Assembly (NCBI GenBank): GCA_030430675.1
Contig: JAUIKU010000013.1
Span: 1-43,559 of the forward strand
DNA: 43,559 nucleotides
Source: Bacteroidia bacterium
Lineage (GTDB): Bacteria; Bacteroidota; Bacteroidia; Cytophagales; Cyclobacteriaceae
Reading direction: 5' to 3'
The notes below the pieces were generated by a model. That model had not been told where the DNA came from, searched no databases, and saw nothing but the letters and a program-made list of their open reading frames with translations. Below are positions 1 through 43,559 of the stretch, in pieces. Numbering within the stretch: the first letter of the stretch is position 1; every line of letters begins with the position of its first letter. Position numbers and translations under genes: made by a program.

Positions 1-365
1 AACAAATCCTCAAACCCCTGGTAATGATCTATGGTTACTGTTTTTTCAATCGACATATTTGCCTGCTTCAGTATTCCTATAATCGTGTGCCTGCGGGCCT
101 TTCCCAATACATCACTGTGCTCCGAAACAGTATGCGACTCCAGGTTAAAATCTGTTAAACTGCCATTGGAAATTTTCAAATACTCGGTAGGCTGAAATTC
201 CTGCATCAGCTGTGAGCCCCCCTGTAGGTTAGACGCCACTTTAGAATGCATTTGGTGATTAAATTCCAATGTTAGGGTCCCATTTTGAATGGTGATCAGC
301 TGGATTTGCTGATTACAGCCGGTTAGGGCCCATAAGATTAGGCCGATTACTTGTAATCTTAACAT
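1..365 (-). CDS. Lipoprotein, N-terminal part of a putative glycoside hydrolase (cut by window edge)
   Basis: Reading leftward from ATG at 365-363 the frame is open to the window edge, about 121 codons. The N-terminus is a lipoprotein signal (hydrophobic run, then LTGC at residues 14-17). The following beta-rich stretch aligns by eye with the short gene at 7149-7640: shared features are an 'IQNGTLTLEF'-like strand, a 'GKARRHTI' strand and an 'IEKTVTIDHYQGF'-like strand. This layout resembles the N-terminal beta-sandwich in front of the TIM barrel of GH36-type enzymes, but the catalytic part is outside the window, so the family is inference. Its ATG shares one base with the TGA of the upstream amidohydrolase, so it is the last visible gene of the leftward operon. 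Confidence 0.7.
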   Translation of the reverse strand, partial: MLRLQVIGLILWALTGCNQQIQLITIQNGTLTLEFNHQMHSKVASNLQGGSQLMQEFQPTEYLKISNGSLTDFNLESHTVSEHSDVLGKARRHTIIGILKQANMSIEKTVTIDHYQGFEDL

Positions 366-1483
366 CAGTCGATAATATTTAAAATATGTCTCGCATTTAA
401 ACTATAGACCTTTTCCAGGGCCTGGTCAGAAAGTCCGATTCCATTAAGCGGCCAATGATAGTTAAATGGCCCGTAAAAATGTTCATCCTGACTTTCCAGT
501 ATTCTGAAAGTTATCTGGTACATTTTTTTATCCATGCCCAGATCAGTTCCGTATACCAGCCGATCCTGATATTTTTCAAAGAACTTTTTGGTATGTCTTG
601 GGACAGGAGCTACTTCTCCGAATCGGGCAGATATGTCTGCCATCAGGTTTGGATAGTTGTCAAATAATTCTCCCAAAATTTGCAGGTCATAGGAGCAATT
701 GGCATAATGACAGGCAATGAAGGTGGTTTCGGGGTTAGCTTTTACCGCATTTTCCAGAATCTTGATCATACCCCTGTGATCAACAATATCCTGTTGATTG
801 TCAAGCCGCCACTTATAAGCATTCATTAATCCATCGTTATTTGCGTCCATGGAAGCGTACATCCATATGGGCTCTGCTACGTGTATGCTTATGGGAATAC
901 CCAGAGCACCGCATTTCTTAATCAGAGGCTGCATTCTCGGATCATCTATATGCATTCCAAATCCACTAGTAGGTTTGGAATAAAACAACCCCTTACCTTT
1001 ATCTCCCAGTTCTCCTACTCCCCGGGCTCCTACCTGGTAACAGCGCTCCAATTCCTTTACTGCTGCCGTTCCAAATCCCGCTTGGTCATACCCGGTATAA
1101 TCAAATCCACAAAAAACAATAAATCTATCCTCATAAGCAGCGTACACACTATATAAAGAATCGAACCGGTTTCCTGTAGCATAAGTTAAAATTACTGTTT
1201 TGTCAATCCCGACCTGGTCCATGGTCTTTATCCAGAGATCCAACTCTTCCTTTGAATTTGCATAGGGATGAGAATGCAGGTCAATGACTGGAAAACGTGC
1301 CTGTTCAATATGAGTTTTGGGAACTTTGTATAGTGAAACTGGGTCATAGTCCGCCAACTTTAGATTTTCTATTCTATCATCCTCTTTCAATTGAAGAACA
1401 GATTCAGCTGGCTGTTTACATGCCATCAGCATAATTATCTGTACTGATATCAAAACAGTGTGCATCTTTGAAGGTTGCTCCAT
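365..1483 (-). CDS. Amidohydrolase-family (amidohydrolase_2-like) lipoprotein
   Basis: A 372-residue TIM-barrel metal-dependent hydrolase. The metal motif HxH is visible as 'VIDLHSHPY' (H70, H72). Later family landmarks are 'ISIHVAEP', 'FIACHYANC', 'NLMADISAR' and 'RLVYGTDLG', the last supplying the usual late Asp. The N-terminus is a lipoprotein signal with lipobox LMAC, so the enzyme is probably periplasmic or on the outer membrane. Met7 is an alternative start that gives a more typical signal. It starts 12 bases after the stop of the deacetylase at 1496-2833, in the same operon. The substrate cannot be read from sequence; in this setting an acyl or lactone hydrolysis on a sugar acid is possible, but that is inference. 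Family confidence is high, substrate unknown. Confidence 0.85.
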   Translation of the reverse strand: MEQPSKMHTVLISVQIIMLMACKQPAESVLQLKEDDRIENLKLADYDPVSLYKVPKTHIEQARFPVIDLHSHPYANSKEELDLWIKTMDQVGIDKTVILTYATGNRFDSLYSVYAAYEDRFIVFCGFDYTGYDQAGFGTAAVKELERCYQVGARGVGELGDKGKGLFYSKPTSGFGMHIDDPRMQPLIKKCGALGIPISIHVAEPIWMYASMDANNDGLMNAYKWRLDNQQDIVDHRGMIKILENAVKANPETTFIACHYANCSYDLQILGELFDNYPNLMADISARFGEVAPVPRHTKKFFEKYQDRLVYGTDLGMDKKMYQITFRILESQDEHFYGPFNYHWPLNGIGLSDQALEKVYSLNARHILNIID

Positions 1484-1495
1484 TGGAATTTGGTT

Positions 1496-2833
1496 TTACT
1501 GCTCAGTCAACAATATTTGCTCCTGATTTGGTTGAACTGAGTTGATTACATACGTTCCTAATGAATCATTTTGCACCCTTAGTTGAATTTGGCCTCCCTC
1601 CATGGAATTACTTGCCACAACGGAGCTCCAGGTTTGCGGCACATAAGTTTTTAAAGTAATCGGAACATCATAAACTTCCGGATCGAGTTTAGAAGAAATA
1701 TCAATTACAATAGTGTTGCCGGTAACTGTGCTGGTTACTTCCGTGCTTTTTTTCTCCCTCAGGTATTTAGTTACATCGGCAAAAGTAGCCACCCACAAAG
1801 AATCCTTCCTGTCCTTGATATAACTGAAATACTCCTGCAGTTCAGCCCCTGTTTTGGGTTCCCACCCAATTCCCTCTACCCCGTGAAAAACCAGCACCAG
1901 CCAAATGTTATCATTTGCAATACCGGTGTCTACCCAGGACTTCATTAACTCCATACTGGTATCCGTATGCGGGCCTCTCTGCCACTGGACGTATTCTTTT
2001 TCTGAGTCGCCAGGATGCCTTTCGTTCGCCCTATTAAGTTCATCAAGGTAGGGTTCCGGCATCCGATTTCGCAGTGCCGGATACACTTTCATCGCATATT
2101 CCATAACCCTGGGGTTTTCTGTTCCGAAAGGGCACTCTATGGAAAAAGTGTACTTCTCACCCAAAAACTTTCGGATGTCGGACTGGCTTTGCTTTAGTTC
2201 ATATAGCAGGTTAACTTCATCCAGCGCTGCTAACCGGGAGTGAGTAATGGAGTGACTGGCAATTTCATGACCTTCAACAGTGTATTCTCGGTATTGTTCC
2301 CAGGTTGTGGTATCTTCGGGATTGTTATCAAATATCACATTATCCACTTCTTTTAATTCACTGTTTCTTACCAAGTTGTAGGCACTATCAATAACAGCGT
2401 AAGCTTCTTTTGTTTTGCCCTCCTCAAAAAGTGAGCCGGCGGTTACGTTAAACACTATGCCGTCCCTTAAACCGGTGTACCCTATTAAAGAGGCCCTTTC
2501 AAAAAAGTTATCCGCATTTGTTTTAACCGAGGCAGTCTCTTGGATTATTTCTTCCTTAGACCTGCCAATAAATTTACCTTTGGCCGATCCTTCCACTTTG
2601 CCGGTAACGATATAGAATGTTCCCGGCAAACCCAGCTTGTTCATTATGGGCCTGGCCACCGTAAAATTATTGATAGTGCCATCGTCATAGGTTATGGAAA
2701 TGGCCGATCGTTTGTTTCCCGGCCAGTTGGTTATAACGGTATGACCAATATTTTGATCCGTTTCACTTTGGCAGGAAATCAGCGTCAACGCCATCCAAAG
2801 TCCAAAAATTTTATCCATCATATGAGTAAACAT
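1496..2833 (-). CDS. NodB-type polysaccharide deacetylase lipoprotein (copy A)
   Basis: 445 residues with lipobox LISC near residue 21, so probably a surface or periplasmic lipoprotein. NodB (carbohydrate esterase 4-like) motifs are visible: TYDDG at residues 48-52 (catalytic base and metal Asp), SHSITH with the two metal His, and a late 'LVFHG'. The usual motif-3 Arg-Pro pair is replaced by 'ECPFG', so catalytic geometry may differ from classic CE4. A C-terminal beta domain of about 90 residues follows the barrel. It is a close paralogue of the gene at 5435-6760, in inverted orientation: 75 of 79 residues match from SAISITYDDG onward, then similarity falls. It lies between GH20 (49-base gap) and the amidohydrolase (12-base gap). 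Likely role: removal of N-acetyl (or O-acetyl) groups from a glycan. Confidence 0.88.
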   Translation of the reverse strand: MFTHMMDKIFGLWMALTLISCQSETDQNIGHTVITNWPGNKRSAISITYDDGTINNFTVARPIMNKLGLPGTFYIVTGKVEGSAKGKFIGRSKEEIIQETASVKTNADNFFERASLIGYTGLRDGIVFNVTAGSLFEEGKTKEAYAVIDSAYNLVRNSELKEVDNVIFDNNPEDTTTWEQYREYTVEGHEIASHSITHSRLAALDEVNLLYELKQSQSDIRKFLGEKYTFSIECPFGTENPRVMEYAMKVYPALRNRMPEPYLDELNRANERHPGDSEKEYVQWQRGPHTDTSMELMKSWVDTGIANDNIWLVLVFHGVEGIGWEPKTGAELQEYFSYIKDRKDSLWVATFADVTKYLREKKSTEVTSTVTGNTIVIDISSKLDPEVYDVPITLKTYVPQTWSSVVASNSMEGGQIQLRVQNDSLGTYVINSVQPNQEQILLTEQ

Positions 2834-2882
2834 TAGTTATTAAAGTTGCGGTTGGCATAATTGCATTCACTCAACTCACATT

Positions 2883-5030
2883 TCAGTTAATTTCCTCCAT
2901 CCATTTTTTGACCATAGGGTGCAAGTGTTCCTCGACCTGAATCATCCAGGTCATATCTTCGCGTTGGCTGGCAAAGTGAAAGTACCGGTCCGGCTTAAAG
3001 CTCTGTGAATATTCTATAAATCTTGTTTTGGCATACACCCTTTCCATATTTTTCCAGGCCCTAGTGAATTCGTCTAAAGCTTTTCTGACCTGGTCAGTTG
3101 CACCGGGAGACCTTTTACTTTCTTCCTGGTCGCACTGTTCAATCGCCAGCAACAAGCGTGGTGCAGTGATATGGAAATGGTAAAGCGCCTCAAGTACCTC
3201 CCAATGATACCTGTTTCTATTTGTTTCCTCCCTCAATCCGGTTAATATACCAGATACGGATTGATGGTCATCCATGATGGTTCTTGCAAGGCGCAACCGG
3301 TCATCATATTGCCTACTCCATTTACCCGGTTCAACGGCATCCGGAAGGTCGATTAGCAGGGTTCTGAAGGAGTCTTCATCCTGATCCATCTTGGTATCAG
3401 GGGTAAACCAATGAGCTAACCCCGGCAAAATCAGTAGGGCATTTTCAAGGTCAACCCGGGAGCCTTGCTTGTTAAGTGACTTAAGCCAGAATAGCTCCGC
3501 ATTCCACAATTGCTGTTTGAATTCCTGATAACCCGGCAAACCCTTACCGAATTCTCGCTGCAGATAAGCCTGGTAGAACTCTTCAACGGTTCTACCATCT
3601 GGTGACCAACTGTATTCAGCTGAGGCAATATATCCCCGCCAGAAGGATTCCATATGGGGAGAATCATCGTCCCATGCTGTGCATAGATTGCCGGAGATTC
3701 CTTTCTGAGCTGCCAACTGTACAAAACTTCGGATGGCAGAGACCACAGTGGTTGACGTGGGGTTGGCTAAAGTTGCGATCATTGTTTTGAGCCCATTATC
3801 CTGATACCAGTCAAGTGCCATTATATTTCCCGGCTCACGGGCCATTCCGTAATTCCACCGCATATAGATACATTCTTCAGGGAAGTCTGCTATCATTTGA
3901 TCCAGAATCGGCCTGCCGGTCTCCCAATCTTCTTCCGCTTTTTTGCGATCCATGTGACCCGTTTCAGTACTTTCGTAAACTCCCGCTGCTTTCAGGGGCA
4001 TATCATCCCAAAAAATGGGTATGCGGCCATTGTCCTTGACGAAATCACTGACCCTGGTAAGCCAATACAGGTTCAAACTCAATAAACCATCTTTTTCAGC
4101 GGTTGGCCGGCAGCGATGGCACAATCCAATATTGCCAATCTCATCACCACCAATATGTAAATACCTGGAACCGGGTGTGGCCTTTATAGCATCCCGGTAT
4201 AGATCAAACAGTACTTCATAAGTCTCCTCATCCATAGGACAGAAAGCCCATCGATTTTCAGGTAACTCGCGAAGATGGGTATATTGATCGTGCTTAAGGA
4301 TAAATGTTGCATGACCCAGGCCCTGAACCAAAGGTGTAATTTCAATGTGCCGACGACGAGCGTAGTCCGTCAAGGCTGCCATCTCGTTGATATTGATGGA
4401 TTCAGGGGCTCCAACTAAAGGTTGTAGCTCATACCTCAGCTTATCTTCAAACTCAAAGATGATCCCATTGATCTTATAGCGAGCCAGCCGGTCGATACTC
4501 TCATAGTATATGTTCATATGATCGAGATGATGCTTGACATCAATGTGTACCGCCCGGTAAGGTAAAGAAGGTTCATCTTTAATCCTGGAGGCCGGTATAG
4601 GTACATTGAAATCACGGGAATCTTCCATTAGCTGTTCCAGAGTTTGGCAACCGTAAAAGATTCCAGCCTCGCCCCTGGCTGCAATTTCTACAGCTCCGTT
4701 TGTTATAGTCAGCAAATATCCTTCAAAAGACTTTGGAAGCTCGCTGGACTCTGCCAACCTTAAGGTAAGTGTTCCGGTAAGCGATTCGTTCGAGGCGGGT
4801 AATAAACTTAGAATATCTCCCATTACCGGACGTTCAAGGTCACCGATTATATGAAGGTTTTCTAACGCTCCAAATGACAGGCCATTGCCAGGCAGTAATT
4901 TAATTTCTTTTGGTTGTGGAACAATAAGAAAGGGTTCTGGTAAGTCTGTTATTTCTGTCATTGCCTTGACTGGCTTACCACTAATTGTTAACAGAATAGC
5001 TGAAGATAGAAGGGTAATTAAGGTTTTCAT
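2883..5030 (-). CDS. GH20 beta-N-acetylhexosaminidase-like enzyme
   Basis: 715 residues with a Sec signal peptide (about residues 1-23). An N-terminal GH20b-like domain (about 30-150) is followed by the GH20 barrel. The family signature HIGGDE lies at residues 292-297, with D296 and E297 as the Asp-Glu pair used in substrate-assisted catalysis on 2-acetamido sugars. 'PYRAVHIDVKHHLDH' and 'ITPLVQGLGHATF' are further GH20 landmarks. It would release terminal GlcNAc or GalNAc from glycans in the periplasm. It is the first gene of the leftward operon and is followed 49 bases later by the deacetylase. The C-terminal 250 residues are helical and longer than a minimal GH20. The family call is firm; the exact linkage is not visible. 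Confidence 0.9.
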   Translation of the reverse strand: MKTLITLLSSAILLTISGKPVKAMTEITDLPEPFLIVPQPKEIKLLPGNGLSFGALENLHIIGDLERPVMGDILSLLPASNESLTGTLTLRLAESSELPKSFEGYLLTITNGAVEIAARGEAGIFYGCQTLEQLMEDSRDFNVPIPASRIKDEPSLPYRAVHIDVKHHLDHMNIYYESIDRLARYKINGIIFEFEDKLRYELQPLVGAPESININEMAALTDYARRRHIEITPLVQGLGHATFILKHDQYTHLRELPENRWAFCPMDEETYEVLFDLYRDAIKATPGSRYLHIGGDEIGNIGLCHRCRPTAEKDGLLSLNLYWLTRVSDFVKDNGRIPIFWDDMPLKAAGVYESTETGHMDRKKAEEDWETGRPILDQMIADFPEECIYMRWNYGMAREPGNIMALDWYQDNGLKTMIATLANPTSTTVVSAIRSFVQLAAQKGISGNLCTAWDDDSPHMESFWRGYIASAEYSWSPDGRTVEEFYQAYLQREFGKGLPGYQEFKQQLWNAELFWLKSLNKQGSRVDLENALLILPGLAHWFTPDTKMDQDEDSFRTLLIDLPDAVEPGKWSRQYDDRLRLARTIMDDHQSVSGILTGLREETNRNRYHWEVLEALYHFHITAPRLLLAIEQCDQEESKRSPGATDQVRKALDEFTRAWKNMERVYAKTRFIEYSQSFKPDRYFHFASQREDMTWMIQVEEHLHPMVKKWMEEIN

Positions 5031-5244
5031 GTAATCTGTAATGAGTTCAAATCTATCTTTTTTCGAGAGATGTATTGCTCATGAATTTCTTTCGTATTAT
5101 AATGTTTTTTATATTTTATTATTTATAATATCTAAATTTAAAAAGTATTTATAAGTTTTTAAATAGATATTTACAATTATTTGAAAGTTTGGTATTTTTA
5201 ATTCTTAAAGATTCGCCTCTGAAAGATCAAGACAAGAGTATTAG

Positions 5245-5403
5245 AAATCCACTGCCCTGCATACTATAGGCATTGGGCTTAAGGCTTCTAATTCCTACGG
5301 TTTTGGTAAGAGTTATGGCTTCTTCCGGGGCAATCTTTATGGCAATAGGAATTTGTATTATAGTCAATACGAGTTGGGAATATACGGACCTAATTGGAGG
5401 TGA
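5245..5403 (+). pseudogene. C-terminal remnant of an unidentified protein
   Basis: Inside the 404-base gap between two divergent genes (5031-5434) lies a frame open from a TAG at 5242 to a TGA at 5401, with no usable start. The roughly 50 residues are rich in Gly, Tyr, Asn and Phe ('SYGFGKSYGFFRGNLYGN', then 'YYSQYELGIYGPNW'). This regular aromatic/Gly pattern looks like the C-terminal end of a secreted or outer-surface beta protein rather than random translation of an AT-rich gap. I do not recognise the family. The rest of the gap (5031-5244) is AT-rich and holds nothing else I can support. Confidence 0.45.
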
Positions 5404-5434
5404 GTTACCATTTAAAATTTATAACAACTAAGAA

Positions 5435-6760
5435 TTGAGAAATAAAGCACTTCATTTCGGATTAATCCTGTTATCTATTTCTTGTTCCATCACAAAAGAG
5501 GAAAATGTTGGAAAGTCTATTATTACCAATTGGCAGGGAGACAAACAATCGGCCATTTCCATTACCTATGATGATGGCACTATCAATCAATTTACGGTGG
5601 CCAGGCCCATAATGAACAAGCTGGGTTTACCGGGAACATTTTATATCGTCACTGGCAAAGTGGAAGAATCGGCTAAGGGTAAGTTTATCGGCAGGCCAAA
5701 GGAAGAAATAATCCAGGAGACTGCATCAGTTAAAACCAACGCGGATAACTTTTTTGAAAGGGCCTCGTTGATTGCCTACACCGGTATGAAAGATGCCGTG
5801 CAATACAACTTTGATGCACACGTACTTTTCGATGCCGGTAAAACCACCGAGGCTTATGAAGTGATAGACGAGGCATACCAGCAAGTGAGAAATAGCAAGT
5901 TAAGTAAAGTGGACAACATGGTTTTTGACAATAATCCGGAAGATACTACCACCTGGGAGCAGTACAAACTTTACACCACCGAGGGGCATGAGATAGGCAG
6001 TCATACTGTGACCCACTCCGGATTATCGGTATTGGATGAAGCCAACTTACTGTTCGAGTTAGAACAAAGCAAATCGGATATTGAGAAATTTTTGGGCAAA
6101 AAATACACCTTTTCCATGGACTGTGGTTTTAGTCCCAGGAGCGATCGGGTAAGAGATTATGTACATCAAGTATATCCCGCCCTGAGAAGCCATATGTTGG
6201 AACCTTATATTGATGAACTCGATGATCTCGATGAGCGAGATCCCGGAAAATCTTCCAAAGAATACGTCAAATGGCAAAGAAATCCTCTTACCGATGTCAG
6301 TATGGAAGTAATGAAGTCTTGGGTAGACACCAGTATTGCACATGATAACATCTGGTTAGTACTGGTGTTTCACGGAGTTGATGGGATAGGCTGGGAACCC
6401 CGCACCGGAGCTGATTTGGAAGCGTATTTCAGCTATATAAAAGAAAAGCAGGATCAGGTATGGGTGGCTACTTTCGCCGATGCCACCAAATATGTCAGGG
6501 AAAGAAAAAACGCAAAAGTAGGTAGTACTCTAAAAGACGATGTAATTGTAGTGAATTTTTCATCTGACCTTGATCCTGAAGTTTATGATGTTCCTGTTAC
6601 CGTGAAAACTTATGTGCCAGGGACATGGAGAAGTGCCACACTAACCAAAAAACAGGATGATCAACTCACACTTACAATTCAAAAGGATGCTTTGGGTTCG
6701 TATGTACTTTATTCCGTTTTACCAGGTGAAGCTGAAATGGTTCTTTCTAAGAAAGTTTAA
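5435..6760 (+). CDS. NodB-type polysaccharide deacetylase lipoprotein (copy B)
   Basis: 441 residues, paralogue of the gene at 1496-2833. TYDDG, SHTVTH and 'LVFHG' motifs are present; the motif-3 region reads 'DCGFS', again without the usual Arg. The lipobox is SISC. The start must be TTG at 5435, because an in-frame TAA sits two codons upstream (5429) and no ATG lies between it and the signal peptide. Rare TTG use directly behind a gene remnant suggests that the 5' region was rearranged. It heads a rightward gene string with short gaps (29 bases to the next gene). Likely role: deacetylation of an amino-sugar glycan, complementing the exo-glucosaminidase downstream. Family confidence is high, substrate inferred. 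Confidence 0.87.
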   Translation: MRNKALHFGLILLSISCSITKEENVGKSIITNWQGDKQSAISITYDDGTINQFTVARPIMNKLGLPGTFYIVTGKVEESAKGKFIGRPKEEIIQETASVKTNADNFFERASLIAYTGMKDAVQYNFDAHVLFDAGKTTEAYEVIDEAYQQVRNSKLSKVDNMVFDNNPEDTTTWEQYKLYTTEGHEIGSHTVTHSGLSVLDEANLLFELEQSKSDIEKFLGKKYTFSMDCGFSPRSDRVRDYVHQVYPALRSHMLEPYIDELDDLDERDPGKSSKEYVKWQRNPLTDVSMEVMKSWVDTSIAHDNIWLVLVFHGVDGIGWEPRTGADLEAYFSYIKEKQDQVWVATFADATKYVRERKNAKVGSTLKDDVIVVNFSSDLDPEVYDVPVTVKTYVPGTWRSATLTKKQDDQLTLTIQKDALGSYVLYSVLPGEAEMVLSKKV

Positions 6761-6789
6761 TTGACCGTTAGTATGTACATTTTCGGTGT

Positions 6790-7152
6790 ATGAAAATTTC
6801 GAATATTATGGTTCATTTCAAATTATTATTAATTACCATGGCACTGATTGGGTTCAGTTGCAATAATGAAATAAAGGAGAAATCTAATGATCTGACTGAA
6901 GATTCCCAGGCGGAGGCATTGACAGACATCAGCTCCACTCCACCCAAAGAATGGGTAGAACAACGTGTTGCAAGTGCACAAAATCGACTATCTGCAACAC
7001 GATCTGGACGACTTCTTTGGAGATCAATTGAAACCCATGGGGGCCTTAGCCGATGGTTTTCCAACGGTCCCTTATATTTCCGGTTTAATTACCAAAATCC
7101 ACTTGGTATGGCTGACATATTTATCAGAAAAATCGAACGAAAAAGTAAATGA
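6790..7152 (+). CDS. Short lipoprotein, probably internally deleted or truncated
   Basis: 120 residues with lipobox GFSC near residue 24. The stretch 'EWVEQRVASAQNRLSAT' followed by 'THGGLSRWFSNGPLYFRF' resembles the opening of a larger Bacteroidota lipoprotein family (DUF6503-like) whose members are usually more than twice as long. Here the protein ends about 20 residues after that block with a basic tail (RKIERKSK). Its stop overlaps the next start by ATGA, so the 3' junction looks like a normal operon junction. An internal deletion is therefore more likely than a simple 3' loss. Family assignment is from memory of the pattern and is moderate at best. Confidence 0.5.
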   Translation: MKISNIMVHFKLLLITMALIGFSCNNEIKEKSNDLTEDSQAEALTDISSTPPKEWVEQRVASAQNRLSATRSGRLLWRSIETHGGLSRWFSNGPLYFRFNYQNPLGMADIFIRKIERKSK

Positions 7153-7640
7153 GATCTCATACTTTATTATACGGCTTACTAATTCTTTGTTTGTCTTTCC
7201 AGTGTGGTAACAAGGATCACTCACCTACATTTTTCAGAATTCAAGGGGAGGATATGCATTTTGAAAATGAGAACATTCATCTGGTCTTTGACGAGTTGAT
7301 GTACTGTAAAGTTGAACTAAAAGCTGAAGGGTTGGTCCAGTCAATGAATCATTCTGGTGAAGTAGGGCCAGATGCAATTCCTGCTCATTTTATTAAACTG
7401 GGTGGTGTTATCTATAAAGATTTTAAGACCAACGCCCATGAAATTGAAAGCTTTGAGGAAGCTGAGTACGGCACAGGGAAGCGACTCACTTTGGAGGGAA
7501 GTGATCGTGGAGTCGAACGCTCCCTGGTAGCCGAAATGTATGATCAATACCCTGATGTTGCTCAGAGCTGGTGTACATATACCAATTGCACTGGTAAGGA
7601 ATTAAAAATTAACGAAGTGTATTATAATTACTATCTATGA
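7149..7640 (+). CDS. Stub of a glycoside hydrolase N-terminal domain (lipoprotein)
   Basis: 163 residues. A signal (LSFQCGN, lipobox-like) is followed by one beta-sandwich-like region ending in 'SWCTYTNCTGKELKINEVYY'. The layout matches the gene cut by the window start (1-365) and resembles the domain that precedes the catalytic barrel in GH36-type enzymes; no barrel follows. It overlaps the previous gene by ATGA and the next gene (7637) by ATGA. It is either a decayed enzyme or a kept stand-alone domain. The two clean four-base overlaps argue that translation coupling is preserved. No catalytic residues can be assigned. Confidence 0.5.
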   Translation: MRSHTLLYGLLILCLSFQCGNKDHSPTFFRIQGEDMHFENENIHLVFDELMYCKVELKAEGLVQSMNHSGEVGPDAIPAHFIKLGGVIYKDFKTNAHEIESFEEAEYGTGKRLTLEGSDRGVERSLVAEMYDQYPDVAQSWCTYTNCTGKELKINEVYYNYYL

Positions 7641-10627
7641 GAATCCTGTGGAATATTTTTATCGGTTTATTTTTTACAATGGTGTTGGCCCTGATATATT
7701 CTTGTGAATCAGACAGCCAAAGAGCGGTAATGGTTTTGAAGGAACATTGGTCGATTCAGTCGTCGGAAAAAATACAAGCCACCGGAAGTTCCATCTCAAA
7801 GCCCGGCTTCCAGGTTGATGATTGGTATCCGGCGACCATGCCCTCAACTATATTGGAAACTCTGGTAAAGAATAAAGTTGTTAAAGATCCATATTATGGA
7901 AATAATTTTGTTGAAGCCAAAGGGTATTTTGAAGCCCATGCCTTTAATTATTTGTATGATATGCCTGAAGATAGCCCCTACAGTATGCCTTGGTGGTATC
8001 GAACAGAATTTGAACTTCCCAATGGGGGCGATCATGTTTGGCTAAATTTCAGTAGCATCAATTACAAAGCAAATATATGGTTGAATGGAACACTGATCGC
8101 GGATACCATTCAGATTGAGGGTGCGCACCGGTTGTATGAATTGGATATAACCGATCAGGCGGTGAAAGGAGGTATAAATTGTCTTGCTCTTGAAATTATC
8201 CCACCGGTTAATGGAACTGATCTTTCAATTCGCTGGATGCAGGGATCAAGAATGGTTCCGGATAAAGATACAGGCATATGGTATGATGTGAAAGTTGTGC
8301 GAAATGGAAAAATTAAAATTCGCTATCCGCACATTGTTACTGATCTCAATTTACCTGATACTACCAAAGCATATATCACAGTTACCGCGGAATTGTACAA
8401 CAACTCCGATGAATCAGTATCGGGTATCCTTAAAGGAAGTATCATTCCGGTTGATAACAGGGCCGAAGGTGGAAATTCTGCCGGAGGCTCCGATGTCTAT
8501 AATTTCTCAGAAAAAATTACGCTTTTACCAAACCAGACTAAGACCGTGAAATTTAATCTGGTTATGGACAATCCCAGTTTGTGGTGGCCAAATATGTCAG
8601 GTAATCAAAATCTGTATGATCTTCATTTGGAAATAAAAGATGGGAAAAATAATCTTTCAGATGAAAGTGATGTGCGGTTTGGCGTACGCGAGATCACCTC
8701 AACATTAGAGGATTTCTTCCCCGAAGAGGAACAAAAGCTGGTGAGGGTTTTTCAGGTGAATGGGAAAAATATTTTCATTAAGGGAGCTAACTGGACAGAG
8801 ACGGTGATGATGGAAGAAAATTTGATAAGGAATGAAGCAGAGATCCAGAACATCATCAATTTGAATTTTAATGCCCTACGCACAGAAGGATTTTGGGGAA
8901 ATGATTACTTTTTTGATCTATGTGACAGATATGGCATCATGATTTTTGATGGGTTTAACTGCTGTTCCATTTGGGAACGCTGGGATGTATGGACTGATCA
9001 CACTTATGAAATTGCAGGTTTAAGTTTTCGTGATCAGGTTATCCGCAAGCGCAATCACCCAAGTTTTGTCGACTGGTTATTGGCAAGTGATAGTCATGTA
9101 CCTTTCAGGGCCGAAAAATTATATACCAACATAGTTAATCAATACGACGGAACAAGGCCGTACCAATCCAATTCAATGTACAACACCACTCATTTTAGTG
9201 GGACCACAGGCTTAGATCACGATCCATACCCGGATACCTATGTTTATCTTTATCCTACCACATGGTATGGGATGAAGGAAGTAGATGAACAAGGGCAATT
9301 TGGAAAGTTTGAATTTTTAGAATTCAATACTGAAATTGGCCCGGGTGCGGAACAAATCCCTCCAATGGAAAGTATGCGTGCCATGATGCCAAAAAAAGAT
9401 TTATGGCCCATGAATGCAACCTGGAAGGTACGACAGTCTTCAGATGAATATTCCATTAATGCCACCCATGCATTTAATGCGCGGTATGGCAAACCAATGG
9501 ATTTGGAGTCATACACTGTCAAGGCGCAGGTTTTCCAAAAGGAGTCTTACAGGTCCCTGGTGGAGGCATTCCGAAAAAATAAATATAAGGCCAGCGGAAT
9601 ATTAATATACCGTCTTAACGCAGGTTGGCCCTCGTTGTGTTATTTTCTTTATGACTATTATCTAAGGCCAAATGGTGCATATGCCGGTGTTCAGCAAGGG
9701 TATGAACCCCTGCACATAATGTATGCCTATGATGACAAATCCATCGTAGTGACAAACGATCTGTACCAGGATTTTAAAAATCTGACGGTATCTGCTAAAA
9801 TTCTGAATTTGGACATGACGGAAAAGTTTACATTCACCAAGCAAATTGAGGTAGCGGAAGATGAGATAACTACTGTATTACAAATTCCTGATATTAATGG
9901 ATTAAGTCAGACTTACTTTTTAGAACTAACACTAAAAAATGTGGAGGGCGAATTGCTTAGCTCAAATTTTTATTGGCTATCTACTCAAAATGATGAAGAT
10001 GCTGATTTTTCAAACTTAATGACACTGCCGGAAGTAAAACTAAAGGTCTCTGCAGAATATAAAGAAACGGCTACTAACTCCAAGATAAAGGTAAAAGTCT
10101 CCAATCCTTCAGAACAATTGGCCTTTTTTATTAACCCTAAAATCCTGAGAGGATTGCATGGCGAAGAACTGCTACCCACTTACTGGAGTGTTAAATACTT
10201 CAGTATTCTTCCTGGAGGATTCAGGGAAATCGATGTCAATTTTGATAGGTCAGACTTAGAAAGTAGTGAACCATATATCATGTTGGAAGGATGGAATATC
10301 GATCCAATTGAAATTGCATTAGACGAGACGAACAGCGAGGTGACTCCATCTTTATCGTACAGGGATATTAATATACCAGAAAGTGTTAATGCCGGGCAAG
10401 AGTTTGACATTAACCTTACTGTAGTCAATGCAGCTAATACAGGAGCAGGACTTTTGAAATCCCGACAACATTTGTATATCGATGAGCAGCAGAAGTCCTA
10501 TAAAAGAGTAGCGCTTGCACCAGGAGAAGAGAAGCAATTAATCTGGACTGCCATAAAAATTAACAAAACAGGTACTCATAAAATAAAAGTAAGTGATATG
10601 GAGCCTGTAGAAGTTGTAGTGAAGTGA
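7637..10627 (+). CDS. GH2 enzyme with exo-beta-D-glucosaminidase signature
   Basis: 996 residues. The N-terminal signal has a lipobox-like YSC at about residue 23. A jelly-roll domain (about 60-230), an Ig-like domain (about 230-350), a TIM barrel (about 360-660) and C-terminal beta domains follow. Ordinary GH2 enzymes have an Asn-Glu acid/base; here the site reads 'WLLASDSHVP' with Asp485, and the nucleophile site reads 'EFNTEIGPG' with Glu566. That SD...E pattern is the one known from exo-beta-D-glucosaminidases of the CsxA type, which release glucosamine from chitosan ends. It would act outside or in the periplasm on the product of the deacetylases. Upstream overlap is 4 bases; the next gene follows after 24 bases. 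Subfamily is a strong inference, not proven. Confidence 0.82.
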   Translation: MRILWNIFIGLFFTMVLALIYSCESDSQRAVMVLKEHWSIQSSEKIQATGSSISKPGFQVDDWYPATMPSTILETLVKNKVVKDPYYGNNFVEAKGYFEAHAFNYLYDMPEDSPYSMPWWYRTEFELPNGGDHVWLNFSSINYKANIWLNGTLIADTIQIEGAHRLYELDITDQAVKGGINCLALEIIPPVNGTDLSIRWMQGSRMVPDKDTGIWYDVKVVRNGKIKIRYPHIVTDLNLPDTTKAYITVTAELYNNSDESVSGILKGSIIPVDNRAEGGNSAGGSDVYNFSEKITLLPNQTKTVKFNLVMDNPSLWWPNMSGNQNLYDLHLEIKDGKNNLSDESDVRFGVREITSTLEDFFPEEEQKLVRVFQVNGKNIFIKGANWTETVMMEENLIRNEAEIQNIINLNFNALRTEGFWGNDYFFDLCDRYGIMIFDGFNCCSIWERWDVWTDHTYEIAGLSFRDQVIRKRNHPSFVDWLLASDSHVPFRAEKLYTNIVNQYDGTRPYQSNSMYNTTHFSGTTGLDHDPYPDTYVYLYPTTWYGMKEVDEQGQFGKFEFLEFNTEIGPGAEQIPPMESMRAMMPKKDLWPMNATWKVRQSSDEYSINATHAFNARYGKPMDLESYTVKAQVFQKESYRSLVEAFRKNKYKASGILIYRLNAGWPSLCYFLYDYYLRPNGAYAGVQQGYEPLHIMYAYDDKSIVVTNDLYQDFKNLTVSAKILNLDMTEKFTFTKQIEVAEDEITTVLQIPDINGLSQTYFLELTLKNVEGELLSSNFYWLSTQNDEDADFSNLMTLPEVKLKVSAEYKETATNSKIKVKVSNPSEQLAFFINPKILRGLHGEELLPTYWSVKYFSILPGGFREIDVNFDRSDLESSEPYIMLEGWNIDPIEIALDETNSEVTPSLSYRDINIPESVNAGQEFDINLTVVNAANTGAGLLKSRQHLYIDEQQKSYKRVALAPGEEKQLIWTAIKINKTGTHKIKVSDMEPVEVVVK

Positions 10628-10651
10628 CAATAAGACATTAATATAAAACTG

Positions 10652-12196
10652 ATGATTAAATACATTGTGGTTTTTACATTGTTGTTTCTCAACGGATGTA
10701 GTGAAGATGTTAATTCTGATAACCCCACTGATATTCCCCTCATAAAAGATGGTTATCCGAAGTTGGCAATGTGGTGGCCGGACACCCGTAAACAATCCCG
10801 GGATGAACTGAAACGATATGACTGGATTGGTTTCGGGGTGTGGGATGATTTCTCAGTAATTGAAAAGCTGAAGACAATTAATCCGGATCAGAAACATTTT
10901 ATGGATTATTCTATTACTGAAACTTCCTGGTCGCACTGGCAGAGTAATACTGAAGTAATGAAAATGATACCATCAGAATGGTTCTTGACTCAACTTGGCA
11001 CTTTATTGGCCCTGCCCATGGATGCTGATCAGAATAAGGTGTTTGTTGAGGATTTGTTTGATGGGCAAGGAAATACCTTGTTTGAAATTGGTGACGAAAT
11101 TACCTGCGAACACGAAACTATGAAAGTAACAGGTATCAATTCGCAAGAAAATATCCTCACAGTTGAAAGGGGTTTTGTCAGGGAAGCTGCTTCCCATTTA
11201 AAGGGTGCTAGGATTGCACCTCATATTACATTTTGGCCAAAAACATGGGTGATGAATATGTCATTACTTTGTCCAAAAGTGGATATTGGAGATGGGAACG
11301 GTCCTCAAACCTGGGTTGGGTTCGCAACCCGGTATTTTAAGGTGGATCAAATGGACCTTTGGGACGGATTTATTGTTGACCGCATTGAAGATGATCAAAG
11401 CTGGCTGGTCCCTGAGTGGTGTCGCAGTATAGATCCTGATTTTTCAAATCAGACAATTACTGACGGTTACCAAGCTTTTGACGCCGCCTGGAACCAAGGA
11501 TGTGTTGGCTTCCTGGAATTTCTGCGTAACGAGTTATCCGGAAAAGTGCTTATTTCTAATACTTCAGGAGCCTATTATGAATCTCTTAATGGCGCCATTT
11601 ATGAAGGTTACCCTGGTAATTGGAACAACCTTGTACCCGAGACATATCAGGACTGGGCCGATCGTACGTTGAATGAAAAAGGCTATATTAATGTTTCAAA
11701 ATCAGGATATATGCCGAACTATACGCTCGCTGAAACCTATGAAGATGAAGATATGCCGAACGATGATGGAAGCTATATCAATCCTTATGATCAGCCTGGC
11801 TTTACTCCGGATTATCAGAAAATGAGATATGGGCTCACTACTGCTTTGTTGGGCGACGGATATTTTTCATATGAGATAAATACAGCGGGACATGGCGGCC
11901 TGGGATTGATGTGGTTCGACGAATATGATAATGCAGGAAAACAAAGGGGTTATTTGGGTAAACCTAAAGAAGATGCCCATCGGGTAATGGATGCTGGTGA
12001 CGGTTCCGTATGGCGACGGGAATTTGATAATGGCACAGTACTTTGTAATCCCACCAATACTGAAGTTATGGTTGAGCTGGGATCTACTTATTGGTTTATT
12101 GACGGATTGCAGTCGCCGGATATTAACACAGGTAAATCTGTCAACCAGATCGACCTGGGACCGAGAGACGGTAGAATTCTTTTAAACTCCCATTAA
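10652..12196 (+). CDS. GHL15-like putative glycoside hydrolase lipoprotein
   Basis: 514 residues with lipobox LNGC near residue 16. The sequence starts with 'YPKLAMWWPDTRKQSRDELK', continues through 'WDGFIVDRIEDDQSW' (acidic candidates), 'VLISNTSGAYY' and 'GAIYEGYPGNW', and ends in 'LCNPTNTEV', a small beta domain. This order resembles the hypothetical glycosyl hydrolase group GHL15 (TIM barrels related to GH114-like proteins), in which few members have a known substrate. It is the last gene of the rightward operon, 24 bases after GH2. A weak hairpin lies between it and the convergent GH97 gene. Fold-level call is moderate; the substrate is unknown, and an amino-sugar polymer is only suggested by context. 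Confidence 0.62.
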   Translation: MIKYIVVFTLLFLNGCSEDVNSDNPTDIPLIKDGYPKLAMWWPDTRKQSRDELKRYDWIGFGVWDDFSVIEKLKTINPDQKHFMDYSITETSWSHWQSNTEVMKMIPSEWFLTQLGTLLALPMDADQNKVFVEDLFDGQGNTLFEIGDEITCEHETMKVTGINSQENILTVERGFVREAASHLKGARIAPHITFWPKTWVMNMSLLCPKVDIGDGNGPQTWVGFATRYFKVDQMDLWDGFIVDRIEDDQSWLVPEWCRSIDPDFSNQTITDGYQAFDAAWNQGCVGFLEFLRNELSGKVLISNTSGAYYESLNGAIYEGYPGNWNNLVPETYQDWADRTLNEKGYINVSKSGYMPNYTLAETYEDEDMPNDDGSYINPYDQPGFTPDYQKMRYGLTTALLGDGYFSYEINTAGHGGLGLMWFDEYDNAGKQRGYLGKPKEDAHRVMDAGDGSVWRREFDNGTVLCNPTNTEVMVELGSTYWFIDGLQSPDINTGKSVNQIDLGPRDGRILLNSH

Positions 12197-12243
12197 GAGA
12201 CGACAGGCTGTCTAGCAAGCATTCTCTAGGGAGGAGGACCGGT

Positions 12244-12270
12244 CAAAAATACCTGTCGGGATATTTTATC
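12244..12270. terminator. Weak bidirectional hairpin between convergent genes
   Basis: Between the stops at 12196 and 12311 lies an imperfect inverted repeat, AAAATACC ... GGGATATTTT, with flanking A and T runs that could serve both strands. The stem has a bulge, so strength is doubtful. Confidence 0.35.
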
Positions 12271-12310
12271 ATACCTCCTGCAAATAAGTTAAGTAGATTG
12301 ATAGCAATTA

Positions 12311-14269
12311 CTAATGCTTAGTTACCCGTGCAACCCAACCTCCACCAGAAGCCAGGTGTATGGGAATTTTATGCTGATTGGTAACCGTTGATTTGATCAT
12401 TTTGTAATCACTGGCAAATCCTTCCGCGTTAACCCCGTCTTGATAGTATTGTATATCATATGAACCGGGATCGAGAAAACTAAGGTCTAAGGTTAAGTCG
12501 CGGGCAGTCCAATCGGTCATGGCACCAATATACCACTCGTCTCCGCTTCTCCGAGCCAATAATACATAGTCTCCAAACTTTGCCTCCAAAACCTTAATAT
12601 CATCCCAAACGGTGGGTACTACCGAAATAAATTCCATACACTCCTCTTCTTTCAGATAGTGACTGGGAGTGTCTGCTAATACTTGCAGTGGACTCTCATA
12701 GACAACAAACATTGCTAATTGATGGCAGCGGGTTCCAAGAGACATAGGCCGGTCAAATATAGGCCTATAGTTTGGCTCCTGGGCGTTACGCATGGCTCCT
12801 GGCGAATAATCCATAGGTCCGGCCAGCATCCTGGTAAAAGGAATGATCAAGTCATTTTCAGGGTTAGTGGATTTTCCCTCCCATTTATGCTGTTCCTGTC
12901 CGCTAACTCCTTCGGTGGTGATCACATTGGGGTAGGCGCGTCTGATCCCGGTAGGCTTGTAGGATGAGTGAAAGTCAACCAGAAGCTTGCGACTGGCAGC
13001 AGCCCGGGCGACTTTTTGGTAGTATTGGACCATCCATTGATCATCTCGCTGCATTTGATCCACTTTGATCCCTTTAATACCCCATTTTTGGAATTGGTCT
13101 AAGGCAGGTTCCATATTATCATTCAGGGCCTTCCAGGTTACCCCCAATATCAATCCCACATTTTTCTCACGGGCATACGCCGCAAGAGATTCCATATCAA
13201 TCGATTCCAAAGGATTTATTAAGTCGTTGGTGCTGATATCGTACCATCCAATTTCCAAAACCGCATAGGTCAGGCCGAATCGAGCAGCAAAATCAATATA
13301 GTATTCATAGGTCTCGGTATTGATACCACTCTCAAACTCCACACCGTAAACGTTGTTGGCATTGTACCAGTCCCATGTTACTTTTCCAGGCTTAATCCAG
13401 TCGGTTTGTGTTAATTTCAAGGGTGTTGATAGTTTGAATACCAGTTCATTTTCCAACAATTCACCGTCGTTATCTGAAATGGCCATAAGGCGCCAGGGAA
13501 AGTCACGCCTGCCAGAGGTACGTGCTAGGTATTCTTCTCTTTCAACCGGAATTACATCTTTATCATTGGGGATTGAATACGACTTGGGGTATCTGGGAAA
13601 TATGGCTTGTAAAGCATTTTCACCATTACCTGATTTAAGATAAAATCCGGGATAATCCCAAAGGTCCGATTCTGTAATCACCAATTTGTGGCCTTTTTCA
13701 GGGGCGAGCAACACAGGTAGGCAGCTAAATTGATCATCCTTGAATTCACTTATCATTTGAACAACATGGGGGCGTTCATAGTGAGTAAAGTATCCATCGG
13801 CGATTGGGAATGCTCCCTGGTGGTCCTGGGGGAAGTTGTATTTAACTAATTCATTATTGATTGTTACCTGATCATTTAAGGAGGTTTTTATGCGGTAGGC
13901 CACACCGTCGTCATAGGCCCTGAAGATCACTGAATACCCTCCACGAAATTGAATGGTCAACTCGTTACAGCGGTCGCGGACTTCGGATCGTTTAACCTGT
14001 ATGACCTGGGGAATGATTTGATCCACTGATCTTTTCATTGACCTAACGGGTCGGGGATTCACTCCCAACTCCGTGTTGTCTATGGTTATGGATATCGGTG
14101 ATTTCTCCAAAATCAATATCTCCCGGTGCCATACCTGGTACCAAATCCGGTCATCTGTGTAAACATGTATCTTGTTTATACCGTCTGGAGAATCCAACAC
14201 ATATTCACGGGCTGATAACACTAACTGATTGGTTAGTAAAACCAGCATCAACAATTGCAGTCTTTTCAT
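12311..14269 (-). CDS. GH97 family glycosidase, retaining alpha-galactosidase-like
   Basis: 652 residues with a Sec signal peptide (about 1-20). The N-terminal beta-sandwich opens with 'YVLDSPDGINKI', typical of GH97; the barrel follows from about residue 290, then a C-terminal beta domain. 'GIKVDQM' gives Asp404 and 'TTEGVSGQE' gives Glu453. These match the nucleophile (D415) and acid/base (E470) spacing of the retaining GH97b alpha-galactosidase branch rather than the inverting SusB branch. It is the last gene of a leftward group headed by the acetyltransferase at 16535-17641, with 85 bases to the beta-helix protein. It would act in the periplasm on alpha-linked side chains. Family is firm, branch moderate. 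Confidence 0.85.
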   Translation of the reverse strand: MKRLQLLMLVLLTNQLVLSAREYVLDSPDGINKIHVYTDDRIWYQVWHREILILEKSPISITIDNTELGVNPRPVRSMKRSVDQIIPQVIQVKRSEVRDRCNELTIQFRGGYSVIFRAYDDGVAYRIKTSLNDQVTINNELVKYNFPQDHQGAFPIADGYFTHYERPHVVQMISEFKDDQFSCLPVLLAPEKGHKLVITESDLWDYPGFYLKSGNGENALQAIFPRYPKSYSIPNDKDVIPVEREEYLARTSGRRDFPWRLMAISDNDGELLENELVFKLSTPLKLTQTDWIKPGKVTWDWYNANNVYGVEFESGINTETYEYYIDFAARFGLTYAVLEIGWYDISTNDLINPLESIDMESLAAYAREKNVGLILGVTWKALNDNMEPALDQFQKWGIKGIKVDQMQRDDQWMVQYYQKVARAAASRKLLVDFHSSYKPTGIRRAYPNVITTEGVSGQEQHKWEGKSTNPENDLIIPFTRMLAGPMDYSPGAMRNAQEPNYRPIFDRPMSLGTRCHQLAMFVVYESPLQVLADTPSHYLKEEECMEFISVVPTVWDDIKVLEAKFGDYVLLARRSGDEWYIGAMTDWTARDLTLDLSFLDPGSYDIQYYQDGVNAEGFASDYKMIKSTVTNQHKIPIHLASGGGWVARVTKH

Positions 14270-14354
14270 TTTCTATCTACCAAATATCTCACTCTGGTGT
14301 GAAGCTTTTTTAAAGTAACTTCGTTCAATAACATCTTGTGGTTGTTCTATATAA

Positions 14355-16490
14355 CTAAAAAGTACTCCAATTGCGATGATAACAACCCAATACCATAGTG
14401 CGAGGAACTTCATTAGTGTTCCATGGGTCATCGACTATAAAATAGGAGTCATCAGGTGCATGGTGATAAATTGAATTAACCACCTCAATGTTGTTGCTGT
14501 TACCGGTAATTTCAAAATAATTCTGTTTATAGGACCCGAAGTGGGCAAAGTCCATCACATTTGTAATAAAGATATTACTGCTGTTATTGATGGCAGCATA
14601 GGGTTGTGAGGTCTCGGTTTTGCCACCGAATATCCTCACATTCGAGGCGTTGTCAATTTCCAACATGGGAAAGGTAGAAACTGGCCGTTCACTACCTCCA
14701 CGTTCAAGATTAAGACCGTAAAACCACAAAGGCTGAGTGGTCCCGCTAACTTTTACTTTACGGTGGTTACTATTGCGAGGTGTGGTTCCTTTCTCGTCCT
14801 GGTAATTGAAAATACGCCCTCCACCATTTCCTGATATTTGTAATCTTACGTAGTCATGCTCGTAGACCAGCCAGTCAATGTCGCACCACAAATTGCGAAT
14901 GATGGAATTGGCTCCCACCCGCCAGTGTACACTTCCACGATAATCTTCATCTCCTGCATTGGTGGTAATGTCCAGCAGGTATGTAGTAGCATTGGCGCTG
15001 TTTACGGTCTCGATTAACCATGATGGTCTTTGTGGTGTCCAGCCATATTTGAGAATTGTACCTGATTTTCCCCGGCCCGGACAACCGATTAAAATGGTGT
15101 TTTCTCTAAGTGTAATGGGAGAGGATAGAATAAATGTTCCCTTGGGGAGGCACACCTTGGCGTTGGTATCAATGGCCTGCTGAATCCCCGCAGCCGTGGC
15201 AGAGGTTACCAAAACAGCATCGGGATCTTCAAACGAGGGAGTGTCGTTCCAAATATGTTTTGACACTAAGTCGGCCGGAGGCTCACTTACACCGGCTATA
15301 TCAACCATATCACTATTGGTTTGAGTTGCGGTAATTGCATCGTAGTGCGCTGCTGTCATGGGTACTCCCCTTCTATTAGTTTTGGTACCCTTGTACACAT
15401 AGTTATATCGTTTTACCCGGACCCAATCATTGGTATTGTCAAAACCTGTTATGTTTCCATCTCCTTGGTTATCAATTATTGTTTCAGCGCTTTTTACATA
15501 GACATCACGCATAGAAATCAAGCCCTGGCCAGGATTAGAGATCCCTTTGTTGTCCGAAGATTGAGTAGTGAATTCAATTTTACAATCAATCAATGACAGG
15601 GGGAAAATCTCCACCGAGGAGTTGGTGGTATTCAGTGTCATCGCAGTGCCTTTAGCCTGAACTATAGTTGATCCGACAATGGTGATACCACCCCAGCCAC
15701 TTAACACTAATGCCCCTACGGATTGATTGGTAAAGGAGCACCCGGTGATCGTGTTTTGATTGGCTGCCGGCATACCCCAGGCCACTTCTTCATCGGAATC
15801 AGGTAGGTAAATGCCAAATTTACCGCCATCAATACTAATATTTGCGGTAAGACAATTGGCGCCTCCAATACCTGTCATTCCGGCAAATCCATCGCGAACT
15901 TTGATACTGATATCTTCCACGTAACAGTATTGTGCAGTGGACCAGAATATACCCACCGCATTTTTGTTGCCTATTCCAAGGTCAACATTTACCCCGCGTA
16001 TCCCCCCTTCCATTACCCAACCCGTGTCATAGGGCTTGCCCGGATTATAGTGGCGGCTGGGTAAGGATTGATCGGTCATATAATGAAATACCGCCAGCGG
16101 GTTAACCCCGTTAAACGCCGGAGAATTGTCGGCAACCACTATAGTAGGGCGGTTGATGGCGGAGCCTACAATGTTTACCGGCATATTGGGGTAGTTGTTG
16201 GTTTTGATCAAAGGATCGTGGGTCATTTCACAATAGATCTGGGAAGACACCTTATAGGTGCCACTGGGGATGAATAAAGTTTGACGGGCATCTCTGGATG
16301 CATTTACCGCATCCTGAAGTTTCCTGGTAACATCTTTAGCGCCATTCATCTCATCTGCAGTCAACGCCTGGTTTTTTGCAAAGTCGTACATGCCCATTTG
16401 AGTGGGGGTTATTTGACTATAGCTAGTTTGACACACTTGTATCAAAACTGCAGATGCCACTAAAAACACGCAGTAGCGTTTGAATCTCAT
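14355..16490 (-). CDS. Secreted twin right-handed beta-helix protein (pectate lyase 3 / GH55-like)
   Basis: About 711 residues from the Met at 16490, which gives a normal signal peptide ending in 'TSYSQ'; an upstream Met at 16520 is open but adds an unlikely leader. Two copies of the entry motif of Pectate_lyase_3 domains are visible: 'KLQDAVNASRDARQTLFIPSG' shortened here to 'LQDAVNASRDARQTLFIP', and later 'GIQQAIDTNAKVCLPKGTF'. Between and after them are the short Asn/Gly/Ile coils of a beta-helix. Two helices in one chain is the architecture of GH55-type enzymes and of some polysaccharide lyases. I cannot point to catalytic residues. It is second in a leftward group, 44 bases after the acetyltransferase stop. 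Confidence 0.7.
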   Translation of the reverse strand: MRFKRYCVFLVASAVLIQVCQTSYSQITPTQMGMYDFAKNQALTADEMNGAKDVTRKLQDAVNASRDARQTLFIPSGTYKVSSQIYCEMTHDPLIKTNNYPNMPVNIVGSAINRPTIVVADNSPAFNGVNPLAVFHYMTDQSLPSRHYNPGKPYDTGWVMEGGIRGVNVDLGIGNKNAVGIFWSTAQYCYVEDISIKVRDGFAGMTGIGGANCLTANISIDGGKFGIYLPDSDEEVAWGMPAANQNTITGCSFTNQSVGALVLSGWGGITIVGSTIVQAKGTAMTLNTTNSSVEIFPLSLIDCKIEFTTQSSDNKGISNPGQGLISMRDVYVKSAETIIDNQGDGNITGFDNTNDWVRVKRYNYVYKGTKTNRRGVPMTAAHYDAITATQTNSDMVDIAGVSEPPADLVSKHIWNDTPSFEDPDAVLVTSATAAGIQQAIDTNAKVCLPKGTFILSSPITLRENTILIGCPGRGKSGTILKYGWTPQRPSWLIETVNSANATTYLLDITTNAGDEDYRGSVHWRVGANSIIRNLWCDIDWLVYEHDYVRLQISGNGGGRIFNYQDEKGTTPRNSNHRKVKVSGTTQPLWFYGLNLERGGSERPVSTFPMLEIDNASNVRIFGGKTETSQPYAAINNSSNIFITNVMDFAHFGSYKQNYFEITGNSNNIEVVNSIYHHAPDDSYFIVDDPWNTNEVPRTMVLGCYHRNWSTF

Positions 16491-16534
16491 ACCTATTAAT
16501 GGCCAGAGGATATAAAACATATGTTTCTATATTT

Positions 16535-17641
16535 TTAGATTTTAATAAAGATCTTTCGTCTATAAAGCCAGTAGCACAAATACCAAAGAAGTAACAGGAC
16601 AATCAAATTGCTCAAAATGTTGACCATTGACTCACCTACCAATCCGGTGAACGGCATCATAAAAGGATGAATTAGGTTCATGATAAACCCGGTGCCTCCC
16701 AAGTGCGCAAACAAGTATATGAACAATGGATTCATTCCCACAATCACGAAAAACAATGTCCACTTCCGGTATCTTTTAATGTCGATCAACCAATAACAGA
16801 ATGCCAGTGATAACACGGTCCAGCCACCGCTCACTATTACAAATGAAGAAGTACATATCCGTTTGATGATAGGGGTAACGGTAGATAGCCCATATCCGGC
16901 CACCAATCCAATCAAACCCGCTGTTAACAATATGCGGAATTTACGCATAGGTGAACGATCACTCATTAGTAGTTGCGCCGAGAGAACCCCCCAAATAGTA
17001 TGAGCAGTAGTAGGGATAGCATTGAATGCAACCCAATGCCCCGTCAAGTTTGCTCCCCCATATTGCAGGTCCAGCCAGGTACCAAAATTTTCGTTGGGCA
17101 CAAACGGATGATTAAATCCTTCTACTGGAAATCCCCGATAGAGTGCCTCAGTTATGGCCAGTAAAAGAAAAGAGAAAGCCAGTTGGGTAACGGTGGATTT
17201 ATTCATTACCAGGAATGCCAGTACATAAGTAACTGATAGTTGAGCCAACACATTCTGAAAGAAAAAAACGATTTTTCCTTCGCCAATACAGGTTATGACC
17301 CAACCAATCAGCAGCAGCAGAAATGCCCTTTGCCATACATGCTTGCGGATCTGAGTTTCATCGATTCCCTTACTGATCCTGTTTGAATAGGAGTACGGTA
17401 TTGCAACCCCAACAATAAACATAAAGTAAGGTTGTATCAGATCATAGTATCGAAGCCCTTCCCATGGAACATGCTGAAACTGTATTCCGATACCATATAG
17501 TATTGTTCCTTTCAGCTCGGGGATAGTAAGTGAAGTGAATAAATCCGTAAATGAGGCAATTAGCAAAAACATGGTTAAACCCCTAAAAAAATCAAGTGAA
17601 AACAATCGATCACTCAGGGAAGCATTTTCGGTAGAGGACAT
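16535..17641 (-). CDS. HGSNAT/DUF5009-like membrane acyltransferase
   Basis: 368 residues with about ten hydrophobic segments. The opening 'RLFSLDFFRGLTMFLLI' and 'HVPWEGLRYYDLIQPYFMF' with its HxxWxG motif are landmarks of the heparan-alpha-glucosaminide N-acetyltransferase / DUF5009 group. These inner-membrane proteins are thought to move an acetyl group from cytoplasmic acetyl-CoA to a glucosamine on the outer face. That fits a locus with deacetylases, GH20 and an exo-glucosaminidase: glucosamine ends could be acetylated again before uptake or cleavage. It is the first gene of the leftward group with the beta-helix protein and GH97. Family call is good; the actual acceptor is inference. 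Confidence 0.78.
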   Translation of the reverse strand: MSSTENASLSDRLFSLDFFRGLTMFLLIASFTDLFTSLTIPELKGTILYGIGIQFQHVPWEGLRYYDLIQPYFMFIVGVAIPYSYSNRISKGIDETQIRKHVWQRAFLLLLIGWVITCIGEGKIVFFFQNVLAQLSVTYVLAFLVMNKSTVTQLAFSFLLLAITEALYRGFPVEGFNHPFVPNENFGTWLDLQYGGANLTGHWVAFNAIPTTAHTIWGVLSAQLLMSDRSPMRKFRILLTAGLIGLVAGYGLSTVTPIIKRICTSSFVIVSGGWTVLSLAFCYWLIDIKRYRKWTLFFVIVGMNPLFIYLFAHLGGTGFIMNLIHPFMMPFTGLVGESMVNILSNLIVLLLLWYLCYWLYRRKIFIKI

Positions 17642-17893
17642 CCAAGATTTACTTTTTATTTAGGAACTAAACTTATTGAAAGCATATATAATTTAAAAAT
17701 ATATGTAATGAAATGTAATAACTTTTTTTTCATAAGAATATAAATTTTGTTTTGAATAATTGTAAAAAATAAATCAAGATGGTTAAGTGCTGGCTGAAGT
17801 TCAAAAATCGATTATCAACTCTCTTAGGTGGTATTCTTGATAATTCAAAGATGCAAGTTTTCTGGTTAGAGTTTTCTTTTTATGTAGGACTAA

Positions 17894-18266
17894 TTTGTCC
17901 GATATAAAAATTGTTCCTACTTTTACAGGATAAAACACTATACTGACTTGTTCTTTGACACCCATGTTAAACCACATTTTGAAACGGAAGAAAAATTCAT
18001 TTCCCATCCTGGGCAACGATCACCTGTTGGTAATAATAGCGCTGACCCAGCACAGAAGGCTTCCCAGATTAATTAAGGATTCTGAAGAAATTGAAAAATC
18101 GTTGAGTTTAATAGAAGAAGAATTAGAGCGACATATTCGTTTTGAGGAACGTGTGTTATTCAATGAAATTTAGCAGAAAGCCAGTACACAGCAGTTAGCA
18201 ATGCTCAACCAGCACCATCATGAAGCAGAATTTCAAGAAAATACAGGTGACGAATTCTGGAAGTAA
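17894..18266 (+). pseudogene. Hemerythrin-domain protein, broken by a frameshift and an amber stop
   Basis: Three pieces of one hemerythrin-like protein lie in order. Frame 1 (about 17921-18000) reads 'YRIKHYTDLFFDTHVKPHF' then ETEEKF. Frame 2 (about 17995-18170) reads FPILGNDH, 'LTQHRRLPRLIKDSEEIE' and HIRFEERVLFNEI. After an in-frame TAG at 18171-18173 the same frame continues QKASTQQLAMLNQHHHEAEF and ends DEFWK-TAA at 18264. The His/Glu spacing (HFE, HRR, HIRFEE) is that of hemerythrin di-iron domains that bind O2 or NO. The N-terminal 40 or so residues are not recognisable. The frame switch falls in the A-rich stretch near 17990-18002. The rest of 17642-17893 shows nothing I can support. 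Confidence 0.75.
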
Positions 18267-18285
18267 TCCATTTCTAAAAGAAGAT

Positions 18286-18299
18286 ATTTTCATGAAAAT
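18286..18299. promoter_or_regulatory. Perfect 14-bp palindrome upstream of the redox cassette
   Basis: ATTTTCATGAAAAT is its own reverse complement and lies 58 bases before the ATG at 18357. Size and position suit an operator for a dimeric winged-helix regulator such as the MarR protein encoded at 20019-20594. No binding data; inference. Confidence 0.4.
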
Positions 18300-18311
18300 C
18301 TTTGCATAGTT

Positions 18312-18343
18312 AGGATTCCTTTATACCTATAGAAAGGAATCCT
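18312..18343. terminator. Perfect 11-bp inverted repeat just before 18357
   Basis: AGGATTCCTTT at 18312-18322 is matched exactly by AAAGGAATCCT at 18333-18343, with a 10-base loop. It ends 13 bases before the ATG of the next gene. It may terminate the old hemerythrin transcript, although the T run is weak (GTTTAAC), or act as a 5'-leader hairpin or operator. Confidence 0.5.
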
Positions 18344-18356
18344 GTTTAACAACAAA

Positions 18357-19085
18357 ATGAAACAGATCATATTCATCATACTGGTGCTTTGCATAGGCTT
18401 GTGTGCCTTTGCTCAAGGCGGAAATGAAGACAAGGCTTTTGCCAAATCCTCTGACCTTAAAATAGAGAACACTTCTATCAAATTTTCCGATGAACTACAA
18501 CAATTGGTCTTTACCATTCAAGTGGAAGGTAAAGCTGGTGCCTCCGTACCTGCCACTGCTGGACAAATGGACGGCGCCCCGGTGTTGGGCTACGTGTTTC
18601 CCACTACCTTATCCTCTACCGATGTGGGCTTTGGTCAAACCGAGGGCATTGTAGCCATGGCGTTGACCTCACACCCCGATTTTGATGATACTCCCTTGTG
18701 GGATGAAAATATGGACAGAAATTATTCCAACGATGGTGTGATATGGCACGCCCATTGGGTGGTATTGGTTGAAAACACCACCGTACCAGGTGGACTGGCG
18801 GTCAAGCAGTTTACCGAAGGTGATACCAGTGTTACCTTGCCCCATACCAACCCGGGCATGCCCATGTATCTGGATTCACCCGGATTTGCCGTTGTGACGA
18901 AAAGTAATACCATAAGGGTGATTATCCCAGCCTACAGAATGAACCACAGGACCGATTTTAAATTTGACGCAGTAACCGCCTACATGGAGGTCAATACCTC
19001 AAACCCCAACTACCCATTACTCGGGGTATACGCGGTATTTAGCGTCGCATCGGGTGATCTGTCTTTGCCATATACCGTTAATTAG
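18357..19085 (+). CDS. Secreted protein of unknown function
   Basis: 242 residues with a clear signal peptide cleaved after 'GLCAFAQ'. The mature part has no cysteines and is rich in beta strands. Notable residues are 'DGVIWHAHWVVLVEN' (HxH), 'ALTSHPDFDDTP', 'TLPHTNPGMPMYL' and 'AYRMNHRTDF', so several His and Asp could bind a metal. I do not recognise the family. It starts a rightward string with DUF2024 (15-base gap), a thioredoxin-fold protein (start directly after the previous stop) and a MarR regulator, which suggests a role in a periplasmic redox or metal process. Metal binding is inference from residue pattern only. Confidence 0.8.
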   Translation: MKQIIFIILVLCIGLCAFAQGGNEDKAFAKSSDLKIENTSIKFSDELQQLVFTIQVEGKAGASVPATAGQMDGAPVLGYVFPTTLSSTDVGFGQTEGIVAMALTSHPDFDDTPLWDENMDRNYSNDGVIWHAHWVVLVENTTVPGGLAVKQFTEGDTSVTLPHTNPGMPMYLDSPGFAVVTKSNTIRVIIPAYRMNHRTDFKFDAVTAYMEVNTSNPNYPLLGVYAVFSVASGDLSLPYTVN

Positions 19086-19100
19086 TTTAAATGTGATACT

Positions 19101-19364
19101 ATGAAAGTTTCCGTTTGGGATACCTATGTTAGGCGTGAAGACGGTAAGGTAATGCATTTTGATATTGTAGTACCTGACACCATGATAGATCCTGCTATTG
19201 TTTATGAATACGGCAGAATCTATTTAGCCTCCAGGCCCTATGGCACAGGAAATCTGACCTCGGAAGAGTGCAGGTTCTGCCATCTCGAGCAAGCTTCTGA
19301 AACTATGATACAGAACATACAGAAACAGGGGTATCATATCATTGAAATGCAAAATTGTGAATAA
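19101..19364 (+). CDS. DUF2024 family protein
   Basis: 87 residues, cytoplasmic, no signal. The sequence 'MKVSVWDTYVRREDGKVMHF' and the late 'EECRFCHLEQAS' are the landmarks of DUF2024, a small alpha-beta family of unknown function. A CxxCH motif lies at C57, C60 and H61, suited to metal or thiol chemistry (or, in principle, heme, although the protein has no export signal). Length is normal for the family. Its stop codon is followed at once by the ATG of the CPGC protein, so the two are almost certainly co-translated. Confidence 0.85.
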   Translation: MKVSVWDTYVRREDGKVMHFDIVVPDTMIDPAIVYEYGRIYLASRPYGTGNLTSEECRFCHLEQASETMIQNIQKQGYHIIEMQNCE

Positions 19365-19970
19365 ATGGCCCTGCTGTCATTGCACTATGAAAAAGAGCTT
19401 CAGGGCAGGTTCAGCCTTAAAAAGCGGAACCTCCTTTTTGTGTTTCAAGTCAATTGCCCAGGCTGTTTTACCTATGGTATTCCATTAGTCAACCAATTAT
19501 TTCATCAATATGAACATGACATCGGTATTCTGGGGCTATCTACCGCTTTTGAGGATTTTGAATACAATAACCTTAATAATACCCGGTTATTGCTGGAGCA
19601 ACAAAAGGTGGTAGGTGCGACCAAAAAGGTACTGCAAGCAAGGGGTTCTGATAACCGACCTGAATCCATCAATTTTCCAGTGGCCATGGACAAAATGGCC
19701 AATGATCAATTTGACTATGATCAGGCGTCGGAACATGATTGTCGGTCAACACTCGGATATAGAACCATGAATGAAAATGAGAGAAAGGTATTCCACAATA
19801 GGGTCATCAAATATCTAAAAGGGTTAGAGTATATTTCGCTTACATTTACCTTAAACCAGATGCGAGGTACCCCTACACTGATATTTTTTGACAACGCCTA
19901 TAGGGTATTGCTACATCATTTTGGACATATTGATTATTCCACCTTGAAATCTTATATGAAGGTTTTGTGA
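19365..19970 (+). CDS. Thioredoxin-fold protein with CPGC motif
   Basis: 201 residues, no signal peptide. 'LLFVFQVNCPGCFTYGIPL' places a redox CxxC (C31, C34) at the end of the first strand, as in thioredoxin/TlpA/AhpC folds. 'MRGTPTLIFFD' gives the cis-Pro strand near the C-terminus, and 'FGHIDYSTLKSYM' the last helix. An insert of about 70 residues between motif and cis-Pro is as in redoxins of the TlpA group. A predicted cytoplasmic dithiol oxidoreductase next to a CxxCH DUF2024 protein suggests that they form a redox pair. ATG directly follows the TAA of the DUF2024 gene. Confidence 0.8.
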   Translation: MALLSLHYEKELQGRFSLKKRNLLFVFQVNCPGCFTYGIPLVNQLFHQYEHDIGILGLSTAFEDFEYNNLNNTRLLLEQQKVVGATKKVLQARGSDNRPESINFPVAMDKMANDQFDYDQASEHDCRSTLGYRTMNENERKVFHNRVIKYLKGLEYISLTFTLNQMRGTPTLIFFDNAYRVLLHHFGHIDYSTLKSYMKVL

Positions 19971-20018
19971 GCGTAAATGGGAAGGGTCGCCAACTTTTAC
20001 TTAAATTGAAACGGACGA

Positions 20019-20594
20019 ATGGATTTAAGTTCAAAGATTACCGCAGGTTTAAGCCGGTTGTCGGAAGTGTTCAAGACTTTACTCTGGGAGCGGGCAAAGA
20101 CCTTGCAGTTAAGTCCTATCCAGATTCAATTACTCAATTTCATTGCTTTCCACCAGGATGACCTGTGCAATGTGAGCTCCCTGGCCAGGGAATTTAATGT
20201 CACCAAACCTACTATAAGCGATGCCATTAGGGTACTGGTTGAGAAAAATTTACTGATAAAGGATTTTTCTTCAACCGACAACCGCAGTTATACTCTGCAA
20301 CTTTCTTCACTGGGAAAAGAAGCAGTAGATCAAACCATATCTTTTAGCGATCCGGTAAAATACCAACTTGATAAGTTGGATGCTACAGAACAAGAACAGC
20401 TCTACCGCTTACTAAGCAGGCTTATTTACCAATTGAACTGCACGGGCGTGCTTCCTGTACAGCGTATCTGTTTTGGTTGTAGGTTTTACCAAAAGAGAAC
20501 CAACGGACATTATTGCAACTTTTTAAAGGCGAAGTTAATGAACTCAGATATAAGGTTGGACTGTCCTGAATTCAAAGAAACGAACACTATATGA
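20019..20594 (+). CDS. MarR-family regulator with C-terminal Cys cluster
   Basis: 191 residues. A winged helix-turn-helix is visible ('LCNVSSLAREFNVTKPTISD', wing 'DNRSYTLQLSSLGKEAV'). After the usual MarR C-terminal helices comes an added tail with C141, C151, C154, C166 and C182 ('RICFGCRFYQ', 'HYCNFL', 'LDCPEF'), which could hold a metal ion or an iron-sulfur cluster. The natural reading is a redox-sensing repressor or activator of the genes before it. The gap from the thioredoxin-fold gene is 48 bases. It is convergent with the integrase, 19 bases apart. Regulator class is firm; cofactor and target are inference. Confidence 0.85.
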   Translation: MDLSSKITAGLSRLSEVFKTLLWERAKTLQLSPIQIQLLNFIAFHQDDLCNVSSLAREFNVTKPTISDAIRVLVEKNLLIKDFSSTDNRSYTLQLSSLGKEAVDQTISFSDPVKYQLDKLDATEQEQLYRLLSRLIYQLNCTGVLPVQRICFGCRFYQKRTNGHYCNFLKAKLMNSDIRLDCPEFKETNTI

Positions 20595-20613
20595 CATATA
20601 TTACAGAACTCTT

Positions 20614-21837
20614 CTACTCCTTGAACCTCTTCAAAACTTTATCCTGATACTCATCCTTCTTACTAGTTCTCAAACCGGCCAAGTATGCCTCAGTAGTGCT
20701 AATCTTTTGATGGCCTAACATTTGAGATATGGCGGTAAGGGGCACTCCCAGGTCATCAGCACCGGTGGCAAAGCTGTGACGACTGACATAGCTGGTTAGT
20801 GTTTCTTCAATACCTGCCATCTCGCCTATTTTCTTCAGGTTTTTATTGTATCTGGATCGAGCCCATAAAACATCTTTGTATTGTGAAATTGGCGCACTAT
20901 GTTTTATGATCGATAAGATATAGTCTTCTTTTTCTTTACCTTGAATGAAATATTCAAGAATCGGTTTCAGTTGTTCATCGATTTTGATGTCAAATGGGTA
21001 GTTGGTTTTCTGCCGGGTGTACTTGATCCTGCCATCTATGATATTGGATAATTTTAGATGACACATATCGGTAAATGACATACCGTTTAACAAAAAACTC
21101 ATCAAGAAGATTTGCCTATCCCTGAATAATGGGCTGCCTGGTTCTAATTTCAGAGATTTGATCTTTTGCAGTAAATCCAGAGTTATGGCCCTTTTCCGTG
21201 GTTTTCCATTGCGAATTGTATAATTCTTAAACGGGTATCCTTCCTCCACTACTAATCCGGCCTTGATAGCCTTTCTATATATTGCACGTAAAGTTCTCAG
21301 ATAGACGCTCAATCCACCCCAGGAATTCCCTTTAGACAAATGCCAAGTTTCAAATCGATGTAGGAAATCCTGGTTGACCTCCAGCATAGTGATGTCCTGC
21401 TCTTTAGTAAAATTTTTTATAGCACTCAGAGTATGACGGTAAACCCTAGCGTTCCCAACCCGATTGGCGGTGAGCATATCAATAATCAACTTTTCAGTGA
21501 AATCAAACAAGCTGACTTTTTTAGATACCCGTTTTATAGATTGGCGTACTTCTTTTAAGCTCATAAATCTTAATGTCCCTTCATCTTCCAACCGTGTCAC
21601 CACGTCTATCATGTTAGCCAATCTCTTCCTTAGCGTGTTATTGAGTCGCGTGATGGAACCTGTGCCCTTGTAAGTGCTTTTAATTCGGGAATTTTTTTGA
21701 TCCCACTCCGATTTTTTTAGCTTAACCCCTGCAGATATACTAGTGGTACGCCGGTTATGGGTTAATCGATAAACTAATGGAAAAGCTGAAATATCCTTTC
21801 TTCTGGTATCAAGAGATAGTTTAATATGAGTGGCCAT
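20614..21837 (-). CDS. Tyrosine-family site-specific integrase
   Basis: 407 residues. An N-terminal arm-binding region and SAM-like domain (about 100-200) are followed by the catalytic domain. 'SYVSRHSFATG' gives the second Arg and His, 'QMLGHQKISTTEAYL' the late His and the Tyr nucleophile, and 'IKYTRQKT' the beta-hairpin Lys. The place of the first catalytic Arg reads 'LLNGMSFTDM', with Asn where many relatives have Arg, so activity is not certain. It is read leftward from 21837, and its 5' side lies 130 bases from a truncated tRNA-Val 3' end, the classic island layout. Confidence 0.88.
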   Translation of the reverse strand: MATHIKLSLDTRRKDISAFPLVYRLTHNRRTTSISAGVKLKKSEWDQKNSRIKSTYKGTGSITRLNNTLRKRLANMIDVVTRLEDEGTLRFMSLKEVRQSIKRVSKKVSLFDFTEKLIIDMLTANRVGNARVYRHTLSAIKNFTKEQDITMLEVNQDFLHRFETWHLSKGNSWGGLSVYLRTLRAIYRKAIKAGLVVEEGYPFKNYTIRNGKPRKRAITLDLLQKIKSLKLEPGSPLFRDRQIFLMSFLLNGMSFTDMCHLKLSNIIDGRIKYTRQKTNYPFDIKIDEQLKPILEYFIQGKEKEDYILSIIKHSAPISQYKDVLWARSRYNKNLKKIGEMAGIEETLTSYVSRHSFATGADDLGVPLTAISQMLGHQKISTTEAYLAGLRTSKKDEYQDKVLKRFKE

Positions 21838-21967
21838 TTTTTATCAGTTGCACGCGATTTGCACGCACTTTTTGGATTAATATGGTCTTAAATGGTTTGA
21901 TAAAATACAAAAATATAGATCTAAATGCCATTTTGAATCATTTAAATACATTTCGATACAAAAACCT

Positions 21968-22014
21968 TCTGCCTTACAAGCAGGGGGTCGCTGGTTCGAA
22001 TCCAGCAGGTCCCA
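21968..22014 (+). other. tRNA-Val(UAC) 3' fragment, probable attachment site
   Basis: From the 5' side of the anticodon stem to the discriminator base the bases fold as a tRNA: stem TCTGC/GCAGG, loop CTTACAA (anticodon TAC at 21975-21977), T arm GCTGG-TTCGAAT-CCAGC, acceptor 3' strand AGGTCCC and A. Upstream there is no D arm or 5' acceptor strand, only AT-rich sequence. This is the duplicated tRNA 3' end left by integrase-driven insertion. The intact copy should lie at the other end of the island; I see no second copy in this window. Confidence 0.8.
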
Positions 22015-22024
22015 CACGACAAAG

Positions 22025-22050
22025 ACCACGCTACCAGGCGTGGTTTTTTT
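22025..22050 (+). terminator. Rho-independent terminator behind the tRNA fragment
   Basis: ACCACGC (22025-22031), a 6-base loop, GCGTGGT (22038-22044), then a run of T. It was probably the terminator of the original tRNA gene. Confidence 0.85.
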
Positions 22051-22131
22051 GTGTCAGGCGCTGATTTGCTGAAAAAAAGTTGGCAACATTCAACAAGGGC
22101 ACTATTTTTATCCGATACCAATTCATTTATC

Positions 22132-22965
22132 ATGACCAATAGAAGACAATTTCTAACAAACATGGGACTGCTTGCCGCAGGGTACGGACTACTCCCTTCC
22201 TATCGAACAGCCGCCGCCTATGACAAAAATATCGGAATACAGCTCTACACCTTTCGGGATGCGATGATGTCCGATGCAAAGGGTACCATGGAAAAAATTG
22301 CAGGGCTGGGATTTAAAGAAATAGAATCCGCCCGCAGTTCCAAAGGACACTACTATGGGCTTACCGCCAAAGAGATGAAGGCCACCTGTAAAGACCTGGG
22401 CATGAAATTGACCAGCGGCCATGTACACCTTGATGAAAACTGGGACCAAACCATGGAGGAAGCGGTAGAATCGGGACAGGAATATCTAATTTGTTCCACC
22501 ATGCCTACCCGGGGGCAAACGGTTGATAATTATAAAAAAGTGGCAGAAGCATTTAACCAGGCTGGAGAAAAATGCAAAAAGGCCGGAGTGAAATTTGGCT
22601 ATCACAATCATGCCTACGAGTTCGAAGCGGAAAACGGCCAGGTGCTTTACGATGTGTTGCTGGACCATACCGAAGCAGACCTGGTACACATGGAATTGGA
22701 TTTGGGATGGGTGATTGTAGGCGGTAAAGACCCGTTGGATTATTTCAAAAAATACTCCGGTCGGTTCCCCCTGTGGCACCTGAAAGACATGGACCTGGCC
22801 AAAAAAGAGAGTACCGAATTCGGTAAGGGGGGCCTTGACATAGCAATGATGCTGCGAAATAAGAAAGCCTCCGGCGCCAAACACATCTACGTGGAACAGG
22901 AAGAGTATGCCGTTTCTCCCTACGAAAGCATGAAACACAACATGAAATTCCTGGCAGAGATCTAA
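22132..22965 (+). CDS. Tat-exported sugar phosphate isomerase/epimerase-like protein
   Basis: 277 residues from the ATG at 22132. A longer frame exists from 22051, but only the later start puts the twin-Arg signal 'TNRRQFLTNMGLLAAG' at the N-terminus. The body is an AP-endonuclease-2/xylose-isomerase-like TIM barrel: 'IGIQLYTFRDAM', 'GHVHLDENW', 'FGYHNHAYEFE', 'HMELDLGWV', 'LWHLKDMDL', 'HIYVEQEEY', with the Glu, His and Asp that normally bind a metal. Such exported barrels are common in Bacteroidota and are usually linked to sugar or inositol conversion. It lies outside the island end, after the tRNA terminator, and stands alone. Confidence 0.85.
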   Translation: MTNRRQFLTNMGLLAAGYGLLPSYRTAAAYDKNIGIQLYTFRDAMMSDAKGTMEKIAGLGFKEIESARSSKGHYYGLTAKEMKATCKDLGMKLTSGHVHLDENWDQTMEEAVESGQEYLICSTMPTRGQTVDNYKKVAEAFNQAGEKCKKAGVKFGYHNHAYEFEAENGQVLYDVLLDHTEADLVHMELDLGWVIVGGKDPLDYFKKYSGRFPLWHLKDMDLAKKESTEFGKGGLDIAMMLRNKKASGAKHIYVEQEEYAVSPYESMKHNMKFLAEI

Positions 22966-23136
22966 CCACGTCCTGCAGGTTGTGACAGTAATCCACAGAA
23001 TGTGGTGAACCTTTACACAACTTTTATTTTACCGGAATATTGCAACTACTAGTGTAACTTGTAATCTAAATAATCCAGGTGCTCTTCTTTCTGTACTAGT
23101 TTGGGTTATCCAATTGCATTTCAGCGTTGGACAAAT

Positions 23137-24168
23137 TTACAGCCGCTCTAAATCTACCTCCCTAATGGTAAACAACTCTAAAGCCCTACTTGAATCATGT
23201 TGATCCACCCGCTCTGCAGAATATATCACCGGCAATGAAGCCATATTTACGATATCAGCGGTAGCCAAAATTTGCTTATTTAATTGCGTACAGCACTTTT
23301 CCACTAAAGCTGTGGTATACAGTGGCTCCCCATGAAATACGATCTGGCTTTTTACATCTCCAATCTCTCCAAGCACAACCTCTCCACTATGGAAACTGGC
23401 AGTAAACTCGGGCACAAAGTGGTACTTATTTAGGTATTTTTCTTTTAATCGATCGATCTCATTTCTCATATAAAAATAGGTTCTTACCCAGTTGGAATTC
23501 TTCAGCCCCTTCTTTAGCGTCCAGGTCACCACGACTTCATCTCCTACTTAGCGGTAGATCTCACCTTTGGTAGCCAGAATGCATTTTGTGATATCATGAA
23601 AAAAGTCATTCAGGAAATTATAATACTTCATATCACCCATTGCTTCCGCGATTGACGTGGAAGATTTCAGATCTACGAACATAAATATCCTTTGTTCTCT
23701 ACGAGGCTTATGGTACTTCCCGGTAATAAAATGAAACAACACCATGCGTCCCATTTTTCTACTCATCTCCTGAGTAAAAATGATCACTCCAATACCTAAC
23801 AGCGAGTAAAACAATATGATATTGAAATCTTCTTTGTATAAAAAATTCTGAAAACGGGATCCGTACAAATAGTCTACCAAGCCTTCTCCATAATAAAAAC
23901 TCTCATTAACCCCTTTTATCAGCACTATCAATACCACCATTAATAGTAAGTAGCATAGGGACTTCAACATTACAATCGTTCTAAACCCAATCCTCCGTGT
24001 TTCCCAGTTAAATGCGTACCGTTCAAGGATTGCTACCAAAACCCCTCCTATTAATCCAATAGATACACCATTAAAGATTTTAATTGGCTCGTCGAAGCCA
24101 TCGGCAAATAAGGGGTACAGAAACCCCAAGCATATTCCAATTGACCCTATAATAAGTATGTTATTCAT
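23137..24168 (-). pseudogene. Membrane class III adenylate/guanylate cyclase, interrupted by an in-frame TAA
   Basis: One frame runs from ATG at 24168 (which overlaps the stop of the upstream cyclase by 8 bases) to the stop at 23137, about 343 codons, broken only by TAA at 23548-23550. Before the stop there are four hydrophobic segments and the catalytic entry 'MFVDLKSSTSIAE' with the metal Asp (residue 166). After it the frame resumes VGDEVVVTWT, where relatives have a Tyr in place of the stop codon. The last part ends 'LFTIREVDLERL'. So the catalytic residues are kept, but the chain is split within the cyclase domain. An ATG at 23532 could start a short C-terminal piece. A simple nonsense mutation is most likely; a sequencing error is possible. 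Confidence 0.8.
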
Positions 24169-25258
24169 ATATCTGGTCCAGAGGAAATTGCTTATGCATA
24201 TCCAATTCTTTAATGGCAAACACTTCCAGCGGTTCCCTTTTGCCCTTCAACAGAATTTTTCCTAATGATTCGGATTGGTAGATCACAGGTGTTTCAAGCA
24301 AATCTATCAAGCGACCTGATACCAGTAGTTCCTGATCCAAAACCTCACACTGGGTGAGTATTCTGGAGGTAGTATTCATCACATCCCCCATAAAGGTGAT
24401 CTCACTTTTCTCGGTGCCGATTTCACCCTGTATCACACTTCCATAGTGGTAGGCTGCCTGAAATTGAGGAACTAAACCATACTTTAAATAATACTTTTCC
24501 CTGACGTGCCTGATGTGACTTTTGGCATCGAAAAAGACCCGGAGGCAATTTCCATTCTTAAGACCCTGCCGGGGACTCCAAGAAACCACCAATACATCTT
24601 CTACATATTGATAGATTACTCCGTGATACGCCAGGATAGGTTCAGTAATGTCGAATATAAACTCATTCAGAAGCTTATGGAATTTTAACGGGCCCAACTT
24701 TGTGGCTATCCCACCTGAATGTTTAATGCTTATAAACATGAATACTCTTTCCTGCGTAACGGGGTGGTAATACTTACCCGTTACATAGCCCCATAATACC
24801 CCCTGCCCCATTTTCCGGCTCATCTGTAAAGTAAAACTAATGCAAAAGGCAATGGCTATGGTATAGACAATGGCAATCAGGAAATCTTGCTCAAACACAT
24901 ATGTTTGAAATTCATCACTGATCCACACACCATGGAAACTGAGATCATATTTTATCATACGGGCAATAACCAGTTCGAAAAATATGATCACCGTAATCAG
25001 GACTACATAAATGGCCGTCCTAATCAATACCAGTGGAATAAACCTTAGTTTCCTTATCTTTTTAAGAGCAAAAAAGTACAGTTCGAAATATGAGATTAGA
25101 ATCCCCACCACCAGACCAATAATGGCCGTATTGATATAAGGAAAGATATCACCGAACCCGTCTGAAAGCAATGCATAGAAGAGACCTAATAATATACCGG
25201 CGGTTATAACTGTTCCGGCTGTCCTAATCTTTCGTGACCTCCGATTATCTAGTCCCAT
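24161..25258 (-). CDS. Membrane class III cyclase homologue lacking a metal Asp
   Basis: 365 residues: four transmembrane segments (about 12-31, 39-62, 73-99, 124-145) and a class III cyclase domain from about 170. The neighbour copy reads 'FVDLKSS' at the start of this domain; here the same place reads 'FISIKHSGG', so the first metal-binding Asp is Ser177. The second motif reads 'YVEDVLVVSW' against the usual YVGDE, keeping Asp221. It may be a non-catalytic partner or pseudo-cyclase in a heterodimer with the next gene. It is read first in the pair and is divergent from the phosphoesterase at 25423. Domain call is good; loss of activity is inference. Confidence 0.8.
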   Translation of the reverse strand: MGLDNRRSRKIRTAGTVITAGILLGLFYALLSDGFGDIFPYINTAIIGLVVGILISYFELYFFALKKIRKLRFIPLVLIRTAIYVVLITVIIFFELVIARMIKYDLSFHGVWISDEFQTYVFEQDFLIAIVYTIAIAFCISFTLQMSRKMGQGVLWGYVTGKYYHPVTQERVFMFISIKHSGGIATKLGPLKFHKLLNEFIFDITEPILAYHGVIYQYVEDVLVVSWSPRQGLKNGNCLRVFFDAKSHIRHVREKYYLKYGLVPQFQAAYHYGSVIQGEIGTEKSEITFMGDVMNTTSRILTQCEVLDQELLVSGRLIDLLETPVIYQSESLGKILLKGKREPLEVFAIKELDMHKQFPLDQIYE

Positions 25259-25422
25259 ATACCAGACTTGCTATAAGTTGATTATCAATAAGATACTTTC
25301 TGGTTGAATATTTATAAATACTTCGATATAAGATAAATAATTCCTTCAAACATTAAATATTTTTTAACCCAAGGTAATTCCTACCGGTTGCTCATTAATC
25401 CATAAAGATTTACATTCACTGC

Positions 25423-26334
25423 ATGACCGGATTTCACCCAGTGCTGAAAGTATTTACCTTACTTTTTATTTACATCCTGACCGCTAATGCTTCCTTCAGT
25501 CAGCAGGTGAGCAGTTCCGAAGGCCTTGCCAGGATCGGGATCATTGCCGATTGCCAGTACGCGGACCAGCCCACCCGGGGAGTACGACATTACAGATTAT
25601 CACTACAGAAGCTTAACCAATGCGTGGATTCGCTCAATACATTTGAGTTGGACCATGTTTTTCATTTGGGCGATTTCATCGACCAGCACCATCAAAGTTT
25701 TGATGCAGTACTGCCCATTTTTGACAGGCTAAAAGCACCCCATACCCAGGTTCTGGGAAATCACGATTTTTCTGTGGAAGATCAGTTCAAGGAAGCAGTA
25801 CCTGAGATCATGGGACTGAAGGCCCGTTACTTTTCAATGATGGTCAAAGGATGGAAGTTCATTATCCTGGACGGGAATGATGTGAGCCTGTATGCCTGGC
25901 CCAAAAACAGTGAAAAGCACCAGCAGTCCCGCCGGATCTATGAGCAGCAGTATGCCCATCGGGAGACCTGGAATGGCGCTATTGGCAAAGCGCAAATGTC
26001 ATGGTTAAAAAAAGAATTGGAACAAGCGGAAATTGATGGCAATAAAGTCATTCTGTTGTGTCATTTTCCTGTTTTACCTGAAGAAAATCACATCCTGTGG
26101 AATGCCGGTGAGTTGGTGGATCTGGTCAGTTCCTATTCCTGTGTAAAGGCCTGGTTCAACGGCCATAATCACGCGGGAGGCTATGCTGAGCACCAGGGAA
26201 TTCACTTTGTAACTTTTCAGGGTATGGTGGACACCGAGCAAAACAGCTTTGCAACGGTCACATTAGGGCCGGATAAATTAATAATAAACGGAATTGGTCG
26301 GGAGGAAGATCGGGAGTTGGCAGTGGGGCAATAA
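25423..26334 (+). CDS. Exported ADPRibase-Mn/CDP-alcohol diphosphatase-like metallophosphoesterase
   Basis: 303 residues with a signal peptide ending in 'ANASFSQ'. Metallophosphatase motifs: 'IGIIADCQYADQ' (D43, and Q in place of the common His, as in the Mn-dependent ADP-ribose/CDP-alcohol diphosphatase group), 'FHLGDFIDQH' (D84), 'VLGNHDFS' (N113, H114), 'ILLCHFPV' and 'FNGHNHAGG'. The DxQYAD form is the best mark for that group, which splits ADP-ribose, CDP-choline and related pyrophosphates. Export suggests nucleotide or phospholipid head-group scavenging. The upstream 164 bases are shared with the divergent cyclase gene. Confidence 0.82.
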   Translation: MTGFHPVLKVFTLLFIYILTANASFSQQVSSSEGLARIGIIADCQYADQPTRGVRHYRLSLQKLNQCVDSLNTFELDHVFHLGDFIDQHHQSFDAVLPIFDRLKAPHTQVLGNHDFSVEDQFKEAVPEIMGLKARYFSMMVKGWKFIILDGNDVSLYAWPKNSEKHQQSRRIYEQQYAHRETWNGAIGKAQMSWLKKELEQAEIDGNKVILLCHFPVLPEENHILWNAGELVDLVSSYSCVKAWFNGHNHAGGYAEHQGIHFVTFQGMVDTEQNSFATVTLGPDKLIINGIGREEDRELAVGQ

Positions 26335-26430
26335 GTGATTGATGGGCGATCGATACACTTGTTGTTCTTTAATAACAGCTAGATACCAAAGCCGATTTGG
26401 ATTTCAGGAAAATTCAAGTTTAAAATGAAC

Positions 26431-27876
26431 CTATTTCCACCCTCCTCCCAGGGCCCGATATACATTTACTTTGGCCTGCAGTTGTTTCAGTCGAATTTCA
26501 ATAAGTTCCATTTTTGAGTCCAAAGCTTCTTTCTGTGTTAACAGTACTTCTGCATAATCAGCTCTTGCTGAATTAAACAGATTATTTGCTATAGCCACGG
26601 ATTCTGTAAGAATACTTACTTCTTGATATTTTGTCTGGTAGCTTCTTGAAAAGTTATCCAGCTGAGCCAATTGATTCAGTACATCCACATGAGCGTTTAG
26701 GATAGTCTGTTCATAATTATAAGCTGCCTGTATTTGTTTAGCACCGGCAGAACTATAAGCAGCTTTGATGGCATTTCGGTTGATCAACGGGGCCATAATT
26801 TCTCCTGCCAGGTTATATGCCATGGATTCCGGGCTGATCAAGAGATTAGGTGCATACGCCTGAAATCCAATTCCGGCGGTTATATCTAATGAAGGGAAGA
26901 AATTGGCTCTGGCCACCTTTATGTCCAGGTGCGCCGCTACTAAATCCATTTCGGCTTGCCTGATGTCCGGCCGGTTAACTAACAATTGAGAGGGTATCCC
27001 GGCAGATATTGAATCAACCTCAAGCATAAACAATGACCTTGAGTCTCTGGGAATAGCTTTCCGGTAACGACCGGTTAGGAAGCTAATACGATTTTCAGAC
27101 TCAATAATCCTTTGTCTTATTTCATATTGAAGATTCTGTGTATTGAGCAGTTGTGCGTTGAATCGGTATACTGCCAGCTGGGTTAGCCAGGCGGCATTCT
27201 TTTGCTGTTTTACCACATTCAGCGCGTGGGCCTGGATCTTAGCATTTCTATCTACAATCTCAAGCAAATTGTCCAATGCCAACAATTCATAGTATGACTC
27301 CGCTATTTCGGCGATCAGGTTAGTTACCATAAAATTCATGCCCTCAATGGACGAAAGGTATCTTTGCAAGGCCGCTTCTTTAGCATTCCGTAGCTTTTTC
27401 CAAATGTCAACCTCCCAACTGGCGTAGGCTCCAAACTGCAAATCAGATAAAGGTTCGGGAAACTTAACATCCGGTTCAATATCCAGATTCTCTTCCACCG
27501 CACCGTCTCTGGTAAACTCTCCAACCTTTTCTACTTCTGCTCCTGCCCCCAGAGCAACAAATGGCAAATATTCTCCTTTTCGTTCCCTAACTTCGTTCCT
27601 GCTAATTTTTATCTCCTGCAGGGTGATGTTCAACTCCTTGTTGTGTTTAAGAGCTGTATCTATTAAGGAAATCAGGGTGGTGTCTGCAAAAAATGATCTC
27701 CATTGTATATCAACCACGTTAGTGGAGTCTGATTCCGAGAAATAACGATCGGGTACAGAACGGTCTTCTGTGGCCAATTCCAAACCGGGAACACAGCCTG
27801 ACATTATTAATACCAGGGATAATATTGCTACAGCGTATGTATAAATGATCTTGATCTTCATGCTGCTATTTGTCAT
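26431..27876 (-). CDS. Outer membrane efflux protein (OMF, TolC/NodT family)
   Basis: 481 residues with a lipobox (MSGC), as in NodT-type lipoprotein channels. Two OEP repeats are visible, with the long coiled helices 'NKELNITLQEIKISRNEV' and 'LLTQKEALDSKMELIEIR', and a repeat boundary around 'LLVNRPDIRQAEMDLVAAH'. It forms the outer-membrane tunnel of the pump encoded before it. Its start overlaps the 3' end of the RND gene by 11 bases, so it is the last gene of the efflux operon. The family call is firm; the drug or metal exported is not visible. Confidence 0.93.
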   Translation of the reverse strand: MTNSSMKIKIIYTYAVAILSLVLIMSGCVPGLELATEDRSVPDRYFSESDSTNVVDIQWRSFFADTTLISLIDTALKHNKELNITLQEIKISRNEVRERKGEYLPFVALGAGAEVEKVGEFTRDGAVEENLDIEPDVKFPEPLSDLQFGAYASWEVDIWKKLRNAKEAALQRYLSSIEGMNFMVTNLIAEIAESYYELLALDNLLEIVDRNAKIQAHALNVVKQQKNAAWLTQLAVYRFNAQLLNTQNLQYEIRQRIIESENRISFLTGRYRKAIPRDSRSLFMLEVDSISAGIPSQLLVNRPDIRQAEMDLVAAHLDIKVARANFFPSLDITAGIGFQAYAPNLLISPESMAYNLAGEIMAPLINRNAIKAAYSSAGAKQIQAAYNYEQTILNAHVDVLNQLAQLDNFSRSYQTKYQEVSILTESVAIANNLFNSARADYAEVLLTQKEALDSKMELIEIRLKQLQAKVNVYRALGGGWK

Positions 27877-30800
27877 TTTTTAATCTTCTCCTTAATTGTT
27901 TCAATAAAACGTTGGCCTTTCTCAGATTTCTTTCCAGGGCGTTCCTGTTTTCATTTTTATGCACCATGGCTTCCGTTAATGGTTCATCGTATTCATCTCG
28001 AATAAATTGACGACCTTCGATCATTTTGGCCAGGATATAATATAATCCGGGTATTACTACCACCCCAAACAGGGTTCCGATAAGCATTCCACCTAATGAC
28101 GACCCTCCTATTGTTCTGTTTCCAATGGCTCCGGCACCAGTAGCCAATACAAGAGGGATCAACCCGGCGATGAAAGCAAATGATGTCATAAGGATCGGTC
28201 GGAAACGAACCCTGGCACCTTCAATAGCCGAATTAAGAATTGAGGTTCCCTGACGGTGCTTTTGAACTGCAAACTCCACAATCAATACGGCGTTTTTGCC
28301 CAGTAACCCTACCAGCATTATCATTCCAACCTGCGCATAAACATCATTGGCCAAACCCATGAGTTTTAACAAAAAGAAGGAACCGAATACTCCTATAGGT
28401 AATGATAGTATTACAGCCAGCGGTAGCACAAAGCTTTCGTATTGCGCAGCGAGCACCAGGTATACGAAAATTAGTACTATGAGAAATATGTATATGGCCT
28501 CGTTACCCCTATTGGCTTCATCATACGACAAGCCTTCCCAGGCAATGTCATATCCCTGCGGGAGCGATTCGTTTGCAACTTCGGTAATTGCTTGGACCGC
28601 GTCTCCGGTAGTATAACCAGCTCCCGGTAGTCCTCGGATAGAAGCCGAATTGTAAAGGTTGTACCGGGTAATTTCATTGGGGCCCTGTGTTTTCTTTAAT
28701 TTCATGAACGAAGAATAGGGAACCATCTGATCTTTCTCATTCTTTACGAATAGCTTTTGCAGATCGGATGGTAGTCTTCGAAATTCAGGTGATGCCTGCA
28801 CATAAACCTTAAAGAAACGACCAAACCGAATGAATCCCTGTTCATAGGTGCTCCCGATCAGAATATTGAGATTCTCCATGGCATCTCCCACTGAAACCCC
28901 CTTTTGCATTGCCACTTTGCTGTCTATCTCCAGTTGGTACTGGGGATAGTTGGCTGCATAGAAAGTGAAAAGACCGGTCAGTTCTTTTCTTTTACCCAGC
29001 GCCTCCATGAAATCCTGGTTAATCCGATCAAATTCCTGATAGTCGGTGGCGTTGGTCTTGTCAAGCAAACGCAGAGAAAACCCTCCGGATGTCCCAAATC
29101 CGGGTACTGCAGGAGGCTCAAAGAACTCGACAATGGCACCAAGTTTGCCTGATCTTATTTCCAGCTCTTCCATTATCTCATGCACAGATTGTCGACGCTC
29201 TGACCAATCTTTTAATTGGATCAAGCAGGTCCCGGCGTTGGAGCCGCGACCTTCAGTCATGATCTCGTAACCAGCCAGGGATGCCACAGATTCCACACCC
29301 TCAACTTCTTCGCATATCTCCATAAGTTGATGGGCCACCTGGTTGGTCCTTTCAAGAGTAGCACCAGGAGGGGTTTGTATAACCGCATATATGGTTCCTT
29401 GATCCTCACCTGGAACAAAACCCGCCGGTAGAAATTTATTGACACCGAATATTCCCACTCCAAATGCCACTAAAATGGCAAGGGTCACCAACCTCCGATC
29501 AACAATCCTGTTGAGCAACCCAACATACAGTCCGGTGAGATTTTCAAACCACCGGTTGAACCCGTCGAGCAACCAATTAATCGGTGATCTTTGCCTGGGT
29601 TTGCCATGGTTATTTTTAAGCAGTATGGCGCAAAGTACCGGTGTAAGCGTAAGCGCCACCAGTCCTGAAATAACAATAGAACTGGCCATAGTTATTGAAA
29701 ACTGTCTATAGAACACCCCCACCGGTCCAGATAAGAAGGCAATTGGAATAAACACTGCCGTCATAACCAGTGTGATCGCTATAATAGCGCCGCTGATCTC
29801 GCCAAGTACCTCTTGAGTGGCTCTATACGGCGAAAGGCCGGGGTTTTCTTCCATTTTGGCATGGACACCCTCCACCACCACGATGGCATTGTCTACTACA
29901 ATTCCAATAGCCAATACCAGGGCAAACAATGTTATCAGGTTAATGGATAATCCAAACATTTGCATGACAAAGAACGAGCCAATCAATGATACAGGAACCG
30001 CCAATATGGGAATGAGTGTAGAGCGCCAGTCACCCAGAAAAATAAAAACCACTAGAGCCACCAGGATAAATGCGTCACGAAGTGTATGGGTAACCTGCTC
30101 AATGGAGGCATCCAGAAAACGGGACACGTCATAACTGAACTTATAATCCATGCCTGGTGGAAAATCACTTTTCATTTCTTCAAGTGCGGACTTTACCCCT
30201 GCAATCACTTCGCTGGCATTGCTCCCGATATTTTGCTTTAATTCGATAGCTGCAGAAGGATATCCATCCAGGGTGGAATAAATATCATAGAATTCTGTTC
30301 CCAGGTTGACTTTGGCAATATCCTTTAACCGGAGAATCTGGCCCTCGTCGTTGGCCCGGATTATAATATCCTGGTATTGCTCTGGTGTATTATATCTGCC
30401 CGGATAGACAAGTACGTATTCCAAAGATTGTGCGGATATACCAGTGCTTTGTCCCAACCTGCCTGGCCTGGCAATAATGCTTTGGTCCATCATGGCCTCC
30501 ATTACCTCCTCGGCAGAAACGTTATAAGCACGCATGCGGTCTGGGTTCAACCATACCCGCATAGCATATATCCGGCTACCCAGAATCTTTGCCCGGGCAA
30601 TCCCTTCGATCCTCTGTATTTCCGGTATTATTTTGGTGTATGCATAATTGTATAGGAACTTTTCATCAGCGTCCGGATCGGTACTGTATAGGTTTACCTT
30701 CATCAACATACTGGGCTGGATTGGAGTAATTATTACTCCTTCGCGCTGTACCAGGGGCGGGAGCAGGGGCATTACCTGGTCTACCCTGGTTTTTACCAAT

Positions 30801-31114
30801 ACTACTGCCCGATCCGGGTCTGTTCCAGGTTCAAAAACCACCCGAATAGTCCCCTCACCAGCACTGGTGGCATCAGAAGCAATATATCTCATGCCAGGGA
30901 CTCCGTTAATAGCAGTCTCTAGTGGAATGAGTGTTGATTTAGTAAGAACGTCTGCACTGGCACCAGGGTACGCAATGAAGATGAATACATTAGGAGGAGC
31001 AATTTCAGGAAATTGTGAAATAGGCAACTGCTTGATTGCAAGCAAACCGGTAAAGATAATAACCAGTGAAATTACGATGGAGAAAACAGGCCTATGGAGT
31101 ATCTTGCTATACAT
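27866..31114 (-). CDS. RND efflux permease (AcrB/HAE1 family)
   Basis: 1082 residues, normal for the family, with the twelve-helix plan and two large periplasmic loops. 'GIVVDNAIVVVEGV' is the proton-relay helix 4; the usual Asp-Asp pair is Asp-Asn here. 'GLLGKNAVLIVEFA' carries the helix-10 Lys. The start 'MYSKILHRPVFSIVIS' is the standard N-terminus. It pumps substrates from periplasm or inner membrane, driven by protons, with the MFP at 31144 (29-base gap) and the OMF at 26431 (overlap). The HAE1-like 'FVPGEDQGTIYAVIQTPPGA' loop favours organic substrates over metal ions, but that is inference. Confidence 0.95.
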   Translation of the reverse strand: MYSKILHRPVFSIVISLVIIFTGLLAIKQLPISQFPEIAPPNVFIFIAYPGASADVLTKSTLIPLETAINGVPGMRYIASDATSAGEGTIRVVFEPGTDPDRAVVLVKTRVDQVMPLLPPLVQREGVIITPIQPSMLMKVNLYSTDPDADEKFLYNYAYTKIIPEIQRIEGIARAKILGSRIYAMRVWLNPDRMRAYNVSAEEVMEAMMDQSIIARPGRLGQSTGISAQSLEYVLVYPGRYNTPEQYQDIIIRANDEGQILRLKDIAKVNLGTEFYDIYSTLDGYPSAAIELKQNIGSNASEVIAGVKSALEEMKSDFPPGMDYKFSYDVSRFLDASIEQVTHTLRDAFILVALVVFIFLGDWRSTLIPILAVPVSLIGSFFVMQMFGLSINLITLFALVLAIGIVVDNAIVVVEGVHAKMEENPGLSPYRATQEVLGEISGAIIAITLVMTAVFIPIAFLSGPVGVFYRQFSITMASSIVISGLVALTLTPVLCAILLKNNHGKPRQRSPINWLLDGFNRWFENLTGLYVGLLNRIVDRRLVTLAILVAFGVGIFGVNKFLPAGFVPGEDQGTIYAVIQTPPGATLERTNQVAHQLMEICEEVEGVESVASLAGYEIMTEGRGSNAGTCLIQLKDWSERRQSVHEIMEELEIRSGKLGAIVEFFEPPAVPGFGTSGGFSLRLLDKTNATDYQEFDRINQDFMEALGKRKELTGLFTFYAANYPQYQLEIDSKVAMQKGVSVGDAMENLNILIGSTYEQGFIRFGRFFKVYVQASPEFRRLPSDLQKLFVKNEKDQMVPYSSFMKLKKTQGPNEITRYNLYNSASIRGLPGAGYTTGDAVQAITEVANESLPQGYDIAWEGLSYDEANRGNEAIYIFLIVLIFVYLVLAAQYESFVLPLAVILSLPIGVFGSFFLLKLMGLANDVYAQVGMIMLVGLLGKNAVLIVEFAVQKHRQGTSILNSAIEGARVRFRPILMTSFAFIAGLIPLVLATGAGAIGNRTIGGSSLGGMLIGTLFGVVVIPGLYYILAKMIEGRQFIRDEYDEPLTEAMVHKNENRNALERNLRKANVLLKQLRRRLKNDK

Positions 31115-31143
31115 TACTGATGAATTTTTCTAGAGTGATTGTA

Positions 31144-32232
31144 TTATTCAGCATATAGTTCAAGCTTGGATAGAACCGAATCCGGAGCCAGATACTGGTA
31201 GGATATCTTATCTTCATTACTTACTTTTCGCAGGCCTTCAAGCAGGAACTTATCTTTTTCGGACAAGCCTTCCCTAACCTCGTATAGATGGGGTAATTCC
31301 TCCCCGATGGTAATTTGTCGTAGGCGAACTATATTATCCTGGTCTACCACGAATACATACTTTCTATCCAGTATTTCAAACGTGGCCTTTTGTGGGATTA
31401 GTAATGCTTGTGTCAGTGGTATGTGTATTAGTATACTACCAGTTTCTCCATGCCTTAACAGTCTGTCCGGGTTGGGAAAGGTGGCCCGGAAAGCAATGTT
31501 TCCGGTTTCGTGATTGAAGTCTGCTTCAATGGCGGTAACTTTGCCTGGATGATCAAATAACTTGTCATTTGCCATCAAAAGATTCACATCAATCAAGCTG
31601 TCTTTGCCTACTTTAGTTTTATAATCCAGATATTCGGATTCTGACACATTGAAGTACACCCACAATTGACTAATATCCGACAGCGTAGTGAGCAACTCTC
31701 CTTGTTCCAACAAACTGCCTGATCTCACATGAAGATGGTTTATCAGTCCATTAAATGGTGCCTTCATCTCTGAGAACTCCAAGTGGGCCTCCGCCAGCAT
31801 TAATTCGGCATTCGCCTTATCCAGGTCCGCCTTGGCTAAAGCCAATTCATTAAGTGAGACAATGTTGCTATCGGCAAGTGACTTGGTATTTTGGAATTCG
31901 ATTTCCGCAAACTTTGCTTCGGCTCGTGCCTTTTGCGCTTCCGCTTCGTAAATGGTGGTCATGATTTGAAAAAGGCGTTGTCCTTTCTTTACTAATTGAC
32001 CCTCATCAACGAAAATATCCTGCAGATATCCCTCTTCTAAAGCCCTTAATTCAATATGCTGTATGGCATGGATTTGACAGACATATTGGCTGGTTACTAC
32101 AGTGTCTTTCTTCAGTGGACTGGTAACCTGAAATGTGCTTTCAGATTCCTGGTGAATTCCATGGTTTTGATGACAAGTAGCATGAGTAAATAAAACAATT
32201 AGACTAAGTATTACCGTCTTCGTAAATTTCAT
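31144..32232 (-). CDS. Membrane fusion protein of RND pump (HlyD/AcrA family)
   Basis: 362 residues, lipobox-like 'THATCHQ' after the signal. Barrel-sandwich halves 'IELRALEEGYLQDIFVDEGQ' and 'MKAPFNGLINHLHVRSGS' flank a coiled hairpin ('AEAQKARAEAKFAEIEF'); the beta-barrel domain ('LSDISQLWVYFNVSE') and membrane-proximal domain follow. First gene of the three-gene pump operon. No regulator lies directly next to it: the preceding small gene is separated by a hairpin at 32356-32377. Confidence 0.93.
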   Translation of the reverse strand: MKFTKTVILSLIVLFTHATCHQNHGIHQESESTFQVTSPLKKDTVVTSQYVCQIHAIQHIELRALEEGYLQDIFVDEGQLVKKGQRLFQIMTTIYEAEAQKARAEAKFAEIEFQNTKSLADSNIVSLNELALAKADLDKANAELMLAEAHLEFSEMKAPFNGLINHLHVRSGSLLEQGELLTTLSDISQLWVYFNVSESEYLDYKTKVGKDSLIDVNLLMANDKLFDHPGKVTAIEADFNHETGNIAFRATFPNPDRLLRHGETGSILIHIPLTQALLIPQKATFEILDRKYVFVVDQDNIVRLRQITIGEELPHLYEVREGLSEKDKFLLEGLRKVSNEDKISYQYLAPDSVLSKLELYAE

Positions 32233-32355
32233 TTTACGGATTATTTAATTCGATAAGAGATTATTTTGATTTTCCTCCAGAATGTTAATCCGGAGAAAGA
32301 TGAAAGGAGCTATAAAGCTGTTGACCTGAGTGCCTGTTTAAGTCAAACACTTTTA

Positions 32356-32377
32356 AAAACCACCAGAATGTGGTTTT
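32356..32377 (-). terminator. Hairpin ending the transcript of the 32423-32812 gene
   Basis: AAAACCAC (32356-32363) pairs exactly with GTGGTTTT (32370-32377) around a 6-base loop. Read leftward the stem is followed by a T run (GGTGGTTTTTAAAA), the pattern of a rho-independent terminator, between the small gene and the efflux operon. Confidence 0.65.
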
Positions 32378-32422
32378 GCAGTCAGTTAGTAATTTAGCAA
32401 TCCAGCTCTGGCATGAGCGGTA

Positions 32423-32812
32423 TCAAAGCCGTAGTACTCCGTAAAAAAGGAATAAGGGGGTATCAGTAGGATCGATGTCAGGTCCGGTTGTAGAATTGAA
32501 CCTGAAAGAGTTCGCTTGGTGAGGCGAGTAAATCAAACACAAGACAGAACCAAAAGCAGCTTTCAAATTTTCGGCTTTTGTTTCTTCCTCTTCCTCAGAT
32601 TCTTCCCCGGGTTGGAAAGAGTCAGGGAAGGTAACGGCATTTATTGGGCCATCGGCAACAAAATGGGGAAAGGCGTCCTGATCTGAATTGAAATTGGTCT
32701 CAACCCCGGCTATTATCTTTTCACTTCCAGCGGTATCAATTCCAAATCCCAAAGGAATTAGAATTGTTGCTATCATCAAAAAGGTAATTCCAAGAATTGT
32801 CCTTTGTAACAT
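32423..32812 (-). CDS. Small secreted or anchored protein of unknown function
   Basis: 129 residues. A hydrophobic N-terminus (about 1-26) could be a signal or anchor. A strongly acidic linker (GEESEEEEETKAE) lies in the middle and a hydrophobic tail at the end (FLFYGVLRL). No family is recognised. It precedes the RND operon in the same direction but is separated by a hairpin, so co-transcription is not sure. A TAATTTTG box on its strand at 32863-32856 fits a Bacteroidota -7 element about 45 bases before the start. Orientation, box and terminator together support a real gene. Confidence 0.55.
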   Translation of the reverse strand: MLQRTILGITFLMIATILIPLGFGIDTAGSEKIIAGVETNFNSDQDAFPHFVADGPINAVTFPDSFQPGEESEEEEETKAENLKAAFGSVLCLIYSPHQANSFRFNSTTGPDIDPTDTPLFLFYGVLRL

Positions 32813-32855
32813 CAGGTTATGAAATGAAATACAGCGGCAATTTTATTGATTAATC

Positions 32856-32863
32856 CAAAATTA
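32856..32863 (-). promoter_or_regulatory. Possible -7 box before the 32812 start
   Basis: TAATTTTG on the minus strand matches TAnnTTTG. A TTG lies 14 bases further upstream, shorter than the usual 19-21 spacing, so support is modest. Confidence 0.3.
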
Positions 32864-32892
32864 TACTAGCAATTCTTCAACTTTTCCTGGTG

Positions 32893-33831
32893 TTAATTGT
32901 TTACTGATTTAATCGGCTTATCAGATGTCGACCTGGTTTTGGCAAAAAGCCAATCCAGTAGCATGGGTTCCTCAAAGGCCCTTTTAAAGGAATCCCCATG
33001 ACCTGTTCCTTCATACTCTGTGTATTTAACATTGGCACCAGCTTCTGACAACAGTCTGTACATATTTCTGGAACCCTCCACCGGATTACTTTCGTCGCTT
33101 TCCCCATGAAATATCCAGAAGGGAATATGACTGATTGTTTCTACCTGATTGGGATCTGAAAATCCCGCCATAGGGACAGCTGCTGCAAATAGATCCGGTC
33201 TTCTTGAAGTAAACTCCCAGGTCCCAAAACCACCCATGGACAAACCGATCAAGTATACCCTGTCAGGGTCAATTTGGTTTTCTTTGATGGTCTTATCAAT
33301 GAGTTCCAAAGCAGCCTGCCCTGATTCCGAGGGGTTTTCACTCATGCTATAAGAGCCATCTTTACCCAGACCTTTAAAAGGGGTTTCCGGCGTGTTTCCT
33401 TCCCATTTTGCCCATTCTTCGTTCTTGGTTTTATCCGAACACTGTGGTACCAGAATATAACATGGATATTTTTCCTGCATTTCGGGATATAATATTGAGT
33501 TTGGCCTGGTTATTATTTTAGCACCCTTATATATTTCAACGCTATTGTCTGTACCTCTATCTCCCCTCCCATGCAAAAAGACCAGGAGAGGGACCTTTTC
33601 ATTATTTGAATTTTGGGGACTGAATAACCTGTAGGGCATACTTAGCCCGTTGGACGATTGATAAGTATGTTTGACCAGGAGGCTGTCAATACGAACGACA
33701 TCCCAGTCCGCCGAACGGTAATTCTCATACGGATCGGCTGACTTGTTTTCGATGGCGGTCTCTTTCTCCTTTTTTTCGATACAGGATACCAAAAAAAGAA
33801 AAACTATAAGTAACAGGCAGGATGTTTTCAT
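32893..33831 (-). CDS. Alpha/beta-hydrolase esterase lipoprotein (phospholipase/carboxylesterase type)
   Basis: 312 residues with lipobox VSC at about residue 17. The oxyanion/HGxG region is 'LLVFLHGRGDRGTD'; the nucleophile elbow 'GLSMGGFGTW' gives Ser198; the acid is Asp246 in 'FHGESDESNP'; the base is His278 in 'EGTGHGDSF'. This is the full catalytic triad of the dienelactone-hydrolase/PHB-depolymerase-like esterases often annotated as prolyl oligopeptidase family. The enzyme would hydrolyse an ester in the periplasm or at the surface, possibly acyl groups on glycans. It stands alone, 62 bases upstream of the small gene and 238 bases from the next lipoprotein gene. The substrate is unknown. 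Confidence 0.85.
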   Translation of the reverse strand: MKTSCLLLIVFLFLVSCIEKKEKETAIENKSADPYENYRSADWDVVRIDSLLVKHTYQSSNGLSMPYRLFSPQNSNNEKVPLLVFLHGRGDRGTDNSVEIYKGAKIITRPNSILYPEMQEKYPCYILVPQCSDKTKNEEWAKWEGNTPETPFKGLGKDGSYSMSENPSESGQAALELIDKTIKENQIDPDRVYLIGLSMGGFGTWEFTSRRPDLFAAAVPMAGFSDPNQVETISHIPFWIFHGESDESNPVEGSRNMYRLLSEAGANVKYTEYEGTGHGDSFKRAFEEPMLLDWLFAKTRSTSDKPIKSVNN

Positions 33832-33972
33832 TGGATTCAGATTCTTAAATTAAGAAAAATACCCACAATACACTGAAAAGTGCGAAGCATCACCATCCCC
33901 CTATGACTGGCTACTACCTGTCAGCAGTTAAAATCTATATAAGTTCGTTTAGGATTTTTATTCCATATAGGC

Positions 33973-34003
33973 AAGAACCCAGGAGTATCTACCCTGGGTT
34001 CTT
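33973..34003 (-). terminator. Perfect 10-bp hairpin behind the 34070 gene
   Basis: AAGAACCCAG (33973-33982) and CTGGGTTCTT (33994-34003) are exact reverse complements with an 11-base loop. It lies 66 bases after the stop of the leftward lipoprotein gene at 34070 and probably ends its transcript, although no long T run follows. Confidence 0.6.
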
Positions 34004-34069
34004 ACTAATCAACTAAATCACTTATAAACACAGGTATAAGCATCAATATGAATCAGGATTCATTGGCTT

Positions 34070-34618
34070 CTAATGTTTGAGACCCACGTTACCTTGGATC
34101 TGTGTTAAATCATCATATAGTTCAATGATTCCAGAAATACTGGCCAAAAATGAATTACAGGTGTGAAATTGACTACCCTGTAACAGCAAATCCCCTTTAG
34201 CATTAATATACCTTCCCGTTCCACCCTGAATTCTGTAAGATTTACTGATTGAAAGTTGGCCATTTTGGGTAAACACAAATCCGTTATAAACGCCAAACAA
34301 TTCCTCTCCGGATTTACTCTTCATTAAGAATTCACCTTGATCTATAGTATGATATGACGAATTGCCGCCATATGATTGTATGTGGGAGCTCTCTAATATG
34401 AAATCAGAGAACAAGTTTGATTGACCATTTCCAACAAAATGCAGGTTCATAAAATTCTTATCTGCTTGTGAGATCGGCCCTCCACCAATATTATAAAGGC
34501 TGATAGAAGCATTAAATTGCTGCTGATTACCATTGAACAGCCTTCGGGGATCCACATCCTCCTGCTCACATGAAAATATCCCGAATGCCATTAATAATAG
34601 AAGTATAATCTGTTTCAT
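34070..34618 (-). CDS. Lipoprotein of unknown function, beta-barrel-like
   Basis: 182 residues with lipobox FSC (residues 15-17) followed by acidic EQEDVD, which may act as a surface-export signal in Bacteroidota. The rest is short strands with Gly and Ser ('YRIQGGTGRYINAKGDLLL', 'SGIIELYDD'). The pattern 'GGTGRYINAKG' is common in small eight-strand barrels of the allene-oxide-cyclase/dirigent type. That is a fold guess only. A leftward single gene with its own hairpin terminator. The AraC regulator gene follows upstream in the same direction (123 bases), so it may control this gene. Confidence 0.65.
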   Translation of the reverse strand: MKQIILLLLMAFGIFSCEQEDVDPRRLFNGNQQQFNASISLYNIGGGPISQADKNFMNLHFVGNGQSNLFSDFILESSHIQSYGGNSSYHTIDQGEFLMKSKSGEELFGVYNGFVFTQNGQLSISKSYRIQGGTGRYINAKGDLLLQGSQFHTCNSFLASISGIIELYDDLTQIQGNVGLKH

Positions 34619-34741
34619 AGGTCCAGGGATTTAAAAGGGGATTATCTTTTCATCCACTAGATACGGGACATAGCCTTAGTTTTGTTCCAGAAATGTTTCA
34701 AAAACTAAATGAAATGTCTCAAAGGCACCCTGGAGAAGTAT

Positions 34742-35620
34742 CTAATTAAAAAATGATATTGGAAATACTAAAAAACGACGGATAAGGCTGCTTTTATTCC
34801 TTGGGCTTCTAACATCTTTCGGGAGCACATTGTACTTCTTTTTGAAGCACTCAGAGAAGTAAGAAGGGGTATTAAAACCCGAATCATAAGCAACTTGAGC
34901 AATGTTTCGACGACCCTTCTTTATCATTTCATAAGCACGAACCAATCTGTAGTCCCTAATAAATGCACTAGCTGATAAACCTGTTAAACCCTTAAGTTTT
35001 CGGTGCAACTGAGACCTACTTATGCCAATCTCCCTAATAAAAGTATTGACACTGAATGAAGAGTCTGTCGCCGATACATCTAATATTTGAAATGCTCTTT
35101 GAAGAAATTTTTCATCTTCGGATAAAACTACGGCTGATTCCGTAAAGCCTATTTCCATTTTTTCTGTACGCTTTTGAAATAAGAAAACAGAAATCAATAC
35201 GATTATTATCGAAGCCGCCAATACCATCCAGGTTTGCAGTGAAATAGCATCTACTACATCAGCTTGCTTTATGCTCTTTTTCAAACAGCAGGTTTCTAGA
35301 TTTAGCTCAATCGCCTCATTTAAGAAATATCGCGAAGTTTCCAGATTGCCCTTTTTCCAGTGGATTATTCCCAATTCATTATAACAATCAATTATCTTTC
35401 TGCTGGCATTTTTTTGTTTAGCCAGTAATAGTGCCTTATTTGTGTAGAATAATGAGCTGTCCCAATTTGGGTGGGATTGGCGTGCACTGGATAGATAAAA
35501 CTCAATACGAGCTTCATCTTCAATTTCCAGCATTGACTCATCATAGCAGTCAATCCCGTAAATGGGGCCGGCTATCAACAGAATAAGGCTGCTAATTACA
35601 ATACGTTGAAACTGATCCAT
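34742..35620 (-). CDS. Membrane-tethered AraC-family regulator with TPR-like sensor
   Basis: 292 residues. A signal peptide (about 1-22), a short TPR-like helical part (about 35-112, with 'YNELGIIHWKKGNLETSRYF'), one transmembrane segment (about 129-150) and a C-terminal AraC HTH pair (about 190-280: 'SVNTFIREIGISRSQLHRKL', 'IAQVAYDSGFNTPSYFSECF'). The domain order puts a periplasmic sensor outside and the DNA-binding part inside. The sensor is short, with only one or two repeats. No kinase or receiver domain is present. The likely target is the lipoprotein gene directly downstream; inference from position. Confidence 0.82.
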   Translation of the reverse strand: MDQFQRIVISSLILLIAGPIYGIDCYDESMLEIEDEARIEFYLSSARQSHPNWDSSLFYTNKALLLAKQKNASRKIIDCYNELGIIHWKKGNLETSRYFLNEAIELNLETCCLKKSIKQADVVDAISLQTWMVLAASIIIVLISVFLFQKRTEKMEIGFTESAVVLSEDEKFLQRAFQILDVSATDSSFSVNTFIREIGISRSQLHRKLKGLTGLSASAFIRDYRLVRAYEMIKKGRRNIAQVAYDSGFNTPSYFSECFKKKYNVLPKDVRSPRNKSSLIRRFLVFPISFFN

Positions 35621-35784
35621 TTAGGGAAACATCTAAGTTTAGAAATTTCAGAAGGGTTATTCGTTCCTCTTGGATCGATTAATAATAACGATATTTTACA
35701 GTAAAGTTTTTATCAGAAATGTGCCAATTGATACCACATATTCTCCCTGTTTAAAACCGGACTGAATGAAAACCTTAGGTCAAA

Positions 35785-37038
35785 TCATTCCACTGTTATT
35801 TTAGGTAGTTCGTAAGGTGATCCCAAAGGATTATCTTTTTTAAAAATCGGTACAGCCCCTTCACTACTGGTGTCATACTTTCTCAAAAAATAACCCTTTG
35901 AGTCGATGAACTTTTTTTGGTGGGTTTTATCAATGGTTGTGGTCCCAACCAGATAGAACCCTGCTTCCTTGTTCTCGGCTGAAATTGTTACTTTCTCCAA
36001 GGGACGATTCTGTTTGGTTTGCCACAAATGGTTCCCATGGGGCAACATTTCTATCTCCTTAATCTTTAAATCAATCTTGTTCTTCCCAACAGTAGCAACC
36101 ATATAGTTGGTCCGGGTGTTATATCCGATCAGGCCACCATGTGCGATTTGTAAGATGTCGTCCCTCTCGGTACAGGTGATGGCATGTACTTCACCGCACA
36201 GGTACAGGTCGACCTGGTGTTTTTTCATGGTCTTCCAGAATTCCGAATCTCTACCTTCTTCAATCATTAGCCCGCTTGAGCTCCATTTCCGCACCGGGCC
36301 AAGAATTGGAGTATGCCCCAGTACAATTTTGAAGCGGGCATCTGCATGCTCAACCAGCACCTTATCCAGCCAGGCCAGTTGCTCACCGGTAACTCCTGCT
36401 TTTATCAGTCCCTGATCGCTGGTTCCCTCTTCAAAAACATCTGTTGAAATGAAAAGCACATTTTTGTGCCTCCACCAAAATGCCGTTCCCAGCATATTTT
36501 CCGGACCATTTTCTGGCATTTTAAGGTAGTCCCTAAATGCTCTTTTATAATGCTTCACCGCCTCCAGTTTCTTAACGCTTCGCCAGGGGTTGTCACCAAC
36601 CTCGTGATCTCCAATCGAGGTATAGTATTTCAGTCCGTGATCATTCATACGGTTTATCCAGGCATTATAATACCGGTTTGAATACTTTTGAATGGAGTCC
36701 TTGTCGTGCCAGTGCTCACCATCCCAGTGTCCCATTACCAGATCACCCGCTACCACCAGAAAATCCGGATGCTCATTTTTCACGGATTCCAGAATATACG
36801 ACAGGGCATCTTCCCATCCCTCCTGCGGATAGTCACAGTCAACATTTAAAAAATCCGGCATACTCACAAAAGTCCAAACATCATCATCCGATTCATCCCC
36901 TTTTAATTCACCGGTTTGACAATATATTGACACACCCTGGAACAGATAAAGAATAACACACCACCACACCACAGAAACCCGAAAACTAACCCTGGTGAAG
37001 ATGTCTACGGGATCTTGCTTTTGGCGGAAAGGAGTCAT
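35785..37038 (-). CDS. Exported calcineurin-like metallophosphoesterase
   Basis: 417 residues with a signal-anchor-like segment (about 20-40). Motifs: 'FVSMPDFLNVDCDYPQ' (D62), 'FLVVAGDLVMGHWDG', 'YTSIGDHEVGDN' (GDHE rather than GNHE), 'IVLGHTPI' and 'LYLCGEVHA', the metal-site series of the calcineurin-like superfamily with some variant residues. A C-terminal extension of about 100 residues is beta-rich. It starts 14 bases after the stop of the PhoX-like gene, so the two are co-transcribed and may release phosphate from different substrates. The substrate is not visible. Confidence 0.8.
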   Translation of the reverse strand: MTPFRQKQDPVDIFTRVSFRVSVVWWCVILYLFQGVSIYCQTGELKGDESDDDVWTFVSMPDFLNVDCDYPQEGWEDALSYILESVKNEHPDFLVVAGDLVMGHWDGEHWHDKDSIQKYSNRYYNAWINRMNDHGLKYYTSIGDHEVGDNPWRSVKKLEAVKHYKRAFRDYLKMPENGPENMLGTAFWWRHKNVLFISTDVFEEGTSDQGLIKAGVTGEQLAWLDKVLVEHADARFKIVLGHTPILGPVRKWSSSGLMIEEGRDSEFWKTMKKHQVDLYLCGEVHAITCTERDDILQIAHGGLIGYNTRTNYMVATVGKNKIDLKIKEIEMLPHGNHLWQTKQNRPLEKVTISAENKEAGFYLVGTTTIDKTHQKKFIDSKGYFLRKYDTSSEGAVPIFKKDNPLGSPYELPKITVE

Positions 37039-37052
37039 TGAAATAGGGCTGT

Positions 37053-38393
37053 CTATTCTGATTTTACTCGGTCCCAGGGGCCGGTGATGGCCACCGTTTC
37101 ACCATTGTTCTGGACATTCACAAAGAGTGTTTTGCCGGAAGGGGAAAAGACCGCACCGGTCAATTCAGATTCTGAACTGCGATTTATTCCGAATAGCCTG
37201 ATATTTCCTTCTTTATCAATTAGATGTAACCGGTTGACTTCACTATTGTCTTCACAAACCAATGCTTCACCCCAGGGTGTTATGGTGAGGTTATCACACA
37301 TATGAAGCACAGTTTTGTCCGGTGACTCGGCAAACAACTCCAGTTGTTCTTTCTCAATATGGTATTTGAAGACTTGCCCAAATTTATTGGGTCCCCCATT
37401 GGTACAGGCAAAGTATACCGACCCTTCACTATACCACATGCCTTCACCCCGGGCAAAGATCGCTGCTCCTGACCGGGCGCCCCGATACCGAAGATCGTCC
37501 TCCGGAGCCAGCACATCATCGAGGTCCTCCCACTTAACAGACAGCTTTTCTCCAATATTTACCTTCCTGTGCTCCCAGTTCCTGGTATCCATCCCCGGGG
37601 TATCCGCAATTGCCAATGCCTGTAACTTCCCACCTTGCTGAAGATCTTCCGGGTTTAAAGGAACAAAACGGTAGATCAGTCCATCCGGGCGATCTTCGGT
37701 TTGATAAATAATATGGGTTTTGGGATCGACTGCAATTGCCTCGTGATTGAAGCGGCCCATGGCCTTGATCGGTGTGGGAGCAACAGGACCGGCAGTAGCG
37801 ACCGGAACATCAAATACATACCCGTGATCTTTTTCTATCAACGCTCCATCGGTCTTGGATACATCCTCCTCGCAGGTAATCCATGAATTCCAAGGTGTAA
37901 TACCGCCAGCACAATTCCGGTAGGTTCCAGCCAAACTCAAATACTCACGAACGAGCGCTTGCTTTTCTTCATCATAAATTAACGTGGTGGTGCCCCCAAG
38001 GCCGGGGTTTTTTCCATATCCCGCATCGTATAGCAGCGAGGGATCAATCGACTGGAATAATGCATTGTCGGGCCCGAAAGGGCTGTTAATCAAAGGGGCA
38101 GGACTGTTTTCGTGATTCCTGATAATAATACATTCATTGTCATCGCCCTTAAAGGCGCCCATGCCGTCCGGTCTTCCGGGGACCAGAAAACCGTCCGACA
38201 TTTTATTCCCCGATTTGGATATCACCTTATACCGGAACCCTTCCGGAAGGTCCAGATAGCCCTGCTGGTCTTCAACCAAAGTTAACTTCGATAGGTTCCC
38301 GGCATTTTTTTTCCGGTTCATTGAACATCTTGACAGTGCTAAAAAACCCAAAGAGGCCACTCCGGTATTGGTTAAAAACGTTCTTCTTTTCAT
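37053..38393 (-). CDS. PhoX-like (DUF839) exported phosphatase
   Basis: 446 residues. The N-terminus 'MKRRTFLTNTGVASLGF' is a twin-Arg signal, as in PhoX phosphatases that are exported folded with metal cofactors. DUF839 landmarks: 'IIIRNHENSPAP', 'GGTTTLIYDEEKQALV', 'NCAGGITPWNSWITCEEDV', 'GRFNHEAIAVDP', and late 'DNLTITPWGEALVCEDN'. These are Ca/Fe-binding beta-propeller repeats of the PhoX family. Shorter than the long PhoX forms. It sits between gntP (81-base gap) and the metallophosphoesterase (14-base gap). Family is firm, phosphatase activity likely. Confidence 0.87.
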   Translation of the reverse strand: MKRRTFLTNTGVASLGFLALSRCSMNRKKNAGNLSKLTLVEDQQGYLDLPEGFRYKVISKSGNKMSDGFLVPGRPDGMGAFKGDDNECIIIRNHENSPAPLINSPFGPDNALFQSIDPSLLYDAGYGKNPGLGGTTTLIYDEEKQALVREYLSLAGTYRNCAGGITPWNSWITCEEDVSKTDGALIEKDHGYVFDVPVATAGPVAPTPIKAMGRFNHEAIAVDPKTHIIYQTEDRPDGLIYRFVPLNPEDLQQGGKLQALAIADTPGMDTRNWEHRKVNIGEKLSVKWEDLDDVLAPEDDLRYRGARSGAAIFARGEGMWYSEGSVYFACTNGGPNKFGQVFKYHIEKEQLELFAESPDKTVLHMCDNLTITPWGEALVCEDNSEVNRLHLIDKEGNIRLFGINRSSESELTGAVFSPSGKTLFVNVQNNGETVAITGPWDRVKSE

Positions 38394-38474
38394 GTAATTA
38401 GTAACTAACTATTTTTTGCATATAAGGAAAACTGTTGCATGAAAACCCCGTGATCTTTTCGATTTCTGACCATA

Positions 38475-39773
38475 CTAAATTAACAGATCGAGCAACAAGA
38501 TACCAATCAAACCCACCACCGAGATGGTAGTTTCCATTAGGGTCCACGAAAGCAGAGTTTCCTTAATACTTACGTTAAAATACTCTTTAAAAAGCCAAAA
38601 TGCACCATCGTTCACGTGTGACAAAATCAGGCTTCCTGCTCCAGTGGCCAGCACCAGCAATTCCGGGGAAACTTCTGTGGTTCCAAGCATCGGTGTAAGA
38701 ATACTGGCTGCGGTAAGGGCAGCTACGGTTGCCGAACCTACGCTTACCCGAATTATCCCGGCAATAATCCAGGCAAGGATTAGTGGAGACATTCCAAGTC
38801 CAGCCAGGGCGTTACCAATGCTATCGCTGATTTGAGTTTCGATCATCACCTGTTTTAAAGATCCGGCTCCGGCAATAATCAACAATATCACTGCAATTTC
38901 AGAGACTGCCCCTGCCAGAACTTTCATAGTGTCACCCATCGATCGACCTGTCCGAAGACCCAGGAAGTAGATAGCAGCCAGTACTGAAACCAGCATGGCA
39001 AAAGCCGGGCTGCCCAGAGATTTGATTATTGGATGATCTACGTATAAAGCCAATACTGAGGCACCTCCAATCAATATCACCGGTAACAGTGCAATAACCA
39101 GCGAAACGGTAAGAGAGGGGATTTTATATCGGTCATCCGTCTCAACATCATATTCCTTCAGTATGGTGGGAACAATCCTTTTCATGGTCTTTGCCAGTGC
39201 AAATTTGGCGGCGAAGATTGCCGGTATCCCCACTATGATGCCATAAATAAGCGTGAGCCCGATATCCGCCCCGTATGTTTCAGCGATGGCTGTGGGGGCG
39301 GGATGAGGGGGCAAAAACCCATGGGTAACCGATAGCGAGGCCAGCATTGGCAATCCAATGTACAGCAGTGGCAGCTTTGTCTTAGATGCTATGGCAATAA
39401 CCAGTGGTACCAGGATTACAAATCCAACCAGGTAAAACATGGGAATACCTACGATGAACCCGGTAGTCATAAGGGCCAGTTGGATATTAGTTTTTCCAAA
39501 TTTTTTTACCAGCTGATTGGTGATTTCATTGGCAGCGCCACTCACGGCCACCAATTTGCCCAGCATGGCCCCAAAGCCCAGTATTATCACCAGAGAACCA
39601 AGAGTATCTCCAATTCCAATCTGGATTGCTGTCATGGTTTCAGCAATGGAAAGCCCTTCAAAAACGCCCACAAAAAGGCAAACCAGCATGAATGAAATAA
39701 ATGTATCCAGCTTAAAAAATGTAACCAGTAAAAGTAACAGGGCAATGCCCAGGATAATAGCTATGAAATCCAC
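38475..39773 (-). CDS. GntP-family gluconate/sugar-acid proton symporter
   Basis: 432 residues with about twelve hydrophobic segments. 'LGFGAMLGKLVAVSGAANEI', 'FIVGIPMFYLVGFVILVPLV', 'THGFLPPHPAPTAIAETYGAD' and 'SHVNDGAFWLFKEYFNVSIK' are GntP landmarks. The start is GTG at 39773; no ATG lies near, and the following 20 residues form the first helix. It imports gluconate or a related hydroxy acid. It heads a leftward group with PhoX and a metallophosphoesterase, which suggests uptake of a product released from a phosphorylated sugar acid; that is inference. A palindrome and two direct repeats lie directly upstream. Confidence 0.9.
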   Translation of the reverse strand: MDFIAIILGIALLLLLVTFFKLDTFISFMLVCLFVGVFEGLSIAETMTAIQIGIGDTLGSLVIILGFGAMLGKLVAVSGAANEITNQLVKKFGKTNIQLALMTTGFIVGIPMFYLVGFVILVPLVIAIASKTKLPLLYIGLPMLASLSVTHGFLPPHPAPTAIAETYGADIGLTLIYGIIVGIPAIFAAKFALAKTMKRIVPTILKEYDVETDDRYKIPSLTVSLVIALLPVILIGGASVLALYVDHPIIKSLGSPAFAMLVSVLAAIYFLGLRTGRSMGDTMKVLAGAVSEIAVILLIIAGAGSLKQVMIETQISDSIGNALAGLGMSPLILAWIIAGIIRVSVGSATVAALTAASILTPMLGTTEVSPELLVLATGAGSLILSHVNDGAFWLFKEYFNVSIKETLLSWTLMETTISVVGLIGILLLDLLI

Positions 39774-39791
39774 CTGTGAAAATTTAAATGA

Positions 39792-39844
39792 ACCTTGACC
39801 TCGTCAAGGTCCCAAAATGGAAATAAAGTAACACAAATGGAAAT
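39792..39844. promoter_or_regulatory. Palindrome and paired direct repeats upstream of gntP
   Basis: ACCTTGAC-CTC-GTCAAGGT (39792-39810) is an exact 8-bp inverted repeat. AAATGGAAAT occurs at 39815-39824 and again at 39835-39844, exactly 20 bases apart, about two helix turns. They end 18 to 71 bases before the gntP start. This looks like an operator region. The rest of the 336-base divergent gap (39774-40109) is AT-rich and holds no supported gene. Confidence 0.45.
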
Positions 39845-40040
39845 TGAAGCAACAGGTATATCTTCATCTAGAGTATGCTACACCCCAAATACCTGTATTA
39901 ATTGCACGAAATATTGTTGAGCAAACATCCCTTCTGTTCAACTTCTGCCAGGTTGTAAAACATAAATGGAAAAAAACAGTTTTACCAATACTGCTGTGAT
40001 ATATTTTAGTAAAGCTATATAAATTTAATAGTTTTACTAT

Positions 40041-40048
40041 TATATTTG
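40041..40048 (+). promoter_or_regulatory. Candidate -7 box for the SulP gene
   Basis: TATATTTG matches the Bacteroidota -7 consensus TAnnTTTG and lies 61 bases before the SulP start in a very AT-rich stretch. No clear TTG at the -33 position is seen, so confidence is low. Confidence 0.35.
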
Positions 40049-40109
40049 CATGTTTACTATATATATACAGTAGCTTAACTTCTTTCATGCAGACAATTAA
40101 ATGTGACTA

Positions 40110-41705
40110 ATGAATAATTCTAATATTTTCCAGAATCTAAAGGCTGATATTCCTGCCAGCGTTGTGGTATTCTTTGTGGCCATCCCACTTTGCCTGGGTA
40201 TCGCACTGGCTAGTGGCGCTCCCCTGTTCTCAGGTCTCATAGCCGGCATCATCGGTGGTATCGTAGTAGGCACCATAAGTGGATCACAGGTTGGAGTAAG
40301 CGGCCCTGCTGCCGGTTTGGCAGCTATTGTGCTTACTGCCATAGGTACTTTGGGCGGATTTGAAAACTTTCTGCTGGCGGTCGTGCTTGGAGGGATCATA
40401 CAACTCATATTTGGGGTCCTCAAAGCCGGTATTATTGGGTATTACTTTCCGTCTTCGGTGATCAAAGGGATGCTTACCGGAATCGGGATCATTATTATCC
40501 TGAAGCAAATTCCGCATTTTTTCGGATATGATGCGGACCCGGAAGGTGATTTTGCCTTTTTTCAGATCGATGGAGAGAATACCTTTTCAGAAATTTTCAG
40601 AGCCTTCGAAGCCATTAGCTCCGGCGCTACCCTGATCGCCGTGATTGGGCTGGGCATACTCATTTTTTGGAATAATGTGCTGTCCAAGCAAGGTAAACTC
40701 TTCCAGCTTATCCAGGGGCCCCTGGTAGCGGTAGCAGTTGGTGTAATTTATGTGTTTTTCACTTCAGAAAATGAGACCTGGGGAATTGCCATAGAGCACT
40801 TGGTCAGCGTACCGGTACCTGAAGATGCTACTTCATTTTTAGCCCAGTTTAGCTTTCCGAATTTTAGTGCTATCTCCGACCCTCAAATCTGGATAACGGG
40901 TTTTACCATAGCGCTGGTTGCCAGCCTGGAAACCCTGTTATGCGTAGAAGCAACTGATAAACTGGATCCAAGAAAACGAGTTACCCCAACCAACAGAGAG
41001 CTATTGGCCCAGGGAACCGGCAACATTATATCAGGACTTATCGGGGGGTTGCCAATTACCCAGGTAATTGTTAGAAGTTCTGCCAACATTCAATCCGGGA
41101 ATAAGACCAAAATGTCGGCCATTATTCACGGATTTTTATTGCTTGTTTCGGTGATCCTGATCCCAAAGCTATTGAATAAGATTCCGCTATCAGTTCTGGC
41201 TGCCATACTGCTGATCGTGGGTTACAAGCTGGCTAAGCCTTCCCTGTTCAAATCTCTTTATCAACAGGGATGGAAACAATTTATCCCCTTTATCGTGACC
41301 GTGCTGGGAATTATTTTCACGGATTTATTGATTGGGATCGGTATGGGTCTGGCCGTGGGGATAGTGGTTATCCTAATTAAGAGTTTCCAGAATTCCCATT
41401 TCTTACACATCGAGGACAAAAGCAATGGTAAGCATCGGATTAAAATGACCCTGGCTGAAGAAGTGACTTTCTTCAACAAGGGAGCCATTTTAAACGAATT
41501 GGACAGCCTGCCCAGGGATACTTTCCTGGAACTGGATGTTAGGAACACCAGGTATCTGGATAATGATATCATTGAGATACTGGAAGACTTTTCCGAAAAG
41601 GCTAAAAACAGAAATATTGACATTCAACTGACTTCTGAAAGGGGTTCAGTTACTAACCCTGACAGCTTTATAGAATTTTTCAACTTACATCCTAAAAGCG
41701 CCTAA
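40110..41705 (+). CDS. SulP-family anion transporter with STAS domain
   Basis: 531 residues. About ten to twelve membrane segments start with 'DIPASVVVFFVAIPLCLGIA'; 'SGAPLFSGLIAGIIGG' and 'GSQVGVSGPAAGLAAIVL' are SulP signatures. The C-terminal STAS domain occupies about 430-525 ('LELDVRNTRYLDNDIIEIL'). It carries sulfate, bicarbonate or a similar anion across the inner membrane. A universal stress protein follows after 11 bases, a frequent pairing, which suggests a link to inorganic carbon or stress response. Divergent from gntP. The substrate is not decided by sequence. Confidence 0.92.
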   Translation: MNNSNIFQNLKADIPASVVVFFVAIPLCLGIALASGAPLFSGLIAGIIGGIVVGTISGSQVGVSGPAAGLAAIVLTAIGTLGGFENFLLAVVLGGIIQLIFGVLKAGIIGYYFPSSVIKGMLTGIGIIIILKQIPHFFGYDADPEGDFAFFQIDGENTFSEIFRAFEAISSGATLIAVIGLGILIFWNNVLSKQGKLFQLIQGPLVAVAVGVIYVFFTSENETWGIAIEHLVSVPVPEDATSFLAQFSFPNFSAISDPQIWITGFTIALVASLETLLCVEATDKLDPRKRVTPTNRELLAQGTGNIISGLIGGLPITQVIVRSSANIQSGNKTKMSAIIHGFLLLVSVILIPKLLNKIPLSVLAAILLIVGYKLAKPSLFKSLYQQGWKQFIPFIVTVLGIIFTDLLIGIGMGLAVGIVVILIKSFQNSHFLHIEDKSNGKHRIKMTLAEEVTFFNKGAILNELDSLPRDTFLELDVRNTRYLDNDIIEILEDFSEKAKNRNIDIQLTSERGSVTNPDSFIEFFNLHPKSA

Positions 41706-41716
41706 AAACTCATATT

Positions 41717-42562
41717 ATGAAAAAGAACGATCCGAAATCCAATTACCGCATCTTAGTAGTAAAAAACCAAAATAAGTACTTCCAATCCGCATTGCAAAAC
41801 GCTGTAAACCTGGCAAAAAAGATTGGAGGATCTATTGATCTGTTATATGTCAAGTCACCCTCGCTGGTGATTAACCAGGACAATCAGCTGGTTGCCTGGC
41901 GCGAGTTGAATGAGGAAAGTGGTACTGCCAAAAGAACCATGAAAGAAGTGGTAGAACTCATTGCCGCAACAGAGCAAATCCCCATCACCTATAATTTTAC
42001 CTTTGGGAACCTGATTAATGAAGTCCAGCAACACATCAATACATCCCAACCGGATATCGTGGTATTGGGGAAAAGCAAACCCAGCATGACGGACTTGTTG
42101 AAAAGGGATCTCACTGCATACCTGTTGAAAAATTTCAAAGGAGCAATTCTCATATCCAGGGATGAACATGTATTTGGTTCCCATGATGACATTGCTATAG
42201 GGTGGTTGGATGACTCTCTTAATGAAGGGAGAAGCAAGCTGTCTGATGACCTGAAAAGGTATACCGGAAAACCGATTACATTCTTGAAAATTAACGGTTC
42301 TGATGATTCGCAATTAAAACAAGTTGGTACAGCCGGCTTGAAGGATGATGTCATAACCGCTGACATGACCACCTTTGAATTTGATCATGGCACAAATATC
42401 AGCAATAGTGTTACCAAATATATTGAAAGGAGTGGGGTCAGCCTCTTATGCGTCCGGAAGAGCAAAATACTTAACCTGAATAAAAAAATAAGCACTGTTA
42501 CCAGACAAGTTCAGAAGACTGTTCAAAGAACCAACACACCGGTGCTGGTGCTGGAAGGCTAA
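41717..42562 (+). CDS. Universal stress protein, two-domain
   Basis: 281 residues, cytoplasmic. Two Usp-like halves: the first opens 'YRILVVKNQNKYFQSALQNA' and closes 'DIVVLGKSKPSMTDLLKRDL' plus 'GAILISRDE'; the second runs from 'DIAIGWLDDSLNEGRSKL' to 'GVSLLCVRKSKIL' and 'NTPVLVLEG'. The ATP-binding G-2x-G-9x-G pattern is not clean, so it may be a non-ATP form. It follows the SulP gene after 11 bases and is presumably co-transcribed. A weak hairpin (CTATTG-TATG-CAATAG, 42585-42600) lies behind it. Confidence 0.83.
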   Translation: MKKNDPKSNYRILVVKNQNKYFQSALQNAVNLAKKIGGSIDLLYVKSPSLVINQDNQLVAWRELNEESGTAKRTMKEVVELIAATEQIPITYNFTFGNLINEVQQHINTSQPDIVVLGKSKPSMTDLLKRDLTAYLLKNFKGAILISRDEHVFGSHDDIAIGWLDDSLNEGRSKLSDDLKRYTGKPITFLKINGSDDSQLKQVGTAGLKDDVITADMTTFEFDHGTNISNSVTKYIERSGVSLLCVRKSKILNLNKKISTVTRQVQKTVQRTNTPVLVLEG

Positions 42563-42584
42563 GAATCATGATGCAATTCCATGA

Positions 42585-42600
42585 CTATTGTATGCAATAG
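42585..42600 (+). terminator. Weak hairpin behind the universal stress gene
   Basis: A six-base stem CTATTG/CAATAG with a 4-base loop, 22 bases after the stop; no T run. Confidence 0.25.
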
Positions 42601-42695
42601 CAATACTAGTCTTCATAATTTTTATATTGTAATGAGAGTTGGTATACTTGTGTGCATTAAATATTCCCTTTTTAATAGCGGAGTAATTTTGACAT

Positions 42696-43373
42696 ATGGC
42701 AATAGGTATCAAAATATCATTGAATGAAGCGCTTTACCAAAGAGATCCTCAAGCCACCGAACTGGGCCAGAAAATTATTAAACACAGTATACTGTTAATT
42801 GACGATATAGGTTTTGAAGCTTTTAATTTCAAAAAGTTAGCAGTATCAATGGGATCTACCGAAGCTTCGGTTTATCGCTACTTTGAGAATAAACACCTGT
42901 TGTTATTGTATTTGGTATCGTGGTACTGGGAATGGGTCAGTTATTCAATAGATATTAACACCCGCAATATTGAAGATCCCCTGCAACGTCTGAAAATAAT
43001 TATAAGAACTATTGTAGAGGCTTCAGAAGAAAACCCTTCAATCGAATATGTGAATGAAAGCGTTCTTCATCGAATTATTATCGCAGAAGGAACAAAAGCC
43101 TACCGTATCAAGGAAGTAGATCAAGAAAACAAGGAAGGACTTTTTTTGAATTACAAAAGGCTATCAGAGAAAGTAGCTGAGGTTATAATTGAAGTGAACC
43201 CGGATTTTCCCTATCCACATGCCTTGGCCAGTAATCTTTTTGAAATGGCCAATGACCATATTTATTTTGCTCAGCATTTGCCCCGGCTAACGGATGTACA
43301 TGTAGTAGAGAATAATTTCGACGAGGTGGTGCAGTTGTTGGAGTATTTTGCACTTACCCTGCTTTTAAAATAG
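42696..43373 (+). CDS. TetR/AcrR-family regulator
   Basis: 225 residues. The N-terminal TetR HTH is visible around 30-70 ('FNFKKLAVSMGSTEASVYRY', then FENKHLLLLYLVSWYW), followed by a long helical ligand domain. A TAATTTTG box at 42684-42691 lies only 4 bases before the ATG, so the message may have almost no leader, or a further upstream promoter is used. Nothing in the direct neighbourhood shows its target; divergent control of upstream genes is not supported because all lie on the same strand. The 3' end overlaps a cyclase stump on the other strand. Confidence 0.88.
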   Translation: MAIGIKISLNEALYQRDPQATELGQKIIKHSILLIDDIGFEAFNFKKLAVSMGSTEASVYRYFENKHLLLLYLVSWYWEWVSYSIDINTRNIEDPLQRLKIIIRTIVEASEENPSIEYVNESVLHRIIIAEGTKAYRIKEVDQENKEGLFLNYKRLSEKVAEVIIEVNPDFPYPHALASNLFEMANDHIYFAQHLPRLTDVHVVENNFDEVVQLLEYFALTLLLK

Positions 43374-43440
43374 CTACCACTTGACTGGATCCCACGATGT
43401 CGGCGAACATGATGGCCGCAAGTTTCCTGATAGATTGCAT
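43354..43440 (-). pseudogene. N-terminal stump of a class III cyclase
   Basis: An ORF of 28 codons from ATG at 43440 to TAA at 43354. Its first 17 residues, MQSIRKLAAIMFADIVGSS shortened to 'RKLAAIMFADIVGSS', are the typical first strand of the adenylate/guanylate cyclase domain, with the metal-binding Asp. After that the frame enters the antisense of the TetR 3' end and stops. It looks like the start of a cyclase gene whose body was deleted when the present junction formed. Confidence 0.6.
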
Positions 43441-43512
43441 ATCAGCGGGTTAGCGCTAGATTCCTCAAATTAGTGAAAATAATCCTTCATTTCAGCCCTG
43501 CTTCTGGTAAAA

Positions 43513-43559
43513 TCAATTCATATCAACTGCCTGCTTCACCAACTTTTCCAATACCCCTC
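43513..43559 (-). CDS. Possible C-terminal end of a leftward gene (window edge)
   Basis: A minus-strand frame enters from the right edge and stops at TGA 43515-43513 (GVLEKLVKQAVDMN). It is only 14 residues, but the composition looks like a helical C-terminus and the orientation agrees with the cyclase stump behind it. Too short to identify. Confidence 0.25.
   Translation of the reverse strand, partial: GVLEKLVKQAVDMN

Follow-up and report, generated by a model that had tools for sequence, protein, structure and literature searches.

A contig-cut gene set in a Cyclobacteriaceae genome that may deacetylate, cleave and re-acetylate a galactosamine-rich glycan

In the window analysed here, which is the entire contig C299 (43,559 bp) of a genome (G000) assembled in 368 contigs, we describe a worn gene set that probably deacetylates an amino-sugar glycan, cuts off the exposed sugars and re-acetylates them, and comparison with relatives suggests that the target sugar is largely galactosamine. 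In the reading that we favor, and to which we give slightly less than an even chance, the locus is the contig-cut part of a Bacteroidota PUL-type neighbourhood that would use deacetylation, cleavage and re-acetylation on a galactosamine-rich glycan, possibly one mixing galactosamine and glucosamine and bearing alpha-galactose. An earlier note on this DNA had listed an amidohydrolase, two CE4 deacetylases, GH20, GH2, GHL15, GH97, a beta-helix protein and an HGSNAT-like protein, and profile and structure-database searches confirmed this content. The features are as follows:

3-365, reverse strand: GH36 (galactosaminidase-type) lipoprotein, N-terminal 121 aa; 3' end open, cut by the contig end
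365-1483, reverse strand: amidohydrolase (Amidohydro_2); Pfam PF04909, 52.2 bits; lipobox-like N-terminus by eye
1496-2833, reverse strand: CE4 polysaccharide deacetylase 1 (nodB1); Pfam PF01522, 63.8 bits; YDD, HSITH and PFG motifs intact
2883-5030, reverse strand: GH20 beta-N-acetylhexosaminidase; PF00728 and PF02838 (GH20b); GGDE catalytic pair
5435-6760, forward strand: CE4 polysaccharide deacetylase 2 (nodB2); PF01522, 58.4 bits; 65% identical to nodB1
6790-7152, forward strand: lipoprotein gene (324 aa in full), truncated; 74% DNA identity to L118:1924-2195, then a break
7149-7640, forward strand: GH36-type gene, truncated, with 163 aa left of at least 581; 85% DNA identity to L118:3796-4314
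7637-10627, forward strand: GH2, exo-beta-D-glucosaminidase type (GH2_16-like); Ig_GlcNase domain, CsxA match, Ser-Asp motif
10652-12196, forward strand: GHL15-like hypothetical glycoside hydrolase; PF14885, 53.5 bits; lipoprotein-like N-terminus by eye
12311-14269, reverse strand: GH97, retaining alpha-galactosidase type; PF10566; PDB 3a24 alpha-galactosidase, 2.6e-161
14355-16520, reverse strand: secreted beta-helix protein (RHGA/pectate-lyase-like); PF12708, two stretches
16535-17641, reverse strand: HGSNAT-like transmembrane acyltransferase; phmmer match to human HGSNAT (PDB), E 2.4e-8

Deacetylation, exo-cleavage and re-acetylation fit this gene set because the Ser-Asp of GH2_16, the Asp/His/His of CE4 enzymes and the acetyl-carrying His of HGSNAT were all found in it. 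The GH2 carries the beta-glucosaminidase signature of GH2_16, the substrate type being a prediction: its nearest solved structure is CsxA (1.8e-111; the protein ranked second follows at 8.2e-27), its catalytic Asp and nucleophile Glu align with those of CsxA, and it reads ASD at the acid/base position, where Ser-Asp in place of Asn-Glu marks the GH2_16 beta-glucosaminidases (PMC12243196). Among 13 homologs, four have SD, eight NE and one neither; another Glu of the GH2 aligns with a Glu of CsxA, and it is uncertain whether this is the one that replaces a conserved His in GH2_16. Both deacetylases and 17 homologs retain [YF]DDG and H-x3-H, which we take to be the catalytic Asp and metal-binding Asp/His/His of CE4, while nodB2 is without P-F/Y-G, the third conserved CE4 motif, present in the other 18 of the 19 aligned rows, nodB1 included. 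The pair are candidate CE4 deacetylases with a presumed role on an amino-sugar glycan. In the acyltransferase, His57 aligns with the acetyl-carrying His297 of HGSNAT and is kept in all 12 rows; we call the protein HGSNAT-like only, because no Pfam model matches it even at E 10 (HGSNAT_cat and DUF5009 included), and a NagX-like role is proposed for it on sequence grounds. The GH97 scores 730 bits against NCBIfam NF053844, under the cut-off of 800, and its closest solved structures are still alpha-galactosidases. The GHL15 and beta-helix genes each occur in 2 of 98 genomes, this one included (the other GHL15 copy, in G001, is 89% identical), and the structure models from their two-sequence alignments reach a mean pLDDT of only 31.1 and 37.9, respectively; the beta-helix protein has no significant PDB match.

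Put together, a SusC/SusD pair not on this contig would import oligosaccharides, and the secreted CE4 deacetylases would turn terminal N-acetylhexosamines into sugars with a free amine. The left-edge GH36 would then remove alpha-galactosamine, the GH2 beta-glucosamine, the GH20 beta-N-acetylhexosamine and the GH97 alpha-galactose, after which the HGSNAT-like membrane protein would re-acetylate the freed hexosamine, with cytoplasmic acetyl-CoA as donor, for an N-acetylhexosamine route; the steps presumably run in this order. The deacetylate-trim-reacetylate route of the earlier note thus agrees with the residues found and, in parts, with published precedents (PMC9007349, PMC11762096), and two of its claims fail: the distinctness drawn from the lack of SusC/D and sulfatase, taken up below, and glucosamine as the sugar. 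Glucosamine gives at best half of the picture, since we read the sugar as largely galactosamine from the galactosaminidase type of the edge GH36, the Aga-type neighbours in relatives, the HEX-2-like GH20 and the GH109 beside the HGSNAT-like gene in two settings.

The cut GH36 gene probably continues on contig C312 of the same genome (L134:5307-6977), because the edge and C312 genes fit one homolog with a 15-nt gap and an amidohydrolase-GH36 order is also present in G034. A full-length homolog (G046) covers both: it matches the edge part at 34% and, after a step of 15 nt, the C312 part at 60%. The join is drawn from this alignment; six GH36 loci were compared, and L137 alone has a match to the edge part at E 1e-3. 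The ends of C312 and the window have no exact overlap (1 base). Against solved structures, the C312 part scores 224-228 bits with the galactosaminidase FpGalNase and at most 55 bits with the next, an alpha-galactosidase. Seven of the nine FpGalNase active-site residues (PMC11762096) align as printed, Asp463 aligns on condition that a two-residue gap is placed differently, and Tyr464 is not conserved. C312 also holds a broken dehydrogenase and shares a transketolase-dehydrogenase flank with the GH97-beta-helix-HGSNAT module of G001. A DUF4185-like gene on it (E 1.1e-5) falls below the cut-off, and a literature search on DUF4185 and galactosamine deacetylase found nothing useful.

In G034, the gene order is SusC-SusD-AgaR-AgaS-GatZ-PfkB-aldolase-amidohydrolase-GH36, where the regulator scores above the AgaR equivalog cut-off and the AgaS, kinase and aldolase assignments come from matches mostly below specific cut-offs. 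Not counting G000 and G001, five relatives have the GH36, and in four of them an AgaS-type gene lies near it; among the 88 sequences scanned, L097 is one more locus with such a gene. For the GH36 of G059, the 20 kb read contain no Aga gene. The same amidohydrolase accompanies GH36 and Aga-type genes in two relatives, its orthologs being 75% identical in G001, 61% in G034 (adjoining GH36), 60% in G022 (adjoining an HGSNAT-like gene) and 56% in G046. No homologs of AgaS, GH109 or GH123 were found in the window or C312. The GH20, whose best PDB matches are 8qk1 for a single stretch (58.3 bits) and 6q63 for the whole protein (69.8 bits), leans toward GalNAc because its catalytic part resembles subfamily 1 (HEX-2/HEXD-like) and HEX-2 has a reported preference for beta-GalNAc (PMC11308363). 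HGSNAT-like genes occur in 54 of the 98 genomes, in varied settings, with GH109 adjoining in two of the 12 settings read (G003, G022).

The nearest relative is G001, a sister species of the same genus, in which the GH20-CE4-amidohydrolase and GH97-beta-helix-HGSNAT modules are kept together at 72-77% DNA identity. There, the former lies near a sulfatase and a GH123-like gene, the latter adjoins SusC/SusD, and two of three modules stand beside SusC/SusD or a SusC start. Co-occurrence in relatives, on which the earlier note had staked its refutation, was therefore found for modules in one sister species, and the full gene set in none of the relatives searched. The frames at 6790-7640 were rejected as two genuine small proteins, both stopping where G001 runs on into longer genes. 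For the stump at 6790-7152, the window lacks about 1.6 kb that G001 has, the identity of 7149-7640 to L118 breaks off at the start of GH2, and the rest of that GH36-type gene has no other copy in the genome except the C312 gene, at 31%. These stumps suggest gene decay, with misassembly as a conceivable alternative; both truncated genes and the motif loss in nodB2 are additions to the earlier reading. An integrase (20614-21837) was considered as the importer of the locus, and this was unsupported, with no integrase homolog hit in the module-bearing contigs of G001.

Neither SusC/SusD nor a sulfatase was found in the window by Pfam scans of 31 frames or by tblastn (queries: four SusD, three SusC, one sulfatase), the Pfam scans of these frames showed no GH18 or chitinase, and C312 yielded no SusC/D either. 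Three further large frames, beyond 40 kb and outside the Pfam set, were judged by eye from their translations: one resembles a transporter, another a stress protein and the last a regulator. One could read from these absences a truly SusC/D-independent amino-sugar route, unlike ordinary PULs. We consider this extremely improbable, as both ends of the window are contig ends and the genome has nine SusD matches outside the window, one of them on a contig that carries SusC/SusD, with a SusD 62% identical to the one adjoining these modules in G001. Since the window is a whole contig whose left end cuts a gene, the absence cannot be counted as a trait of the locus itself, and the gap looks like an effect of fragmented assembly, not a new feeding mode. 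The absences that the earlier note reported stand for the window, but they do not set the locus apart, given the contig ends and the SusC/SusD and sulfatase near the G001 modules; more generally, SusC/D missing from a fragmented genome is no biological signal. A chitosan or glucosamine-heteroglycan locus, with the CE4 enzymes and GH2 acting on GlcNAc/GlcN chains, is quite unlikely in our view. The GH2_16 Ser-Asp motif of the GH2 and its closeness to CsxA speak for such a locus, as does a glucosamine-6-phosphate isomerase-type gene beside the HGSNAT-like gene of G008. According to PMC9007349, NagX genes are also frequent in chitin operons. However, no chitinase was among the frames scanned, and the GH36, the Aga-linked amidohydrolase, GH109 and the HEX-2-like GH20 indicate galactosamine.

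It is also possible, though on balance we doubt it, that the locus is a patchwork of independent, partly decaying glycan genes with no single pathway, the deacetylases being housekeeping or cell-surface enzymes with no connection to the glycosidases. Just one of the 17 CE4 loci read elsewhere (G001) has CE4 with GH20 and the amidohydrolase, and the remaining 16 (three under 7 kb) have no homologs of GH20, GHL15, GH97, beta-helix or HGSNAT; nor did these appear among the matches listed (at least six loci) in a contig scan with both deacetylases. GH2 relatives, in 10 of 97 other genomes, are 30-37% identical over matched stretches, none of them close, and the 13 GH2-homolog loci read have no CE4, GH20 or acyltransferase homolog. 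The patchy GHL15 and beta-helix genes, the stumps, the broken C312 dehydrogenase, the loss in nodB2 and the spread of the G001 modules over four separate contigs fit a patchwork too. Against it stand the two modules conserved together in G001 and the amidohydrolase-GH36 adjacency that recurs in G034. Also to be set against the galactosamine PUL are the usual separation of CE4, the isolation of the GH2, the fact that GH2_16 enzymes have been described as acting on glucosamine and not as galactosaminidases, the varied settings of the acyltransferase and the decayed look of nodB2 and its two neighbours. In another version, the CE4 enzymes take off O-acetyl groups, and N-deacetylation for the GH36 falls to the periplasmic amidohydrolase. 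In G034 and G046, GH36 and Aga-type genes are linked to the amidohydrolase and not to CE4, but no PDB match was found for the amidohydrolase, and no Amidohydro_2 enzyme is known to us to deacetylate N-acetylhexosamines; we hold this version to be very improbable.

If the galactosamine reading is true, the galactosaminidase strategy, known to us from one gut bacterium and applied in blood-group conversion, would also serve other Bacteroidota in their everyday use of glycans as food. It would also provide new GH36 galactosaminidase candidates (C312, G034, G046) with clear operon context, and a galactosamine context for HGSNAT-like bacterial proteins. The wider proposition, that environmental Bacteroidota have a periplasmic deacetylate-cleave-reacetylate cycle coupled with SusC/D and with an Aga regulon, we regard as unlikely. 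In it, CE4 enzymes or the Aga-linked amidohydrolase would deacetylate terminal GalNAc/GlcNAc, an FpGalNase-type GH36 and a GH2_16 enzyme would set GalN and GlcN free, and an HGSNAT-like membrane protein would put the acetyl group back for uptake.

The chemistry itself is already known in parts, from NagX and from FpGalNAcDeAc/FpGalNase. FpGalNAcDeAc reportedly has a fold other than CE4 (NodB). In Flavonifractor plautii, the GH36 galactosaminidase FpGalNase works after the deacetylase FpGalNAcDeAc (PMC11762096); the present locus shares the logic of deacetylase plus GH36 galactosaminidase, the C312 protein being by far nearest to FpGalNase among solved GH36, but its candidate deacetylases are CE4 and its activities are predicted. 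NagX, according to PMC9007349, is a membrane protein proposed to acetylate periplasmic hexosamine in glucosamine utilization; the membrane protein here is likewise HGSNAT-like and has the acetyl-carrying His, but it has no Pfam match, and its neighbours are GH97 and beta-helix genes, with GH109 in two relatives, and not the chitin genes described there. With CsxA-type exo-beta-D-glucosaminidases (GH2_16), the GH2 has in common the Ser-Asp motif, the nucleophile and the Ig_GlcNase domain, although it is a distant relative from Bacteroidota with a predicted substrate. Finally, the Bacteroides PUL BT4240-50 for mucin GalNAc (PMC11992087) comprises GH109, GH2 and an MFS transporter, and GalNAc direction would be a trait in common with the present locus; its route uses a GalNAc kinase, and the words 'deacetyl' and 'acetyltransferase' are absent from the main text of that paper.

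The window spans contig C299 from end to end (43,559 bp), in a genome assembled as 4.96 Mb in 368 contigs. The gene list proposed for its left 17.6 kb in the earlier note was right in content. From left to right, a first block holds the edge gene, an Amidohydro_2 protein, a CE4 deacetylase and a GH20; a middle block in the opposite direction holds a second CE4 deacetylase, two short genes, a GH2 and a GHL15 protein; and a right block, reversed again, holds a GH97, a beta-helix protein and an HGSNAT-like membrane protein.

3..365, minus strand: GH36-type edge gene, cut by the contig end
1496..2833, minus strand: first CE4 deacetylase
5435..6760, plus strand: second CE4 deacetylase
6790..7152 and 7149..7640, plus strand: the two short genes

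The nearest solved relative of the GH2 is the exo-glucosaminidase CsxA and that of the GH97 an alpha-galactosidase, while the membrane protein, without a Pfam match, has human HGSNAT as its closest match (E 2.4e-8). A homolog query search of the window and of C312, another contig of this genome, found no SusC, SusD, sulfatase, AgaS, GH109 or GH123. Some 3 kb from the locus lies a tyrosine integrase with Phage_int_SAM_5 and Arm-DNA-bind_5 domains (20614-21837), and at 23548-25258 a guanylate-cyclase-type gene and its overlapping neighbour (35% identity over 199 residues) are likely a partial duplication.

The first 121 residues of the edge gene align (34%) with the start of the GH36 of G046, and a GH36 piece at the end of C312 aligns to that same gene from 15 nt further on; at E 1e-3, none of the remaining five GH36 loci matched the short edge part. 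The window's gene order recurs in G034, where the amidohydrolase (61%) is followed after 5 bp by the GH36 (62%). No sequence overlap was found between C312 and the window, and we infer from the alignments that C312 continues the locus leftward. Next on C312 come a DUF4185-like gene and a beta-helix gene, then, reversed, a transketolase pair and a dehydrogenase whose frames are broken; this zinc dehydrogenase (1535-2566 of the C312 stretch) has a full-length copy in the same-genus relative G001. The transketolase-dehydrogenase flank is common to C312 and a G001 contig, C73 (69% DNA identity over 2.57 kb), where it is followed by an AraC regulator, an ASPIC/UnbV protein, HGSNAT-like, beta-helix and GH97 genes, an NHL protein, an aminotransferase-like protein, SusD and SusC. 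Elsewhere in G001, GH20, CE4 and amidohydrolase stay together on one contig that also has a sulfatase and a GH123-like gene, and GHL15 has a GH109, an amidohydrolase paralog and a SusC start nearby. Our own genome has nine SusD matches; the one closest to that of G001 (62%) sits with SusC on a 4.8-kb contig, C1, and a second SusC/SusD pair (SusD 58-60%) lies on C223 alongside a GH20-like gene. The claim that the lack of SusC/D sets the locus apart is thus not borne out: given the cut edge gene and the probable C312 join, the synteny with G001 and the nine SusD matches, a broken assembly is enough to account for the absence. The GHL15 region (10593-12202) has 89.7% DNA identity to G001, against 72-77% for the other modules, which may reflect strong constraint or recent exchange.

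On contig C274 of G001 lie a gene of 324 aa, one of 286 aa and one of GH36 type, which is at least 581 aa long. In the window, the start of the 324-aa gene (74% DNA identity) and 162 N-terminal residues of the GH36-type one (85%) remain; the ~1.6 kb between both parts is missing, as is everything else of the GH36-type gene as far as the GH2 start, and the search of our genome for another copy of the lost part turned up just a 31% paralog on C312. Judged by this comparison, the two short genes are stumps of longer genes. ATGA overlaps are left at both breaks, and the breaks themselves may be a misassembly. Divergent from the full-length homologs on C274 is a GH31 gene (1-1582 of the stretch read), a 49% homolog of which comes after the GH36 operon in G034.

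In alignments, both window CE4 proteins have YDD and H-x3-H, [YF]DD and H-x3-H are kept in 17 CE4 homologs, and a P-F/Y-G motif is found in 18 of 19 rows, the sole exception being the second window copy. The HGSNAT-like protein has His at the position of HGSNAT His297, as do all 12 rows. The GH20 carries the GGDE pair. Over the whole protein it matches PDB entry 6q63 best (69.8 bits); the best single-stretch match, over the catalytic part, is 8qk1 (58.3 bits), Trichuris suis HEX-2, for which a preference for beta-N-acetylgalactosaminides is reported (PMC11308363). The GH2 nucleophile Glu is kept in 14/14 rows. Most of the more distant GH2 homologs carry Asn-Glu at a site where the window protein has Ser-Asp (relatives: SD in 4/13, NE in 8/13, neither in one), and CsxA entry 2vzu has Ala at the position of this Asp. 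Ser-Asp is described as strictly conserved in the glucosaminidase subfamily GH2_16 in a 2025 subfamily study (PMC12243196).

In a set of 98 genomes that includes our own, matches were found in 11 for the GH2 (E 1e-30), 11 for GH20 (1e-20), 54 for HGSNAT-like (1e-10), two for beta-helix (1e-20) and two for GHL15 (1e-10); the GH2 is in none of the four other same-genus genomes. CE4 was found in 10 of 194 order members, own included (1e-40; a different genome draw from the 98). Outside the window 17 CE4 loci were read: ten from a 4.2-kb contig of our own genome and nine relatives, six more among the matches listed by a further scan, and that of G001, located by synteny. G001 is the exception: the other 16, three of them under 7 kb, showed no GH20, GHL15, GH97, beta-helix or HGSNAT homolog, one has weak amidohydrolase and one weak GH2-family similarity, and their neighbours appear by eye, from the reading frames, mostly unrelated. 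Nor did the 13 GH2 loci read show a CE4, GH20 or HGSNAT homolog. The co-occurrence in relatives for which the earlier note had called therefore holds in part: modules recur together in one species, G001, and the full set in none of the genomes searched, which counts against a one-pathway reading. A third CE4 copy of our genome, 82% identical to the first, lies near a contig start (C39, 174-1499 of the stretch).

As to the amino sugar, the C312 GH36 scores 224-228 bits against the solved Flavonifractor galactosaminidase and 55 bits against the next alpha-galactosidase; the 228-bit entry is labelled alpha-galactosidase, yet in the alignments it is the same sequence as the galactosaminidase. That enzyme acts jointly with a GalNAc deacetylase (PMC11762096), and 7 of 9 residues named there are identical in the C312 GH36 in the alignment as it stands, if chain and paper numbering differ throughout by 43, as we reckon; Asp463 matches only when a two-residue gap is moved, and Tyr464 is not matched. 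GH36 occurs in 7/98 genomes, own included. In the stretches read around it, four of the five besides G000 (our own) and G001, namely G034, G046, G048 and G036, have an AgaS-type gene, a PfkB and a DeoR-type regulator (GH36-AgaS distance ~12 kb in G046, ~9 kb in G036), three of them also an aldolase; the fifth, G059, has none of these. With 297.8 against 260, the regulator of G034 is above the cut-off of the AgaR equivalog; AgaS falls below its own (375 vs 529). The kinase passes none of the specific cut-offs and the aldolase just the general one for ketose-bisphosphate, and GatZ/KbaZ is a clear match in Pfam and a weak one in NCBIfam; together the G034 genes would form a putative tagatose-type route. 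A scan of 88 sequences (window, overlapping pieces, loci of at least 4 kb) showed a single further AgaS, in L097, a G001 locus where a GH20 is accompanied by an amidohydrolase-like gene and a PIG-L deacetylase; a DeoR homolog is also in L122. In G059, 5 kb from the GH36 without Aga genes, a gene (L148, 6377-7105) resembles by eye the glucosamine-6-phosphate isomerase-type gene of L086.

GH109 adjoins the HGSNAT-like gene in G003 and G022, two of 12 settings read, as does the amidohydrolase (60%) in G022; the remaining settings, single genes excepted, were judged by eye. The GH36, Aga and GH109 linkage favours galactosamine over the glucosamine first proposed, which keeps the GH2_16 signature in its favour for one enzyme; an isomerase-type gene of the glucosamine-6-phosphate kind beside the HGSNAT-like gene in G008 may leave glucosamine possible too. 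A further HGSNAT-like paralog of our genome comes straight after a galactokinase gene (C257, 1888-4168 of the stretch). In G050 an HGSNAT-like gene downstream of SusD (SusC by eye) adjoins PNGase F-like and sulfatase-looking genes, possibly an N-glycan locus.

The most likely scheme for these proteins, as far as sequence can suggest, is one of deacetylation, cleavage and re-acetylation. Glycan pieces would most likely enter through a SusC/D pair located elsewhere, the CE4 enzymes would take the acetyl off terminal HexNAc, GH36 and GH2 would cut off the free amino sugars, and GH20 and GH97 would trim beta-HexNAc and alpha-Gal. The combination was not found described in literature on NagX, glucosaminidase-deacetylase loci, HGSNAT/DUF5009, galactosaminidase-deacetylase pairs and Bacteroides Aga genes; because this was judged mostly from titles and abstract starts, it is weak evidence that the combination is new. 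DUF5009 proteins are grouped with HGSNAT in a 2025 study, which notes no tested function for any of them (PMC12423673). NagX is proposed to re-acetylate hexosamine (PMC9007349), and by analogy the HGSNAT-like protein of the window would play the same role on the freed hexosamine.
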